DNA from: Fulvitalea axinellae
Lineage (GTDB): Bacteria > Bacteroidota > Bacteroidia > Cytophagales > Cyclobacteriaceae
Reading direction: 5' to 3'
NCBI RefSeq assembly: GCF_036492835.1
Contig: NZ_AP025321.1
Span: 1-64,000, forward strand
Length of the DNA stretch: 64,000 nucleotides
Part shown: positions 1 to 64,000 of the stretch, piece after piece
Numbering within the stretch: position 1 is the stretch's first letter
How the letters are laid out: the number at the start of each line of letters is the position of its first letter
Notes under the pieces: model-generated
Database searches by the model: none
Told to the model about the DNA's origin: nothing
What the model saw: only the letters and a program-made list of their open reading frames with translations
Position numbers and translations under genes: made by a program

Positions 1-1152
1 TTTAAGCGCTACAGACGAAAAACCGTCAGTATACTTTTTCTCTTTCGTCTTGAACTTGTCCCTGGCCTTGTCTTTTTTCTTCTGTAAGCCTTCCCTTAAT
101 CTCTTTTTTTCCCGCTCTTCAAACTTTTTCGGCTCATCCTCCAAACGCTTCGCCTTTTCGATATAATTCGCGTAATTCTTAAGGCTATCCGCCTTAGAAA
201 CCCATTTGATCCGAATGGAGTCCGGGACCAAAGTTTCAAGATCTTTTTTGTCAGGCTCCCTCTCTCCACGATAGAGTTCGTTAAGGCTCTTCTCCTTTTT
301 CTTTAGAGAAAGCAGACTGTCCTGATAAGTCCTTCGCCATCGTAGCCAGCGCTCACGAGTTGAACGTAAAGAGTCTTCCGAAGAAGTATTCAATACCTGT
401 CCAAGGCTATCGGAAATATTATGGCGACGTTTGCCCAATTGATCAAGACTATCTTTCCATATCGATTCCGGTTTATTCCAAAGACTGTCGGTCCGGTTTG
501 CGGACAGTAATGAGTCCAGCTTCTGCCTTTTTTCGCTTAACTTTATCAGGCTGTCCTCCGCCAATTTTTGGATCTTCATTATGCCGGACTCACTTCGCCA
601 ATGGTCCAAGTCTTCCCCGTTTTTTACCAGAGAAGCCAGACTGTCATACCGGCGTTCCGGAGCGATGCGATTCAAGCCCTTTTCCAAAAGGCTATCGCGT
701 TTGGCCAGTTCCAGCCACTTACTCCGGTCACCGTCGGCGAGATCTTCCAAAGTCTTAGCGCTACCGTTCAGGCTATCCGGTTTTGAAATCAGACTGATGC
801 CGTCACCGGAATAGAACGGGTCCTTATCCCCTAGCTTATTCAAAGGAACCCCTCCGTAGTTTAAACGCTTGCGTTGACGGTCCCACTGTTGCTTGCGTTT
901 ATCCCACTTCTTTTGTTTATCGCCCAAGGCCCACTCGGCCAAATCGTTCTTTTTCTGTTTTCCAAGCTCTTCCGCACTAAGAAAATCACCTTGTGATTCG
1001 CCAGTGAGTAACCGGTAAGTGGAATCCGCCTCTTGCGTATTACGCTCACCTTGACGGCTCAACTTTCCGGGTCGGTACCCCTGCCGATGACAAGCGACCA
1101 ACATGGTTATGGAAACCAGTAAAAGTGGCAATATTTTATTCTGGATATTCAA
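1..1152 (-). CDS. Charged, DSL-rich lipoprotein, N-terminal part (cut by the window edge)
   Basis: The reading frame is open from a TTG at 1152 to base 1, giving 384 residues with no stop. The first 22 residues form a lipoprotein signal: a hydrophobic stretch (ILPLLLVSITML) followed by the lipobox LVAC, so Cys22 or so would be lipidated and the protein anchored in a membrane. No ATG gives a complete signal peptide, which is why TTG was chosen. The rest is almost entirely Lys/Arg/Glu-rich and probably helical or coiled coil. The tripeptide DSL recurs about 11 times between residues 126 and 324. It lies 28 nt downstream of the Ig-like/LamG gene and is probably co-transcribed with it. Family not recognised; an envelope-spanning or scaffold lipoprotein is a guess. 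Confidence 0.75.
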   Translation of the reverse strand, partial: MNIQNKILPLLLVSITMLVACHRQGYRPGKLSRQGERNTQEADSTYRLLTGESQGDFLSAEELGKQKKNDLAEWALGDKQKKWDKRKQQWDRQRKRLNYGGVPLNKLGDKDPFYSGDGISLISKPDSLNGSAKTLEDLADGDRSKWLELAKRDSLLEKGLNRIAPERRYDSLASLVKNGEDLDHWRSESGIMKIQKLAEDSLIKLSEKRQKLDSLLSANRTDSLWNKPESIWKDSLDQLGKRRHNISDSLGQVLNTSSEDSLRSTRERWLRWRRTYQDSLLSLKKKEKSLNELYRGEREPDKKDLETLVPDSIRIKWVSKADSLKNYANYIEKAKRLEDEPKKFEEREKKRLREGLQKKKDKARDKFKTKEKKYTDGFSSVALK

Positions 1153-1180
1153 GGGAATAAAGATTAATCGTTAAGGACCA

Positions 1181-4100
1181 TTATAGCGTCTCTCCCATAA
1201 TTTTTTTATCCCTGTCATAAAGCGTCCTGATTTCCAATGGATTCAAAGAACGATCATATATAATCACGTCGTCAATGTCTCCCTTATAAAAATATACGCT
1301 CCCTTCTCTTCCAACCCACAGGTTATGTCCTTGGTAATACACGCGTGAGAATACGGGATACTGATATTCGCCCACTATATTACCGTCAAGATATAATGTT
1401 TGTGTAGTGCCGTTGAAAGTTAGGGCAACATGGTGCCATTGGTTATCCCTAACATCTACCCCTGAAGTTTTTGCTCTATGGTCATAGTTTTTATTATCAA
1501 CAAAAACATAAGACTGCAGATTGCCGTCGGGTAAAACCTTTATAGCAAATCCATATGTGTACCAACGAATAATAGCCCCGTTGCCCGGGTCTTCTCCGGT
1601 TTTGAACCAAGCGCTGGCAGTGAATGTGTCCGGCATAATGGATTGTTCGGTCCATAATCTGACGTAGTCGTCCGTACCGTCAAAGTTTAGGGCCGAATTG
1701 GCATTGCCGAACCGTCCTTCGGTAAAGGAAGGGCTTCCTTGAAATGTCGCGTCCCGGTTGTTTCCGGATATATCTCGAATGTTACCGTCAAAGGGGTAAT
1801 GCCCCATAATACCGCTTTTTGTCTGGATATGGTCGATCACTTCCGCATCCGTATCATACCCGCTTAGGGTTAGGCGTCCCGTACCGGCCACTTCTAACCT
1901 GCCGTCTTGTTTTTTCACCACTTTTCCGCAACGGTTTTTTTGCTTTACGGTAATACGGTGTTTGAGAACAGCGATATCATAGCCGGAAGGCACCGAATTT
2001 CGGCTCCATGTGGACGGGCTTTCCCAATCGCCGTCTTTTACGCTAACATATTCGCAAGGCGCTACCGTAGCCAAAGCTTCGGCTTCGTTCTCACTTTCGC
2101 ACCCGGCCTCCCTAGCTGACACCCGATACCGGGTACTTTTTTCTAGGGCGGGAGTAGTCAGCCCCGGACCTGAAACGCCGGGCACCGCTCTCCATTCATA
2201 ATCATCGAATATTTCCCATTGGTATGTATAGGGCGCCTCTCCGCCCGAGATCATAGCCTGGAGGGTTATAGGGTTTCCCGCACATACGGCCACCGGAGTG
2301 GCCCGAATGCCGTTAATCCGGATTTTCTTCGTCACGTTGACCGTAACGGCGGGCGCAGAAATACCCTCCGCATTACATTGATCGTAAGCGACGCGTTTAT
2401 ATACAGCGTTTTCACCTACTGAAGGGAGAGAAAGCGACTGTCCGTTAGCGTTCGTTATCTCACCTGATTCCGTTTTCCATTGAATTCTGAAATTGGGTCC
2501 GCCGGAAGCGTCTGTTACGCTGGAAATATTAATTGATTCCCCCTCACATACCGTCGAAGCTTGAGCGCTGACAGTGCCGGGATCAAGCGCCGGAAGAATA
2601 GTGTAACGTACGATGTTACTGTGTTTATAACCGCAACGGTTGGTCTCCTTTCTCCGATAATCGGTTGTGGCCGTCAGCTTGGTAGATCCTGTATAAATAT
2701 TGTTCGTGGCGTTGGATATGTTTGTCCATGATCCACCCGAAGGTTTGACTTCCCATGAAAATGAACTCTCCGAATGTTTGGCTTGCGATGTTGTGATTGC
2801 GGGGATTTCCACACCAGGGCAAAAAGTCCCTCCTCCTGAAATTTGACCGACCGGAACATTTGGAGTCACATGGACACTGACTTCTTTCGTAATATCATTG
2901 CTACAAACGTCTTGTGCGTATCTTATGAAAGTAGCGGTTCCAACCACTCCGGAAAGGTTAAGTCCTTGTCCTGTAGCGCCAGACACGGGATCCCATCCTC
3001 CGCTATTGTTTTTCCGCTTCCATTGAATCAAAAACCCTTCGTCGCCCGAAGCGTTAACCCGACTGTTGACAATAACATTTTCTCCTTGGCATAAAGGAGT
3101 TTTCTGAACGGTTATATCACCAACTACAAATCTTTTTCGGGGGGTGAAAGTGACCGTTTTGGAAATACTTTCGCATCCGTCGGTTACGGTGCGTCTATAT
3201 ACAGTCGTAGATACTACCGGATCCTTAATAGAATAATTATATGTTGTTACTCCTAAGCTCGTCCAGCCGCCATCCCCGACCTTCCGACTCCATTGATAAC
3301 TTGGTGTTGTGAATCCTCCGGAAGCGGGAGTAAGGGTAATCTGCGGGGGAACGGTACCCGGACAGACTTTTCCTCCCCCTTGAAATGTACCGCCATCTAG
3401 GGGAGGCATAACAGTAAGCGTAACAGAATTGGTTACGATTTCATCGCTTGAACTTATACACGAGCCCACACTACGCCGTCGGTAAGTGTTGGCTCCCAGA
3501 GACAAATTTTTTGGCGCATAAGTGGCGCTATTGGAATTACCTATTGGGATCCATGAGCTTCCGTTCAGCTTTTCCCAACGGTAAACAGGAGCCCCTTTAC
3601 CACCTGTAGCGGACTGTACATTTGCGATAGTAACCCCGGGAGCGGAGGCGTTCTTGTTACATATTTTTCGGCTCCCCGATATACTTCCCGGGCCAACAGG
3701 AGGCGCTACCGTAATGGTTAGGGAACTGACAAGCGCATCGCTTTTACTTATACATTGATCCCAAGTCAAAACTCGGTATTCCGTGTTTTTAGTTAATCTG
3801 GGCGGAGTGTATTCGAAACCTGATACGTTTAACACTGTCCACCCTGATTCATCCACGCTCTTTTTCTGCCATTCATAACTGATCCCCTCTTTTCCGCCAG
3901 AGGCTTTAGACAACGTGATTTTCCCTGGGGAAGTGTTGTAACAAATATGTTTGTTACCGATCGAAACGACTCCTCTTGTCAAAGCTTGCCCCACTTCCAA
4001 TTTCAGAATATTACTCTCATCGCTTAAGAATGATCCGCTGCGTATTATCCTTTTAAACCAGATTCTGAAACTTTGGAAATCATTGTGCATATTGGTTGGG

Positions 4101-5197
4101 GTCAAGTAGTCTCTACCTGTCCCTTGTGGAGCATTTTGCCAAGAGTTCCCTTGGTCCCTGGAATACTTCCACTGGTAAGTATAAGTGCCGGTGCCACCTG
4201 AGCCGGTCCCTCCGGAAAGAGTATACCTCTGGTTGGCGCAAAGCTTAAAATCACTTGGAGGACCTGATATTCCTCCTCCATTGACAGGATCTAAGATAAC
4301 AAACCGTTTAACATTGGAATAAACACTTTGACATTCCTTGCCTCTTTTTACCCTAAACTCCGTAGTGCGGGTCACCGTAAAAGGCAGATCTCCTCCAGTA
4401 TTTCCCGTAGCCTTAGCCCAATCGTTCCATGCGCCGCTGTTTCCGCTCTTGCGAGTTCTGTACTCCCAAATATCTTCAAGATCCGAAAAATTAGAGCAAT
4501 ACAGTTTCCCCGATATTTGGGTAGCGGTTTCCGACAGATCGTTAACCTGAAGATTGGCCGGGCTGGTAGAAGGGGGAGCTGGAACGGTTAGTTGTTTACT
4601 AATGTATTTTTCCTGTCCGCAAGAATTTCTTATCGACGCCTTATACCGGACACTTTTCGAACCAACACTAACGGTAATATTTTTATTTCCATTTCCAAAA
4701 GGACTACTCCACCCGCTCCAAGACGATCCGTTATATTCCGATTTTTGCCAATGGATGACCGTAACAGTTCCAACGACACGGATACTATGGCTAGAGCCAC
4801 TACAAACTGTACTAGGCCCACTGATACTTCCGTTGTCTGAACTTTTCACAGTTATGATCTTTGACCCGGTATATTTTAGCGTCCGCTCATTTCCACCATA
4901 CTGATCACGCTGATATACATTGACACTGATCGTTTTACTCCCAGCCGAAGACCATTGAACCTCTGCTTTAAAATTTCCGAAATCAATGTCACTCACATTA
5001 TGAGCTGATCCACCATCATAATCTATTACTATTTCCACACCCATCGAACCAGCTTCCGAAGCAGGGAACCCCAAGTCATAAGTGTTCTTAGCTCCTTCAC
5101 ACACTTCATCTGGTCCCGAAATTGTTACCGTTTGCTGAGAAAAAGCATTATATGCAATCGAAATAATTATAAAAGTTAGGAGTAGTTGTTTTTTCAT
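1181..5197 (-). CDS. Exported multidomain surface protein: about 11 Ig-like repeats, then LamG
   Basis: 1338 residues with a clear Sec signal peptide (MKKQLLLTFIIISIAYNAFS). About 11 tandem Ig-like units of 85-100 residues follow, each with the pattern G-x-I/V-x-G ... C-x-G ... Y-x-W ... R-R ... C. Near residue 1045 comes a short module starting DGDWESPSTWS, also present in the protein at 8366-10507. The last 200 residues form a LamG/concanavalin-like domain (GHYPFDGNIRDISGNN; DNQWHHVALTFNG; LYLDGNIVGEY; GDIDDVIIYDRSL). Such proteins act as adhesins or glycan binders at the cell surface. No type IX secretion C-terminal sorting domain is visible. The Ig units match those of the giant protein at 51155-62284. 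A terminator and 500 nt of AT-rich DNA separate it from the fibre operon upstream. Confidence 0.85.
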   Translation of the reverse strand: MKKQLLLTFIIISIAYNAFSQQTVTISGPDEVCEGAKNTYDLGFPASEAGSMGVEIVIDYDGGSAHNVSDIDFGNFKAEVQWSSAGSKTISVNVYQRDQYGGNERTLKYTGSKIITVKSSDNGSISGPSTVCSGSSHSIRVVGTVTVIHWQKSEYNGSSWSGWSSPFGNGNKNITVSVGSKSVRYKASIRNSCGQEKYISKQLTVPAPPSTSPANLQVNDLSETATQISGKLYCSNFSDLEDIWEYRTRKSGNSGAWNDWAKATGNTGGDLPFTVTRTTEFRVKRGKECQSVYSNVKRFVILDPVNGGGISGPPSDFKLCANQRYTLSGGTGSGGTGTYTYQWKYSRDQGNSWQNAPQGTGRDYLTPTNMHNDFQSFRIWFKRIIRSGSFLSDESNILKLEVGQALTRGVVSIGNKHICYNTSPGKITLSKASGGKEGISYEWQKKSVDESGWTVLNVSGFEYTPPRLTKNTEYRVLTWDQCISKSDALVSSLTITVAPPVGPGSISGSRKICNKNASAPGVTIANVQSATGGKGAPVYRWEKLNGSSWIPIGNSNSATYAPKNLSLGANTYRRRSVGSCISSSDEIVTNSVTLTVMPPLDGGTFQGGGKVCPGTVPPQITLTPASGGFTTPSYQWSRKVGDGGWTSLGVTTYNYSIKDPVVSTTVYRRTVTDGCESISKTVTFTPRKRFVVGDITVQKTPLCQGENVIVNSRVNASGDEGFLIQWKRKNNSGGWDPVSGATGQGLNLSGVVGTATFIRYAQDVCSNDITKEVSVHVTPNVPVGQISGGGTFCPGVEIPAITTSQAKHSESSFSWEVKPSGGSWTNISNATNNIYTGSTKLTATTDYRRKETNRCGYKHSNIVRYTILPALDPGTVSAQASTVCEGESINISSVTDASGGPNFRIQWKTESGEITNANGQSLSLPSVGENAVYKRVAYDQCNAEGISAPAVTVNVTKKIRINGIRATPVAVCAGNPITLQAMISGGEAPYTYQWEIFDDYEWRAVPGVSGPGLTTPALEKSTRYRVSAREAGCESENEAEALATVAPCEYVSVKDGDWESPSTWSRNSVPSGYDIAVLKHRITVKQKNRCGKVVKKQDGRLEVAGTGRLTLSGYDTDAEVIDHIQTKSGIMGHYPFDGNIRDISGNNRDATFQGSPSFTEGRFGNANSALNFDGTDDYVRLWTEQSIMPDTFTASAWFKTGEDPGNGAIIRWYTYGFAIKVLPDGNLQSYVFVDNKNYDHRAKTSGVDVRDNQWHHVALTFNGTTQTLYLDGNIVGEYQYPVFSRVYYQGHNLWVGREGSVYFYKGDIDDVIIYDRSLNPLEIRTLYDRDKKIMGETL

Positions 5198-5698
5198 GGG
5201 CCTACGATGGCTTGGGATATGAATGAATATTATTGGTACCTGTACCCATTTATAAGAGTAAGGCTCCCTTCAAAAATGAATGACCTAATTTGCTTTAGAA
5301 TTAAGAGTTAATTTTAAGCTTGAAAGAAGATTTAAAATCTTATGAAAGACTTACTTTTTAAAACTAAAAATCAATTTATTTCTCATGAAAGAAACTATGG
5401 ATTAGTCTCTATTGGCAATAAAAGTACAAACAAAAACAATATACACAAACACAAAACAATTAAAGTTTAATATATTCATTTAATATTTACAATAATAAGC
5501 ATTGTCTATAGCGAAATATTACATTATGCATATAGTACATAAAATATAAAAAGCATTTATAGAGTGAAAATGCCTCCTTACTTATGAGTAGACAAGGAGG
5601 CATGTAAAAAAAGTAACATAGTCCAATCGGAGTAGAATATTTTTAATTGTACTATTTAAATATTATTACCACCTAATATTCTTACTCTAAGTCATTTA
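5198..5698. other. AT-rich intergenic region between surface protein and fibre operon
   Basis: About 500 nt of very AT-rich DNA with no convincing ORF. It holds the terminator of the upstream fibre operon (5570-5603) and presumably the promoter of the gene starting at 5197. I could not pick out a convincing TAnnTTTG box. Confidence 0.6.
5564..5603 (-). terminator. Rho-independent terminator after the fibre operon
   Basis: A perfect 10-bp stem (5570-5579 pairs with 5594-5603) with a 14-nt loop. Read on the minus strand it is followed by TTTT. It lies 96 nt past the stop codon at 5699 and closes the minus-strand fibre gene series. Confidence 0.7.
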
Positions 5699-7033
5699 TC
5701 ACCGCTCTTTAGCTTTGGGTATATTACTCTTTGCCATACCTCGGACAACCTCTTTAAGCGCCTCCAACTCTGTTTCCAGGCGGTCCACTTTCTCTACCTC
5801 CGATCTCAATGCTTTTATTTCTTTCTCTTGCTCAATAGCGTAAAGCGTAAGCTCTTCGATTTTCTGCAAAAGCTTAGCGTCCATAGCCCCCAAATCGACG
5901 CCGTTCTTCTCAACTTCTCCAGCGGACGGAATATGCTCCAAATGTCCTTTCGCCTTGATATACGCTTCAACCTCCGAGAGGCTCGGTAAATCATAATCTT
6001 TCTCAAACACGAAATCCGACCAACCGGTATTCACGACAATCTCTTTAGCCCTGACTTTCCCGTTAACGGCCAACAAAAAGCCCTTTTGACGATTTGGAGT
6101 TCCTATGCTCACCTCCCCGTTCTGGCTAATCCGCATCCGGTGGTTGCCAGCCGTAAAGAAGTCCAAGCCGAAATGGCCCGACATATAAGCGTTATGGGGT
6201 TCCACGAATTCGGTAGTGCCGTCTTGGTAACCATGAAATCCGAAACCGTAATGGTTAATATATTCCCGATCATAATAAAAATCATCCCCTACATGATCGG
6301 CGTGTACAATTCCGGGAGACTCGCCGTCAGTGTTATTTGCGCTTTTGACAAGAAAATGTTTGGTCTTAAATCCGGTTCTGGCCCTGACAAGTCCTTCGCC
6401 CGAAACGTCCATCAACACCCCGTATTGATCATTCCTAATTCGCATCGGGTAGTGCCCAAAAGACTCTTGGGTATCAATCTCGAAACGGGCGTAGTTTTCC
6501 TGATTTAAATGACTCGCTCCCGATAACCGGAAGTTGCCTTGGTGAATATGCAGGCTGGTTGTTGGCACACTCGTCCCGATTCCTATCCTCCCTTCTTTGG
6601 AGTACAAACGCTGTATGCCCGTAACTTTCTTCCAATCTCCCCAGATATGCCCGCGTTTTTCCCGTTGATAAGCGTCGCCGTAATTCCAACCGTGCACAGC
6701 TCCAAAGACTAGAGTGGCCCGTTGCATCAAACGGCTATGTTGTCCCAGCAACTCCACCATCACAACACAACTGCTACCGACATCTGCAGGCCCTCCTTTC
6801 AGGCTACCGTTTGACGTATCGATATACAGTTGCGCACTGCCTATCCCCGCCGGAACCAACTGGTCGAACTGCACTTCTCCGGTAGCGTACAAAGCGGCGA
6901 AATTGGATGGCCTTTCCGTTTGGTCCGGTAAAAACCCCAGACCTTTACTTGTCCAATCGGTAGGTGTCTGAGCGTAAACGTGTTTAGAAGACAAAACAAA
7001 AAGGACTAAAATAAAGCGAAAAAATCTCTTCAT
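5699..7033 (-). CDS. Exported tail-fibre-like protein with IEELTLY C-terminal module
   Basis: 444 residues with a Sec signal peptide (KRFFRFILVLFVLSS ... VYA). The middle has beta-structured, fibre-like sequence, with the IGTSVPTTSLHIH motif common in Bacteroidetes tail-fibre-like proteins. The C-terminal 120 residues form the shared module: KVRAKEIVVNTGWSDFVFE, HLEHIPSAGEVEKNGVDLG, KLLQKIEELTLYAIEQEKE, then a coiled coil to the end. This is the WSDFVFE/HLEHIPS flavour, shared with the gene at 21501-23177. By analogy with phage tail fibres and the endosialidase chaperone, the end is probably a trimerisation or folding domain. Last gene of the series, with the terminator at 5570-5603 behind it. 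The final 80 codons are almost identical in DNA to those of the next gene upstream. Ligand unknown. Confidence 0.85.
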   Translation of the reverse strand: MKRFFRFILVLFVLSSKHVYAQTPTDWTSKGLGFLPDQTERPSNFAALYATGEVQFDQLVPAGIGSAQLYIDTSNGSLKGGPADVGSSCVVMVELLGQHSRLMQRATLVFGAVHGWNYGDAYQREKRGHIWGDWKKVTGIQRLYSKEGRIGIGTSVPTTSLHIHQGNFRLSGASHLNQENYARFEIDTQESFGHYPMRIRNDQYGVLMDVSGEGLVRARTGFKTKHFLVKSANNTDGESPGIVHADHVGDDFYYDREYINHYGFGFHGYQDGTTEFVEPHNAYMSGHFGLDFFTAGNHRMRISQNGEVSIGTPNRQKGFLLAVNGKVRAKEIVVNTGWSDFVFEKDYDLPSLSEVEAYIKAKGHLEHIPSAGEVEKNGVDLGAMDAKLLQKIEELTLYAIEQEKEIKALRSEVEKVDRLETELEALKEVVRGMAKSNIPKAKER

Positions 7034-7098
7034 TTGATTAGGATAAAATATGATTCAATATTTGATAAGTATTACAGTGCGAATGTCGCATAATAATA

Positions 7099-8298
7099 CT
7101 ACTCTTTCGCTTTGGGTATATTACTCTTTGCCATACTTCGGACAACCTCTTTAAGCGCCTCCAATTCCGCTTCCAGACGATCCACTCTCTCTCCCTCCGT
7201 TCTCAATGCTTTTATTTCTTCCGCTTGCGCCTTATTATCTTTCTCTTGCTCAATAGCGTAAAGCGTCAGTTCCTCAATCTTTTTGAGCAACAACAATTGA
7301 AACGAGGCGCTCGAGATCCCATCTTTCCGTATCTTCGCCTCCGAAGGGACTTCAGGCAAGTGTTCGTGTTTATCGACATAGGCCTTCAATTCGTCCAACG
7401 TCCTTAGGGCATAGTCTTTCCGGAACACGTAATCCGGAATGGGCTCTCCCGCATCCACACTGATCTTCACCTCCCGGGCTTCTATCTTCCCGGCGACAGT
7501 CAGATTGGAGGTCTTTTCATCATCGTTGTTTTTGATATAGACATCTCCACGCTCATAAAACAGCCTGCTGCCCGAATCCCGGAGCCAAGCGTTTGGAAAA
7601 GGAACCTTGGAGGCTCCCAACTCCCCGGAGTACAATTCCGTAATCTCGCCCTGACTCAAAGCCCGATTATAATAACGTACATCGTCTATTCCACCCTGAA
7701 AATAGCCGTCACGCCAACCTATATGCATTTTATGCCCTGACATAAAATTACTTGGTTCTGCCAATATCTTCTGCCCTACTTTTTCCGCATCTATATAAAC
7801 AGATACCTTTAATCCGTCGTAGGTCAATACTACATAATGCCATCCTCCATCATTATAATTTCGTGATTCAGTCATAAAGGTATGGGCTCGGTGTTCACTG
7901 CCATACACATCAAAAAACACTTGAATTGTTCCCGCAGACGTAAGATGAAGAGAAAATCCGTGAGAAGTAGCTCCCAATACTGACGTCCCTCCCTCACGCT
8001 TGAACCAAGCGCCTACACTAATTCTTGGGGGAGCTATCACTCCGTTTCCCCATAAGTCAATTCTAGCCGTCTTATCAAAATAAAACGCCCCTGCCTCATT
8101 CCCAAACCGGTCTTCCATAGGCGTTAAATTACCTTTGATGGTACCGTGTCTACCCAAACCGCTAATGTCCATAGCGTCACCATCCAAAGGATAATGCCCT
8201 ATCAGGCCCTCTTCCAACAAAGAAGATTGCGCCCTTAACTGCCCGCCACCAAAAATTATAACGGTTACGACTAAGCAGAATAAAAATATATTTCTCAT
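7099..8298 (-). CDS. Exported LamG protein with IEELTLY C-terminal module
   Basis: 399 residues. The frame is open to 8346, but the ATG at 8298 gives a standard signal peptide (MRNIFLFCLVVTVIIFGGG ... RAQ) and is preferred. Residues 20-230 are a LamG/concanavalin-like domain (LIGHYPLDGDAMDISGLGR; GGWHYVVLTYDG; GGIDDVRYYNRALS), likely glycan or matrix binding. Residues 285-399 are the shared C-terminal module in its PDYVFRKDYALRTLDEL / HLPEVPSEAKIRKDGISS flavour, ending in a coiled coil. The fusion of a LamG head with the fibre tail module shows the tail accepts different heads. The first codons of the mature protein are identical in DNA (50 nt) to those of the upstream gene. 65 nt separate it from the next gene. 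Confidence 0.85.
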   Translation of the reverse strand: MRNIFLFCLVVTVIIFGGGQLRAQSSLLEEGLIGHYPLDGDAMDISGLGRHGTIKGNLTPMEDRFGNEAGAFYFDKTARIDLWGNGVIAPPRISVGAWFKREGGTSVLGATSHGFSLHLTSAGTIQVFFDVYGSEHRAHTFMTESRNYNDGGWHYVVLTYDGLKVSVYIDAEKVGQKILAEPSNFMSGHKMHIGWRDGYFQGGIDDVRYYNRALSQGEITELYSGELGASKVPFPNAWLRDSGSRLFYERGDVYIKNNDDEKTSNLTVAGKIEAREVKISVDAGEPIPDYVFRKDYALRTLDELKAYVDKHEHLPEVPSEAKIRKDGISSASFQLLLLKKIEELTLYAIEQEKDNKAQAEEIKALRTEGERVDRLEAELEALKEVVRSMAKSNIPKAKE

Positions 8299-8365
8299 TT
8301 GTGTATATGTTATTGTTTTCCCATTGTCCGAGAAATGTAGGTCCATTATACTGTATAGCTTTCAC

Positions 8366-10507
8366 TCAAGAGCCACCTTCTTGCCCTTGGACCAAAAACT
8401 CAATCTTAACTTTTCGGATCAGCACGTCTTCAGACCTACCGCTTGAAAGTGCGCACTGAAATTTCTCACACCCTTCGGGAAATGAAAAATCAAAAACGTC
8501 AACATCACCGCCTTCGATATCCCTTCTTACCTTAGATATCTGGCCTATAAACTCTCGGTTGGGATGGTTACCCTTAAAAAACCAAGCCTTTTGATTAAGG
8601 TCTACGCCTGTTTCGGAATGTGTGTAAACGGTAATCCTAACCGAAAGGCACTTAGCCTCGGTTGGTAGGGCCATGAAACCCGATTTAAAACAAAGAGTCC
8701 AGTCTTTAGGAATTCTCGCGCACTTCAGCCCCTCGTCATAAACCATCTCTGTCCACCCCGCTACATTCTCTGAAAAATCCTTTTCGTAAGCCAATACTTT
8801 CTTCACCGGTTCACCTGTCACCCGTATTCTTCCGCCTTCTTCCACCGTAAGCTCGGTTTCCGCTTCACTCCCTTGTCCGATCCGTACTTCTTCCTTGCCG
8901 AACAAAATGCCCCGGTCCTCAATAACCAATTTTCCTCCAGTCTTGATTTCCAGACGGTCGCAATGCCCCGCCGTCTTCAGGCGGACCGTATGACCTTCCA
9001 CCGTTACTCCGTCGCCGGGTTCAGGCACTTTTCCCAAAGCCCAAGTCGAAGCGTCAGTCCAATATCCGGAAGCTACGGCCCGGCAAACCGGTTCCTCTCT
9101 GTAAAGATCCAATATCTCCGAAGCCCGCAAGGCTTTGCCGTACAGGCGCAAATCGTCAAACACGGCGTCGGTCGGATGCGACCTTTCCCGGTTTGTCCCG
9201 ACCATCAAAGGTCCCGGATTATCGTTAAAAGGTTCCGGGCCAATATCCGTACTGGCTTTTAGCTCCCCGTTAACGTAAAACTCCAAATAATTGCCCCGTC
9301 GCAGCCCGGTAAGCATATACCAAGTTTCCATTTCCATAGGCTCTTGGGCACCAGCGTATAAAAATGTCTTATCCCGCTCTACGGCGAGTCGAGGCACATC
9401 ACTCGTGGATCCGCTTCCCAAACTGATACCCCATTCATTTGTTCCCCTACGGGCGCCGGTATCCCAGCGGTTAATTCCGAACACATCGCTCCACCCTATA
9501 TTGGGAGCCAATTTCTTAACCCAAATATTAACGCTGAAATCTTTTGCCCCGAACCTGTGCGCCGGGTGATCAGGAACTTCCAAACCACCCGTTTTTCCGT
9601 TGAAACGGATTGCTCTACCTTCCCTCCCGAAACGGTCTTCCCAAAGCTCCCCAACGTCCAACATACCATCTAGGCCCAATACGGAAAGGTCATAAGCGTT
9701 TCCGTCCAAAGGATAATGTCCAACCAGCCCATTATAAAGCTCATTCTCTTTAACCTGACTATAATTGCCTACATTATATAACTCCAGAGCCTCTTCCGCT
9801 CCCAAAGCCCGGTTATACAGTCGCAAGTCGTCGAATACGGCGTGTGTCGGGTGGCTCAGGTCCCTGTTATTTCCGATTATGATCGGGCCCGGATGGCTGT
9901 TCGGAGACTTGTCTCCTACATACTGTGAGGCCACCAATTCCCCGTCTATATAAAGTTTCAGACTTTCTCCCTCCCTAACTCCTGTCAATAAATGCCATTG
10001 CCGAAGGTATAAGGAGCGTCCAGAACTTGCGGTACAAGTGTTTTCACCGCTTTCAAACCTGAATTGGGGGCGATCATTTGACGCGGCAGACCCTAAAGCC
10101 AAATCCCAGGAATTCTCGCCCGACAGGGCCCCTGTACGCCATGCGTTAATCCCGAATACATCGCTCCACCCTATATTTCTTGCTAATTTTTTCACCCAAA
10201 CGCTAACGGTAAAATCATTGTTACCGAAATGAAGAAAATCTTGGTCCGGTATACTGATATGCCCATTCGTACCGTCAAAACGCATCGCTTTTCCAAGCGA
10301 TCCGAAACGGTCAAAATCAGCTTCCCCCTTATTGACTGTTCCGTTATTTTCGGACTCCGAAATATCCGATGCGTCGCCATCCAAAGGATAATGCCCTATC
10401 AGGCCCTCTTCCAACAAAGAAGATTGCGCCGAAACATTCCCTACCCCAAAAAGCATGGCCAAAACAAAAAGTAGGCTTGGCCAATAAACTCTGGTTCTAT
10501 TACTCAC
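8366..10507 (-). CDS. Exported protein with two tandem LamG domains and a beta-rich C-terminus
   Basis: 713 residues from a GTG at 10507. The frame extends to 10606, but only the GTG start places the hydrophobic stretch (YWPSLLFVLAMLFGVGNVSA) at the N-terminus as a signal peptide. Two LamG domains follow (about residues 35-250 and 255-480), paralogous to each other (HYPLDGDASDISESENNG and HYPLDGNAYDLSVLGLDG; VFDDLRLYNRALG and VFDDLRLYGKALR). At about 490-590 is a module starting ASGYWTDASTW, also found at 1181-5197. The last 120 residues look like a beta-sandwich. Unlike its neighbours it lacks the IEELTLY module. Probably an exported glycan-binding protein; ligand unknown. Confidence 0.8.
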   Translation of the reverse strand: MSNRTRVYWPSLLFVLAMLFGVGNVSAQSSLLEEGLIGHYPLDGDASDISESENNGTVNKGEADFDRFGSLGKAMRFDGTNGHISIPDQDFLHFGNNDFTVSVWVKKLARNIGWSDVFGINAWRTGALSGENSWDLALGSAASNDRPQFRFESGENTCTASSGRSLYLRQWHLLTGVREGESLKLYIDGELVASQYVGDKSPNSHPGPIIIGNNRDLSHPTHAVFDDLRLYNRALGAEEALELYNVGNYSQVKENELYNGLVGHYPLDGNAYDLSVLGLDGMLDVGELWEDRFGREGRAIRFNGKTGGLEVPDHPAHRFGAKDFSVNIWVKKLAPNIGWSDVFGINRWDTGARRGTNEWGISLGSGSTSDVPRLAVERDKTFLYAGAQEPMEMETWYMLTGLRRGNYLEFYVNGELKASTDIGPEPFNDNPGPLMVGTNRERSHPTDAVFDDLRLYGKALRASEILDLYREEPVCRAVASGYWTDASTWALGKVPEPGDGVTVEGHTVRLKTAGHCDRLEIKTGGKLVIEDRGILFGKEEVRIGQGSEAETELTVEEGGRIRVTGEPVKKVLAYEKDFSENVAGWTEMVYDEGLKCARIPKDWTLCFKSGFMALPTEAKCLSVRITVYTHSETGVDLNQKAWFFKGNHPNREFIGQISKVRRDIEGGDVDVFDFSFPEGCEKFQCALSSGRSEDVLIRKVKIEFLVQGQEGGS

Positions 10508-10587
10508 GATATCTGTTTTTAAAACACTGTAAAACAAGCAGGAAACATTAGCCTGACTTGATTGGGAGCTAATATTTCCAAAAAAGA

Positions 10588-10625
10588 TAATTCCAAAAAA
10601 TGGCAAACCTCAATTTGAGGTTCAC
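10588..10625 (-). terminator. Palindrome with T-run, likely terminator
   Basis: AACCTCAATTTGAGGTT (10606-10622) is a perfect odd palindrome, followed on the minus strand by GCCATTTTTTGG. It lies downstream of the gene ending at 10723 and just ahead of the GTG at 10507. The same 17-mer core occurs at 21455 and 25845 (see findings). Confidence 0.5.
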
Positions 10626-10667
10626 CTTACACTCCAACTATCCACAACCCTGATTTCCTTGCCGTCG

Positions 10668-10714
10668 CCGGGTTCTTACCCGGTGACTTACTAATCCTCC
10701 GGTTTCCTAGCCGG
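10668..10714. repeat. Twin CCGG hairpin repeat (copy 1)
   Basis: Two short hairpins spaced 31 nt: CCGGGTTCTTACCCGG at 10668-10683 and CCGGTTTCCTAGCCGG at 10699-10714. They sit directly behind the stop codon at 10723. The same pair, less perfect, sits behind the next fibre gene at 12373-12418. Could be a REP-like element or an mRNA-stabilising or terminating structure. Confidence 0.55.
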
Positions 10715-10722
10715 AAAAAGCG

Positions 10723-12330
10723 TCACTTACTCTTCCTTTCCGTAAGCTCCAAAACCAATTTTTCCAGACGGTCAATGCGCTCCCTGTCCTTTTCCATATT
10801 CTGGATCACCGTATGTTGCTTCTTGATTTTCTTTTCCTGCTCTATAGCATACAGTGTCAATTCCTCAATTTTTTTCAACAGACGCATCTGGAAATCACCC
10901 GTTTCCACACCACCGGCTTCCAGAATCTCTTTCTCCGAGGGAATTTCAGGCAAGTGTCCTTCCTTGCGGATAAAATCCTCTATGTCCCGTAAGCTACGGA
11001 GGCCGTAATCCGGCTTGAACACATAATCCGGAACCACTCCTCCGGCGTCTATTTTCACCTTAATCTCTTTGGCTTCCAATGTTCCCGCTACGGCCATCAA
11101 TGCGTCTCCGCCAAAATCCAAACTCCCCACGCGAACTTTCCCCCCTTTTCCTGCGAGTCCTACGTTTAAGTTATTATCAAAACCCAGATACAGCTCTCCG
11201 GTACCCACGGCATCTATAACTCCACCGGTATTCCCTTGCCATATATTAAGATATCTATTTTCCGGATCTACATGCTCTTTCGATACTCTCAGACCTTTTC
11301 CCACAGGCCCAACTATATGCATTTTGGCGCCCGGGGTTTCTGTGCCAATACCCATGCTATTGTTGATAATCCGGACCATCGACCTGCCGTCATTGGTAGC
11401 GAAACTAAAGCCCCCTTTCGGGTTCCCCGCACCCGTTCCCATGCTATTCCGGAAACGCATTACCGTACTGCCGGACTCGGGATCGTACAAATCTATAGAA
11501 CGGCCCTCCCAACCCCAATCAATCCGGCCATTGGAAGTGACCGTTAATCCCGGAGCCGACACCTTTGATTGGGCGCTTATTTTGTCTTCCTCTACTTTTA
11601 GGTTATTTTGTAATATCACATTGCCATAGTGCCCCTCTACAGTAGGGCTTACCAAGCCTGTTCCGGTTACCACCTTTCCGTCTGATATACGGTGAAAGAT
11701 CCCCCCATATAACTGGTTGCTTAATCCGATGCCTTCAGCGTTTACATAGAGGTGTGCCTTGTTTGAAATATCTTTCTTTCTGACGACCAATCCCCAATGA
11801 GTATTATCTGTTACTATTTGCATCCCCCCTTTTGTTTCTATAACAGGAATACCTCCTGAGGCAAAACGAACACCTAAATTTTTCGAATGCCCCACCCAAA
11901 AAGCCGTATCCCTAACCCAAGTATTGGCATGCACTACAAAATTATTGTCACCTCTGAGATCTAAACCTGAACCAGGGTAATTGATATGAAGTCGATCATC
12001 CAACACCTTAAAAGATGCTGATTTATTCCTAATCATGTTTTTCAATACAAAGCCAATATCCTCCCGGCCATACCCTAGTTGCACTCCTTTTTCCGCAATC
12101 ATATGGAGACCATATCTGGCCTTGATACTGTCTTCTAAAACCAACCGATTAGCCCTAAAAGTCCCATTTACATGCAAGTTGTACTGGGGGGACGACGTAC
12201 CCACCCCCACTTTCCCGTCCTTATGGTAAAGCGGGCTTCCGTCGATCTGCGTTTGGGCCCAAACGCCATCCAAACAAAACAGGCTAAAAAAGAGCCCCAA
12301 TAAACCGATAATATGTATCCTTGATTTCAT
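10723..12330 (-). CDS. Exported tail-fibre-like protein with IEELTLY C-terminal module
   Basis: 535 residues from the ATG at 12330, which begins a clean signal peptide (MKSRIHIIGLLGLFFSLF ... VWAQ). Upstream in-frame codons lie in the intergenic hairpin repeat and are rejected. The body is a long beta-rich fibre-like region with the recurring VGVGTSSPQYNLHVNG and MGIGTETPGAKMHIVG motifs. The C-terminal 115 residues are the shared module (VPDYVFKPDYGLRSLRDIE; HLPEIPSEKEILEAGGVE; MRLLKKIEELTLYAIEQEK) followed by a coiled coil. Same strand as its neighbours; 108 nt separate it from the gene before. Confidence 0.85.
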   Translation of the reverse strand: MKSRIHIIGLLGLFFSLFCLDGVWAQTQIDGSPLYHKDGKVGVGTSSPQYNLHVNGTFRANRLVLEDSIKARYGLHMIAEKGVQLGYGREDIGFVLKNMIRNKSASFKVLDDRLHINYPGSGLDLRGDNNFVVHANTWVRDTAFWVGHSKNLGVRFASGGIPVIETKGGMQIVTDNTHWGLVVRKKDISNKAHLYVNAEGIGLSNQLYGGIFHRISDGKVVTGTGLVSPTVEGHYGNVILQNNLKVEEDKISAQSKVSAPGLTVTSNGRIDWGWEGRSIDLYDPESGSTVMRFRNSMGTGAGNPKGGFSFATNDGRSMVRIINNSMGIGTETPGAKMHIVGPVGKGLRVSKEHVDPENRYLNIWQGNTGGVIDAVGTGELYLGFDNNLNVGLAGKGGKVRVGSLDFGGDALMAVAGTLEAKEIKVKIDAGGVVPDYVFKPDYGLRSLRDIEDFIRKEGHLPEIPSEKEILEAGGVETGDFQMRLLKKIEELTLYAIEQEKKIKKQHTVIQNMEKDRERIDRLEKLVLELTERKSK

Positions 12331-12372
12331 AAAATATATATTTTCATTTCCAAAAAACACATCCCGCTGTCG

Positions 12373-12418
12373 CCGGATTCCTACCCGATGACGATCACTC
12401 CTCCGGATTCCTAGCAGA
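12373..12418. repeat. Twin CCGG hairpin repeat (copy 2, degenerate)
   Basis: CCGGATTCCTACCCGA (12373-12388) and CCGGATTCCTAGCAGA (12403-12418), 30 nt apart, just downstream of the stop at 12439. Same order, spacing and position relative to the gene end as copy 1. Confidence 0.5.
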
Positions 12419-12438
12419 AAGTCTTTCCAACAAAACAA

Positions 12439-14064
12439 TCACTCGCCCTTGCTCCCGGAAAATTCCAACACCAAACGCCTAAGGCTCTCCAACTCAGATT
12501 CCAGACGTTCTATTTTCTTTATTCCGTCCTTAACCGATTCGTTTTCCCGCTTCAGCTTTACAATCGTCGATTCTTGCGCCTCCAGCCTTTCTTCCTGCTC
12601 TATGGCATACAGCGTCAACTCCTCGATCTTCTTCAGGAGCAACAACTGAAACTCTCCACTGGAGATTCCCTCTTTCCGGATATCCGTTTCGGAAGGGACC
12701 TCTGGCAGATGGTGGTGCTTTTCCACAAAAGCCTTCAGATCATCCAGTGTTCGCAAAGCGTAGTTTTTCCTAAACACATAGTCCGGGACTGCCTCGCCGG
12801 CGTCTACCGTGATTTTCACCTCTCTGGCATGAATAGCGCCCTTTACCGTAAGCTTGGCATCCGGATCGGGGGTTAGTGTCCCTATACCGATCCGGCTATT
12901 TTCGGAAGTGGCCAAAAATATTTTCCCTTCACCGGGATTCAGGCTAATATCTCCACCGTTCAGGGTATATACCGACAAATCGTCTCCGTCACCTTTTGTA
13001 TTCAGGCTTTTATTAAAGGCCAAGCCCCCCACTTCTTTCTCATCTGCGACAATCTTTATAGCGGACGAACTTCCTTCTGCTCCTTGGCGAACCAAACGTA
13101 ATTCTTCGGTCTGGAACCAATCCGTAGAGATACCTCCTGTTACTCCGAACCGGACATCTTGAGTGGGGTATCGTCCCATACCGAAATTTCCGTAATGGGC
13201 GTTCATAATCAATGAATTCAGTTTATCGGAAGAATTCCCTACCCATGAGCGCACAACATAGAGATTGCCCGTGTGGACTTGTCCCGGATCGTCAAAACCG
13301 ATAAGGGAATGCACCTTTCCCCCGTCTTGAATCATCTCAATACGGGGATTGTCGTATTCGTTATTATTGTCCTGGTCCGCCACTAATGTCAAAACGGCGT
13401 CACCCTCCGTGCCGGCATTGATTTCCACCAAACTGCCCGGTGCATCGGTTCCGATACCCAAACGCCCTTTACCTTCGGAGAAAAAGATAATATCTTCTCC
13501 CAACGGGTTAATTTTCAAAGGAAAATCCGAGGACGACTGCATCCATGCGTATTCCTCCCGATACCCCATTCTAAAGTGTTCGGAATCTTTATTTCCCAAT
13601 ATAAAGGATCCGCCCCAAGGCGAACGATACTTATCGACAATATGGAATCGAGCTTGAGGGTCCATAGTGCCAATCCCCGTTTTGGCACTCATAAAAGACA
13701 AAGAGGAAATCATCGCCTCATTCTTAAGCGTTAAATCGGGATTATGGTCACCCCCACTCGACATTTGCTTAAAAACCAATTTTTTCCCGTCAAAAGCTAT
13801 TCCCACATGTTGGGTTCCTCCTTTCAGAAACTGGATACTGGTTGTCGTATCTCCCACATGAAATTGTAGACCGGACATGGACCCCGGCCGTTCCAACCAC
13901 AATTGATAATAACCGGGGTGAATAACCTTTAACGCCGGAGCTGTCTGTCCGGATCCTGTAGAATAATACAGATAGCTGTCGGATAGCTTGGTTAATTGGG
14001 CAAACGCCTTATTTCCCAAAAAGAGAAAGGACAGGATTAGAAGAAAAATGATGCGATTATTCAT
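12439..14064 (-). CDS. Exported tail-fibre-like protein with IEELTLY C-terminal module
   Basis: 541 residues with a signal peptide (MNNRIIFLLILSFLFLGNKAFA). Beta-rich fibre-like body with the IGTMDPQARFHIV, IGTDAPGSLVEIN and IGTLTPDPDAKLTVKG motifs. The C-terminal module starts near residue 405 (AREVKITVDAGEAVPDYVF; HLPEVPSETDIRKEGISSG; LLLLKKIEELTLYAIEQEE) and ends in a coiled coil to about residue 540. Its ATG overlaps the TGA of the upstream gene (ATGA, 14061-14064), so translation is probably coupled. Confidence 0.85.
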   Translation of the reverse strand: MNNRIIFLLILSFLFLGNKAFAQLTKLSDSYLYYSTGSGQTAPALKVIHPGYYQLWLERPGSMSGLQFHVGDTTTSIQFLKGGTQHVGIAFDGKKLVFKQMSSGGDHNPDLTLKNEAMISSLSFMSAKTGIGTMDPQARFHIVDKYRSPWGGSFILGNKDSEHFRMGYREEYAWMQSSSDFPLKINPLGEDIIFFSEGKGRLGIGTDAPGSLVEINAGTEGDAVLTLVADQDNNNEYDNPRIEMIQDGGKVHSLIGFDDPGQVHTGNLYVVRSWVGNSSDKLNSLIMNAHYGNFGMGRYPTQDVRFGVTGGISTDWFQTEELRLVRQGAEGSSSAIKIVADEKEVGGLAFNKSLNTKGDGDDLSVYTLNGGDISLNPGEGKIFLATSENSRIGIGTLTPDPDAKLTVKGAIHAREVKITVDAGEAVPDYVFRKNYALRTLDDLKAFVEKHHHLPEVPSETDIRKEGISSGEFQLLLLKKIEELTLYAIEQEERLEAQESTIVKLKRENESVKDGIKKIERLESELESLRRLVLEFSGSKGE

Positions 14065-15635
14065 AATGCTGAAGTTGAATAACTATTCACTGTTAAATAC
14101 ATCCAGTAAAATAGTTCTTTACCTTGTGAGTCAGTTACTGAAACTAAATACTTATCAGCCGACGATTCGGGTATAATTTCCATCATACTATCAACAGGTA
14201 TTGTTCGCAATCTTTTAGTAGTCTCTGTAAATACCGGTACGGAAAAAACAATGGCATTACCTAAGGCATCATCTTCAGAGTGAATTGAATTAACCGGAAT
14301 TCGTACAGGCGAGACCGCCCACATGGAATAATCCTCCAAGGTTCCGTTGCGGGCCTGAAAAAAACTCAGATACCCGCTTTTATCGTATTGTTTGGCAGGG
14401 TAAACCTTTTCATCGAAAGACAAATGCGTGATTTCTCCCAGTTTAGAGTTTCCATAAACTATAGGGGTTTTATGTCCCCAAGGATTTGGAGTAGACAATC
14501 GTAATGAGATAGATTGTTCTTGATCTTCATTCAGATAGTCCAAAAAACCGTAAACCCTATATGACAACCATTTATACACAGGTCGATCAAAACGAAACAT
14601 AGATATGGCAAAGCCAGAATTGGTGACATGATTATCTTCCGAAACGGAAACAGTTCTTATTCGGGCTTTACGATCCCCCAAAGCATCAAAGCGAAAGCGG
14701 TGACCATTTTTTACTATATCTTGATTGGGAATAATGTCCTTGATTATATTCGGGCTGTCACCTGTAGTCGACGTACGAAAAATCAACACACTATGCTCTA
14801 AGTCGCCATGCCTAGCCTCAATCGGATCATATCGCCTAAAACCTTCCGAGGCCATAAACGATACGGGAATATCACCTCCCTCATAATGGAAATTCTCCTC
14901 ATTGGTTAACCATACCCTTGCGTGTTTTCCCTTTCCCGAAGCGTCCAACGCCCAATGCCCTGTTCCCTCCTCGCATTTATAATGAGCCAAAAGGCTTTCC
15001 AAAGCATCGCTGGGTTGATACAGTGGATTGCCATTAATACTTGATATCTCGGTGGGGCCCAGTTCTCTGCCGTAAAACCGGATATCTTTTGCCCGTCCAT
15101 AAAAGTAGGCCCCTTTTGTAGGAGTATCTCCTCCCCCTTGTCCACAACCGATAAACCAAGGCGTTTCCGGTGCCAGAATATTACCGGAGGCTTCACCAGC
15201 CAAGACACCGTCAATATACAGTTTTAAGGTGCCTGGGTTGGGGCCTTCGGTTTTCGGTTCCACCGAAGAGCTTACGAAAATATGTTTCCAAGACCCCGCG
15301 CCGAAAGGAACGGAGACCGAAACCTTATCGCCCGCCTTAGCTACCAAATTCCCCTCCGACAGATACAGCCCAAAGCCATTGGAGTCAGTTACTCCCATTT
15401 TCCCAACCAGCACCTGATATCCGTTCTGGTCTCCGTCGGCACGAATCCGCAGGCCATATGACCAAGGCTTCGAACCTCCGAAATCCAGATCTATTGAGCT
15501 TTCTCCGTCAAAACGGTATGCCCATTTCCGGTCATCTCCTTCCTTGGATAAAACCAGCGGATGAGCCAATAGATCTATAACTGAAAATAAGCTCCCTAAA
15601 AGACAAACTTGAAAAATAAATACGATCCTAGACAT
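14061..15635 (-). CDS. Exported LamG protein, first gene of the fibre operon
   Basis: 524 residues with a signal peptide (MSRIVFIFQVCLLGSLFSVI). Residues 40-200 are a LamG domain (FDGESSIDLDFGG; GSWKHIFVSSSVEP; LKLYIDGVLAGEASG; KDIRFYGRELGPTEI). A second beta-rich half follows, with no family I recognise. It lacks the IEELTLY module. It is the promoter-proximal gene of the minus-strand series and is coupled by a 4-nt overlap to the next fibre gene, which suggests the two products are needed together. A Bacteroidetes-type promoter lies at 15707-15738. Confidence 0.8.
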   Translation of the reverse strand: MSRIVFIFQVCLLGSLFSVIDLLAHPLVLSKEGDDRKWAYRFDGESSIDLDFGGSKPWSYGLRIRADGDQNGYQVLVGKMGVTDSNGFGLYLSEGNLVAKAGDKVSVSVPFGAGSWKHIFVSSSVEPKTEGPNPGTLKLYIDGVLAGEASGNILAPETPWFIGCGQGGGDTPTKGAYFYGRAKDIRFYGRELGPTEISSINGNPLYQPSDALESLLAHYKCEEGTGHWALDASGKGKHARVWLTNEENFHYEGGDIPVSFMASEGFRRYDPIEARHGDLEHSVLIFRTSTTGDSPNIIKDIIPNQDIVKNGHRFRFDALGDRKARIRTVSVSEDNHVTNSGFAISMFRFDRPVYKWLSYRVYGFLDYLNEDQEQSISLRLSTPNPWGHKTPIVYGNSKLGEITHLSFDEKVYPAKQYDKSGYLSFFQARNGTLEDYSMWAVSPVRIPVNSIHSEDDALGNAIVFSVPVFTETTKRLRTIPVDSMMEIIPESSADKYLVSVTDSQGKELFYWMYLTVNSYSTSAL

Positions 15636-15706
15636 GATCTCTAATTAGATGCAAAAACTACCCTCGTTTTACAGAATGAAACGATTACTAACCATATATA
15701 TTCACT

Positions 15707-15738
15707 CAAAGATACAATCACAAATGGTATCTTCCCAA
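15707..15738 (-). promoter_or_regulatory. Putative Bacteroidetes-type promoter of the fibre operon
   Basis: On the minus strand a TTG (15738-15736), then 21 nt, then TATCTTTG (15714-15707), matching the TAnnTTTG -7 consensus. The leader to the ATG at 15635 would be about 65 nt. Confidence 0.45.
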
Positions 15739-15839
15739 CAAATATGATGACTGCCAAATAAGTAATACCAAAACATGTTTACCTATCTTAAAGTATGCTC
15801 ATAGGAGTTCTAGATGAATACACATATAATTTAAACCTT

Positions 15840-15871
15840 AAAAAACAACCCGGAGCGAAAGACGCCCCGGG
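15840..15871 (-). terminator. Rho-independent terminator of the 15982-16737 gene
   Basis: A 9-bp GC-rich stem (15849-15857 with 15863-15871, one G-T pair) and a 5-nt loop. On the minus strand it is followed by TTGTTTTTT. Confidence 0.8.
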
Positions 15872-15981
15872 CTCAAACCAACACCAAGTCCAGTATAGGA
15901 TACAATCACCCATTTGAAAACGTAAAAGACATGGCATTTCTCATCTAACATTCGATCGAATGGATAACACCAAGCCCCCCG

Positions 15982-16737
15982 TTACACAGCCTCATGATAA
16001 GCCTGCAAACGCAACGCGTTAAAAGCTCCGTTCCTTAGCGGATACATCACCCCGTTCACCTCTTGCAAAAACTCGATCCCCACCATCGCCAACGTATGCG
16101 CCGAAACGGACTTGTCATAACCCGCGGTCAGACTGACGCTCTGCGCCGTAGTCCCGCTAACCGGATACTCTGAACTTATCGCCACGGCGGATTTCTGTTT
16201 CGAACCGTCAAAATCCAACGAAGCCACCCCGACCTTAACCCGGAAATGCGTAGCGCCTTCGGGCGCCGATACGTCCGTATTCGGTACTATCGACGAACTG
16301 AATGTCAACTCCTCACCAGTATCGTCAAAAGCCAACGAAAGATCTGAGAATAGCGTAGTGTCCAATCCGGATTTCACATTAAACTCGAAACCTTCCAGCA
16401 ATGACAAATCTCCCGCCGACACTTTGCGCTCCCCCCGTCCGTTAGCCGTGTCCGACTGCACAACCCTGACAAGCCTTTGCGTCAGCTTTGCCGTAGAGGC
16501 CCCGGTAGGCGCTCCCGCCAAAGCGTTACGGAACGCTGTCCGCAATAATTTCCCCTGTCGCCCCGCCTCGCCGAACTCCGCTTGGTTTTCCCTGGTCCGC
16601 TTAAAGGCCGGATCCGTCCGGATCCTGTTTCCGCTTACGCCTCCAGCCTGACGCACCAAATACGAACCGCCTTGGCCGTAAAACGACATCCCGCCGATTT
16701 TACCCTCAATCTTGATAATTCCTGACTGTCTAGCCAT
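15982..16737 (-). CDS. Conserved Bacteroidetes protein of unknown function (MARQSG type)
   Basis: 251 residues, no signal peptide or membrane segment. It starts MARQSGIIKIEGKIGGMSFY and has a Gly/Arg-rich first 80 residues (SYLVRQAGGVSGNRI; FGEAGRQGKLLRTAFRNAL). This N-terminal pattern is, from memory, widespread in Bacteroidetes, but I know of no assigned function. The second half is Ser/Thr/Val-rich and probably beta-structured. It lies between the fibre operon and the replication region, next to a small coiled-coil ORF, and has its own terminator. A structural, phage-like role is possible but unproven. Confidence 0.75.
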   Translation of the reverse strand: MARQSGIIKIEGKIGGMSFYGQGGSYLVRQAGGVSGNRIRTDPAFKRTRENQAEFGEAGRQGKLLRTAFRNALAGAPTGASTAKLTQRLVRVVQSDTANGRGERKVSAGDLSLLEGFEFNVKSGLDTTLFSDLSLAFDDTGEELTFSSSIVPNTDVSAPEGATHFRVKVGVASLDFDGSKQKSAVAISSEYPVSGTTAQSVSLTAGYDKSVSAHTLAMVGIEFLQEVNGVMYPLRNGAFNALRLQAYHEAV

Positions 16738-16820
16738 TTCAAATAATTTTTAACGTACAACAACACGACGAATCGCCGCAACAAATATCATTTCGCTAAG
16801 GCCGTTTCAAGCTACCAACT

Positions 16821-16860
16821 AGCGTAGCGATCTCATGAACGCCTTAGAAAGTGTCCAAAG
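16821..16860. repeat. 40-nt imperfect direct repeat, copy A (left of rep)
   Basis: Contains TAGCGATCTCATGAAC (16825-16840), identical at 19635-19650, with weaker identity (CC..AGAAAG....CAAAG) continuing to the right in both copies. The two copies bracket the rep module, 2.8 kb apart and in the same orientation. Confidence 0.6.
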
Positions 16861-16947
16861 ACAGTGAATAGCCTTGGAACCAAGTATATCGGTAGGGTAG
16901 GATCCGACCTGCCAACACCCAGTTTGTCCCAAGAATCAAAAACAAAC

Positions 16948-17163
16948 TCAATTCCTATCCTCCAGAGCCCCGACTCTCTCCCGAAGCTCCCGTTCCGAAG
17001 CCGACATCCTTTCCTCAATTCTCCCCACCAATCCACGGATTCCGTGCAACTCCCCGGTCAGCCTCCGGATATCCCGAACCAGTTCCCTCAAAAAGAATCC
17101 CGCTACGGGCGCCATCCCCACTCCCAGCCACTCTTTGATCGCTTCAACTATTTCCTTTTCCAT
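16948..17163 (-). CDS. Small protein with one hydrophobic segment and a coiled coil
   Basis: 71 residues. An amphipathic start (MEKEIVEAIKEWLGVGMAP) and a short hydrophobic stretch (VGMAPVAGFFL) are followed by an Arg/Glu-rich helix (RELVRDIRRL ... GRIEERMSASERELRERVG) likely to form a coiled coil. It is close to the unknown gene at 15982-16737 on the same strand and is divergent from the small gene at 17439. Family not recognised; a holin-like or membrane-tethered adaptor is only a guess. Composition and heptad pattern make it more likely a gene than chance. Confidence 0.5.
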   Translation of the reverse strand: MEKEIVEAIKEWLGVGMAPVAGFFLRELVRDIRRLTGELHGIRGLVGRIEERMSASERELRERVGALEDRN

Positions 17164-17438
17164 AATTTTCCGGTTCTATGGGTATATTCCAACTTTCGGT
17201 TTCCTTCGAAATCACCCTTTATTTTACATAAATGCTATTATGCCTCGCATTAAATGGTTCTTATCAATTTTTTAATTGTATTTTTCCGTAATAACGAGAA
17301 TGGTATTATTAATGTCCGGTTTTCATGTCACCAAGGCTTGCTTTGAACGGAATAGCCCGAAAATTCCAAATAAGCCTATTGCTATCGATTTGTACCCAAA
17401 AGCCAAAAAGTGTTTTATGAAACTATAATCTTAGCCAT

Positions 17439-17636
17439 ATGAAAATGAACCGCATCGTAATCTATCCAAAAGATATTCAGGCCATTACCGGAAAATCCGA
17501 AAGCGGAGCCAGAAGGGAATTGGTCAGAATCCGTGAAAAATTAGGAAAAGCGAGCCATCAGTATGTCACCGTCGAGGAGTTTTGTCAATATTGCGGCTTG
17601 TCTCTTGAGAGTATACGAAAACTATTGAACATATAA
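17439..17636 (+). CDS. Small helix-rich protein upstream of the origin
   Basis: 65 residues, Lys/Arg-rich, from the ATG at 17439 (a second Met two codons later is also possible). The sequence (YPKDIQAITGKSESGARREL; YVTVEEFCQYCGLSLESIRK) looks like two short helical units of the kind seen in small Bacteroidetes DNA-binding or excisionase-like proteins. Its place directly before the iterons suggests a role in replication control or copy number, which is inference. A weak terminator follows at 17648-17690. Confidence 0.6.
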   Translation: MKMNRIVIYPKDIQAITGKSESGARRELVRIREKLGKASHQYVTVEEFCQYCGLSLESIRKLLNI

Positions 17637-17647
17637 ATTATGTTAAA

Positions 17648-17690
17648 TAGAAGGCAAGCGACAATTAGCTTCTATCTTCTTTTTGTTTGT
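17648..17690 (+). terminator. Weak hairpin plus T-rich tract
   Basis: TAGAAG (17648-17653) pairs with CTTCTA (17669-17674), followed by TCTTCTTTTTGTTTG. Likely terminator of the gene at 17439-17636; the T-rich tract may also belong to the origin. Confidence 0.4.
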
Positions 17691-17762
17691 TATTTTATTC
17701 TTTTTCTTTTTTTATTGTTTTAACCCTCCCTAATCAGTTGATTTAATGAATGATATAGCCGT

Positions 17763-17930
17763 AAAAGTGGAGGGTTTGTTACTTGGAAGCAGAGGATTTG
17801 TTATTTAATGGGAGAGGATTTGTTACCCAAAAGGGAGGGTTTGGTATCCTAAAAGTGGAGTATATGTTACTTTTAGCGAGGGATTGTTACCCTTTAATGT
17901 GAGGTTTTGGTATTTATGTGGAGTAATCAG
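17763..17930 (+). repeat. Iterons: about seven 22-bp direct repeats
   Basis: Directly repeated units of the type AGTGGAGGGTTTGTTACTT, with the GTTA/GGTA core at 17778, 17800, 17822, 17843, 17866, 17886 and 17909 (steps 22, 22, 21, 23, 20, 23). A partial eighth unit may follow at 17918. Steps of about two helical turns put all copies on one DNA face, as expected for Rep binding. They lie directly upstream of a Rep_3 gene. Confidence 0.85.
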
Positions 17931-17938
17931 TATATTTG
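17906..17938 (+). promoter_or_regulatory. Predicted rep promoter inside the last iterons
   Basis: TTTG (17906-17909), 21 nt, TATATTTG (17931-17938): a full match to the Bacteroidetes TTTG/TAnnTTTG promoter. It overlaps the last iterons, so Rep bound there would repress its own gene. The leader to the ATG at 18010 would be about 65 nt. Confidence 0.6.
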
Positions 17939-18009
17939 TGGCTTTAAAGACCTCATATATAGATAAAAACGGCCGTACTAATTACCCTCTACCAATCACC
18001 AGCAAAAAC

Positions 18010-19389
18010 ATGACCGGAACCACTCCCCAAATACGGGATTACCGAATTGTCAAATCAAACAAGGTAGTCAACTCCAAAACCCTCTTTACGGCCACACAGC
18101 AAAAGATAGTCGCGTTGGGCTTGTACAAGCTCCGCAACAATCCCGAACAGTACGAGGATATCGTCGTATACCTCTCCGAAGTCACCGCGGACGCCGACAA
18201 AAGGGGAGGAGGCTACTACGAGCGTATCAAGGAAGGGGCGAAGGGTCTTACTGGATCCTCCATCCAGATAGAAAACGAGGACGGCTCCTGGGAATCCCTC
18301 TCTTTCGTAACCCACGTTCAGGGCAAAAAAGGCCAAGGCTATATCCTTATCTCTTTCCACAAGCGGGTTCTCCCCCTGCTAGTCAATATGCAGAAAGAGT
18401 TTACTCAGTACCGTTACGGGTTTATTTACCGGATGCAGAGTTGCTACTCCATCCGTATCTACGAGCTGATGATCCAGTATTATCCCAATATCAAGCACCG
18501 TAGCTTTACCGTTGAGCGATTTCGCCTGCTTATGAACCTTGAGCGCAAATACAAAAAATTCGCCGATTTCCGGAAAAACGTTCTGGACGTGGCCCTCAAG
18601 GAGATTAACGCCCTTACCGACATCAACCTATCCTACAAGCTCAAGAAAAGGGGGAGGGCGTTCTCCGAAATTGAGTTCGTCATCCGCGCCAACAGCGCCC
18701 TGACGGCCATCAAAAAGGACAGGCCCCCAAAACCGAAGACCCTTGAACTTTTCCCGCCCCAAGAAGAGAATCCTGTTCGGGACACCAACCAAACCCAAGA
18801 GTCTCTCGAGCTCTTGCCTGTAGAAAAAGAAGAAAGAAGTACCGTCCTAAGCCCGGTACTATATACTCGCCTTTCCGGGAAATACGGCACCGAGTACCTT
18901 GATTTTGTCATCGACAAAGTTATCCAAAAGGAAAACGTTAAGTCAGTGCCCGCTTATGTCAACCAAGCCTTGCTCAAGGACTATTACAAGGAAGACTTCA
19001 GGGAGATCCTGACGAAACGGGAGCGCGTGGCCGAAAAAAGACGCAAAGAGGAAGAGAAAGCGAAGCAAAAAGAACTCGCCGACAAAATCAGCAAAGCCTA
19101 CAACGACTTCACCCTGACCTTGGTGGAAAAATACGCCCACTTCGTCACCGAAGACGATATCCATGATTTTATCAAAGAAAATTCCTCCAACGTATTCCTG
19201 AAAAAATATGGAAGGACCCTGCTTGACGGCAAAGAGGATCCAAAAGCACTGTATTCGCTGACAATGTGGTTCGTCCGCAAATACGCCGACGAACTCTTCC
19301 CCGACGACAACGACGCCTTCCTGGTCGACTTCGACAATTTCACCGAAACATACACCAAGAAAACCATCCATGCCCCCCAAAAAGATTAA
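18010..19389 (+). CDS. rep: Plasmid replication initiator, Rep_3 family
   Basis: 459 residues from the ATG at 18010. The frame is open from 17884, but that part lies within the iterons and promoter, so the later start is chosen. Residues 12-240 match the Rep_3/RepB winged-helix initiator pattern: IVKSNKVVNSKTLFTATQQK, the YRYGFIYRMQSCYSIRIYEL segment and FADFRKNVLDVALKEINAL, ending in KKRGRAFSEIEFVI. The C-terminal half is Lys/Glu-rich and helical, longer than in minimal Rep_3 proteins (about 250-350 residues). It would bind the iterons at 17763-17930 to start theta replication and probably represses its own promoter. Strong evidence that this stretch is plasmid or secondary-replicon DNA. Confidence 0.92.
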   Translation: MTGTTPQIRDYRIVKSNKVVNSKTLFTATQQKIVALGLYKLRNNPEQYEDIVVYLSEVTADADKRGGGYYERIKEGAKGLTGSSIQIENEDGSWESLSFVTHVQGKKGQGYILISFHKRVLPLLVNMQKEFTQYRYGFIYRMQSCYSIRIYELMIQYYPNIKHRSFTVERFRLLMNLERKYKKFADFRKNVLDVALKEINALTDINLSYKLKKRGRAFSEIEFVIRANSALTAIKKDRPPKPKTLELFPPQEENPVRDTNQTQESLELLPVEKEERSTVLSPVLYTRLSGKYGTEYLDFVIDKVIQKENVKSVPAYVNQALLKDYYKEDFREILTKRERVAEKRRKEEEKAKQKELADKISKAYNDFTLTLVEKYAHFVTEDDIHDFIKENSSNVFLKKYGRTLLDGKEDPKALYSLTMWFVRKYADELFPDDNDAFLVDFDNFTETYTKKTIHAPQKD

Positions 19390-19391
19390 CC

Positions 19392-19424
19392 GGTGTAGAG
19401 ACATGGCATGCCTTGTCTAACACC
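19392..19424. repeat. Palindromic repeat behind rep (REP/MITE-like)
   Basis: AGACATGGCATGCCTTGTCT (19399-19418) is a 20-nt palindrome with a single mismatched pair, extended by imperfect GGTGT/ACACC arms. Palindromes of the GTAGAGAC...GTCTCTAC type are common dispersed repeats in Bacteroidetes and cyanobacteria (from memory). It lies 3 nt after the rep stop, so it may also act as a terminator. Confidence 0.55.
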
Positions 19425-19630
19425 CGAATGGTCCCGAAATATTATGCATTTGAACAAAATTATTCTTGCTTTATTCGTATAATTCTTCGATCAATTATTG
19501 ACACCAATACGTTCCAAAAAACTAATCTCAGGCCTTTATTTTTCTTCCATAACCACAATGCTTTTGGATGGAAGAAAAATTTGTAGCCGTATTTAGAAGA
19601 TTTTTTGGTTACTTTTTTATCGTCAACTGA

Positions 19631-19670
19631 GCGATAGCGATCTCATGAACACCGCAGAAAGCAAACAAAG
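19631..19670. repeat. 40-nt imperfect direct repeat, copy B (right of rep)
   Basis: Second copy of the repeat at 16821-16860, same orientation, with the identical 16-mer at 19635-19650. Confidence 0.6.
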
Positions 19671-19869
19671 CAGGTGAGTAAAAAGTAACACCGGGGTCTG
19701 TTAAGTGTAACATGTCAATGGTTTCGGAATACCGTATTTTTAATCCCAATAATTATGTCGTAGTGCATAACACGCAATACCAAACCAATACCTTCCCTTT
19801 TTCCCAAACAATCCGTAATATTGGGTACCGCCGTCCGTACCCCTAACCAGTTACCCCGTGCCCGACAGA

Positions 19870-21429
19870 ATGAAACTACCCATAGGTATACAAGATTTCA
19901 GAACCCTCCGTACCGAAGGGTACCTCTACGTCGACAAAACAAGACAGCTCCACCGGCTTATCGGATCAAGCAAATACATCTTCGTTTCCAGACCCCGCCG
20001 TTTCGGAAAATCCCTTCTTGTCAGCACGCTCAAAGAACTCTTCTCAGGATCCGAAGAACTCTTCCGTGACCTCTGGATCGCCGACCGTGTCGATTGGTCA
20101 GGGATTGCGTCCCCGGTTATCTATATCGATTTCAACAGGCTCGACTACCGGGGCCAAAGCCTGCAAATTGCCTTGGCCCGTCAGATGGACAACTGCGCGG
20201 CCTCCTTCGGCCTGGAACTGCGAAGCGAAAGCCCCAAGGACAAATTCAACGAACTGCTCGAGACCCTGGCGAAAACAAAAGGAAAGGCCGTTGTCTTGGT
20301 CGACGAATATGACAAGCCCATAACCGATTTTCTGGGCGACACGGAGGCGATGAAAACGAACGTGGACACGCTCAAAAATTTCTACGCCACCCTTAAGTCC
20401 CAAGACGCCAATATCCGTTTCGCCCTGCTTACAGGTGTCTCCAAATACGGAAAAGTCTCCATCTTCTCCGACCTCAACAACCTCGATGATATCACCCTTG
20501 AGGAAGACTACGCCGACATCGCTGGCTATACCCAGCGGGAGATCGAAGATAATTTCGGGGAATGGATAGACAGAGTGGCCGAAAAAAGAAAAATGCCCCG
20601 CGCCGAAGTGATGCGGAACATGAAAGACTGGTACAACGGATACGCCTGGGCCGAAGGGCAGGGGATATACAATCCCTTCTCCATCCTGAACTTCTTCAAA
20701 AAAGCGCGCTTCGACAATTATTGGTTTTCCACCGGAACCCCCACGTTCCTCACCAAAGCCCTTACCGACGCCCGCATTCCCGCCTACGAGCTAGAGTCCG
20801 TATACGGTTCGGATACCCTGCTCGACAGCGCCGACATCCAGCACGTGGACCTCTACTCGCTCCTTTTCCAAACCGGATACCTGACCGTCAAGGAAAGGCA
20901 GGATATGCCCGGTGGGCACGTTTCATACCGGCTTTCTTATCCCAACAAGGAAGTGCGCCACTCCTTCCTGCGCTATGTCCTGGCCGAATATATGGGAGGC
21001 CCCGTCACCCAAACCGAAAGTAACGTAAGCCTCAAGGCTACCCGGGCCCTGCTGGCGCAAGACCTCGAAACCTTTTTCGAAGTGCTGAGAACCGTATTCG
21101 AAACGGTTCCGTATTCCATCACCGCCAATAGGGAGTCATACTTCCACGCCATTACGCACGTGGTATTGAGTCTCACGGGGATGCAGGTCTATTCCGAAGC
21201 CCAAACCGCCCAAGGTCGCATAGACGCCGTCTTGGAGGCTCCTGACGCGTTCTACGTCTTCGAGTTCAAGCTCGACGCCAGCGCCCGCCAAGCCCTCGAC
21301 CAGATACGGGACCGACAATACTACGCCCGCTACGCCAACACCGGCAAAAAATCCGTCCTGATAGGCGTCAACTTCTCCACCGAAACCCGGAATATCCAAG
21401 AGTGGGAAGCGCGTACGGTTTTGGGATAA
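19870..21429 (+). CDS. AAA-ATPase-like protein with C-terminal PD-(D/E)XK nuclease domain
   Basis: 519 residues from the ATG at 19870 (a GTG four codons earlier is possible; family members start MKLPIGIQDF). Residues 1-250 are the AAA-ATPase-like domain (PF09820 type): YVDKTRQLHRLI, Walker A RPRRFGKSLL, Walker B KAVVLVDEYDKPI. The C-terminal 110 residues are the PDDEXK_9-type nuclease fold with GRIDAVLEAPDAFYVFEFKL as the catalytic D ... ExK. The family is very common and multi-copy in Bacteroidetes; its role is not established (mobile or defence-linked nuclease is suggested). More GC-rich than its surroundings, which fits independent acquisition. It converges on the fibre gene at 21501, with a two-way terminator between. 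Confidence 0.88.
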   Translation: MKLPIGIQDFRTLRTEGYLYVDKTRQLHRLIGSSKYIFVSRPRRFGKSLLVSTLKELFSGSEELFRDLWIADRVDWSGIASPVIYIDFNRLDYRGQSLQIALARQMDNCAASFGLELRSESPKDKFNELLETLAKTKGKAVVLVDEYDKPITDFLGDTEAMKTNVDTLKNFYATLKSQDANIRFALLTGVSKYGKVSIFSDLNNLDDITLEEDYADIAGYTQREIEDNFGEWIDRVAEKRKMPRAEVMRNMKDWYNGYAWAEGQGIYNPFSILNFFKKARFDNYWFSTGTPTFLTKALTDARIPAYELESVYGSDTLLDSADIQHVDLYSLLFQTGYLTVKERQDMPGGHVSYRLSYPNKEVRHSFLRYVLAEYMGGPVTQTESNVSLKATRALLAQDLETFFEVLRTVFETVPYSITANRESYFHAITHVVLSLTGMQVYSEAQTAQGRIDAVLEAPDAFYVFEFKLDASARQALDQIRDRQYYARYANTGKKSVLIGVNFSTETRNIQEWEARTVLG

Positions 21430-21442
21430 TAGAGACCTACAA

Positions 21443-21482
21443 CCAAAAAAGGTAAACCTCAAATTGAGGTTTACCTTTTTTT
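21443..21482. terminator. Bidirectional terminator
   Basis: A perfect palindrome: GGTAAACCTCAA (21451-21462) pairs with TTGAGGTTTACC (21464-21475), flanked by A6 on the left and T8 on the right. It therefore terminates both the AAA gene (plus) and the fibre operon (minus). Confidence 0.85.
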
Positions 21483-21500
21483 CTTTCTAAATCACACCGT

Positions 21501-23177
21501 TTATTTCCCTTTGGCTGAAAGGATAAGCTTCCTCAGGGCAGCCAATTCCGCTTCCATGCGCTCTATTTTATCCATTTTTTCTTTTAGGATCTTGTTTTCG
21601 TTTTTTAAGATTCCGATTTGTTTGTTTTGGTCAATAGCGTAAAGTGTCAGTTCCTCGATTTTACGCAACAGTTTTGCGTCCATAGCGCCCAAATCCACTC
21701 CGTCTTTTTCAACTTCCCCGGCCGATGGGATATGTTCCAAATGGCCGTGTTTGGTGATAAACGCTTCGACATCTTTAAGACTGGCCAAATTATAACTGTC
21801 TTCAAAAACAAAGTCTGACCATCCGTCCAAAGATACTTTAACCTCTTGCGCTTTGACTTTCCCTTTTACCGCAAGTCGGTAGATGCCGGGATTGGTGGTT
21901 CCGATGCCAATATGCCTATTATGTCTCAAGATGCTCAATGCGGGGATGTCGTTTTGGGGGTCGGCGTCAAGAGCATGATGCATTCCAATGTCCAATCTGT
22001 TCTTATCAGCTTCGTAATGTAAATAGGCGCCTGCAAAAGCAGCTTCCGTAAATCGTATTTTACTGCCGTCAGATATATTTGGCATTGATTCTATACGGAG
22101 GGTTGGCCTCTCTGACTTGATGTGAAGGAGGTGGAAGGGAGCATTTGTTCCGATCCCGACATCGCCTTTGTGGTTGATTGTCATTCGCTTTTTTAGGCTA
22201 CCATTATTATAAGTATAGAAGTGCATGTCAGACATACTATTTGCGCCAATTTGTTGTAATTGTATTTTACCTGTGGCTGACCAATCGCTTCTGTTATGAA
22301 ATTCAAGAGATGTTGATTGATTTGATCCTCCGCCGGAATTAACTAAGGAAAGAACCCGCGCTTCTGAATTGGGTGAAGATTGTCCTAGTTGGGCGATAGG
22401 GGAAGGCTCACGACTAGTTTTTGTCCCAACATTTAGTAGTGACCCAGGTGAGGTATTGCCAATGCCTACATACCCATTTGATTTTATAAATAGTCGGGTT
22501 AAATAGCTCCCTTGTGGGTATTTTTGAGAAGCGTTTTCGTTATAGCCGATAAAAAAATTATTATCAGAGTTTATAAAGTTATACACAGAGGATCCTGTAC
22601 TGTTCTCAAATAGAAGTCCTCCAGGGCTATAATATCCACTAGAATGTTTAATATGTACTTTCGAGAGAGGAGTCGATGTTCCCAATCCGATATGGCTATT
22701 ATTCCGGTCAACAGCCAAAGCCATAACGTCCGGTTGCCCAATGATGCCGACTCCGTTACCGGAATTTGCCCTGAGCAGAGACCAGTCTCCCAAGTCACTA
22801 TCTCTATAGATTACAAGTTTCGCCTCGCCATCATGCATATTAAATGATTTGGAAAACACGTTTTCTCTGACTTCAAGAGTTCCTGTTTTCGCATCAAGAA
22901 TCATGGGGTAATAGTTTGGTGTAGTGGCATTCTGGCCTGTTCCCCAGTAAAACCTTCCATTAACGTGAAAGCCAAACATCAATTCTGAAAGTTGCCCCGG
23001 ATTAAAAACCAAGGCTCCGAAACCCGCGTCGCTAAACTGTATTTTATTATAAAACCCATTTACCGAACTAATAGAATTATTGCCTTGTACAGTAATTCCT
23101 TCATCAGTCTGACAATAACTTTTTTGAGTGATACCTGTAAAAAAAACTATCCAGATAAGGGTTAAAAATCGCTTCAT
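21501..23177 (-). CDS. Exported tail-fibre-like protein with IEELTLY C-terminal module
   Basis: 558 residues from the ATG at 23177, one base after the stop of the upstream gene. An ATG at 23189 is in frame but would overlap that gene and lengthen the signal peptide (MKRFLTLIWIVFFTGITQKS). The body has several fibre motifs: IGLGTSTPLSKVHIKH, VGIGNTSPGSLLNVG, VGIGTNAPFHLLHIKS, IGIGTTNPGIYRLAVKG. From about residue 435 comes the WSDFVFEDSYNLASLKDVE / HLEHIPSAGEVEKDGVDLG flavour of the shared module, then IEELTLYAIDQNKQI and a coiled coil. Last gene of a three-gene minus-strand operon, closed by the terminator at 21443-21482. Confidence 0.85.
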   Translation of the reverse strand: MKRFLTLIWIVFFTGITQKSYCQTDEGITVQGNNSISSVNGFYNKIQFSDAGFGALVFNPGQLSELMFGFHVNGRFYWGTGQNATTPNYYPMILDAKTGTLEVRENVFSKSFNMHDGEAKLVIYRDSDLGDWSLLRANSGNGVGIIGQPDVMALAVDRNNSHIGLGTSTPLSKVHIKHSSGYYSPGGLLFENSTGSSVYNFINSDNNFFIGYNENASQKYPQGSYLTRLFIKSNGYVGIGNTSPGSLLNVGTKTSREPSPIAQLGQSSPNSEARVLSLVNSGGGSNQSTSLEFHNRSDWSATGKIQLQQIGANSMSDMHFYTYNNGSLKKRMTINHKGDVGIGTNAPFHLLHIKSERPTLRIESMPNISDGSKIRFTEAAFAGAYLHYEADKNRLDIGMHHALDADPQNDIPALSILRHNRHIGIGTTNPGIYRLAVKGKVKAQEVKVSLDGWSDFVFEDSYNLASLKDVEAFITKHGHLEHIPSAGEVEKDGVDLGAMDAKLLRKIEELTLYAIDQNKQIGILKNENKILKEKMDKIERMEAELAALRKLILSAKGK

Positions 23178-23178
23178 A

Positions 23179-24183
23179 TTATTTGTCATTTAAAAGTTGC
23201 TCTACAAGTTTCTCCAAACGTTTGATTTTACTTTCCTGCTCAATGGTGTATAGTGTTAGCTCTTCAATCTTTTGCAATAGCTGAATTTGGAATTCCCCAG
23301 AATTAAGTCCACTTTTTATCATTTCAGAAGCAGGGGCAATCTCTGGTAAATGTTTTTCCTTTTTTATATAGACCTCTACATCTGATAACTCCGGTAAGTT
23401 GTATTCTTCATCAAATACAAAGTCGGCTCCAGCCTGTAAATCGATTTTTACCTCTTTTGCGTGGACCTTTCCTGCTACTGTCAATAGGGCTGAGCGACCA
23501 ACAACACCATGTACTATTTTTATTTCTTTTCCAACTAATGACCATGTTTCCTCTCCTTCTCCGATACTAAATGCTCCGTTACCTATTCCAACTATACCAC
23601 CTCCATTCTCAATATGGTACCCTGCCGATCTTACGATTCCATTTACATGGAGTCTTTGTACAGGAGAAATATTACCTATACCGACATATTGGTTATGTCT
23701 TAGAACTGTAATGGAGGGCACGTCACTCCCCAACTCCTCATCGGCAACATGATGCATACCGATATCAAATCTGTTTTTGTCAGCTTCATAGTGCATATAG
23801 GCTCCTTGGAAAAAGTACTCTGTAAATCGAATCTTACCCCCTATACTATTATTCACCTTCGATTGAATACGTAAAACAGGGTTCGTTGCATTTAAATGCA
23901 GAAGATGTTGAGGAGAACTAATTCCAATCCCTAAGGCTTTTCCTATGTAAGTATAATCATGGTCATGGGTGAAATAGTAACTATAATTACCACCAAAGCT
24001 TGGGGTTGTACCGATTCTAAGCCTTGCTTTGTTGGTGTCCACCGTTTCTGGGGACAGGATTATGTTTTTGTTGCTAGTAGCAGGCATTTTGAAGGTAATG
24101 TCAGACCCTTCGTGGTTTATTTCCTGCGCTTTTCCTATTAGCGCAACCATACAGAGTAATCCGCAGACAATAAAAATTCTCAT
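23179..24183 (-). CDS. Exported short tail-fibre-like protein with IEELTLY C-terminal module
   Basis: 334 residues with signal peptide MRIFIVCGLLCMVALIGKAQ. The body shares a segment with the next gene (GGKIRFTEYFFQGAYMHYEA; DKNRFDIGMHH; SITVLRHNQYVGIG), so part of the head region is paralogous as well as the tail. The shared module covers residues 225-334 (AKEVKIDLQAGADFVFDEEY; HLPEIAPASEMIKSGLNSG; LLQKIEELTLYTIEQESKI). Stop and next start are 1 nt apart, so the two genes are translated together. Confidence 0.85.
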   Translation of the reverse strand: MRIFIVCGLLCMVALIGKAQEINHEGSDITFKMPATSNKNIILSPETVDTNKARLRIGTTPSFGGNYSYYFTHDHDYTYIGKALGIGISSPQHLLHLNATNPVLRIQSKVNNSIGGKIRFTEYFFQGAYMHYEADKNRFDIGMHHVADEELGSDVPSITVLRHNQYVGIGNISPVQRLHVNGIVRSAGYHIENGGGIVGIGNGAFSIGEGEETWSLVGKEIKIVHGVVGRSALLTVAGKVHAKEVKIDLQAGADFVFDEEYNLPELSDVEVYIKKEKHLPEIAPASEMIKSGLNSGEFQIQLLQKIEELTLYTIEQESKIKRLEKLVEQLLNDK

Positions 24184-24245
24184 GAAATGGATATTTATAG
24201 TTGAATAGTTCTTGTAACCCTTATAGACCGGCTAAAAAGGTGTAG

Positions 24246-25193
24246 TCATTTTCCTCCCTTGGACCTAAGGGAATCCACCTCTTGTTTAAGGTCGAGAAGT
24301 TGTTCTTGAAGCTGAATCTGATGGAGCGTCAACTCCTCGATCTTCTGCAAAAGTTTCATATTCATTTTCCCCAAATCCACACCTTCTTTCTCCATTTCCT
24401 TCGCCGATGGGATCTCCGGAAGGTGCTGATGATCCTCGATATATTGTTTGGTTTCCAAAAGGCTTCGAAGGTTGTAATCTTCCGCAAACACATAGTCGGG
24501 GGCGTTTACAACCTGTACTTTCACTTCTTCACTCGTGATTTTACCATCTACACCCAACTGACCTTCTAACCATGAGTCCCCTTTTACGTATAGCTTTTTA
24601 TGTTTAGAATTTGGTGTGAAATCTCCAATTACAAGTTCTCCATTAATGCAAGAAGGAGAGTCTTTTGACCTAAAAATTATCTGATATTGTCCTAAGTGGT
24701 CCTTAAGCCATAATTGGCCAGATCCATCGGTTGTAGCTTCAAACCTGGATACAATTGTGTTGTTGAAATTTTTAAGATCTAAAGCCTTAAAATAATCACC
24801 TTGGTTTTGCTTTAATTCAACATTGCCACTAGTGAAAATATTTCCCGTGAATTCTGTTTCCCCCTTAACAAATAACTTTCTGCCTTTTGATGATGATGGA
24901 ACTTCACCCAATACTAAGTCCCCGACAATAAAAGAAGGGGATGTTCCGCTTTTAAAATATACTTTATAGTTACTTGAAGGGTCCCTTAGCCATAATTGAC
25001 CTGATCCGTCGTTTGTAGCTTCAAGGCGCGACACTATATTACCATGATAGTTAGCTACATCATAAGCCCGGAAACTACCGGACGACGTTTGCCTTATTAG
25101 TACATTTCCCTCTTCAGGGAATGAATTACTTTGTGCGAAAACCATCGGGAAACCGAAAATAAATACGGACAATAGCGTGAAAATATTCTTCAT
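24246..25193 (-). CDS. Exported fibre-like protein with two internal repeats and IEELTLY module
   Basis: 315 residues with signal peptide MKNIFTLLSVFIFGFPMVFA. Residues 25-210 are two tandem repeats of about 95 residues: GNVLIRQTSSGSFRAYD ... DGSGQLWLRD ... GRKLFVKGETEF and GNVELKQNQGDYFKALD ... DGSGQLWLKD ... HKKLYVKGDSWL. The C-terminal 100 residues are the shared module (APDYVFAEDYNLRSLLETK; HLPEIPSAKEMEKEGVDLG; LLQKIEELTLHQIQLQEQL). First gene of the second fibre operon; 62 nt before the next. The repeats suggest a head that grew by duplication. Confidence 0.85.
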   Translation of the reverse strand: MKNIFTLLSVFIFGFPMVFAQSNSFPEEGNVLIRQTSSGSFRAYDVANYHGNIVSRLEATNDGSGQLWLRDPSSNYKVYFKSGTSPSFIVGDLVLGEVPSSSKGRKLFVKGETEFTGNIFTSGNVELKQNQGDYFKALDLKNFNNTIVSRFEATTDGSGQLWLKDHLGQYQIIFRSKDSPSCINGELVIGDFTPNSKHKKLYVKGDSWLEGQLGVDGKITSEEVKVQVVNAPDYVFAEDYNLRSLLETKQYIEDHQHLPEIPSAKEMEKEGVDLGKMNMKLLQKIEELTLHQIQLQEQLLDLKQEVDSLRSKGGK

Positions 25194-25302
25194 AAGACAT
25201 GTGTTTTTTTAACTCGGATTTAAATACATTAATTGGAATTGGTAAGGAGCCTTGTCTGACGTTAACGATAGGCATTTCAAAAATTACTGGATTATTGAGC
25301 CC

Positions 25303-25328
25303 AAAAAAAGCCCGGAACAAGTCCGGGC
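25303..25328 (-). terminator. Rho-independent terminator after parB
   Basis: GCCCGGA (25310-25316) pairs with TCCGGGC (25322-25328); on the minus strand it is followed by T7. It ends the parA-parB transcript about 100 nt past the parB stop and separates it from the second fibre operon. Confidence 0.8.
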
Positions 25329-25430
25329 CGGTTGACGCAAATGTCTAAATATTTAAATCGTATCGCAATTTTTAACTTATGCGATTAAAGAATAATTTCC
25401 CTGTTTGAATCTTAGATAAATGGGAGAGTA

Positions 25431-26354
25431 TCAACTCCTTTTACAAACCTTCACATAATCGTCCAGCTTAACCTTTACCGCCTTTACGTCATCCTTGCCG
25501 GCGTTATCGGGCAACGCCCTGACCATCGCCACCAGCTCGGCCTTGGCCTCGCGGAGCATATCCGCCCGGGTACGTTCCTTGCGGGCCTTTTCCTCCTCCT
25601 TCAGGCGCTTGACCAAACCTGGTATAGCGCCCGCATTCTCCAACGATATGTCGGACAAGTCATACTTCGACAGCTTCTGCAACTGTCCCTTGGTCACCCT
25701 CGCCTTGCCGGCCAAAATCTCCCGTTTCGCCTCGGGGTTCAGCCTCCCCACAAGGTTCAGCGACCGTGCGTACTGCGCGTCGCGCTCGATGGTGGCCTTC
25801 GACACTTTCATCACCTCGGCCAAATACGCCGCGGTATTCCGCTGAACCTCATTTTGAGGTTCGCCACCGCCGTCCGTATGCTGGTTGCCCTTAAAGCCCT
25901 CTTTCACTTTCTCGGCCTCGTAGCGCAAGCCCCGCAGATAACTCGCTTGCTCCGCCGTCAGGTTCCTGCGTCCCAACTGCAAAAGGATCATCCACTCCTT
26001 CGCCTCCTCCTGATCGGCGAATTCCTTATAGTGGACTTTGAACTTCAGCTCCGGATGCTCCGCCAACACGCGGTAGCGGTTGTGCCCGTCCACCAACACG
26101 GACTCGGCGCCGTCACGCCAAAGCACCAAAGGCTCCAAAACGCCTTCCGACAGCAGGTTCGCCCGCAAACGGCCAAACTCCTCCTCCTTAAGCGGTGGAA
26201 TAAAATCCCGCAACTCCGGACGCACCACAATATCCCCCAGCGCCAAAGTATCCTTCTCCTCTTCCACCACCTGCAACGTGGCCGGGATATCCGTTTTCTT
26301 CACCAAATGATTTTTCCCCTGACGATAATTCGCCAACAAATTCTTCTTCGCCAT
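25431..26354 (-). CDS. parB: ParB-family partition protein
   Basis: 307 residues. Residues 45-135 carry the ParB N-terminal (ParB/Srx) fold: IVVRPELRDFIPPLKEEEF, ANLLSEGVLEPLVLW, then VDGHNRYRVLAEH in the place of the usual GE/GxRR box. An HTH region follows (ASYLRGLRYEAEKV; TAAYLAEVMKVSKATIERD), and the Lys/Glu-rich C-terminus should dimerise. It would bind a centromere-like site and act with ParA to segregate the replicon. Downstream of parA on the same strand, 196 nt apart. A 17-nt palindrome (AACCTCATTTTGAGGTT, 25845-25861) lies within this gene. Confidence 0.85.
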   Translation of the reverse strand: MAKKNLLANYRQGKNHLVKKTDIPATLQVVEEEKDTLALGDIVVRPELRDFIPPLKEEEFGRLRANLLSEGVLEPLVLWRDGAESVLVDGHNRYRVLAEHPELKFKVHYKEFADQEEAKEWMILLQLGRRNLTAEQASYLRGLRYEAEKVKEGFKGNQHTDGGGEPQNEVQRNTAAYLAEVMKVSKATIERDAQYARSLNLVGRLNPEAKREILAGKARVTKGQLQKLSKYDLSDISLENAGAIPGLVKRLKEEEKARKERTRADMLREAKAELVAMVRALPDNAGKDDVKAVKVKLDDYVKVCKRS

Positions 26355-26482
26355 ATCTTTTCTACAAACGCAATACAGAACGTAAACAACCCTGTTAGCG
26401 GATCTTCATCAGTACAGGGCTTAGGTAGGAACCGTGGTCCAGAACAAAGTTCCCGCTCTCACCTCATGATTTTTGCGGGCCG

Positions 26483-26534
26483 TCGCAAGGCTCCAGCCTT
26501 GTGACTCACCTTACCGCAAAGTTCCAACCTTGCG
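26483..26534. repeat. Two related hairpins between parA and parB
   Basis: TCGCAAGGCT (26483-26492) pairs with AGCCTTGTGA (26495-26504, one G-T pair). A second, weaker hairpin uses CGCAA (26515-26519) and TTGCG (26530-26534). They share the CGCAAGG/CCTTGCG core. Candidate centromere site or an attenuator setting the ParA:ParB ratio. Confidence 0.4.
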
Positions 26535-26550
26535 ACATCCCGTCAATTTT

Positions 26551-27312
26551 TCAAACACCCAAACCAACCTTATCCACTTCCTTCGCGAAAGCCTCATAAG
26601 CCTCGGCCCCTTTCGATTGCGGAGCGTACTCCATAACGCTGATACCCGCCGCCGAAGCCTCCGGAACGCTCACGTTCGAAGGAATACCGCTCTTGGCCAC
26701 TAGCTTACCGTACTGCTCGCGCAGAAACTCCTCCGTCTGCTTGCTTAGCGCCGTATTGTCCTTGCGCGTAAGCAAAATATGGCTCAGCCTCAGCTTTTCG
26801 TTCGTTGTTGACTGAATACTGTCGATCAGGTTGATCACCGCCGAAATGCCCCTCAACCCCTTCGGTTTGCATTCCACAGGAATAATAACCTCGTCCGCGG
26901 CGTTAAGGCTGTTGATGGCCAAGAAGTCCAGCGAAGGCGAATTGTCGATCACGATATAATCGTACTGCTCACGGATTGTAGAGAGAATATCCCGCAGACG
27001 GAAATACCCAACGATATTGTTCGAGAAATGTCCGTGCGCCGTAGCCAAATCGATACTCGACGGCAACAGGTCCGGAAGGTTGTCAAAAGACAAAGCCTGC
27101 AAAGGCAAGTTCCGCACGATACTGTGCGTGATGTCGTACTCGCCCTCCTCGATAAACAGACCGCAAGACTCCGTCAGGTTCGACTGCGAATCCAGATCCA
27201 CCATCAACACCCGGTGACCGGCCAAGCGCAAGGCGGCCGCCAGATTAAATACCGTTTCGGTTTTGGCCGACCCGCCCTTGTGGTTCAGCACCGAGATAAT
27301 CTTCGCACTCAT
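26551..27312 (-). CDS. parA: ParA-family partition ATPase
   Basis: 253 residues. Deviant Walker A at residues 10-19: LNHKGGSAKTETVFNLA, where the usual KGGVGKTT is KGGSAKTE. It still fits KGGxxKT but lacks the Gly before the catalytic Lys. Switch I MVDLDSQSNLTES and Walker B YDYIVIDNSPSLDF are normal, as is VIIPVECKPKGLRG. It should bind DNA non-specifically with ATP and move ParB-bound plasmid. Length matches small Soj-type ParA proteins without an N-terminal HTH, so autoregulation would not come from ParA alone. Confidence 0.9.
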   Translation of the reverse strand: MSAKIISVLNHKGGSAKTETVFNLAAALRLAGHRVLMVDLDSQSNLTESCGLFIEEGEYDITHSIVRNLPLQALSFDNLPDLLPSSIDLATAHGHFSNNIVGYFRLRDILSTIREQYDYIVIDNSPSLDFLAINSLNAADEVIIPVECKPKGLRGISAVINLIDSIQSTTNEKLRLSHILLTRKDNTALSKQTEEFLREQYGKLVAKSGIPSNVSVPEASAAGISVMEYAPQSKGAEAYEAFAKEVDKVGLGV

Positions 27313-27630
27313 ATATATGTGATATTTTAGACCTAAAAAAGAAAAAGTGGAAAGGCGTTATGAGGGTAGCCCCAATAAAATAAACCGTATACCCGAATCC
27401 CCGCCACCGTATACGAACTTAAAAAATAAAACAGTCCGGAAAAAAGAATACAAACCATTTGTTGGCCTTAGTGAGGGTACCAACATCAAAACAAGGACAA
27501 TTTTGTTCAAGTGTATACCTAAATGAAAATGTGTTTGTTTTTAATAAAATATAAGGTTTAGTTTGCTTTATTAAGTGTGTAAATATATGTTTATGTGATT
27601 GATTTTTATCTATTAGTAAGAATTTTTTAT
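27313..27630. promoter_or_regulatory. Divergent region upstream of parA with repeated GTATAC and TGAGGGTA
   Basis: 318 nt without a gene, AT-rich. GTATAC palindromes lie at 27387, 27409 and 27513, and TGAGGGTA occurs at 27361 and again near 27472. It lies between parA (minus) and the small exported protein (plus) and should hold both promoters. The repeats are candidate operator or centromere sites. Confidence 0.4.
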
Positions 27631-28029
27631 ATGAAAAAATTAGCTTTTTTATTTCTTATTATTGCGTTAGGCGCTTCGTATGCCTTTGCTCAAGGTAATT
27701 ACGTTCCGGAAACTATAGAGTTTACGCATGATATAGAAGGTACTGATGAGCGTGTTTATTTTGAACTAAAGAAGACGGGAGAAACGGTTAGTACGGTAAC
27801 TTACGATATTATTTATACGGGTTATTATAGAACCCCTCCCGAAGGAGTGGAATACCGGTATGAGGTCCCGTATATTCAAACTCCGTATAGGGTTACCTTG
27901 CCGATCAATTCACCGAAGCCGTATTTTGAATTTGATTTTAGCTTAATCTTCAAGCACGAAACCAGGCATTATAAAGCTAGGTGTTTCGATATTCCGTTGC
28001 CGGGTCCAGCTTTTTTGGGACATAACTGA
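27631..28029 (+). CDS. Small exported protein, unknown family (paralogue 1)
   Basis: 132 residues from the ATG at 27631, giving signal peptide MKKLAFLFLIIALGASYAFA; the frame upstream to 27595 is AT-rich and rejected. The mature part (NYVPETIEFTHDIEGTDER; FELKKTGETVSTVTYDI; TLPINSPKPYFEFDF; DIPLPGPAF) is beta-rich. It is clearly paralogous to the next gene. No family recognised. Together they look like a tandem duplication of a short secreted beta-sandwich protein. AT-rich compared with the RHS genes. Confidence 0.75.
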   Translation: MKKLAFLFLIIALGASYAFAQGNYVPETIEFTHDIEGTDERVYFELKKTGETVSTVTYDIIYTGYYRTPPEGVEYRYEVPYIQTPYRVTLPINSPKPYFEFDFSLIFKHETRHYKARCFDIPLPGPAFLGHN

Positions 28030-28211
28030 TATATCCGGTTTGATTTTATTGGCCTGCGGAGAAATTGCTTAATAGGGCGAAGGCCAGGTTTGCTTCTTTT
28101 TGTTTAGGTACTATTTGGCGGGACGTTTTTTACCGGTTGTTTGTCCATGATTCTTCGCCTGACAGGACATATGTTGGATTCTATTTTTATACTATTGAAA
28201 TTAAATTTATT

Positions 28212-28637
28212 ATGAAAAAAATTTCTTTTATCTGCTTTTTTAATATCCTTTTTATATCCGCTTTCGCTCAAGGAGAAGGAGATTATATTCCCGAAACAAT
28301 TGATATTACATATCTGGTCAGAGATAATTCTGATGGGGCTGAGACTGTTTATTTTACCCTTGAGAAAAAATATGTAGGGGCTAATACCGTTACATATGAC
28401 ATTTCGGGGTTTTATGTTTATATGGTTTTGGGGGTAATGAGAAGTCCAAGTGTTTCTTTATCGGGCGATATTTACTTAGGTCCCCAGCTATCGTACCCTA
28501 AGACTATCACTCTGCCGATCAATTCGCCGAAGCCTTATTTTGAGTTTGATTTCCAATTGATCTACTCTCCGGAAAATATACAAAAGTTTACGGCCAGAAG
28601 TTATGATATACCGCTTCCGGGGCCGGCTAGGTTGTGA
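28212..28637 (+). CDS. Small exported protein, unknown family (paralogue 2)
   Basis: 141 residues from the ATG at 28212 (signal peptide MKKISFICFFNILFISAFA); the longer frame from 28065 is rejected because it puts 49 residues before the signal. It shares with paralogue 1 YIPETIDITY, NTVTYDI, TLPINSPKPYFEFDF and DIPLPGPA, while the middle differs in length and sequence. 182 nt separate the two. A 12-bp hairpin (28691-28721) ends the unit. Function unknown. Confidence 0.75.
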   Translation: MKKISFICFFNILFISAFAQGEGDYIPETIDITYLVRDNSDGAETVYFTLEKKYVGANTVTYDISGFYVYMVLGVMRSPSVSLSGDIYLGPQLSYPKTITLPINSPKPYFEFDFQLIYSPENIQKFTARSYDIPLPGPARL

Positions 28638-29023
28638 GTTCGTATAAGGAGAAGAATGTAATTCTTGTGATATGTTGTTAGTATTTTATTCAGAAGCCAA
28701 CGTGGTTAACGTTGGCTTCTGAATTATTGGAGGGGAAGCCCAATCTACAGTTGGTTTTGTTTATAGGTTATCTTTTTTGTTCTGCCATACCGCTTCAGTC
28801 ATAATACTGTCGGGGAATGGTCGGGTTAAAGTTGAAGGATGTATGTGGAGTGGGGGAGAAAGGAGGGAAATACGAAGCGTTTTATCAGTTTTGTTATTCT
28901 ATTCATTTTAACAAGGTGAATGCCGATGAATAAAGGTGATGCTTACTCTTAAGTACCTCTCCAAAAATAATTCGAGTTTAGCTTCGCATGCCCACGTAAA
29001 TTATTAAATCTGTAAATTTGGTC
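28638..29023. other. Intergenic region up to the IS element
   Basis: 386 nt; contains the hairpin at 28691-28721 and the left end of the IS element from 28956. I see nothing else I can support. Confidence 0.6.
28691..28721 (+). terminator. 12-bp hairpin after the small exported pair
   Basis: CAGAAGCCAACG (28691-28702) pairs perfectly with CGTTGGCTTCTG (28710-28721), 7-nt loop. Only a weak T-run follows, so it may be an intrinsic terminator or a stabilising end. Confidence 0.6.
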
Positions 29024-29299
29024 ATGCGTTTTTTGAACTTATCATCATCGACCGTCAACCGTTTAGAAACTCTTGTCAGAAAGAGTGAGAATTACCGGGT
29101 AAGGCAAAGAGCCCAAGCCATCCTTTTTAGTACAAAGGGGTGTCAACGATCCCAGATCAGCGACCTGTTGAGTGTCACAACGGAAACCGTATCGTCTTGG
29201 TTCGATCAAATTGAGGAGAATGAAGACTGGGACCTTAAAGACCTTCCGGGGCGTGGGCGGAAACCTGTAATTGGGGAGGATAACTCCAAAAAAATTTGA
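29024..29299 (+). CDS. IS630 transposase, N-terminal HTH part (orfA)
   Basis: 91 residues from the ATG at 29024. It contains the helix-turn-helix of IS630 transposases (VRQRAQAILFSTKGCQRSQI; LLSVTTETVSSWFDQIEE; LKDLPGRGRKP). It ends just after an A7 run at 29288-29294. The catalytic part continues in the frame one base on, so the full enzyme needs +1 frameshifting, transcriptional slippage at A7, or is broken. Confidence 0.8.
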   Translation: MRFLNLSSSTVNRLETLVRKSENYRVRQRAQAILFSTKGCQRSQISDLLSVTTETVSSWFDQIEENEDWDLKDLPGRGRKPVIGEDNSKKI

Positions 29300-30023
29300 G
29301 TATGTGGATAAGAATGTCCCACGAAGCCTTTGTCAAGTGGTGCAATGGGCTCAAGAGAACTGTTCCGTTACCGCATCCTGCGCGGTCCTGTCCCGATTAT
29401 TAAGGTTTGCTGGATTCAGTTACAAAAGAATGCGGGTCAGCTGTTCCCACCAACGGGACAAGGTGCTGTTCGATTTCTTTAAAACTGAGATACAGGAGCT
29501 TAAGAAGATGGAAGATGAAGGTGAAATAGATTTGTATTCGTTTGACGAAATGGGAGTGAACCTGTCACCGGTCGTTCCTTATGGATGGCAAAAGGTTGGA
29601 AAAACGCATCGGTTATCCAGTATGCCCGGCAGCAACCATACGGTTGTCGGTTTTGTGAATCGGAAATGCGATTTCCATGGATTCAGAATTAAGGGCGCGG
29701 CAACGGCTGAAACCACGGTTGCGTGCATTAATAATTTTGTCGATCAAATAGAGAAGAAAACGGTTGTCCTAATCGATAACGCAAGCATTCACAAAGCGAA
29801 ATGCGTCAGAGAAAAAATGGGTGAATGGGCAGAAAAAGGCCTGTTCCTGCAATTTATACCGGCATATTCCCCCGAGCTTAATTTCATCGAGAGGCTTTGG
29901 CTCGAATTCAAGCATCGATGGCTTTCAAAGCCGAACTATTTTGATTCAATAGAAGAGCTGACAAAAGCCATCGATGATGTCATTAGAGGGATTGGGACAA
30001 AGTATCGAATTAATTTTGAATGA
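29271..30023 (+). CDS. IS630 transposase, DDE catalytic part (orfB)
   Basis: The frame is open from a TTG at 29271, overlapping orfA by 29 nt. The DDE triad is complete: D in LYSFDEMGV, D in VVLIDNASIHKAK, E in YSPELNFIERLWLEFKHRW. Joining orfA and orfB at the A7 run gives a continuous 332-residue transposase (... EDNSKK-FEYVDKNV ...), the normal family length. The last codons overlap the right inverted repeat. Confidence 0.85.
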   Translation: MGRITPKKFEYVDKNVPRSLCQVVQWAQENCSVTASCAVLSRLLRFAGFSYKRMRVSCSHQRDKVLFDFFKTEIQELKKMEDEGEIDLYSFDEMGVNLSPVVPYGWQKVGKTHRLSSMPGSNHTVVGFVNRKCDFHGFRIKGAATAETTVACINNFVDQIEKKTVVLIDNASIHKAKCVREKMGEWAEKGLFLQFIPAYSPELNFIERLWLEFKHRWLSKPNYFDSIEELTKAIDDVIRGIGTKYRINFE

Positions 30024-30054
30024 CTACTTATTTGATCTTATGGATTATTGGGAT

Positions 30055-30197
30055 AGTTTTTGTTGAAAAGAAACCCCGCCTAAACGCAAAAAAACCGGCA
30101 TGTCATACACACCGGATTTCCCGTTCGTTTTTTATTGATACAGCCCTTGCGTTAAGGCCAAATGGCCAATGCGCTCGGGGTAAGTTCCCGGCTAGGA
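30055..30197 (-). repeat. R1: conserved block downstream of RHS locus 1
   Basis: Matches R2 at 40101-40243 over about 143 nt, with long identical runs (TTTTTTATTGATACAGCCCT; AAATGGCCAATGCGCTCGG). It includes a minus-strand terminator: CCGG (30095-30098) pairs with CCGG (30112-30115), followed by T7. R1 lies 184 nt past the RHS stop. Confidence 0.85.
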
Positions 30198-30234
30198 ACC
30201 TAAATTCAGTTGCGGAATTTAGGTAGGAAGCCGG
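30189..30234. repeat. Nested stem-loop with CCGGCTAGGAA arms
   Basis: Inner perfect stem CCTAAATTC (30199-30207) with GAATTTAGG (30215-30223); outer stem CCGGCT (30189-30194) with AGCCGG (30229-30234). It resembles the CCGG...TCCTA...CCGG hairpins behind the fibre genes and begins at the right end of R1. Confidence 0.6.
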
Positions 30235-30380
30235 AAACGGCCGACGACAAGCTTAATCGAGCCGGGGAGGATTTTCCGTTTTTTATGGCATTCCCGCTAC
30301 GTGGGGGCATGTTGTTGAGATTTCCTTGCTTTAAAATGAATCAATAAAACCATCCTTACTTTTAATAGATTACCTTAATC

Positions 30381-33300
30381 TTATTTATTGCTGGGTCTGT
30401 TGAAATTTTTAGCCTTCCTGTTTTCATTAAATGTTTTATTGAAAGATTTAACATTTTTATTATACATCTTAATGTACTTGTTTTTTTCTGGATCGTTAAG
30501 CCACTGCTCTCTTTTCCCTACAGTCTCAGCATTAAAAAGCGCCCGACTGATAAATCCCTCTTGATCTTGTAAGTATCCATTAGCGACACCTTTTATATAT
30601 TCCTTATAATTCTTAGTTCCTCGTTTAAAGCTGGAATGAGATGTTTGATACATTGCAATTTCAAAATGTTGAAAAACAGCATCTCCAATCCCCTTAAAAT
30701 GTTGATCTTCGTGAACAAATGTATTTATAAGATTGTGATAATTATTGAATAATGTTTCTCCATTTTCTTGTAATCCCATATTTACCGTTAATTTACCATC
30801 TGCTACGGCGGATGCGGCAAGCTTACTTTTTTTATCATTAATAACATTAATACTTTTTATTGGATGAAACGATTTTTTTTGAGACCATATTTTCTTAATA
30901 ACTTTGACTTGGGTAGAAGAAGAAGATTCAGAGAATAGAATACTTTCTCTATATACAGGAGGTGTGGTAGTATTTTTTATAAAAGGTTTAATAAATTTCG
31001 CAAATGATTTAATTGAATTTGCATCACTCTTAATAATACGAATTTCGTCACTGGTGCCATACTTTCCCGCATATCTTCCATCAGCAGTATAATACCATTC
31101 CAAGCCTTCCAGCTCAATCCCATCAATAACCCTATTCTCACTAAAAGCATAAGGCGAATTCCAAGGATAATCAGGAGCCAATGGATCCACCGCAAAAAAC
31201 CTCCCGATCACCGGATCGTGCATCCGGTACTTGTAGTTGACGAAGCCCGTCTCGGTATCGGATTCCTGTCCCTGGAACCCATACCTATACTTCCCTGCGC
31301 TAAAGCTACGCCCTTTCATAGTCAAACCAAAGGGGAAATAGTCGTTGGTGGAAAGCACGTCGGGGTTTCCGTCTGCTGAGGCCCTGTCGGAGATTACCGC
31401 CAGTACGTTGCCCTGGTGGTTGGTGAGCTCGTAGTTTCTCAAACCTACGCGCAGGTCACCGGCTAGGGTGCCCGTCTGCGGGCGGTACAGGCCCAGCCTC
31501 GAACTGCCGTACACGGGCTGTTCGGCCAGCTTTCCGTCCTCGTAGGTGGCCATGGGGTTTCCGGAGGCGTCGCGCAGGTAGCGGGTGGTTCTCTCCTCCC
31601 CGTCAGGTGTCCTCACGGTCTTGCTGATCCGGTTTCCGGAGGCGTCGTAGGCGAAGAGGGTTACCTGCTCTCCCGCGTCCAGGGTTTTGCGCACCCGGGC
31701 CACCTTGCCGTCGGGCAACCAGTCTATGCGCACCTTGGCGGCCTTGTCCTCCAGCAGGTTGCCGATCTCGTCATACACGTAGTTGTCGGGATCGGTCTGT
31801 TCGGCGAAGAGCTCGGGCTTTTCCTCCGGCACGGGCTCGGCCCTGAACAGGGCCTGGGCGCCTGCTTTCACCTCGAATCCCGGCTTCAGGAGGATCTCCC
31901 CGGCCACGGCTTCCACGTCCCTGCCGGCTTCCACGGAGGCGCCGGCGCCCGATACGGTCAGCGAGCGGTAGTGCTCCGGCTGTCTGTCGGGCAGGGGCTC
32001 GTTGTCGTACACCCGCTCGTCCCAGCCGGCGGGCTTGGAGCTTCCGCCCACGGCGGCGGCCACCTCGGGGTCGTTGAGCACGCGGCGCAGGCGGTTGTCG
32101 GCCAGTTCGCCGTCGGCGTCCCGGTTGTAGGAATAGGAGAACTTATGCCCCAGCTCCCCGTCCTTGTTCCTGCGCTCCAGCGTCAGGATATTGCCGTTGG
32201 CGTCGTAGGAATAGTCGGTGTCGTAGGGCATCACGGCCTCGCGCGCGGCGAAGGCCCCCGTGGCGGCCTCGTATCCCCGCAGGCTCCGGGCCTTGACCAG
32301 CCGGTTCAGCTGGTCGTACCTGTACAGCATGCCCTGCACGCCCTTTTCCCTGGCGCCGTCCTGCCGGCCGGCGTAGGGCAGGTCGGTGACCATCCAGGAT
32401 ATGTTGCCGTTGTACAGCCCGCGGTTTCCGTTTTCGGCTTCCTGCTTTTCCCATAGCCCGGCCTCGCCCTTGGGGGCTTTTCCGGCGTTTACGGGGCTGT
32501 AGTCGCCCTCATAGTAGCCCAGCCTGTAGGCGAAGGCGTCCTTGGTCGCGGCGCTTCCGGGATCGGATTCGTCCCCCACGGCGTTCACGCCCTTGAGCCA
32601 TCCCTGCAGGGTGTAGTAGTAGTCCGTTCCCTGCGGGGCGGCCTGTCCCAGCTCCACGCGGCGCAGGGGCCCGTGGGCGTAGTAGCGGTAGGTGGCCTCG
32701 CGGTGCCAGACCAACCTGTCGGCGGAGGTGTGCACCTCCAGCAGGCGGTTGTCGGCGTCGTAGTCGTAGCGGTGGGCGAACTGGTCGGGCTTCCCGAACT
32801 GGTAGAAGACGTAGCTCACGTTTCCGCTGAGCAAATCGTACACGTAGTCGGTCCGCTTCGGATCCAGTCCGGGCTGGCACTGCACCAGGCTCTTGACGTT
32901 GCCGTGTATGTCGTAGCTGTAGTGCGCGGTGACGGCATCGCCTCCGGGGCCCTCCTCCAGGCGCTCGGTCCAGGCCACGCGTTTGCGGAGGTTTTCCGGT
33001 TCGAAGTCTTGCGGAAAGCCTTCCGGCAACAGGTCCTGCGCCGCGCGCCGGTCGTAGTGCGTGCGGGTGACGTGCCTGAGGGTCAGGCCAGTGTCGTCCG
33101 GCCCCGGATAGGCGGGGTTGTTCAGCTTGGCCCGCAGATCGTCGGGGTCGTCGTCGTCATTGTCTTCCCCGTCGTCCATGGACAGGTCGGTTGCGAAGCC
33201 CTCCATCTCGCCGCTTTCCACGGTACGGCCCAGGGCGTCGTACTTGATGTAGGAGGCTTTGTCCTCGCGGGCCTGCCGGGCGTTCTGCGAGAGGCGCAGG

Positions 33301-36300
33301 CGCCCCAGCGCGTCGTAGCGGAAGTGGACGGCTCCCCCGTCGGGGCTCCGTTGCCACGCCAGGCGGTTCAGGGCGTCGTACTGGTAGCGCGTGCGCAGGC
33401 GGTGGGCCGGGTACAGGCTTTCGTCAAGGTTTTCCAGGGCCCCGGGATCGGCGCCGGAGTCCCGCAGGCGTTTTTTGGTTGCGAGCTCGGCCACCTTCGT
33501 CTTGTCCAGCGGCGCCACGCCCTCGGGGGGCACGGTCTCCTTCAGGTTGCCGGCCTGGTCGTAGTAGTAGAGCGTGTAGTGGTGCTCCTTGGGGGTATAC
33601 TCGTAGGCCAGGCGGTCGGTCCTGATATTGTCCATGCAGGCCGTCTCGCTCAGGCGGTAGAACTCCGACATTTTGGCGTCGTAGAGGCTGTCGATGGTTT
33701 GGCGCTTGCGCTCCTCTACGATCCGCTCCACGTTTTTCTCGCACTGCTCGCGCAGGATGTGCGTGTACTCCGTGGCGGTGTAGACGCGGTAGAACCAGTT
33801 GGTGCCGGTGGTGGTCGGGGTCAGGCAGAGGGTGGGGACGGTCCGCTTTATGTCGTATTGTTTGACGATGGGTTGTCCCGGGTCGTATTCGACTCTCCCG
33901 GGGAAGTATACGTATTGTAGGGAGTGGTTTATCCCCCAGTAAGGGGGATGGCTATCGTCGAGATATGACAATGTTTCCAGAGGGTTATTAAATTTTGAAA
34001 CGCTTTCATCCAACTTGATTTTAAGCCGGATATCGCCCATGTGTTTCCGATACACGATTTCTTTTTGGTCCGGATAAAAACCTGAGGGAGTAGCCTGTGC
34101 CCCGTTTTGGGGCTGGACAGTTTTCCAGCCGTCTCCACTGTTGGATTCCCATCGGAAAGAGAAAAGTTGACCGAGCTTATCGGAACAAGTTACCGGGTCG
34201 ATATCACCGGCGTTTATCACCGATCCGTCGGAGAACTCCATTGACACTTCGCTGGCGAACTGTGTGTAATTCCCCAAATGTTCAAAAGGTTGGGACAAGA
34301 GATCCGGGTTTGGTTTCTCCGGATTATCCAAGTCGACAATATTGGTAAACCGCAACTTATTGCCAGATATACTCAAATAATATGATGACCAGCTGTAGTT
34401 ATCATTCTCTTCAGAAATAACAATTTCCTCAATATTGTTATTGTCCAATAACCTACGTGAGTCATGCCAATTTTCTTTTGCGACTATTATTTTTCTTATG
34501 CTATTTCCCCTTAGGGATATCATATCGGTTAGGACCTCCGAGAACTCTTCAATCCTGTTGTTTTCAAGCAACATTACCCTCAATGGGCCGACACTTCCGT
34601 CGTATTCTGACATTTTCCACTTATCCGGAATACTGGTCAACCTGTTGTTGTTCAATGTCAGATGGTAGTATACGTTAGGTCCTTTGTGTGGATACTCCGT
34701 TATTTGGTTTCCATCCAGTCTAAGTACAAAATAAGCTCCGGGCATATCATGGACATCGTGGCCACAATCCTCTTCGCAGGTTGAGGGTGAGAGCTCGGGT
34801 ATAATTTCAATCTTATTGTTTCTGAGGTCAAGTTGTTCCAGAGCGTTTCTGTATTCAATCCAACCAGGTTCGCCCCACTCCGGAACAGGTTCATGCACCT
34901 TGCGATATCCTTTGTAAAGCGATTCGGGGAATACCTCAAAGGAGTTATCCGCCAACGAGAGTAAGCGTAGTTCACTTCGAACCAATTCGCTAAAATTGGA
35001 AGGTAGTGACGACAGTTTATTATGGCTAAGGTCAAGGTCCGCAAGCTGTTTGTTATTGTCGCAAAATGCTTGCGGGATTTCCTCAATCCCAAGATTGGAG
35101 AGCCCTAGGCCTATAAGGTTGGAGAAATGCGCGCCATCGTATAGGCTCGGAGGGATTTCGCCAAAAGGGTTGTCCCCGATATCAAGTTTGGTAAGGTTCG
35201 GGAACTTGCCGTTAAGCCCGAAATCGTGGGGGAGGGAGGTCAGGTCGTTTCCTTTGAGATAAATCTGGCGTATCCGGGCTTCACCGTCTTCCGAACAACC
35301 CGGTATTTGCGTAATCCGGTTGTTGTTGAGTATCAGCGCTTCGGGGAACATGTCCCAGACATTATTCGGAAGGGCGGATATTTCGTTAAACGACAGGTTC
35401 ACCGTTGAGGCGTCTGTCACGCCCCATCCCTGCGGGAATGTGTTCAGGCGGTTATGTGCGAGGTCAATGTCGTACGCATATTGCGGAAGGTCTCCCGACA
35501 TTCCGGTAAATTGGTTGTTGCTAAGGTATAGCTGGCTAAGTTCCTCAAGTCCGCCCAAGTCCGGTATCTGCCCTGAAAGTTGGTTATGGGAAAGGTTAAG
35601 GTCCCCCAGTTGTCCGAGAGTGGAGATTGAGGCGGGGATTGTCCCTGAAAGATTATTGTTCTGCAGGTTAAGAAAATACAGTTGGGGCATATTTCCCAAA
35701 TCGGGAATTGCCCCCGAAAGGTTGTTGTTCTGCAGGTTAAGGTGGTACAGTTGGGACAGGTTACCCAAATCGGGAATTGGTCCGCTGAGATTGTTATCGT
35801 CCAACCGTATAGTGGATAATTGTGTCGAACTGCCAAGGTTGGGAATATGTCCGCTGAGTCGGTTATTATAGAGTTCCAGCCACATAATGTCCTTGAAGCC
35901 GTCCAAAGAGGGTATGGGTCCCTCCAAACTGTTAGACGACAGGTTCAGGTTTTCCAGCTTTTTAAGGTCGCTGAGACTTGAGGGCAACTGTCCTTTTAGG
36001 TTTACCCGTTGGAGATCGATGCCCCTGATATGCCCGTCATATACGGACACCCCCGTCAGGTCCGCGATGTTGGCCGAATTCGGATTCTTGACAAATTCGG
36101 CCCAGGCTTCTTTTCCGTAATCCAATTGCCAATCGTCCCCTCCCGTAGCGTTGTAGAGGTCGACCAGCGCGTCGATTTCCTTTTTCGGGATCGAGGGGTC
36201 GGCCATGTCGGTGTTGGCCGTCGGGGCCACGGCCCCGATCCCCATCACGGCCAGTGCGTCGGCCATGATCTTGGCCTCGTCGCTTTGGACCTGTTTTTCC

Positions 36301-39300
36301 GCCGACTTCCGGCTCAGGGACGGCGGAACGAAGCCCGCGGAGGCCGAGGGGTTTTCCGGCGTCGCCCGTACGGAATTGCCCGAGGCTGACGCCACCCGGG
36401 AGCTCCCCTGTCCGAAGGCGGGGAAGGGTTCGGGTACGAGAATCTCTTTCTCCTCGGCGCATCCGAAGGGGTTCTCTATGACGAATTCCTTCTCGACGAT
36501 ATCGCAATCCTTTTCTTTGAACATCGCTATGATGGCGTCCAGGTCGGGGTCCACGCCCACGTCGGCCTTGTCGAAGAAGCCGAACATGAAGGCCAGGTGT
36601 TTTTTTCTCCGGAAATAGGAGACGATGTGTTCGATTAGGATCTCCTTCTCCCCTTCCTCCAGCACGGTGCCGCACAGCGAGGTCACGGCCTTTATCTGCA
36701 GGTCCACACGGTCGGCGTTTATATCCGTTCCGGTGTTCAGGCTCACGTACCCGTCGTCCAGGCCCAGGGTGTTTTTGAATTTGTCGACCTGATTGTCAAA
36801 ATCGTCCTTGTCCTTCCAGCCGTCGGGAAACGAGGCCTCGGGGTTTTTCTTTTCGGCCATGGCGGGGCAGGACCACTCCTTCTGTTCCTCGCCCTCCCCC
36901 ACTTCTATGCCGTCCCGGGCCATCTCGCGCACCAGGAGTTTCTTGGCCTCCTCGTAATACCCGCGGTAGATGTCCCAGCGCTGCTTGTCGATCTTGTCGG
37001 CAAGCGCCTCGCCGGTCTCGGTGCGGAGCAGTTCGGCGTAGAGCACGTGTACGGGGCTGGCGCCCTTTTCCGGCGCCTTCCAGAAGTCCCTGTCCTGCGG
37101 GTCGGCTATGCGCTCGGCGCTTCCGCGCAGGTCGTCGCCCAGCTCGAACTCCATCAGGTCCCAGAACCGGTCCTCCTTTTTCTTGCCGTACCCTTGGGTG
37201 AAGAAGGGGTCGTGCTCCAGCAGGTATTCCGTCACGGCGAACTCTTCCCGGTACTTGTTCCCGGGCACGGCCAGGGCCTCGTCCCTCAGGGTCTTCCACT
37301 CCCGTTTCCGGCTGAGCTGCATGGCGTACACCTCGCCGGCGACGTTGTCCGCGCAGTACTCGTATTCGCAGTGGCGATCGTGGGCGCGGATATTCTCCTC
37401 GTTTATCTCTATGCCCTTGCCGTCCAGGTCGGAGAGTATCTCGGTCATGATGCTCTCGCACTCGGCGTTGGCGTTGTCGAGGAAGGCCTCGGCGATCAGC
37501 TCCTCGGCTCCGGCGCCTCCGCCGTCGACGGGACAGTCCTCTTTCAGCACGGTTATCATCTCTGTGTAATGCTCCTCGATAGCCTCTATCTCGGCGGTCA
37601 GGTCGATGCTGTTCCGGATCTCCTCGACGCTCCAGTCCCGCACGCGCACCTCCTTGTACACGGCGTATTCCCCTATTTCCGCGAGGACGGCGGTCATGGG
37701 TTCGGGCTCAAGGGCGCTGACGGCCTCGCAGTTCGAGGCGTTAAGGTCGGCGGTCAGGATATCGGTCACCTTGCCGGAAGGGTTGCGCAGGGGCACGCGT
37801 TCGCCGGCCGGGTCTATCAGGTAGAACGTCACCGCGTAGCGGCACTCCATGCATCCCGCCACGGCGATTTCTTTGGCCTGCGCGGCCAGGTTGTAGGTGA
37901 AGGTGTAGGCGGTGTTGGGCGCCACGTTCAGGAATCGGTATTCGGTGATCCTGCGGTCGCCCGAAGTGACGTGCCGGCCGGTGAGGTCCACCTCCAGCGT
38001 CTGGCTCCCCTCCCCGATGCTCGAGAGCGGATCAACGTTTCCGGGGGCCTCTCCGGTGAGCGATGTGGCAACGGTCTTGCCCCTCAGGTCGGTGTAGGCC
38101 AGGGAGGCCTGCCCGTTGGGGTCCACGGTGGCTTTTTTGCGGTATTGCGAAGCGTCCCCGGCGTTGGGGCCGAACAGGCGGTAGAGTTCCTCCTGCGAGG
38201 GGTCGGTGTAGAAGTGCCTTACGGCCCTTCCCCCGCCGTCTCGGAAGGCCTCCCCGGCGCCGGCCTGGCGCCGTACCCTGCCGGTGGCGTCGCGGGTGTA
38301 TTCGGTGTGGGCGTAGGCGTAACCTTCGGCGTCGGGAATCATGGCGCCCGCCTGGGTGTTGGCGTCGGGGTTGCGGGGGGAGTAGTACCTCGCGGCGCCG
38401 GACCCGTCGTCGAGCTTCGCGTTTTCGGCCCTGCCGTTGTTGTAGAGGTTCCGCTCTTTCCCCCGTTTCCCTCCGGGCGTGGCGAAGGCGTTGAAATCGG
38501 GGATATAGTCGAGCGTGCGCTCTTGGGCGGGAACCGCCAGCGGCGTGGCGGAGGGGCGCCCTTCGTAGTCGTAGAAATTCTCTGCCACGGCCACGCGGTT
38601 TTCGGTGCCCAGGTCGGTGATGGCTTGCCTGTTGCGCATGCCGTCGTCGAAGTAGCTTACGGAGGTCTTGCGTTTGCCCTCCTCGGCGAATCCGGTGACG
38701 CGTTGCCAGTGCTCGCCGGACTTGCCGGCTATCTGCATGCCGTAGTTCTTGTAGTCCCAGCCTTCGGCCCCGGCGAACATCCAGGGGCCCGTTTCCCTTG
38801 CGGTTCCGCCTTTTCCGTCATCGGTATAGGCCACGGCCCGCACGCGGGCGAATATCCTGCCTTCGGGATGCAGGGCGTCGATGTGGATCCGGGTGTCCCG
38901 GACGCTTACGCGTACGGGTTCCTTGTAGGTGTAGGGGTCGGTGATTCCGGGTTCGTAACCTCCGTCCCGCATGTCGACGAACACCCACTCGGCGTCGTAT
39001 TCGGCCACGCCCGCTCCGGCGGACTCCCAGGAGAGCAGGGCCCGGTGCGATTTGGCGCGGACATTGTCCAGGTGGACCCCGAACTCCGTCTCCAGGTCGG
39101 CCTCGGGTTTCGAGTGCCAGTTTTCGGTCAGTTCTACGCCGTCGACGGGTACTTTACCCTCGGTGGTGATGGAGGTGACGGCCAGGCTGTATTGGTTGCC
39201 TCCGTCGCAGTCGAGGTCGTTGCCGGTGTGGAAACGGCGCTGGGCGTAGCGTCCGGCCCGTGAGTCTAGCGAAAGGGAGAACACGGCCAGAGGCTCTTCC

Positions 39301-39641
39301 TGGCTCGCCTTGCGGAGCTCCACCCCGAGGGTCAGCTTCCAGGGGCCGTCGTCCGTTTTTCCGAGTCCGTTGTCGGCCAGGACCAGCTCCAGGGCGTACT
39401 CGCCCTCGGGGCAGGCGTTGCCCCCGAAGGGGTTGTAGGGCTTGCCCTCCTCCAGTTCGGAGAGGGGGAAGGTCTTGGTCAGGGCCAGCTTGGCCCGCGT
39501 CCGCCCGTCGCGCCCGGTGAGGGCCCAGCCGGGGATTTCGGGGCCGTCCTGCGCCGGCGAGGGCGTTACGGCCGTCCAGATCGCGAAAAGTGCGGCCAGG
39601 GCGCGCAGGCCAGCCTTGGCGATGGGGTTCTCGAAAAACAT
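30381..39641 (-). CDS. RHS/YD-repeat protein with LRR insert and HExxH metallopeptidase tip
   Basis: 3086 residues from the ATG at 39641 (signal peptide MFFENPIAKAGLRALAALF ... SPAQ), the same start as the paralogue at 50087; the frame upstream to 39701 is rejected. Residues 25-1170: beta-rich exported region followed by an acidic helical part. Residues 1171-1934: LRR block, capped by LVDLYNATGGDDW, first plant-type LRRs (LNLQNNNLSGAIPDLGN) and then shorter LRRs. Residues 1934-2789: RHS core (LYYYDQAGNLKETVPPEGV; YQYDALNRLAWQRSPDGG; TDYSYDANGNILTLERRN). Residues 2789-3086: the tip, starting GFQGQESDTETG and DPLAPDYPWNSPYAFSENR, with FVHEDQHFKGIG at 2977-2981 for HEDQH, a zinc-binding HExxH. 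RHS cores form a shell that carries and often releases such toxins. Core is GC-rich, tip AT-rich. No immunity gene follows. Confidence 0.9.
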   Translation of the reverse strand: MFFENPIAKAGLRALAALFAIWTAVTPSPAQDGPEIPGWALTGRDGRTRAKLALTKTFPLSELEEGKPYNPFGGNACPEGEYALELVLADNGLGKTDDGPWKLTLGVELRKASQEEPLAVFSLSLDSRAGRYAQRRFHTGNDLDCDGGNQYSLAVTSITTEGKVPVDGVELTENWHSKPEADLETEFGVHLDNVRAKSHRALLSWESAGAGVAEYDAEWVFVDMRDGGYEPGITDPYTYKEPVRVSVRDTRIHIDALHPEGRIFARVRAVAYTDDGKGGTARETGPWMFAGAEGWDYKNYGMQIAGKSGEHWQRVTGFAEEGKRKTSVSYFDDGMRNRQAITDLGTENRVAVAENFYDYEGRPSATPLAVPAQERTLDYIPDFNAFATPGGKRGKERNLYNNGRAENAKLDDGSGAARYYSPRNPDANTQAGAMIPDAEGYAYAHTEYTRDATGRVRRQAGAGEAFRDGGGRAVRHFYTDPSQEELYRLFGPNAGDASQYRKKATVDPNGQASLAYTDLRGKTVATSLTGEAPGNVDPLSSIGEGSQTLEVDLTGRHVTSGDRRITEYRFLNVAPNTAYTFTYNLAAQAKEIAVAGCMECRYAVTFYLIDPAGERVPLRNPSGKVTDILTADLNASNCEAVSALEPEPMTAVLAEIGEYAVYKEVRVRDWSVEEIRNSIDLTAEIEAIEEHYTEMITVLKEDCPVDGGGAGAEELIAEAFLDNANAECESIMTEILSDLDGKGIEINEENIRAHDRHCEYEYCADNVAGEVYAMQLSRKREWKTLRDEALAVPGNKYREEFAVTEYLLEHDPFFTQGYGKKKEDRFWDLMEFELGDDLRGSAERIADPQDRDFWKAPEKGASPVHVLYAELLRTETGEALADKIDKQRWDIYRGYYEEAKKLLVREMARDGIEVGEGEEQKEWSCPAMAEKKNPEASFPDGWKDKDDFDNQVDKFKNTLGLDDGYVSLNTGTDINADRVDLQIKAVTSLCGTVLEEGEKEILIEHIVSYFRRKKHLAFMFGFFDKADVGVDPDLDAIIAMFKEKDCDIVEKEFVIENPFGCAEEKEILVPEPFPAFGQGSSRVASASGNSVRATPENPSASAGFVPPSLSRKSAEKQVQSDEAKIMADALAVMGIGAVAPTANTDMADPSIPKKEIDALVDLYNATGGDDWQLDYGKEAWAEFVKNPNSANIADLTGVSVYDGHIRGIDLQRVNLKGQLPSSLSDLKKLENLNLSSNSLEGPIPSLDGFKDIMWLELYNNRLSGHIPNLGSSTQLSTIRLDDNNLSGPIPDLGNLSQLYHLNLQNNNLSGAIPDLGNMPQLYFLNLQNNNLSGTIPASISTLGQLGDLNLSHNQLSGQIPDLGGLEELSQLYLSNNQFTGMSGDLPQYAYDIDLAHNRLNTFPQGWGVTDASTVNLSFNEISALPNNVWDMFPEALILNNNRITQIPGCSEDGEARIRQIYLKGNDLTSLPHDFGLNGKFPNLTKLDIGDNPFGEIPPSLYDGAHFSNLIGLGLSNLGIEEIPQAFCDNNKQLADLDLSHNKLSSLPSNFSELVRSELRLLSLADNSFEVFPESLYKGYRKVHEPVPEWGEPGWIEYRNALEQLDLRNNKIEIIPELSPSTCEEDCGHDVHDMPGAYFVLRLDGNQITEYPHKGPNVYYHLTLNNNRLTSIPDKWKMSEYDGSVGPLRVMLLENNRIEEFSEVLTDMISLRGNSIRKIIVAKENWHDSRRLLDNNNIEEIVISEENDNYSWSSYYLSISGNKLRFTNIVDLDNPEKPNPDLLSQPFEHLGNYTQFASEVSMEFSDGSVINAGDIDPVTCSDKLGQLFSFRWESNSGDGWKTVQPQNGAQATPSGFYPDQKEIVYRKHMGDIRLKIKLDESVSKFNNPLETLSYLDDSHPPYWGINHSLQYVYFPGRVEYDPGQPIVKQYDIKRTVPTLCLTPTTTGTNWFYRVYTATEYTHILREQCEKNVERIVEERKRQTIDSLYDAKMSEFYRLSETACMDNIRTDRLAYEYTPKEHHYTLYYYDQAGNLKETVPPEGVAPLDKTKVAELATKKRLRDSGADPGALENLDESLYPAHRLRTRYQYDALNRLAWQRSPDGGAVHFRYDALGRLRLSQNARQAREDKASYIKYDALGRTVESGEMEGFATDLSMDDGEDNDDDDPDDLRAKLNNPAYPGPDDTGLTLRHVTRTHYDRRAAQDLLPEGFPQDFEPENLRKRVAWTERLEEGPGGDAVTAHYSYDIHGNVKSLVQCQPGLDPKRTDYVYDLLSGNVSYVFYQFGKPDQFAHRYDYDADNRLLEVHTSADRLVWHREATYRYYAHGPLRRVELGQAAPQGTDYYYTLQGWLKGVNAVGDESDPGSAATKDAFAYRLGYYEGDYSPVNAGKAPKGEAGLWEKQEAENGNRGLYNGNISWMVTDLPYAGRQDGAREKGVQGMLYRYDQLNRLVKARSLRGYEAATGAFAAREAVMPYDTDYSYDANGNILTLERRNKDGELGHKFSYSYNRDADGELADNRLRRVLNDPEVAAAVGGSSKPAGWDERVYDNEPLPDRQPEHYRSLTVSGAGASVEAGRDVEAVAGEILLKPGFEVKAGAQALFRAEPVPEEKPELFAEQTDPDNYVYDEIGNLLEDKAAKVRIDWLPDGKVARVRKTLDAGEQVTLFAYDASGNRISKTVRTPDGEERTTRYLRDASGNPMATYEDGKLAEQPVYGSSRLGLYRPQTGTLAGDLRVGLRNYELTNHQGNVLAVISDRASADGNPDVLSTNDYFPFGLTMKGRSFSAGKYRYGFQGQESDTETGFVNYKYRMHDPVIGRFFAVDPLAPDYPWNSPYAFSENRVIDGIELEGLEWYYTADGRYAGKYGTSDEIRIIKSDANSIKSFAKFIKPFIKNTTTPPVYRESILFSESSSSTQVKVIKKIWSQKKSFHPIKSINVINDKKSKLAASAVADGKLTVNMGLQENGETLFNNYHNLINTFVHEDQHFKGIGDAVFQHFEIAMYQTSHSSFKRGTKNYKEYIKGVANGYLQDQEGFISRALFNAETVGKREQWLNDPEKNKYIKMYNKNVKSFNKTFNENRKAKNFNRPSNK
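31275..33837 (-). repeat. RHS duplication, core block (partner 41748-44313)
   Basis: Aligned at an offset of 10476 nt, changing to 10473 after one extra codon in the partner. The block ends sharply at GKYRYGF on the tip side and at PTLCL on the LRR side. Confidence 0.9.
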
Positions 39642-39663
39642 GTCGTGTCGGTTTAAAAATATT
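36128..39663 (-). repeat. RHS duplication, N-terminal block (partner 46574-50109)
   Basis: This block and 46574-50109 align without a gap at a constant offset of 10446 nt, from 22 nt upstream of the ATG to the GGDDW codons. Differences are scattered, mostly single bases. Confidence 0.9.
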
Positions 39664-40275
39664 CTCCGGTTCCGCCTTAAAAGTTGGGGACGGAACGTCA
39701 TTGGTTTTAAAAACTATGCCTTACCACAAAGGGGGAAGCCTAAGTTAAAAAGCTACCGTTTTGCCCTTTGTCGATTAATACCCTATCGTTATCTCTAGAT
39801 ACCGCACTATAAGCGGCTTGGACTATTTGCATATCACTACCGTGAATGAATTATATTTTTCAGGTAGGGAAATTTAGGGTGAAGGCAATAAGTATATATC
39901 AAGCAATAAATATAAAAATAATTTGTAACATGTTATTATGTTTCTGTGATATAGAAAATGAATGTTAAAAATTATAACAATTAATAATACGTATTGTAAT
40001 CCTTTATAAAACTTATAGAGGCTTTATCGCTCCTCTTTTTGACTTTTTTTGTTTGTATTATATCACTCTCATGCATGTTTGTTGAGCCCTTCGAGTTCTT
40101 AGTTTTCTGTTGAAAAGAAAACCCGCTAAACATAAAAAATCCGGCATGCCATACACACCGGATTTTCCATGCATTTTTTATTGATACAGCCCTTGCGTTA
40201 CAGTCAAATGGCCAATGCGCTCGGCGTGAGTTTCCGGCTAGGACATATACTTGTGTTAGCGGGGAGGGGGTAAAT
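39642..40275. other. Intergenic region between the two RHS loci
   Basis: 634 nt with no gene. The first 22 nt (39642-39663) are shared with the region upstream of the second RHS gene. Then comes AT-rich DNA presumably carrying the promoter of RHS 1, then R2 with its terminator (40101-40243). Confidence 0.65.
40101..40243 (-). repeat. R2: conserved block downstream of RHS locus 2
   Basis: Homologous to R1 (30055-30197). Its terminator is stronger: AAATCCGG (40137-40144) pairs with CCGGATTT (40158-40165), continuing into a T6 run on the minus strand. It lies 32 nt past the stop of the small lipoprotein gene. Confidence 0.85.
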
Positions 40276-40746
40276 CTAGATACTAATGATATTCTTCACA
40301 CAATCAAAGATAACAGTATCCTGTTTATCAATAATTGTTTGTAGTCTCATGCCTACAGTCGGTACAGCTACTCCAGTATGATTTTTCTTTCTGAATCTAC
40401 CGTAGTGTGTGATTTCGTAAACACCATGAAATACTTCATCATCTGAAGATTTGATTTCTAAATACATAATTCCATCTTTTCGAAACATTCTCCATGTGCT
40501 TTCACACATGTGTCGGGTATTTTCCATCTCATGCTTATCTAAAAGAACAGGGAAAACACAAGTTAAATCTTTGTTAAGAAAGAAATAATGACATGAAATA
40601 GGCAAGTCCCATTTAGATACTTTTTTTCCGTTAATAATTGCAAATTGTATGCTCCAGGAACCCTCTAAATGTGTCCATCTGGGTTTACATCCTAACATTA
40701 TTAAACTAATAGCAATGCATATTAACGCTGAATTTATTGATTGCAT
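40276..40746 (-). CDS. Small lipoprotein, possible immunity protein for the RHS 2 tip
   Basis: 156 residues. Lipoprotein signal (MQSINSALICIAISLIMLGC) with lipobox MLGC. The mature part starts THLEGSWSIQFAIINGKKVS and is rich in beta-type sequence, like lipocalin-like lipoproteins of Bacteroidetes. It starts 11 nt after the RHS 2 stop and is as AT-rich as the tip itself, but absent from RHS locus 1. A small gene directly behind a polymorphic-toxin tip is usually its immunity gene; here this is inference from position. A membrane-anchored immunity protein would fit a toxin acting in the periplasm or envelope. Confidence 0.65.
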   Translation of the reverse strand: MQSINSALICIAISLIMLGCKPRWTHLEGSWSIQFAIINGKKVSKWDLPISCHYFFLNKDLTCVFPVLLDKHEMENTRHMCESTWRMFRKDGIMYLEIKSSDDEVFHGVYEITHYGRFRKKNHTGVAVPTVGMRLQTIIDKQDTVIFDCVKNIISI

Positions 40747-40757
40747 AAATATTTTTA

Positions 40758-43700
40758 CTAAAGGGGGAAGCTTTTTATGAATTCTATAAATTTTCTGTCG
40801 TTGAAGGCATCTCTTTTCGCCTGATCGAATTGGCCTTTTAAATAGAAAGGATCTTTCTTTTTATCATATTTGTAAATAGTTGGATTTTTCGATATTTCAT
40901 TAACGATTTTCATACCTATCTCATAGATTTCTTTGTTTTTTGAGGGGTTGACCCCCGTTAACACAACATTAGATATGGCGCCTAAGTCTTGTTTATTTTT
41001 AAATTTTTCAGGGAACCAATCTTTATTTATTGCGATTTCCATGTCCTTAATGACATTATTTGCGAATAATAAACGATGAGACTCTATAAGCTCCATATCC
41101 TTATTGTTGGCGTATATATTATATGCTTCCAATCCAAATTTTAAGACTTCAAGAGTAACGGAAATGGCAGAGGTTGCCCGCGTTTTCATTACATTATAGG
41201 TCATACCATTAAGAAACCGCTGTGATTGGAATTTTGGATTATATTTATATCGTCCCATACCCTCTACTTCATGCCTTCCCGTAACATAATGAGGATCATT
41301 CGCTCCATATCCATTGTCAAGGTTTAGCATGTCAGGGAAGGTTGGAAGTGCGGGAGCCTCTATTTGTCCTACTAACGTTGATTTTCCGATGTATCCTGGG
41401 TCCCAAGTGCTTACTAAATTGTGGAAGTTGTCTTCTTCAACGGCAGCTATCTCTGAGCTTCTCCAAGCGGTCCTAAATCCTAGGTTCATATTATCGAGAT
41501 TAATGTGCAGTTCTCCGTTTGTAACCTTTACACGAGCCTCATCTTTATTTAAATATTCTAACCCGTCTAGGTCTACCCCGTCAATCGGGCGGTTAGAAGC
41601 AAATTGATAAGGCGTCAACATCGGGTAACTTTTTGTTAACGGATCCACGCTCAAGAATTTTGCTATAGCCGGGTTATAAATCCTGAACCCGTAGTCATAA
41701 TTCGTATGACCACCCCACTCGCCGTTCTCATCCTTCTCCTTGCCGTTGAACCCATACCTATACTTTCCCGCACTAAAGCTACGCCCTTTCATGGTCAAAC
41801 CAAAGGGGAAATAGTCGTTGGTGGAAAGCACGTCGGGGTTTCCGTCTGCTGAGGCTTTGTCGGAGATTACCGCCAGCACGTTGCCCAGGTGGTTGGTGAG
41901 CTCGTAGTTGCGCAACCCTACGCGCAGGTCTCCCGCCGGGGTGCCCGTCCGCGGGCGGTACAGGCCGAGCCTCGAACTGCCGTACACGGGCTGTTCGGCC
42001 AGCTTACCGTCCTCGTAGGTGGCCATGGGGTTTCCGGAGGCGTCGCGCAGGTAGTGGGTGGTTCTCTCCTCCCCGTCAGGTGTCCTCACGGTCTTGCTTA
42101 TGCGGTTTCCGGAGGCGTCGTAGGCGAAAAGGGTCACCTGCTCTCCCGCGTCCAGGGTTTTGCGCACCCGGGCCACCTTGCCGTCGGGCAACCAGTCTAT
42201 GCGCACCTTGGCGGCCTTGTCCTCCAGAAGGTTGCCGATCTCGTCATACACGTAGTTGTCGGGATCGGTCTGTTCGGCGAAGAGCTCGGGCTTTTCCTCC
42301 GGCACTGGCTCGGCCCTGAACAGGGCCTGGGCGCCGGCCTTCACCTCGAATCCCGGCTTCAGGAGGATCTCCCCGGCCACGGCTTCCACGTCCCTGCCGG
42401 CTTCCACGGAGGCGCCGGCGCCCGAGACGGTCAGCGAGCGGTAGTGCTCCGGCTGTCTGTCGGGCAGGGGCTCGTTGTCGTACACCCTCTCGTCCCAGCC
42501 GGCGGGCTTGGAGCTTCCGCCCACGGCGGCGGCCACCTCGGGATCGTTGAGTACGCGGCGCAGGCGGTTGTCGGCCAGTTCGCCGTCGGCGTCCCGGTTG
42601 TAGGAATAGGAGAACTTATGCCCCAGCTCCCCGTCCTTGTTCCTGCGCTCCAGCGTCAGGATATTGCCGTTGGCGTCGTAGGAATAGTCGGTGTCGTAGG
42701 GCATCACGGCTTCGCGCGCGGCGAAGGCCCCCGTGGCGGCCGCATAGCCCGAAAGACTCCGGGCCTTGACCAGCCGGTTCAGCTGGTCGTACCTGTACAG
42801 CATGCCCTGCACGCCCTTCTCCCTGGCGCCGTCCTGTTCGCCGGCGTAGGGCAGGTCGGTGACCATCCAGGATATGTTGCCGTTGTACAGCCCGCGGTTG
42901 CCGTTTTCGGCCTCCTGCTTTTCCCATAGCCCGGCCTCGCCTTTGGGGGCTTTTCCGGCGTTTACGGGGCTGTAGTCGCCCTCATAGTAGCCCAGCCTGT
43001 AGGCGAAGGCGTCCTTGGCCGCGGCGCTTCCGGGGTCGGATTCGTCCCCCACGGCGTTCACGCCCTTGAGCCATCCCTGCAGGGTGTAGTAGTAGTCCGT
43101 CCCCTGCGGGGCGGCGGCCTGGCCCAGCTCCACGCGGCGCAGGGGCCCGTGGGCGTAGTAGCGGTAGGTGGCTTCGCGGTGCCACACCAGCCTGTCGGCG
43201 GAGGTGTGCACCTCCAGCAGGCGGTTGTCGGCGTCGTAGTCGTAGCGGTGGGCGAACTGGTCGGGCTTTCCGAACTGGTAGAAGACGTAGTTCACGTTTC
43301 CGCTGAGCAAATCGTACACGTAGTCGGTCCGCTTCGGCTCCAGTCCGGACTGGCACTGCACCAGGCTCTTGACATTGCCGTGTATGTCGTAGCTGTAGTG
43401 CGCGGTGACGGCCTCGCCTCCGGGCCCCTCCTCCAGGCGCTCGGTCCAGGATACCCGCTTGCGGAGGTTTTCCGGTTCGAAGTCCTGCGGAAAGCCTTCC
43501 GGCAACAGGTCCTGCGCCGCGCGGCGGTCGTAGTGCGTGCGGGTGACGTGCCTGAGGGTCAGGCCCGCGTCGTCCGGCCCCGGATAGGCGGGGTTGTTCA
43601 GCTTGTCCCGCAGGTCGCCGGGGTCGTCGTCGTCATTGCTTTCCCCGTCGTCCATGGACAGGTCGGTGGCGAATCCCTCCATCTCGCCGCTCTCCACGGT

Positions 43701-46700
43701 ACGGCCCAGGGCGTCGTACTTGATATAGGAGGCCTTGTCCTCTCGGGCCTGCCGGGCGTTCTGCGAGAGGCGCAGGCGCCCCAGCGCGTCGTAGCGGAAG
43801 TGGACGGCTCCCCCGTCGGGGCTCCGTTGCCACGCCAGGCGGTTCAGGGCGTCATATTGGTAGCGCGTGCGCAGGCGGTGGGCCGGGTACAGGCTTTCGT
43901 CCAGGTTTTCCAGGGCCCCGGGATCGACGCCGGAGTCCCGCAGGCGTTTTTTGGCCGCGAGTTCGGCCACCTTCGCCTTGTCCAGCGGGGCCACGCCCTC
44001 GGGGGGCACGGTCTCTTTCAGGTTGCCGGCCTGGTCGTAGTAGTAGAGCGTGTAGTGGTGCTCCTTGGGGGTATACTCGTAGGCCAGGCGGTCGGTCCTG
44101 ATATTGTCCATGCAGGCCGTCTCGCTCAGGCGGTAGAACTCCGACATTTTGGCGCTGTAGAGGCTGTCGACGGTTTGGCGCTTGCGCTCCTCTACGATCC
44201 GCTCCACGTTTTTCTCGCACTGCTCGCGCAGTATGTGCGTGTACTCCGTGGCGGTGTAGACGCGGTAGAACCAGTGGGTGCCGGTGGTGGTAGGGTTTAG
44301 GCAGAGGGTGGGGCGTTTGTTCTCTATCTCGTATTCTTTGACAACCAAAGTTTCGGGAGTAACTAAGTGGCTCCTGTTGGACTCCCAAGGGTTTGAGGGG
44401 CTGAAGTGTTTGTGGTCCAGCAAAAGGCTTGAAAAATAGTCCCCGTGATTAATCCCCCCGTTATCATAGCCTTCAAAAATATTGGGAAGACTTTCGTTGA
44501 CGTAATGTTTCTGCTTGTCAATTTGCTGATGGTTAAACTTAATGCTCAGCTTCAGCCTTTCCATACCGTCTGCTAAAGAGACCTCTCTCTGGCTGGGCGA
44601 GAAGCCGTCCGCATCCATATCTGTCTTGTCCCCGGGCAGTACCTGTTTCCAGCCGAGGTCTGTCTCGTATTCCCATTTGAAAGAGAAAAGGCTTCCGTAT
44701 TCGGACGAGCACGTAACGGGATCGAACATCTGGGCGGATACGAGGGATCTGTCCGCCAATTCGTATTTAACGGAACTTTTCCCCTGAATAAAGTTCGGGA
44801 GCTTAAAAATGATGGGTTCCTGAACGCCTTCCCGGACATTCAGGATTTCTTCCGATTTTATAATGTCCGTATACCTTAGGCCGTTATTGGGGTACACAAG
44901 CAAATCGACACCCAGCTCCGGCCCCTCAAACACTTTCAGAAAATCCAAATTCTCCATTCCGCTATGCTCCAACAGAACACCGCTTTCGTGGGTTTTATGT
45001 GGCCATGACGGAATGGATTTTGAAATCCTGTTGCCGTTTAGTACCGCTTGGGTGGCGTAAATATTTTGGTAGGTGTCAATTTCGTTATAACTCAGGTCCA
45101 AAAAGCGCAGGATTTCGTAGAAAGGCAGATAACCTTCGGGTAGCTCCGCCCCGTCCGGCATTTCGGCCGTCCAAGGCGTGGGAATCTTTGTCAACCTGTT
45201 GTGTCTCAAGGATAGTCCAGGATGTACCTTGGGGCTTCCCCACGGGTAGTCGGTCAGAAGGTTATGGTCCAACCGGAGATGGTGGAACTTATTGTCGGCT
45301 TCCTGATGGCCGCAGTCGTAACAATGGTGGTTAAAAGGGTGTATCAGTTTAGGCAGTTCCGAAATCATATTCCGGGACAAGTCCAATGTTGATATTCCCC
45401 TATATTCCACCTCTTCCTCACCCCAATCGTCCGTAATGGTAACCGCGTACGCTTTGCTTAGCATCTGGGGCATTTCCTGAAACCTGTTTCCCGCCAAAAA
45501 AAGTCGCTCCAGCCCGGAACGGATAAGGTTTTCAAATCCCGACGGAATATTTAGCAACAAATTGTCGTTGAGGTCCAAAGTGTTCAGTCCCGCAAATTTT
45601 TGGCAGAACGCGGCAGGGACAGCCTCTATCTTGGCGCCCGCCACCCCAAGAGTTTTTAGGTTTCCGAACCGTGACGGATCCATCAAATCGTCGAGAACGG
45701 ATGGCGACAGTTTGTTTCCTCCGATGTCGAGGACCTTTAGGCCGGGGAAAAGATCATTTTTGCCGAAATCACCGGGCAGTGCCAGAAGTTTATTGTTGCG
45801 GAGATATATCTGTTTGGTGTTTCCGCTTCCGGAAGGAAGACTTGAGATTTCGTTGTTGTTGAGGAAAATTGAGCCGTAGGTCTTTGCCCAGAAGTTTTCC
45901 GGGAGTCCGGACAGTTGGTTATAGGATAAAAACACTACGGGCATAGCGTATAAACCCTCGTAATCCCCTTCATAATCAGGCCGGGGAATGGAGAGGCTTT
46001 CGGGAATCCCCCGGACCAAGTTGTTCGAAAAGTTAAGCAGGGTTATATTTTTGGAAGTGATCCTGTCGGGAAGTCCGACGATCTTGTTGCTGTTTATGTC
46101 GAATTTTTCCAGATAAGTCAATTCTCCCAGATCCGGAATTTTACCGTCCAGACTGTTATGGTGGAGAATCACCACCCTCAAGTTTTCAAGTTGGGAGATC
46201 GATGGGGACACAGGGCCGGAGAACGCGTTCGCGCTAAGGTCAAGGGTCTCCAGGTCCGCAAAGGCCGAAAGGTCCGGCATTTCCCCCGAAAGGCTGTTGG
46301 AGGCCAAAACCAGCGTGGTTAGGCCGGGCATATCGAGTGGGGGGACGCTTCCCCGGAGTTTGTTGTTTTCCAGATTCAGGGAGGTAAGCTTCCTGAAGTC
46401 GTTGATACTGGCCGGAATGTTTCCGTCAAGCGAAGCCGAATACAGTTCTATTCCCGTCACGTGCCCGTCCATTACGGTCAAGCCCGCAAGGTCCGAAACG
46501 GACACCGATGCCGGGTCCTGGACAAAAGATTTCCACAGGGCTTTGCTTTCGGGATAGAGATAATAGCTTCCGTGCCAATCGTCCCCTCCCGTAGCGTTGT
46601 AGAGGTCGACCAGCGCGTCGATTTCCTTTTTGGGGATAGAGGGGTTGGCCATGTCGGTGTTGGCTGTCGGGGCCACGGCCCCGATCCCCATCACGGCCAA

Positions 46701-49700
46701 GGCGTCGGCCATGATCTTGTCCTCGTCGCTTTGGACCTGTTTTTCCGCCGACTTCCGGCTCAGGGACGGCGGAACGAAGCCCGCGGAGGCCGAGGGGTTT
46801 TCCGGTGCCGCCCGTACGGAATTGCCCGAGGCTGACGCCACCCGGGAGCTCCCCTGTCCGAAGGCGGGGAAGGGTTCGGGCACGACAATCTCTTTCTCCT
46901 CGGCGCATCCGAAGGGGTTCTCTATGACGAACTCCTTCTCGACGATATCGCAATCCTTTTCTTTGAACATCGCTATGATGGCGTCCAGGTCGGGGTCCAC
47001 GCCCACGTCGGCCTTGTCGAAGAAGCCGAACATGAAGGCCAGGTGTTTTTTTCTCCGGAAATAGGAGACGATGTGTTCGGTAAGAATCTCCTTCTCCCCT
47101 TCCTCCAGCACGGTGCCGCACAGCGAGGTCACGGCCTTTATCTGCAGGTCCACACGGTCGGCGTTTATATCCGTTCCGGTGTTCAGGCTCACGTACCCGT
47201 CGTCCAGGCCCAGAGTGTTTTTGAATTTGTCGACCTGATTGTCAAAATCGTCCTTGTCCTTCCACCCGTCGGGGAACGAGGCCTCGGGGTTTTTCTTTTC
47301 GGCCATGGCGGGGCAGGACCACTCCTTCTGTTCCTCGCCCTCCCCCACTTCTATGCCGTCCCGGGCCATCTCGCGCACCAGGAGTTTCTTGGCCTCCTCG
47401 TAATACCCGCGGTAGATGTCCCAGCGCTGCTTGTCGATCTTGTCGGCAAGCGCCTCGCCGGTCTCGGTGCGGAGCAGTTCGGCGTAGAGCACGTGTACGG
47501 GGCTGGCGCCCTTTTCCGGCGCCTTCCAGAAGTCCCTGTCCTGCGGGTCGGCTATGCGCTCGGCGCTTCCGCGCAGGTCGTCGCCCAGCTCGAACTCCAT
47601 CAGGTCCCAGAACCGGTCCTCCTTTTTCTTGCCGTACCCTTGGGTGAAGAAGGGGTCGTGCTCCAGCAGGTATTCCGTCACGGCGAACTCTTCCCGGTAC
47701 TTGTTCCCGGGCACGGCCAGGGCCTCGTCCCTCAGGGCCTTCCACTCCCGTTTCCGGCTGAGCTGCATGGCGTACACCTCGCCGGCGACGTTGTCCGCGC
47801 AGTACTCGTATTCGCAGTGGCGGTCGTGGGCGCGGATATTCTCCTCGTTTATCTCTATGCCCTTATCGTCCAGGTCGGAGAGTATCTCGGTCATGATGCT
47901 CTCGCACTCGGCGTTGGCGTTGTCGAGGAAGGCCTCGGCGATCAGCTCCTCGGCTCCGGCTCCCCCGCCGTCGACGGGACAGTCCTCTTTCAGCACGGTT
48001 ATCATCTCTGTGTAATGCTCCTCGATAGCCTCTATCTCGGCGGTCAGGTCGATGCTGTTCCGGATCTCCTCTACGCTCCAGTCCCGCACCCGGACCTCCT
48101 TGTACACGGCGTATTCCCCGATCTCCGCGAGGACGGCGGTCATGGGTTCGGGCTCAAGGGCGCTGACGGCCTCGCAGTTCGAGGCGTTAAGGTCGGCGGT
48201 CAGGATATCGGTGACTTTGCCGGAGGGGTTGCGCAGGGGCACGCGGTCGCCGGCCGGATCTATCAGGTAGAACGTCACCGCGTAGCGGCACTCCATGCAT
48301 CCCGCCACGGCGATTTCTTTGGCCTGCGCGGCCAGGTTGTAGGTGAAGGTGTAGGCGGTGTTGGGCGCCACGTTCAGGAATCGGTATTCGGTGATCCTGC
48401 GGTCGCCCGAAGTGACGTGCCGGCCGGTGAGGTCCACCTCCAGCGTCTGGCTCCCCTCCCCGATGCTTGCGAGCGGGTCCACGTTTCCGGGGGCCTCTCC
48501 GGTGAGGGCCGTGGCCACGGTTTTTCCCCTCAGGTCGGTGTAGACCAGGGAGGCCTGCCCGTTGGGGTCCACGGTGGCTTTTTTGCGGTATTGCGAGGCG
48601 TCCCCGGCGTTGGGGCCGAACAGGCGGTACAGCTCCTCCTGCGAGGGATCGGTGTAGAAGTGCCTTACGGCCCTTCCCCCGCCGTCTCGGAAGGCCTCCC
48701 CGGCGCCGGCCTGGCGCCGTACCCTGCCGGTGGCGTCGCGGGTGTATTCGGTATGGGCGTAGGCGTAACCTTCGGCGTCGGGAATCATGGCGCCCGCCTG
48801 GGTGTTGGCGTCGGGGTTGCGGGGGGAGTAGTACCTCGCGGCGCCGGACCCGTCGTCGAGCTTCGCGTTTTCGGCCCTGCCGTTGTCGTAGAGGTTCCGC
48901 TCTTTCCCCCGTTTCCCTCCGGGCGTGGCGAAGGCGTTGAAGTCGGGGATATAGTCGAGCGTGCGCTCTTGGGCGGGAACCGCCAGCGGCGTGGCGGAGG
49001 GGCGCCCTTCGTAGTCGTAGAAATTCTCTGCCACGGCCACGCGGTTTTCGGTGCCCAGGTCGGTGATGGCTTGCCTGTTGCGCATGCCGTCGTCGAAGTA
49101 GCTTACGGAGGTCTTGCGTTTGCCCTCCTCGGCGAATCCGGTGACGCGCTGCCAGTGTTCGCCGGACTTGCCGGCTATCTGCATGCCGTAGTTCTTGTAG
49201 TCCCAGCCTTCGGCCCCGGCGAACATCCAGGGGCCCGTTTCCCTTGCGGTTCCGCCTTTTCCGTCATCGGTATAGGCCACGGCCCGCACGCGGGCGAATA
49301 TCCTGCCTTCGGGATGCAGGGCGTCGATGTGGATCCGGGTGTCCCGGACGCTTACGCGTACGGGTTCCTTGTAGGTGTAGGGGTCGGTGATTCCGGGTTC
49401 GTAACCTCCGTCCCGCATGTCGACGAACACCCACTCGGCGTCGTATTCGGAAACGCCCGCTCCGGCGGACTCCCAGGAGAGCAGGGCGCGGTGCGATTTG
49501 GCGCGGACATTGTCCAGGTGGACCCCGAACGTCGCCTCCAGATCGGCCTCGGGTTTCGAGTGCCAGTTTTCGGTCAGCTCCACGCCGTCGACGGGTACTT
49601 TACCCTCGGTTGTAATGGAGGTGACGGCCAGGCTGTATTGGTTGCCTCCGTCGCAGTCGAGGTCGTTGCCGGTGTGGAAACGGCGCTGGGCGTAGCGTCC

Positions 49701-50087
49701 GGCCCGTGAGTCTAGCGAAAGGGAGAACACGGCCAGAGGCTCTTCCTGGCTCGCCTTGCGGAGCTCCACCCCCAGGGTCAGCTTCCAGGGGCCGTCGTCC
49801 AGTTTTCCGAGCCCGTTGTCGGCCAGGACTAGTTCCAGGGCGTACTCGCCCTCGGGGCAGGCGTTGCCCCCGAAGGGGTTGTAGGGCTTGCCCTCCTCCA
49901 GTTCGGAGAGGGGAAAGGTCTTGGCCAAGGCCAGTTTGGCCTTCGTCCGACCGTCGCGCCCGGTGAGGGCCCAGCCGGGGATTTCGGGGCCGTCTTGCGC
50001 CATCGTAGGCGTTATGGCCGTCCATATCGCGAAAAGTGTGGCCAGGGCGCGCAGGCCAGCCTTGGCGATGGGATTCTCGAAAAACAT
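40758..50087 (-). CDS. RHS/YD-repeat protein with a different LRR insert and tip
   Basis: 3109 residues; signal peptide MFFENPIAKAGLRALATLF ... MAQ. Residues 1-1171 and 1924-2780 are nearly identical to the first RHS protein, including at DNA level with no indel in the N-terminal block and a one-codon insertion in the core (GQAAAPQG against GQAAPQG). Residues 1171-1924 are a different LRR block under the same cap (LVDLYNATGGDDW): LTSLNLENNKLRGSVPPLD, LETLDLSANAFSGPVSPS. The tip (2780-3109) starts GFNGKEKDENGEWGG and DPLTKSYPMLTPYQFASNR, is AT-rich and matches no motif I know; an HEVEG sequence is present but is not HExxH. Followed by a candidate immunity lipoprotein. The tip could be a toxin of unknown type. 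Confidence 0.9.
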   Translation of the reverse strand: MFFENPIAKAGLRALATLFAIWTAITPTMAQDGPEIPGWALTGRDGRTKAKLALAKTFPLSELEEGKPYNPFGGNACPEGEYALELVLADNGLGKLDDGPWKLTLGVELRKASQEEPLAVFSLSLDSRAGRYAQRRFHTGNDLDCDGGNQYSLAVTSITTEGKVPVDGVELTENWHSKPEADLEATFGVHLDNVRAKSHRALLSWESAGAGVSEYDAEWVFVDMRDGGYEPGITDPYTYKEPVRVSVRDTRIHIDALHPEGRIFARVRAVAYTDDGKGGTARETGPWMFAGAEGWDYKNYGMQIAGKSGEHWQRVTGFAEEGKRKTSVSYFDDGMRNRQAITDLGTENRVAVAENFYDYEGRPSATPLAVPAQERTLDYIPDFNAFATPGGKRGKERNLYDNGRAENAKLDDGSGAARYYSPRNPDANTQAGAMIPDAEGYAYAHTEYTRDATGRVRRQAGAGEAFRDGGGRAVRHFYTDPSQEELYRLFGPNAGDASQYRKKATVDPNGQASLVYTDLRGKTVATALTGEAPGNVDPLASIGEGSQTLEVDLTGRHVTSGDRRITEYRFLNVAPNTAYTFTYNLAAQAKEIAVAGCMECRYAVTFYLIDPAGDRVPLRNPSGKVTDILTADLNASNCEAVSALEPEPMTAVLAEIGEYAVYKEVRVRDWSVEEIRNSIDLTAEIEAIEEHYTEMITVLKEDCPVDGGGAGAEELIAEAFLDNANAECESIMTEILSDLDDKGIEINEENIRAHDRHCEYEYCADNVAGEVYAMQLSRKREWKALRDEALAVPGNKYREEFAVTEYLLEHDPFFTQGYGKKKEDRFWDLMEFELGDDLRGSAERIADPQDRDFWKAPEKGASPVHVLYAELLRTETGEALADKIDKQRWDIYRGYYEEAKKLLVREMARDGIEVGEGEEQKEWSCPAMAEKKNPEASFPDGWKDKDDFDNQVDKFKNTLGLDDGYVSLNTGTDINADRVDLQIKAVTSLCGTVLEEGEKEILTEHIVSYFRRKKHLAFMFGFFDKADVGVDPDLDAIIAMFKEKDCDIVEKEFVIENPFGCAEEKEIVVPEPFPAFGQGSSRVASASGNSVRAAPENPSASAGFVPPSLSRKSAEKQVQSDEDKIMADALAVMGIGAVAPTANTDMANPSIPKKEIDALVDLYNATGGDDWHGSYYLYPESKALWKSFVQDPASVSVSDLAGLTVMDGHVTGIELYSASLDGNIPASINDFRKLTSLNLENNKLRGSVPPLDMPGLTTLVLASNSLSGEMPDLSAFADLETLDLSANAFSGPVSPSISQLENLRVVILHHNSLDGKIPDLGELTYLEKFDINSNKIVGLPDRITSKNITLLNFSNNLVRGIPESLSIPRPDYEGDYEGLYAMPVVFLSYNQLSGLPENFWAKTYGSIFLNNNEISSLPSGSGNTKQIYLRNNKLLALPGDFGKNDLFPGLKVLDIGGNKLSPSVLDDLMDPSRFGNLKTLGVAGAKIEAVPAAFCQKFAGLNTLDLNDNLLLNIPSGFENLIRSGLERLFLAGNRFQEMPQMLSKAYAVTITDDWGEEEVEYRGISTLDLSRNMISELPKLIHPFNHHCYDCGHQEADNKFHHLRLDHNLLTDYPWGSPKVHPGLSLRHNRLTKIPTPWTAEMPDGAELPEGYLPFYEILRFLDLSYNEIDTYQNIYATQAVLNGNRISKSIPSWPHKTHESGVLLEHSGMENLDFLKVFEGPELGVDLLVYPNNGLRYTDIIKSEEILNVREGVQEPIIFKLPNFIQGKSSVKYELADRSLVSAQMFDPVTCSSEYGSLFSFKWEYETDLGWKQVLPGDKTDMDADGFSPSQREVSLADGMERLKLSIKFNHQQIDKQKHYVNESLPNIFEGYDNGGINHGDYFSSLLLDHKHFSPSNPWESNRSHLVTPETLVVKEYEIENKRPTLCLNPTTTGTHWFYRVYTATEYTHILREQCEKNVERIVEERKRQTVDSLYSAKMSEFYRLSETACMDNIRTDRLAYEYTPKEHHYTLYYYDQAGNLKETVPPEGVAPLDKAKVAELAAKKRLRDSGVDPGALENLDESLYPAHRLRTRYQYDALNRLAWQRSPDGGAVHFRYDALGRLRLSQNARQAREDKASYIKYDALGRTVESGEMEGFATDLSMDDGESNDDDDPGDLRDKLNNPAYPGPDDAGLTLRHVTRTHYDRRAAQDLLPEGFPQDFEPENLRKRVSWTERLEEGPGGEAVTAHYSYDIHGNVKSLVQCQSGLEPKRTDYVYDLLSGNVNYVFYQFGKPDQFAHRYDYDADNRLLEVHTSADRLVWHREATYRYYAHGPLRRVELGQAAAPQGTDYYYTLQGWLKGVNAVGDESDPGSAAAKDAFAYRLGYYEGDYSPVNAGKAPKGEAGLWEKQEAENGNRGLYNGNISWMVTDLPYAGEQDGAREKGVQGMLYRYDQLNRLVKARSLSGYAAATGAFAAREAVMPYDTDYSYDANGNILTLERRNKDGELGHKFSYSYNRDADGELADNRLRRVLNDPEVAAAVGGSSKPAGWDERVYDNEPLPDRQPEHYRSLTVSGAGASVEAGRDVEAVAGEILLKPGFEVKAGAQALFRAEPVPEEKPELFAEQTDPDNYVYDEIGNLLEDKAAKVRIDWLPDGKVARVRKTLDAGEQVTLFAYDASGNRISKTVRTPDGEERTTHYLRDASGNPMATYEDGKLAEQPVYGSSRLGLYRPRTGTPAGDLRVGLRNYELTNHLGNVLAVISDKASADGNPDVLSTNDYFPFGLTMKGRSFSAGKYRYGFNGKEKDENGEWGGHTNYDYGFRIYNPAIAKFLSVDPLTKSYPMLTPYQFASNRPIDGVDLDGLEYLNKDEARVKVTNGELHINLDNMNLGFRTAWRSSEIAAVEEDNFHNLVSTWDPGYIGKSTLVGQIEAPALPTFPDMLNLDNGYGANDPHYVTGRHEVEGMGRYKYNPKFQSQRFLNGMTYNVMKTRATSAISVTLEVLKFGLEAYNIYANNKDMELIESHRLLFANNVIKDMEIAINKDWFPEKFKNKQDLGAISNVVLTGVNPSKNKEIYEIGMKIVNEISKNPTIYKYDKKKDPFYLKGQFDQAKRDAFNDRKFIEFIKSFPL

Positions 50088-50325
50088 GTCGTGTCGGTTT
50101 AAAAATATCTTTTTCCCCGTATGCGAATCCGAATAGCTTCGTAATGGGGCGTAAAAATCTACGTTATTAATGTCCGGAGCACGGAAGCTACCCGCTACGC
50201 TCTTTCTAGGGACGTTTAAGAATTATTTCCCGGTCTGGGTTTTCGGTGGAAAGCAGACTAATCAGAACAGGACTTAGGTGCCTAATACCTGAGTTCAAAG
50301 TCCTAATGGGTTATGCTATAATCTT
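50088..50325. other. Intergenic region upstream of RHS 2
   Basis: 238 nt. 50088-50109 is shared with the RHS 1 upstream region. AGGACTT (50269-50275) pairs with AAGTCCT (50298-50304) around an inner AGGT/ACCT, a hairpin behind the LolA-like gene without a clear T-run. Confidence 0.5.
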
Positions 50326-51072
50326 TTATCGTCCCAAAACGTTTTTTAGCTTAGCCATCGCGTTTTTGTCCGGGCAATGGAACCTAAGCTCTCCGAATTC
50401 GCCCTTGGGTTTTATTTTTCCTTTGTCGGAGCTTAAGTAACGTTCCGGCCGAAAATAGTTAGAGTCCACCGGGCTTTGGCTATCGAACACTTCGAATACA
50501 ATCCTTACTTTGTTCCCGTTGCCAAAGCGTTTCGGGTCGTACCGGTAAACCATCTCTTTAGGCTTATGGTCCTTTTTTCCGATATGCAGTTCCATTTCCT
50601 TTATATGTCCCTGCCCTTCACCAAAGACGAAAATCTCCACGTTATCTTTTTTATCCTCCGTATGCCGGAGTGTTTTGTATTGTTTGAGGATCTTGTCCAT
50701 GTTCTGCAGCAGTTGGGCTCCCTGTCTTGCCTTTCTGGCTTCCAAGGGCGTACGTACCCTGCAAAGCAATTGCTTCATGTCCGTTCTGGCCTGAAAGATC
50801 AGCCCGTCGCAAACCATGGTTTCCGATCCGTTGAATCGGTTCCAGAAATTATTGCCCGAAAACCGCACTTCGGCCGTATGGTCATAGTAGGGCAAAGAAT
50901 CGCTTTCGCGCAGGCCCATAACCCGCATTTTGGCATACAGTCGTTCGGCTCCCTCGAAGTGGCGGGAGAGCTCGGACAACCGGGCTTTGGCTTTGTTTTC
51001 CTCTTGGCCTTGGGCAAAAGATCCGAATGACAGCAAGGTCCAGAGTATTGCCAGGAAAAGTGTATATCTCAT
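50326..51072 (-). CDS. Exported protein, possibly LolA-like
   Basis: 248 residues from the ATG at 51072 (signal peptide MRYTLFLAILWTLLSFGSFA); an earlier ATG at 51090 would add six polar residues. The beta-strand-rich body (YYDHTAEVRFSGNNFWNRF; KEMELHIGKKDHKPKEMVY; VRIVFEVFDSQSPVDSNYF) followed by ERYLSSDKGKIKPKGEFG resembles the half-barrel LolA/LolB-like fold of Bacteroidetes, by impression only. It follows the giant Ig-like gene by 82 nt on the same strand and may help place that protein or a lipoprotein partner at the outer membrane. Function uncertain. Confidence 0.7.
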   Translation of the reverse strand: MRYTLFLAILWTLLSFGSFAQGQEENKAKARLSELSRHFEGAERLYAKMRVMGLRESDSLPYYDHTAEVRFSGNNFWNRFNGSETMVCDGLIFQARTDMKQLLCRVRTPLEARKARQGAQLLQNMDKILKQYKTLRHTEDKKDNVEIFVFGEGQGHIKEMELHIGKKDHKPKEMVYRYDPKRFGNGNKVRIVFEVFDSQSPVDSNYFRPERYLSSDKGKIKPKGEFGELRFHCPDKNAMAKLKNVLGR

Positions 51073-51154
51073 AGTGTCTGTTATTTGCAAGGATGTCCGG
51101 TAACGGATTGTGAAATTTTAGTAACCCATATTTTAATGCTTCTCTCTAGACTTC

Positions 51155-54100
51155 TTATGGTTCAGAAACCGTAATGGTTACCGTGTTCGAAATCTTAGGG
51201 GTGTAATTGGGGTTATTACATGTTTTGAGAAAATAAGAAGACGGTTTCTCTACCTTAATCACATAGGTGCCGGGTTCATTGAACGTATGGGTAAATGTAG
51301 GGTCCCAAAGATCATTTGTATCGATTAGTTGGTCATTTACATACCAAGAATAGTCGCCTCCTACACTAACATTTTGAGAAGAACAGTTAAACGATACCGT
51401 CCCTCCTTGTATGATCGACGTGTGGCTTGGAGTAATGGTGATACTTGGGGTAACTGTCGCGGCGTCTTGTACGGTAAGGGTTTCTGATTTAAAGTCGTTA
51501 TAACAGTTATCCCCATCCACTTTGACGTAAACCCAAGCATTGGGCCCGAGCCCGATATGGCTTCCACCTATATTGAGGTATGAACCGCCACCTAAGCGTT
51601 CGTCATCTCCAAAATATGGGATTCTGTACCACCCAACCGTCGCTCCTTTAGGTCCATCTACAAATCTTATCACTAAAGGATCGGAAGTGTATGAACCGCT
51701 ACATCTAGGCCCGACATCTATAATAGCTTCAATATCCTTTTTGCCGACGCTTAGGGTCATAGTGGCCGTTTCCGGATTTTCTCCGCATCCGGCGTCCAAA
51801 ATAAGCTTCGCCTTTATCTGGTCTCCGGTGTTGGGAGAGGCTATAGTCAGCTCGTTTCCGGATTCTCCGCTTACTTTATTCCCGTTTAGGTACCATTCGA
51901 ATACGTGACTATTGGCTCTGCCGTCACTGACTACGGCATTGACGGTTACGGAGGCGCCGGGACATACCTTGGGGTTGCCGTCCAGGCTTACGGTCGGTAT
52001 CACGGCTTGTCTTACCGCAACGGTTTCGGTGACAAACGGGGTGTAGCAGTCTGCCTGTATTTCCGCATGCACCTTGTCGTCCGGATTTAGTCCGTTCGAC
52101 TCGAGCTTATTTCCTTGGGCCAACTCCTGAGTTCCGCCATCCGGCAATTCTTTAAACCAAGTTACCGTATAGTTTTCCGGCCCTTGGCCTATAAGGTTCG
52201 TCTCTAGCTTTACGGTCCCTCCGGGGCATATGGCCGTTTTTATTTTGGTAACACCAAAATTCATTTCCAAGGTTCTTACAGTCAGCGTAACAGGTTCCGA
52301 TTCGGGCTTTTGTGTAACGCAGGATATACCGGTATTGAGTTTCGCTACTACGGCTTGACCGTCCGAAGCCCCCGTATAGGCGAACGTTTTCGTCTTTTCG
52401 TCTTTTATCTGTATCCCGTCGATATACCATTCGATTTCCGTTTCCGGTTCTACCCCGTCAACTTGGGCCGTAAAGGTGACCGTCTCGTCCGGACAAAGTG
52501 TAGTCTTGTCCGCCGTAACGCTGATAGTCGGGGTCGGGATTTGTACGGTTACGGTTATAGGTTCGGATGTCACTTCCCTGTTTACCAAGCAGGCGCCTGA
52601 CCCGGCTATAGCGGTAACCGTAGCCTCATATTCCCCTTGGGGGAAATTCGTTTTGCTTAATGCGGGCGTGGCTGTGACCGTTTCCTCACCGTTGAAATTC
52701 CACCGGTAGCTTAGCTCCCCGATACCTCCCGTAACATTGGCGTTCAGGACAATCTCCTCGTCAGGGCATAGTGTGGCGGGTCCGCTAAGGCTAACGCTCA
52801 TTTCCGAAGCGTTCGTTATTGTAACTTGTACCGCTTTCCGTTCCGATTCGGCTCCCGAAGCGTCGGAATTGGCGACATAGTATGTACCGGAGCTTACTAT
52901 ATCCGACGGGTTGAGGGCCGACCCACCGGCGATTACGGAATACCAGCGGAATCTCGCTCCCGAAGGTTTGAGATTACTTACTCTCGGAGTCGGATTGTTA
53001 CAGAGCGTCTGGTTCTCGTAACCTTCCACGTTCGGCGCTATCACTTTCCCTTTTTTGGCCGCGATATTCGAAACGGATTCCTGTACGGTGAGGATACCCC
53101 TTTCGGTTTCGCGTTTTACCAAGTGCAGGTTCCCTTCGTAGTCGTAGTGGTAGAAGGTGGCGAAGTTGTTCTCGTCCAGCGTGGCGCTTAGCCTGAGCGT
53201 AGAGGGATCGTAGACATGGCTGTTCATTTGCCCGTCCAGCGGATGAATTCTCAAATCGTCGACAAAATAGGGGGTCGCTGGCGTGGCGCCGGCGAAACGC
53301 AAAGACAGCGATTTGGGGACTCCCGTGGCAGGGAATTCCACTTCCACGGCGTACCATCCTTCCACCGATGTGCCCGTTGGCCTGAGTTTATGGCGCTGTT
53401 CGATCACTTCGTCATCAGGACCGAAATGCCGGTATATAGCCTCTATGGTCTCGCCGGGCTCTTCGGAGCCGTAGACCCAGGCGGCCACGATATAGCGCTC
53501 TTCGGATTTGAGGCGAATATCGGATTGCCTAAACTCTTCGGCGGAAAGGGTACTGCCACTGATTTTTAACGATTTTTTACCCGAATGGGCCCTTTCCGCA
53601 CTAATATGGTTCTTCAGGTTCGCTGAACTGTGTTCGTATGTATAGCGTAACAGGATGCCTTTCCAAGAGCTTTTGTAGTCGCGCAGGGCATCGTTGGCGT
53701 CCAGAGTCACCACGCTGTATTTGGATCCTGTCCAAGCTTGCTGAATACATACCGGCTCCACTCTCCGGTAACCCAAATATCCGTATATGCCGTACAGGTA
53801 GTTCTTGTCATGGTTCCAATAAGGGCGGGTAAACAAGAGCCATATCCAGTCCCTTTCGGTAGGTGAAGGCTCTTCCAGCCTTTGGCTATTTTCTTCCACG
53901 TATCCGGTGTTTTTGTAACCGTATGTTACGGGAAAGCGTTCCATTATCCATCCCGCGCCTCCCAAGTAGTTGAAATTGCCCCCGGGAAGGTCGTCTTGGA
54001 TTTCAAAACCGCAATAAGCCACCTCTGCGTGTTCGGCGTTTGACGCCACGGCGACGGGTAGTTGTCCGTCATAGGCGTACAGGGCGGAAGACGGGATATT

Positions 54101-57100
54101 CAGGGCGTTTACGCTCTCCACCTCAAAACCGTAGGGGTTGTACTTGGTAAGGCTGTCGCTCCTTATCCACCCGTGCAAGTTGTTGAAGCCCTCGTTGTCG
54201 TAGTCGAACATATCCAGCTTAAATGTGCCGTCGGTACTAAGGTCGGGACGCCCGGCTCCCATTTTCCGGTTTCTGTCGCTACGGTAAGCGTAGTTGCTGT
54301 TGACTCTCCAAATATTTTTCGTGTCACCTCCGGTAATGTCTCTTTGTTGCATCTCCCGGGGTAAGTCGCTGATTGAAAACCCCTTGCCGAAGCCGGTAAC
54401 GGAGGCCGAAAGCACTTGGTCATAAACCTTGGAAACCAGTTTGTCCTCAGCGTCCTCTATCCGGAACTCATACTTGTCCTTTATGGTGATATTACGAGTG
54501 ACGGTTTCGGTAAACATCGCACCCAAGGGACACATGTACTCCAATGTCAGCGTAACGGTATATTGGCCGGGAGAGGCGTATATATGTTTGGGCCTTACGT
54601 CATTGGTTTCGGGGGTGTCGTCTCCGAAATTCCATGAATATTTGAAGGGGTGTACGGGAAAATCGCTGCTGATGACCGGATCAAAAAGGCTTAGGCATTG
54701 CGCTTGCCTGAACTCGATTTCCAATCCGAAATTCAGGTCCAGAGTCTTGACGATCACCGTATTGCTGGCGTCATGGTCGCAGCCGTCCGTTACCAGTCGA
54801 CGGAACGCCGTATGGGTGCTCAGCTCACGGCTAGGCAACCAGGCATCCGTGGCCCCTTCGACAGGCAACCATCCGCTAGGCGATATAGTCTCGGCCTCGG
54901 GGCTGTCAAGGGGTTGGTATTCCCAGCTGTAAGTTCTCTCGGCCGGATTCCCTCCGGAAGCTTCCCGTTTGTTAAGGATTCTCCCGCTGTGGCTATCCGC
55001 GCAGACAGTGCTGTGTCCGGAGATCAGCCCGCCCTCCAGGTCGGGGGATATGCGTAACGAGACGATATTGCTTCGGGAAATTTTCGAGCCGCTGACCACT
55101 ATCCTGCGAAATTGGAACCGTTGCCCTTTGGCGTAATGTTCGAACTCGGGGGTTATGGTCAGGTCTTTCTTATCGTGGAGAGGCACGCTGCGCCAAGTGT
55201 AGCCTCCGTTAACCGAGTAGCGCCATACGTAATGGTACTCCCCTTTGCCCCCGGAGGGTTGGGACCCCTCAAAAGTATGGCTCTCGCCAAAGCAGAGGTG
55301 GATTTGATCGCCTTCCAGAATATTTCCTTCTATCGCGCAATTCGGAATACTGAACGTTTCGCTCACCGTACAGCGTCCGTTAAAGGTTACGGTAGACGTA
55401 TAATCGCCCAAAGGAACGTTTGCCAGGCTTTGGCTGTTGTCGCCTACCGGCTGTCCGTTGGCGTCGCGCCACGCGTAGGCCAGCGTACCGTCGTATTCGC
55501 CCATCATCTCCAGCGTTATGCTGCCTTTTAGGTTTTGGGGATTGGTTCCGTCGCAAGGGCCCTCCCCCGTTATTTGGGTACTTTCCGTATTATAATGGAT
55601 ATCTACGGGCTTGGGATCCACCGTAACTTTCACTTCGTTCGAGTACACGGTCCGGCATTTGTTGGTCACTTTTCGCCGGTAATATTTGGTGCCTTTCAAC
55701 GGACCTGGACGATAATGCATCTTGCCTTCGGAAGACGTGATTTCTACCCAACGGCCTCTTTGGCTCTCCTCCCAGATCACCGTAAAGTCCGCGCCGGTGC
55801 CGCTTGGGGCTTCCACGCCCCACAATGTTCCGGGCAAAGCTCCGTGGCAGATCACCCGGTCACCGTATATCCTGCCGGGCTTCAGCTCGGGTAGTACGGT
55901 GACGGTGATAGAGCTTTTCGCTCCCGTATGCGGTGTCCAAGAAGCACAATCATCCTTAACCAGTAGCCTGAACACGGTTGTTTTATCCAGACCGGCCCAA
56001 GGAGTATAAGAGGATTGCTTGGCTTCCGCCGAATTAATGTCATCCCACTCTCCGTTCTCAAACTTTTGCCACTGATATCGGTAGCTTCCGTACCCTCCGC
56101 TTGGCGGTCCATAACTAAGGGTAGGCTTGGCGCCGAAACAAACGGTTTGGTCAGCCGACGGCGCGCCCAGCTCCAGTTTGGGGCGTACGGTAACCGTTAC
56201 ATCGTTACTGCTCAAATCACCGCATAAATTTTTCGAGATTCGCCTGAAGGTTGTTGTCTCGGTAAGGTTTATGGAATAAGTAGCGATGGTACTCCAGTCT
56301 CGCAGTTCTTCTTCGGAACCGTTTACTATCTTAAACCATCGGTAGGTGACCGTACCATACTCAGAACCAAGGTTTGTAATGCCTTCAAGTTTTGCTTGTC
56401 CGTTATAGCAAACTGTAGATGCTTCGGCCCTGATTTTAACGTTTTCTTGGTCCAACGATTCATATACTGATACCGGAACACTACTGGCGATGGTACTCCC
56501 ACAGTTATCAATGACCTTCCGGTAATAGTATCGTTTTCCCACGATATCGTTATCGGGGGGCGTGATAGTCGGATTTGAGTAGGATTCTGGGTCTAGGTTC
56601 TTCAGCTTTCCATTTTCAACGTATTGCCACTGGAACTCGTATGTGCCAAATCCGTCCGAAGGAGCTTCTATTTCCGTTATAGAGGGCATTGCGTCCCCTT
56701 TGCAGATTTCTATAGACCCGGGACCTATTCTTCCCGCTTTTAAAGGTTGGTTAATGGTAATGGTGGCTACATTAGAGAACGCTTCCTGACAGTGGTCCGT
56801 AACCCGTCGGCGGTATTCGTATGTTCCGGTGTTCCGCAGTATACCCAGTTTCAGCTGTTCGGGGTCGGTCATTCCCACTATATCCACCCATTCACCGTCT
56901 ACTTTGGTTTGCCACTGGTAAATAAGAGGGGCCGTTCCCCCTTCGGCCAGGGCTTTGCCGAACAAGGTACCGCCTTGGCTTCCGGCGCAAATAGTTTTTT
57001 CGCCAACGCTGTTTTCTTCAGTGAAGGAGATTTCCCCTCCCGTTATAAAAACGGGGTATACCTTGACGGCTACCTCATTGCTATATACCGGTTTGTCGCA

Positions 57101-60100
57101 TTCGCCCACGGCGCCACGACGGTAATAGCCGCTAAGGTTGAGGTTTGCGGGGCTATAGTCCGGTCCTGTGGCGCCTACGATCTTGTCTCCGCTCCAGCCT
57201 TCAGTCTCGGTACGGTATTGCCAAAAATGACTGACGGCACCTTTGCCTCCCGTAGAAGGGCTCACTTCGTTCAGTTGCACCTCTACACTATTGGGGCAAA
57301 CGGTTTCTGCCGGACCGCTGATAGTGCCGGCGGTGAGTCCCGAGCCTACCCGTACATAGGCCGTGTTGGATTTTACGGGTTCGGGATACTGACATTCGCT
57401 GTCGGTCACGACCCTTCGGTACCGGGCGCTGACGTTTACGTTTACCAAATTCAGCGAAGCTCCCGTCTGTCCCGGAACTTCGGTCCAGGTTTCACCCATC
57501 TTCTCCCATTGGTAGCTGATGGTCCCCTTGCCTCCCGAAGCGTCCGTGATGCTGACAAGCGTCCCGTTTTGACCAGCCTCGCAGAGTATAAAATTCTCCG
57601 GAATACCGCCGGGGCTCAATGCCGGTTTTACTTCGATATGAATAGGGTTGGACTCGATAGTGCCGCAGTCCATGGCGCCCACCCTTCGGAATTCCAAGCT
57701 ACTGTACAAGTACCCGACTTGTATCATAGGATCTGTCTGGCCCGATATATCCGCCCAAGCCCCTTCGCCAGCGCCGGCCGAACGGCTTTGCCATTGGTAT
57801 TCCACGTCCGGGTTGCCCGCATTGCCAAGTTCGCCTCCCAATCCGCCGTAACAGATGGTTTTGGCGCCGGGCAAGGTTTCCGTTTCGTTGGTTCCCACCA
57901 CCCTGACGGTTATCTCGTTGGAAGGGACTTTCTGACAAGCGTCTTCGGCCATTCGCCTAATCCGTATTTGTCCACCGGTGGAACTTGCGGTGAAGCTGTA
58001 TTCCTTGCCTCCGGGATTGTCCGGGAAATATTTCCATTCTCCGTTTACAAAACGTTGCCAACGGTAGACTATGGCGCCACAGTCACCGCCCGCGTCGCGA
58101 AGGCTTTTTACCGTTATCTCGGAGCCCGCGCATACTTCTTCGGGCCCTTCCACCTGCCCGGCGTAGAAAGTCTGGCTTACAAAAATCCTTACCGGCGCCG
58201 TTATGTCTTTTTGGCAACCGTCAGTAACAATCCGGCGGAAGGAGGTTTCGGAAGCTAGAGGCGCGGAAAAAGACAAGCTTGCCCCTGTACCCGGCCATAC
58301 CTTCCAGCCACTGCCGTCGTCGGATTCCCAGCTGTATTGCAAGGTGCCTTGTCCACCACTGCCTGGCTGGTCACTTTCTATTGTCGCCGGTATGGCTGTT
58401 ACCGAAGTAGGCGAGGTGGCCATCAGACTGCCGGCGTCAATATCCGAAACGCCAAAGGCCAATATATTGGAGTATACTTCATTACAACCGTTGGAAACCC
58501 TGCGAGCAACCTCTACGGTCTGGTCCAATTGTCCAGCGGTAACGCTTGCCCCGGTTTTTCCGGGAAATTCTTTCCATTGACCGTTGGGATTCCTGTATAC
58601 CCATTGGTATCGCAAAGACCCAATGCCTCCGGAAGCGTCCTCTTGGGAAGTAAGGGTTCCTATCGGATCGCCATCGCAAATATTGGCTTGTCCTCCGGCT
58701 ATCTTGCCCGCGTTTAACGCTGGCGCTACCCGGATGGTCACGGTATTGGATACCTTATTATCGGAAACCCGTGTTCGGCGGTAACGGTGGGTCTTGTTCA
58801 GCGTACCGGGGTCAAGCATAGGGCTGGTGGCTCCGCTAACGGATGCCCATCCGTCGCCAGCGTCATATTCCCAAGTATAATCGCCCTCAGCTCCTGCATT
58901 GGAACCGATTGCGGTAGCTGCCGTACCGTAACAGATATATTGGCTTTCGGATATGCCGTTTCCGGCTTGGGCGGGACTTAATAAGGCCACTGAAAGTTTT
59001 TGGGTGAAAGCCTCGTCACAGCCATCTGTGACTTTTCTCCGGTAAAGGCCGGTAGGCGCCGACGGGTCGGGGCTGTAAACGACACCGGTGGCGTCGGGGA
59101 TGTTTTCCCATCCGGTATCGCCAACCTTTTGCCATTGGTAGGTTAAGGTTCCCGTTCCTCCCGAAGCTTCGGCGACATTGGTAAACGGGTCGGGTGCCTG
59201 CCCGGACTCAAGTACTTGACTGCCGCTGATTTTCCCCGGATTCAAAGCGGGTGGTACACTGAGCTCCAAGACAGAACTAAGGGCTTGGCAATCGCCTGAA
59301 AAAACACGTCTCCGCAACTTAAGGTCTCCCGTGACGGCTCCCAAATCCAATGTGGTGCCGGTAAGGCCCGGAAGCTTCTCCCACTCCGTTTCCCCGGCTC
59401 GCAATATCTCCCACCGGTATTTTTCCGCGCCCGGAATATCGGGTCCCAAAATCTGGACTTGGTCGCCCGCCGAGCACAAAGCCCCACTAAGGCTCAACTC
59501 ACCGCCGTCCAGGTCCGATCCCGTACGGACGGTAACCGTATTGGAAACTTTGGGTAGAGCGCAACCCTCCGTAGCTTCCCTGCGGAAAACGGTTTCCTCG
59601 CCGAGGTTTTCCGACAGGCTCATATTTGCGCTTGTCTGTCCGTCTACGGGAATCCAATTCCCGTCTTTATACTTTTGCCATTGGTAGCTTACGGGCTGTC
59701 CGCCCGCGCTTACGGCCTCTTCCTCACTGAGAATCTCTATTGGGCTTCCCGGGCAGACCCTGCCGGGACCCTTGACCACGCCTCCAGACACCAGTTCCCG
59801 TACCCTAATCCATACTTCCGGACTTTCCTTCGGATCGCATTCGTCTTGGGCTACGCGACGGAAACGGACACTTTTGTTCGGGGAGTCCACACTCAACGAT
59901 AATTTCCCATCGGAATCGTTGACTTTACCCCAGCCCTGTCCTTCGTCTTTTTCCCAGAAGTAATTGACCGTTCCTTGTCCGCCGGAAGCTTCTGTCACGT
60001 TGGCCAGCGTTATTTTTCCAGTCTCACCGGGACAGATATCTTTTCCGCCGCCTATTGTTCCGGCGTTAAGCTCCGGCATGACCGTAACGTTCACCGTCTC

Positions 60101-62284
60101 CTTTATTCCATAGCTCGAAGCGCAGTCATCATATTCCCTCCTGCGAAAAACGGTGTTCTCCTTAAGCGGTCCCAAGGTCAACGAAGCTTCGGTCATACCC
60201 GGTAACGGAAACCATGTATCCACGCCGGTGCGCACTTCCCATTGATATTTGATATGGCCTGTCCCCCCCGTAGCGGGAGTTACACTCTTGACCACTCCGC
60301 CCGGCTTGCCGTAGCAGACCGTAATGTCTTCGCCGATTTCGCCTTTTTGTAATGGCATTCCGGCTTTTACGGTCACGATATTCGAGTACTGGTACTCGCC
60401 GCATTTGTCCGTGATTTTTCTGCGGTACTCGGCGCTTTCGGTTACCTCTTTCAGGTCAAGGTTCTCTTTGCCTTCGGAATCCGCGACGGGAATAAAATCA
60501 CCGCCTTCCACTCTTTTCTCCCAAAGGTAAACGGCATCCAATCCCGTTCCGGGTTTTTCCGATCCCAATGTGCCCGTTCCACTATGGCATATCTCTTCGG
60601 GCCCCGATATTTTACCGCCGGTCGGTTCCGGGGCTATATCTATCCTTACTGCGTCGGTATAGGCGCTAACCCCACATTCGTCCTGTACGGCGCGCCTGAA
60701 ACGGCTCATTTCCGTAACGGCTCCGGGGTCGTAGTTCTCGGTAGCGGAGGAAGCGATATCCTTCCATTCTCCGTCTCCGAATTTTTGCCAACGATAAGTC
60801 AGGTTGCCGTATCCGTCGCTGGCAGCCGTCTTGTTGGTCAATATAGCGGGATTACTGTTTGCGCAAACGGTTTGGTCATCCCCAATCTCGCCGGCTACAG
60901 GACGGGGTCTCACGTTTACGGTAATGGGGTCTCCTCCTACCGTTTTCCAGTTACCGCCACAATAACCCGTAACCGTCCTTCTGAAAATGGTGCTCTCGTA
61001 CAAAGGGCCGATCTCCACTTCCGCCAGATTCATGCCCGGCATTTCTTGCCAATCACTACTGCCTAAAGGTGCGGATTCCCATTGGTAAGTGGGGGTGGTG
61101 ATACCACCGGACGCAGGGGATTCGGGTTTTGGAACAATCTTTCCGACTGGTATGCCTTGGCAAATTTCTATCTCTGTACTGTTGTCTTGATCAAACATCA
61201 CCTTACCAGCGATTACGGCGGGAGTGACCTCGATGGTTACTGGACTGCTCCTTACGGTTCCGCAATCGTTCTTGGCGATACGGGTAAAAGTGTAGGTAAC
61301 AGTTTGGGGCTCGGCAAACGCTTCCGAAGGCGTATAGCTCGCTCCGGTTGCTCCCTCAATTTCAACCGGCGCTTCATTGCCTTTCTGTCTTTCCCAAGTA
61401 TAAGATATCGTTCCGCTTCCTCCGCTGGCTTCCGTTTTGTTGCCGATTAACGTTTCGGGTAATTCCCCGGAACATAAGCCAGTACTTGTGCCTCCTCCCG
61501 AAGCGACTATCTGCCCCGCTATCAGAGCCGGGGTTATATTCAGTTCTACCGGGTCGGTTGCTTCTTCTTGTAAGCATCCATTTTCAAAATCATTGGAGGC
61601 TACCCTTCGGTAAAAAGTGGTTCCTGCCACTGGGTTAGGCAATGTCAAAGAGACGTTTTCGGCTTTTGATATTTCTTGCCAGTCTGTTTGCCCGTCCGCA
61701 CGGCTTTCCCATTGGTAAATAATATCACCCGATCCTCCCTCAGCGTCTTGCTCACTACCGATCGTTATATCATCCATATTGGCGCACAAAGTGCCTGACG
61801 GAGCGGAAAGGCTTCCGGGGGTAAGTTTTCTCACTATAGTTACAGTCACCATATTACTGACGCCAGAAACCCCTTGACTGGCTACGGTACGGGTGATTCC
61901 CAAAATGATAAGAGAGCTATTACCGCTACTATAGTTACGGTAAGCTTCCAGGTATTTTGCCGTTAACTTAAGTCCCCTTTCATTTAGGGTAATATCCGCA
62001 TTGTTTGGAATAACGATTTCTTTGTTATTCTTGTCAAGAACCTTGATAGTCCAATTATACCCATAACCGCTTCCCGCTCCTCCGCTTGGGTGACTGCCCT
62101 CGATTTCGTAATCCTTGTCATCGCAAATGACAGAATTTGTAGTTACCCTAATGATGTTGTCCGTGATCTTGTTATGTCCTGGCGACTCGTCGCCCCCCGA
62201 ATCCTGGCCGAAGGCCATCCCGCTCAAAAAAATCATTTGGGCGACAAAACAAGCGCGGAAGAAAAAATTGAACTTTATGCTCAT
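51155..62284 (-). CDS. Giant exported protein: about 25 Ig-like repeats, PKD domain, further Ig-like domains
   Basis: 3709 residues from the ATG at 62284 (signal peptide KFNFFFRACFVAQMIFLSGM ... FGQ); the frame upstream to 62314 is rejected. Residues 40-2530: about 25 tandem Ig-like units by hand count (pattern AGxI...C.G...YQWE...W...RR...C...N.V.V). Residues 2530-2615: PKD (YSWNFGDDTPETNDV; GQYTVTLTLEY). Residues 2615-3080: a domain known from large RHS-linked Bacteroidetes proteins (SSALYAYDGQLPVAVASNA; HYDYEGNLHLVKRETERG). Residues 3090-3709: about seven more Ig-like units. No type IX sorting domain. At roughly 90 residues per unit this could be a filament well over 100 nm long. Each unit has a Cys pair, fitting disulphides outside the cytoplasm. 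It lies 57 nt after the next large gene and is probably its partner. Confidence 0.88.
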   Translation of the reverse strand: MSIKFNFFFRACFVAQMIFLSGMAFGQDSGGDESPGHNKITDNIIRVTTNSVICDDKDYEIEGSHPSGGAGSGYGYNWTIKVLDKNNKEIVIPNNADITLNERGLKLTAKYLEAYRNYSSGNSSLIILGITRTVASQGVSGVSNMVTVTIVRKLTPGSLSAPSGTLCANMDDITIGSEQDAEGGSGDIIYQWESRADGQTDWQEISKAENVSLTLPNPVAGTTFYRRVASNDFENGCLQEEATDPVELNITPALIAGQIVASGGGTSTGLCSGELPETLIGNKTEASGGSGTISYTWERQKGNEAPVEIEGATGASYTPSEAFAEPQTVTYTFTRIAKNDCGTVRSSPVTIEVTPAVIAGKVMFDQDNSTEIEICQGIPVGKIVPKPESPASGGITTPTYQWESAPLGSSDWQEMPGMNLAEVEIGPLYESTIFRRTVTGYCGGNWKTVGGDPITVNVRPRPVAGEIGDDQTVCANSNPAILTNKTAASDGYGNLTYRWQKFGDGEWKDIASSATENYDPGAVTEMSRFRRAVQDECGVSAYTDAVRIDIAPEPTGGKISGPEEICHSGTGTLGSEKPGTGLDAVYLWEKRVEGGDFIPVADSEGKENLDLKEVTESAEYRRKITDKCGEYQYSNIVTVKAGMPLQKGEIGEDITVCYGKPGGVVKSVTPATGGTGHIKYQWEVRTGVDTWFPLPGMTEASLTLGPLKENTVFRRREYDDCASSYGIKETVNVTVMPELNAGTIGGGKDICPGETGKITLANVTEASGGQGTVNYFWEKDEGQGWGKVNDSDGKLSLSVDSPNKSVRFRRVAQDECDPKESPEVWIRVRELVSGGVVKGPGRVCPGSPIEILSEEEAVSAGGQPVSYQWQKYKDGNWIPVDGQTSANMSLSENLGEETVFRREATEGCALPKVSNTVTVRTGSDLDGGELSLSGALCSAGDQVQILGPDIPGAEKYRWEILRAGETEWEKLPGLTGTTLDLGAVTGDLKLRRRVFSGDCQALSSVLELSVPPALNPGKISGSQVLESGQAPDPFTNVAEASGGTGTLTYQWQKVGDTGWENIPDATGVVYSPDPSAPTGLYRRKVTDGCDEAFTQKLSVALLSPAQAGNGISESQYICYGTAATAIGSNAGAEGDYTWEYDAGDGWASVSGATSPMLDPGTLNKTHRYRRTRVSDNKVSNTVTIRVAPALNAGKIAGGQANICDGDPIGTLTSQEDASGGIGSLRYQWVYRNPNGQWKEFPGKTGASVTAGQLDQTVEVARRVSNGCNEVYSNILAFGVSDIDAGSLMATSPTSVTAIPATIESDQPGSGGQGTLQYSWESDDGSGWKVWPGTGASLSFSAPLASETSFRRIVTDGCQKDITAPVRIFVSQTFYAGQVEGPEEVCAGSEITVKSLRDAGGDCGAIVYRWQRFVNGEWKYFPDNPGGKEYSFTASSTGGQIRIRRMAEDACQKVPSNEITVRVVGTNETETLPGAKTICYGGLGGELGNAGNPDVEYQWQSRSAGAGEGAWADISGQTDPMIQVGYLYSSLEFRRVGAMDCGTIESNPIHIEVKPALSPGGIPENFILCEAGQNGTLVSITDASGGKGTISYQWEKMGETWTEVPGQTGASLNLVNVNVSARYRRVVTDSECQYPEPVKSNTAYVRVGSGLTAGTISGPAETVCPNSVEVQLNEVSPSTGGKGAVSHFWQYRTETEGWSGDKIVGATGPDYSPANLNLSGYYRRGAVGECDKPVYSNEVAVKVYPVFITGGEISFTEENSVGEKTICAGSQGGTLFGKALAEGGTAPLIYQWQTKVDGEWVDIVGMTDPEQLKLGILRNTGTYEYRRRVTDHCQEAFSNVATITINQPLKAGRIGPGSIEICKGDAMPSITEIEAPSDGFGTYEFQWQYVENGKLKNLDPESYSNPTITPPDNDIVGKRYYYRKVIDNCGSTIASSVPVSVYESLDQENVKIRAEASTVCYNGQAKLEGITNLGSEYGTVTYRWFKIVNGSEEELRDWSTIATYSINLTETTTFRRISKNLCGDLSSNDVTVTVRPKLELGAPSADQTVCFGAKPTLSYGPPSGGYGSYRYQWQKFENGEWDDINSAEAKQSSYTPWAGLDKTTVFRLLVKDDCASWTPHTGAKSSITVTVLPELKPGRIYGDRVICHGALPGTLWGVEAPSGTGADFTVIWEESQRGRWVEITSSEGKMHYRPGPLKGTKYYRRKVTNKCRTVYSNEVKVTVDPKPVDIHYNTESTQITGEGPCDGTNPQNLKGSITLEMMGEYDGTLAYAWRDANGQPVGDNSQSLANVPLGDYTSTVTFNGRCTVSETFSIPNCAIEGNILEGDQIHLCFGESHTFEGSQPSGGKGEYHYVWRYSVNGGYTWRSVPLHDKKDLTITPEFEHYAKGQRFQFRRIVVSGSKISRSNIVSLRISPDLEGGLISGHSTVCADSHSGRILNKREASGGNPAERTYSWEYQPLDSPEAETISPSGWLPVEGATDAWLPSRELSTHTAFRRLVTDGCDHDASNTVIVKTLDLNFGLEIEFRQAQCLSLFDPVISSDFPVHPFKYSWNFGDDTPETNDVRPKHIYASPGQYTVTLTLEYMCPLGAMFTETVTRNITIKDKYEFRIEDAEDKLVSKVYDQVLSASVTGFGKGFSISDLPREMQQRDITGGDTKNIWRVNSNYAYRSDRNRKMGAGRPDLSTDGTFKLDMFDYDNEGFNNLHGWIRSDSLTKYNPYGFEVESVNALNIPSSALYAYDGQLPVAVASNAEHAEVAYCGFEIQDDLPGGNFNYLGGAGWIMERFPVTYGYKNTGYVEENSQRLEEPSPTERDWIWLLFTRPYWNHDKNYLYGIYGYLGYRRVEPVCIQQAWTGSKYSVVTLDANDALRDYKSSWKGILLRYTYEHSSANLKNHISAERAHSGKKSLKISGSTLSAEEFRQSDIRLKSEERYIVAAWVYGSEEPGETIEAIYRHFGPDDEVIEQRHKLRPTGTSVEGWYAVEVEFPATGVPKSLSLRFAGATPATPYFVDDLRIHPLDGQMNSHVYDPSTLRLSATLDENNFATFYHYDYEGNLHLVKRETERGILTVQESVSNIAAKKGKVIAPNVEGYENQTLCNNPTPRVSNLKPSGARFRWYSVIAGGSALNPSDIVSSGTYYVANSDASGAESERKAVQVTITNASEMSVSLSGPATLCPDEEIVLNANVTGGIGELSYRWNFNGEETVTATPALSKTNFPQGEYEATVTAIAGSGACLVNREVTSEPITVTVQIPTPTISVTADKTTLCPDETVTFTAQVDGVEPETEIEWYIDGIQIKDEKTKTFAYTGASDGQAVVAKLNTGISCVTQKPESEPVTLTVRTLEMNFGVTKIKTAICPGGTVKLETNLIGQGPENYTVTWFKELPDGGTQELAQGNKLESNGLNPDDKVHAEIQADCYTPFVTETVAVRQAVIPTVSLDGNPKVCPGASVTVNAVVSDGRANSHVFEWYLNGNKVSGESGNELTIASPNTGDQIKAKLILDAGCGENPETATMTLSVGKKDIEAIIDVGPRCSGSYTSDPLVIRFVDGPKGATVGWYRIPYFGDDERLGGGSYLNIGGSHIGLGPNAWVYVKVDGDNCYNDFKSETLTVQDAATVTPSITITPSHTSIIQGGTVSFNCSSQNVSVGGDYSWYVNDQLIDTNDLWDPTFTHTFNEPGTYVIKVEKPSSYFLKTCNNPNYTPKISNTVTITVSEP

Positions 62285-62345
62285 GATCCTAAACTGAATG
62301 GTTCCGTCTGTCACGGAAGCGGTAAAATATTTCCTTGATTATACG

Positions 62346-62370
62346 GAGGGCCCCAAGGGCCCGAAGGCCC
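62346..62370 (-). repeat. GC-rich hairpin between the two giant genes
   Basis: GGGCC/GGCCC repeats in 62348-62370 can form alternative hairpins straight after the stop at 62372. No T-run follows, so partial attenuation or mRNA processing is more likely than termination. Confidence 0.4.
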
Positions 62371-62371
62371 T

Positions 62372-64000
62372 TTACGGGGTATATTGGTTAAAGCGTTTGA
62401 CTTTGAAAGGTGTCTTCCGAGGACTTAGGCCATTGTCCTCAAGCGGATTGCTCAAGCTGACCACATTAGCCGTTTCGGCCTCCAACAAATTGGAGTAACC
62501 GGACCGCACCACCTCAAAAGCGTAAAGTATCGGAATGTCTTTGCGGTCTTGGTAGGGGATATCCTCGTTTTTCTCTTTTTCGCTAAGCTTTGGCGCTCCG
62601 GACATATATATGGCGATACTGCCCCTGCCGGTCGACACGATACGGGCGACGCCCACCGCCTCTTTCCGTTTTTGTTCCTCGTCAAGGGCGTATACCATCA
62701 ACTCGTCCCCTTCCACCAGTGGCGATTCGTGATTAACCGCCCGGAAATCGGTAGGATAAAGCAAGTACTCTTTGCTAGAGGTTTCTTGGTCCACTTTCTG
62801 GATCGTGGCCCGGAAGGCGTATCCGATATTTTGGTAAGCAGGCCCCATGCCCTTATACTTGTAGTATGCGGGAACGGAGTAACTGTATACCGGCGCTCCG
62901 AAATCATTACGTTCGCTGCTCAGCAAGACTTTGCCCGTAAGAGCGTCCCAAGCCAAGTTTTCGGAATGGGTGGTAGCGCCATCGACTTTACCGCGGACCT
63001 CTTTCAGAATACCGCGACGATGGATAATCTTGTTGGTTACAATAGTTTTAAGTTCTTTTTCAGAGCTGGATCCATTTGGCCATACTGTATATATAGGGAT
63101 AACTATAGGAACACCAAAAACGATAATTGTAACGAAATCTACGTTTAGGTTTACACCTCCCTCAAAGTTTCTTTGCACGCTATATCTAGCGTCGGAGAAG
63201 AGTTCACTACTTTGGGCCATTATCCTTCTTTCGCTATCGGGAACAGTGCCTTCGCTCTCCTTTTCGAACGGTAAAAGCATCCGCTGATCCTTACTGACCC
63301 TAAATCGGTCATTACGTAACTTGCGAACCTCTTTTCCTTGATAATAATGTGGTTCGCTATAATAGTGGTAAGAGATTTCTTTATAAGGTTTATTCTCAAA
63401 ATCCCCATTGGCCCGTTGGCGGTACTCAGCCGTACGTCGAGTTTTGCCGTGCATATCGTTCAGGACCACACTATAGCCTTGACTGGCAGCCATACGGTCT
63501 ATTGTTACCTGACCGACAAACGGGATAGGAATAAATAAGCTATAAGGAGACCGCATATCGATACTGGTTTCGGAGGCCAATACCGGAAATTCTTTGGCCG
63601 TATAGAATTCGTATTCTTGCATACCTGTACTGCCTCTTTCGTCCGCTCCCTCAAAGTATTCCTGTACATACTTTAGGGGGTATGGAGTATTTTCCCCCTC
63701 AACCCGTTTGCGATATTTCCAAGCGAGATCTGTGGAGGACAAACTGCTGACCCTAACCCTGCGGTATCCCACTTCTGGCCCGGGGTAATAGCTTTCGTTC
63801 ACTGGATATTCGAAAAAGAGGTTATTGTCAGTCTGTAAGGCAACGGACTGTTTATACTTTTTGGCGTAACGCAAAGCGTTTTCGTCTCCACCTACCATCG
63901 GTTCATAGGAGGCTACACCACTACTGACCATCTCCCCTCTATCGTTGGGAATACGATAATCATAATATTGCCCATAGTACGAGGCTTCGGACCTGCCGTC
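62372..64000 (-). CDS. C-terminal part of a very large exported RHS-associated protein (cut by the window edge)
   Basis: The frame is open from 64000 to the stop at 62372: 542 residues, with no start in the window (the Met at 63931 is internal, since the motif YYGQYYDYRIPNDRGEMVSS runs across it). Further motifs: YEPMVGGDENALRYAKKY, LAWKYRKRVEGENTPYPLKY, GQVTIDRMAASQGYSVVLND, LKEVRGKVDGATTHSENLAW, TGKVLLSSERNDFGAPVYSY. In other Bacteroidetes, as far as I recall, this region and the SSALYAYDGQLPVAV region of the next gene occur in one very large protein. Here they are split between two adjacent genes 57 nt apart, which suggests the two products form one assembly. Confidence 0.8.
   Translation of the reverse strand, partial: DGRSEASYYGQYYDYRIPNDRGEMVSSGVASYEPMVGGDENALRYAKKYKQSVALQTDNNLFFEYPVNESYYPGPEVGYRRVRVSSLSSTDLAWKYRKRVEGENTPYPLKYVQEYFEGADERGSTGMQEYEFYTAKEFPVLASETSIDMRSPYSLFIPIPFVGQVTIDRMAASQGYSVVLNDMHGKTRRTAEYRQRANGDFENKPYKEISYHYYSEPHYYQGKEVRKLRNDRFRVSKDQRMLLPFEKESEGTVPDSERRIMAQSSELFSDARYSVQRNFEGGVNLNVDFVTIIVFGVPIVIPIYTVWPNGSSSEKELKTIVTNKIIHRRGILKEVRGKVDGATTHSENLAWDALTGKVLLSSERNDFGAPVYSYSVPAYYKYKGMGPAYQNIGYAFRATIQKVDQETSSKEYLLYPTDFRAVNHESPLVEGDELMVYALDEEQKRKEAVGVARIVSTGRGSIAIYMSGAPKLSEKEKNEDIPYQDRKDIPILYAFEVVRSGYSNLLEAETANVVSLSNPLEDNGLSPRKTPFKVKRFNQYTP

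What the first reader, a model, noticed from the sequence alone, without database searches (positions are those of the whole stretch)
30381..50087. Tandem RHS genes differing by two separate cassette swaps: LRR block and toxin tip
The two 9.3-kb genes are nearly identical except for an internal LRR block (33838-36127 against 44314-46573) and the C-terminal tip (30381-31274 against 40758-41747). Tip exchange is known for RHS proteins. A second, independent exchange of an internal LRR recognition-type domain under a fixed cap (LVDLYNATGGDDW) is unusual. It suggests a device that changes both what it binds and what it delivers, with two copies in tandem serving as donor and recipient. This is my best candidate for an undescribed system in the window.
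Basis: partly seen in the sequence, partly recalled or inferred. Interest (0 to 1): 0.85.

Follow-up and report, generated by a model that had tools for sequence, protein, structure and literature searches.

The report
RHS toxin pair with two exchanged modules
A bacterium carries, side by side on what looks like a plasmid, two giant toxin-delivery genes that are almost the same except for a probable target-binding domain in the middle and the toxin at the end, which suggests that such weapons can be given a new aim as well as a new payload.

Summary
The two genes share flanks at dS 0.08-0.12, but the LRR block (33838-36126 / 44314-46572) and the RHS-core-end-plus-tip (30381-31274 / 40758-41747) are saturated at silent sites. 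Recent duplication with fast evolution in place cannot give this; recombination is needed. The LRR blocks are nevertheless homologous end to end (33-40% aa): old alleles of one domain, not unrelated cassettes. The slot also differs in base composition from the flanks, after correction for amino acids, here and in most LRR-bearing relatives. Of six near-identical RHS pairs compared (not a random sample), all differ at the tip. Two (the window's and G512's) also differ at an internal slot, three are identical there, one differs over its whole C-terminal part. So tip and slot change separately. 'Donor and recipient' is not supported: neither LRR block nor either tip has another copy in the genome, and the copies share no LRR or tip DNA. 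Between genera the slot tracks its backbone, so exchange looks local. Best reading: a polymorphic RHS toxin with a variable internal binding module and a variable payload, like CdiA in logic, not in family. Target binding is inferred, not shown.

The parts
30381..39701 (-). RHS gene 1 (W1), 3106 aa as listed; probable start at 39641 (MFFENP...)
   Evidence: RHS_repeat, Rhs_assc_core; DUF6443 just under its cut-off
40758..50087 (-). RHS gene 2 (W2), 3109 aa
36127..39662 (-). conserved N flank of gene 1 (97.5% to 46573-50108); GC3 0.85
46573..50108 (-). conserved N flank of gene 2; GC3 0.84
33838..36126 (-). variable internal slot of gene 1: LRR solenoid plus a poorly modelled C-terminal part (Ig-like by resemblance only); GC3 0.55
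44314..46572 (-). variable internal slot of gene 2: LRR plus the same kind of C-terminal part; GC3 0.61
31275..33837 (-). conserved RHS flank of gene 1; GC3 0.88
41748..44313 (-). conserved RHS flank of gene 2; GC3 0.88
30381..31274 (-). RHS core end (DPxG block) and tip of gene 1; the DPxG block matches the third RHS gene on the contig better than gene 2
30564..30836 (-). Tox-MPTase2 match (predicted metallopeptidase toxin; HExxH = HEDQH) in the tip of gene 1
   Evidence: 31.1 bits, cut-off 25; motif read
40758..41747 (-). RHS core end and tip of gene 2; no toxin family matched; a relative exists as an orphan tip in Persicobacter sp. JZB09
40276..40746 (-). 156-aa probable lipoprotein straight after gene 2: candidate immunity protein (inference)
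   Evidence: (no family above cut-off)
40100..40243 (-). about 145-bp terminator-like element behind the tip/immunity segment of gene 2
30054..30197 (-). second copy of the element (88%), behind gene 1
35633..35779 (-). 69-bp (one LRR) tandem duplication inside the LRR block of gene 1, 2.1 copies, 83%

Best explanation
These are two secreted RHS polymorphic toxins in tandem. Their backbone (N-terminal block and RHS region) is kept nearly identical by recombination between the copies, or one backbone was copied onto the other. Two modules do not follow the backbone: an internal LRR-plus-Ig-like domain in a fixed slot before the RHS region, and the C-terminal toxin tip with the last RHS core motif. 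SHOWN: the mosaic, its sharp breaks, saturated silent divergence of both modules, different base composition, separability of slot and tip in other genomes, and a core end in gene 1 that matches the third RHS gene of the same contig instead of gene 2. INFERRED: the LRR module binds something on the target (or host) surface, the tip is the payload, and the pair gives the cell two aims and two payloads on one delivery scaffold. In logic this works like CdiA with its variable receptor-binding region and variable toxin.
For: dS 0.078/0.115 in flanks against saturation in LRR and tip. LRR blocks homologous end to end and each other's best match among 42 slots. GC3 of the slots 0.53 and 0.59 against 0.85 expected from their amino acids and the flank's codon use (z -26 and -20); in 13 of 14 LRR rows (window pair included; L117/L118 are duplicates) the slot falls below the range of its own flank pieces, median deviation -0.21, against 10 of 27 and -0.05 in the other rows. 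Six near-identical pairs: tip differs in 6, internal slot in 2 (window, G512), no difference before the end of the RHS region in 3 apart from the extreme N terminus in two, whole C-terminal part different in 1. G512: dS 0.31 in the N flank, 0.77 in the C flank, slot and tip saturated, i.e. segments of different silent age. Differences clustered in the window's N flank: all differences 0 of 2000 permutations, synonymous p 0.0008-0.009. Gene 1's DPxG block is 93.5% aa identical to the third RHS gene but 51% to gene 2, while the 300 residues before are 98% gene 2. LRR in the same slot confirmed by Pfam in 10 of 10 LRR-type relatives scanned, and in L120; Laminin_G_3 there in L053, and just under cut-off in L059. 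LRR solenoid modelled at pLDDT 68-97, mostly above 80; nearest PDB folds are plant LRR receptor ectodomains.
Against: Binding and toxicity are untested. No strain of the same species was available; among the matches listed no non-self N block is more than 41% identical, so exchange between strains was not seen directly. Between genera slot identity tracks backbone identity (rho 0.59 over 55 pairs; N block against RHS region 0.52), so the slot is mostly inherited with the backbone. Three of six pairs have an identical slot. In the window's C flank synonymous differences are not clustered (p 0.44-0.66), though all differences are at two of three window sizes (p 0.01, 0.007, 0.16). G512's slot has no LRR, no sharp upstream break (a 68% aa stretch at dS 1.6 lies before it) and its first 430 or so residues differ too. 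One LRR relative (L106) has the opposite composition shift. Gene 1 has no evident immunity gene.
Confidence: 0.6

Rival explanations
1. No LRR block ever moved. Two old paralogs diverged everywhere, and gene conversion later homogenised only the backbone, leaving LRR and tip behind because they were too different to pair or were kept different by selection.
For: LRR blocks are mutual best matches over their whole length. Their identity (39%) is like that between slots of genes whose N blocks are about 45-57% identical. N-flank differences are clustered. G512 flanks differ in silent age, dS 0.31 against 0.77.
Against: The low GC3 of the LRR slot also appears in genomes where only one matching backbone was found (L105 = G508, L107 = G486, L103 = G493), so it is not just a by-product of conversion between two copies. 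C-flank synonymous differences are not clustered.
Confidence: 0.4
2. Recent duplication followed by very fast adaptive change of LRR and tip in place.
For: LRR domains often evolve fast (general knowledge); a 69-bp repeat in gene 1 shows some repeat turnover.
Against: Silent sites are saturated too (pS 0.69-0.83 across the LRR), against 0.05-0.11 in the flanks; the breaks are sharp.
Confidence: 0.03
3. The LRR/Ig-like module does not aim the toxin: it anchors or folds the protein on the producer's own surface, and its variability reflects drift in a tolerant insertion site.
For: Other relatives lack it or carry other inserts at that place. PMC3482391 (passage) proposes anchoring for SH3 and Laminin-G domains at the N-termini of such toxins.
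Against: Reading frame and LRR/cap pattern are kept despite saturated silent divergence, with pN 0.47 below pS 0.76; LRR and Laminin-G are known binding folds.
Confidence: 0.25
4. Assembly chimera.
For: Near-identical tandem copies are a known trap for assemblies (general knowledge).
Against: Both genes are open over 9.3 kb, the copies differ throughout the flanks, breaks are in frame at or near domain edges, and G512 shows slot and tip differences independently.
Confidence: 0.02

Closest known systems
CdiA effectors with modular receptor-binding domains (PMC5371414; outline and abstract seen)
   Same: A variable central receptor-binding region and a variable C-terminal toxin in one effector; recombination proposed to interchange both.
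   Different: CdiA is a two-partner-secreted filamentous haemagglutinin-type protein (recalled); here the scaffold is RHS and the variable block an LRR plus Ig-like domain, with two full copies in tandem. No binding shown here.
Enterobacterial Rhs genes with C-terminal displacement (PMC2935791; passages seen)
   Same: GC-rich conserved core, AT-rich tip, tips decoupled from cores, orphan tips with partial core (seen here in Persicobacter).
   Different: The passages I saw describe displacement of the C-terminal tip, and N-terminal domains conserved within subfamilies; here a second, internal variable block lies before the RHS region.
Bacteroidota polymorphic toxins with RHS and Tox-MPTase2 (PMC3482391; passages seen)
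   Same: RHS toxin, Tox-MPTase2 tip in gene 1; adhesion domains reported in such toxins, some (RicinB, discoidin, bulb lectin) embedded among RHS repeats.
   Different: In the passages I saw, LRR is not in that list of adhesion domains, and no exchange of the internal domain between near-identical copies is described.
LRR-type variable receptors (lamprey VLR; recalled, not looked up)
   Same: LRR scaffold with divergent versions on constant ends.
   Different: No array of donor LRR cassettes and no further copy of either block found in the genome.

Membership tests
RHS polymorphic toxin | RHS/YD repeats and RHS-associated core | tested here: met
   PF05593 and TIGR03696 above cut-off in both proteins
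RHS polymorphic toxin | conserved body with variable C-terminal tip | tested here: met
   tips also differ in the five other near-identical pairs
RHS polymorphic toxin | toxin domain in the tip | tested here: inconclusive
   gene 1: Tox-MPTase2 above cut-off; gene 2: no family. Activity not testable here
RHS polymorphic toxin | immunity gene beside the tip | tested here: inconclusive
   156-aa lipoprotein after gene 2; nothing evident after gene 1
CdiA (contact-dependent inhibition) | filamentous haemagglutinin-type stalk | tested here: not met
   no such family among Pfam matches at E 0.1 or NCBIfam matches at E 0.01
CdiA (contact-dependent inhibition) | CdiB outer-membrane partner | not tested
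   no dedicated search; none among the 19 other window proteins scanned with Pfam
CdiA (contact-dependent inhibition) | central region that binds a receptor on the target | not testable with these tools
   needs binding assays
Cassette-assembled LRR receptor (VLR-like) | store of donor LRR cassettes | tested here: not met
   besides the two genes only weak LRR matches (25-37% identity, on C1 and C13) in the genome
Tc toxin complex (TcB/TcC) | SpvB/TcdB-type N-terminal domains | tested here: not met
   none among the Pfam matches of the two proteins at E 0.1; DUF6443 instead, just under cut-off

The most novel reading that the evidence does not exclude
RHS toxins of the Cytophagales have a second, general exchange site: an internal slot before the RHS region into which binding domains (LRR plus Ig-like, Laminin-G, others) are placed and replaced independently of the toxin tip, so that targeting and payload recombine separately, and tandem copies on one scaffold give a cell several aim/payload pairs.
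Probability: 0.35. Interest if true: 0.75.

Novelty: new variant of a known kind. Interest (0 to 1): 0.55.

Why it matters
Tip exchange explains how RHS toxins change payload; what decides whom they hit is, to my knowledge, largely open. If the internal LRR slot is the aiming part, this family offers natural pairs with one scaffold and two candidate aims, in which binding can be measured directly. It would extend the two-module logic known from CdiA to another toxin family in another phylum.

Tried and rejected
Donor/recipient model: genome searches with both LRR blocks and both tips found no further copy, only weak LRR matches and RHS core ends; no DNA shared between the two LRR blocks or tips was found with 7-base words. 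Fast evolution in place: rejected on silent sites. Wide-range LRR exchange: pairwise identities over 13 genes (78 pairs; L118 dropped as a duplicate; L049, whose open frame ends inside the LRR, and L116 and L120 not included) show the slot tracking the backbone outside the window pair. LRR as a single-origin trait: the N-block tree of 42 rows needs at least 4 changes with the 15 labels first used and also with 17 after L116 and L120 were added; three changes may be one gain and two losses, so this is weak. In one search L116 and L120 still stood among the 27 'others', and L112 stands there twice. Genome contigs with the LRR block: no relative; with the N-block alignment: 77 loci, 67 frames with both N block and core, 14 with at least one strict LRR motif in the slot; many repeat the G genomes; Hymenobacter montanus (L138) is new and also shows lower slot GC3 (0.66 against 0.80/0.81). 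Pairs compared end to end but not near-identical: G988, G872. Pairs were picked because the listings showed similar scores or near places; other genomes with two or more matches were not compared (second copies of G675 and G610 were fetched, and not compared), so 2 of 6 is not a rate. Slots of G512 (both), L047, L050, L112, L060 and L045 match no Pfam family at E 0.01, so their nature is open; a propeller-like look of G512's is my impression only. Structure of the whole RHS body was not modelled.

Full report
WHAT WAS CHECKED. The window is bases 1-64000 of contig C8 (107,153 bases) of a 7,394,227-base, 15-contig genome. C8 carries a Rep3 initiator (17884-19389) and a ParA-type ATPase (26551-27312), so it is probably a plasmid. 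Genome size and replicon number are close to Fulvitalea axinellae in Table 1 of PMC10645730 (7,397,925 bp, 15 replicons; passage seen); this identification is an inference.

THE OBSERVATION. Both genes are open over 9.3 kb on the minus strand. They are near-identical in two blocks (97.5% over 3536 bp, 95.8% over 2597 bp) and do not align at DNA level in the LRR block and tip. The breaks lie at 36126/46572, 33837/44313 and 31274/41747, in frame and sharp. By codons: N flank 98% aa, dS 0.078; LRR 37% aa, pS 0.76 (saturated); C flank 97% aa, dS 0.115; RHS core end 44% aa and tip 21% aa, both saturated. GC3 is 0.84-0.88 in the flanks, 0.55/0.61 in the LRR blocks, 0.24/0.37 in the tips. A young duplication with fast change in place cannot give this; recombination must separate the modules from the backbone.

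WHAT THE MODULES ARE. Pfam finds LRR families in both slots, RHS repeats in both bodies and Tox-MPTase2 (predicted metallopeptidase toxin) in the tip of gene 1; the tip of gene 2 matches nothing. NCBIfam adds the RHS-associated core in both. The two LRR blocks are each other's best match among 42 slots compared, full length. A model of gene 1's slot from the two window sequences gives an LRR solenoid (about residues 1170-1600, ten-residue pLDDT means 68-97, mostly above 80) and a poorly modelled remainder; the nearest solved folds are plant LRR receptor ectodomains. After gene 2 comes a 156-aa probable lipoprotein, a candidate immunity protein; after gene 1 none is evident.

A THIRD RHS GENE AND THE TIP. 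The same contig has a third RHS gene (L045 3924-12143, 2739 aa), 30-48% identical to the other two where it aligns, with only a short LRR-like stretch and an Ig-like stretch in the slot (my reading; no Pfam match). The last 62 residues of the RHS core in gene 1 are 93.5% identical to it (86.6% in DNA) and only 51% to gene 2, while the 300 residues before are 98% gene 2 and 46% third gene. Of 41 genes searched by pattern for this motif 32 gave a hit; the GFQGQE type occurs only in gene 1 and the third gene. So the end of gene 1 was probably exchanged with a break at the RYGF motif. Neither tip has another copy in the genome; the RHS core end does, also as a broken orphan piece on contig C10. 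The tip of gene 2 has a 43-45% relative in Persicobacter sp. JZB09 as an orphan tip with partial core, downstream of another RHS C-terminal part: the displacement pattern of PMC2935791 (passages).

RELATIVES. N-block relatives were found in 45 of 390 genomes of the order and 42 of 391 of the family (own genome counted in both); among the matches listed none exceeds 41% identity outside the genome itself. Of the relatives read in full, Pfam confirms LRRs in the same slot in 10 of 10 LRR-type genes scanned plus L120; of the other slots scanned L053 has Laminin_G_3, L059 the same just under cut-off, and the rest nothing recognisable. The slot's GC3, corrected for amino acids by the flank's codon use, deviates by a median of -0.21 in 14 LRR rows (13 below the range of their own flank pieces; L106 opposite; L117 and L118 are duplicates) and -0.05 in 27 other rows (10 below), Mann-Whitney p 0.0002. 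L116 and L120, which hold LRRs, were still among the others. Rows are not independent, so the p value is indicative only.

PAIRS. Eight same-genome pairs were compared end to end, picked for similar scores or near places in the listings; six have near-identical bodies. G960 is identical or nearly so to about residue 2650 of 3180, then differs, apart from one 84% stretch. G1023 diverges from about residue 1496 of 2425 onward. G512 resembles the window's pattern: N flank 95% aa, slot 26%, C flank 90%, tip 21%, with no LRR in the slot; but its first 430 or so residues also differ, and a stretch before the slot is 68% identical at dS 1.6. Its flanks have different silent ages (dS 0.31, 0.77), as segment-wise homogenisation would give. 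In the window all differences are clustered in the N flank (0 of 2000 permutations) and at two of three window sizes in the C flank (p 0.01, 0.007, 0.16); synonymous ones are clustered in the N flank (p 0.0008-0.009) but not in the C flank (p 0.44-0.66).

RESULTS AGAINST A FREE-CASSETTE VIEW. Over 55 pairs of relatives the slot follows the backbone (rho 0.59, against 0.52 for N block against RHS region); the window pair (98/39/97) is the outlier. So the data show decoupling inside genomes, not promiscuous exchange between genera. Whether the LRR block moved in, or the backbone was copied over two old paralogs, cannot be decided without strains. No LRR or tip donor copy was found.

HOW IT PROBABLY WORKS. 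Shown: mosaic and separability. Inferred: the RHS body carries the toxin tip, the LRR/Ig-like module in the fixed slot contacts the target, and two such proteins in tandem give two aim/payload pairs. The closest logic is CdiA (PMC5371414, abstract), whose central region decides the receptor and whose C terminus is the toxin; family membership in CdiA fails (no filamentous haemagglutinin-type match). PMC3482391 already notes adhesion domains embedded among RHS repeats (passage). Searches aimed at an internal exchanged LRR or recognition domain in RHS proteins listed no paper whose title or start of abstract describes it; the library holds open-licence papers only and most listed papers were not opened.

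VERDICT. Real, well delimited, with one further case elsewhere; a new variant of a known kind. Function of the LRR module remains to be tested.

Noticed in passing
window 30054-30197, 40100-40243; L045 3291-3382; L086-L092: A terminator-like element of about 145 bp follows the three RHS genes of the contig and has 17 matches in the genome, on contigs C6 and C8-C13, none on C1. In 12 of 19 local matches (weak and overlapping ones included) a same-strand frame of 80 aa or more ends within -60 to 150 bp upstream, against 19% of 1000 random places: perhaps a shared 3' arm of toxin/immunity cassettes.
   Followed up: partly
L045 3924-12143: Third RHS gene on the same contig, with a short LRR-like plus Ig-like stretch at the same slot by eye.
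   Followed up: yes
L093 about 5230-5426 (G000:C10:25230-25426): Broken orphan piece of an RHS core end, 78-84% like that of gene 2, with a stop inside, on another contig; an element match lies about 3 kb away.
   Followed up: no
L134 (Persicobacter sp. JZB09 plasmid 3), frames at 3 and 9431: Orphan tip with partial RHS core, related to the tip of gene 2, downstream of another RHS C-terminal part.
   Followed up: partly
window 29018-30023: Transposase frames (DDE_3 in 29271-30023; IS630-like by recall) just downstream of gene 1, where an immunity gene might be expected.
   Followed up: no
window 51155-62314: 3719-aa protein of Ig/PKD-type repeats upstream of the RHS genes; Aureibacter and Bernardetia plasmids also have large unnamed proteins upstream of their RHS gene.
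   Followed up: no
window 1181-15635: Cluster of seven genes, four of them with Laminin_G_3 domains.
   Followed up: no
L105 1848-6251: Slot with 22 strict LRR motifs in two groups, the longest LRR-bearing slot among the LRR-type genes scanned.
   Followed up: no
   Followed up: no
L131 1751-9025 and 9035-16333: Tandem RHS pair nearly identical up to about residue 1496, then mostly 28-62% and unlike at the tip.
   Followed up: partly
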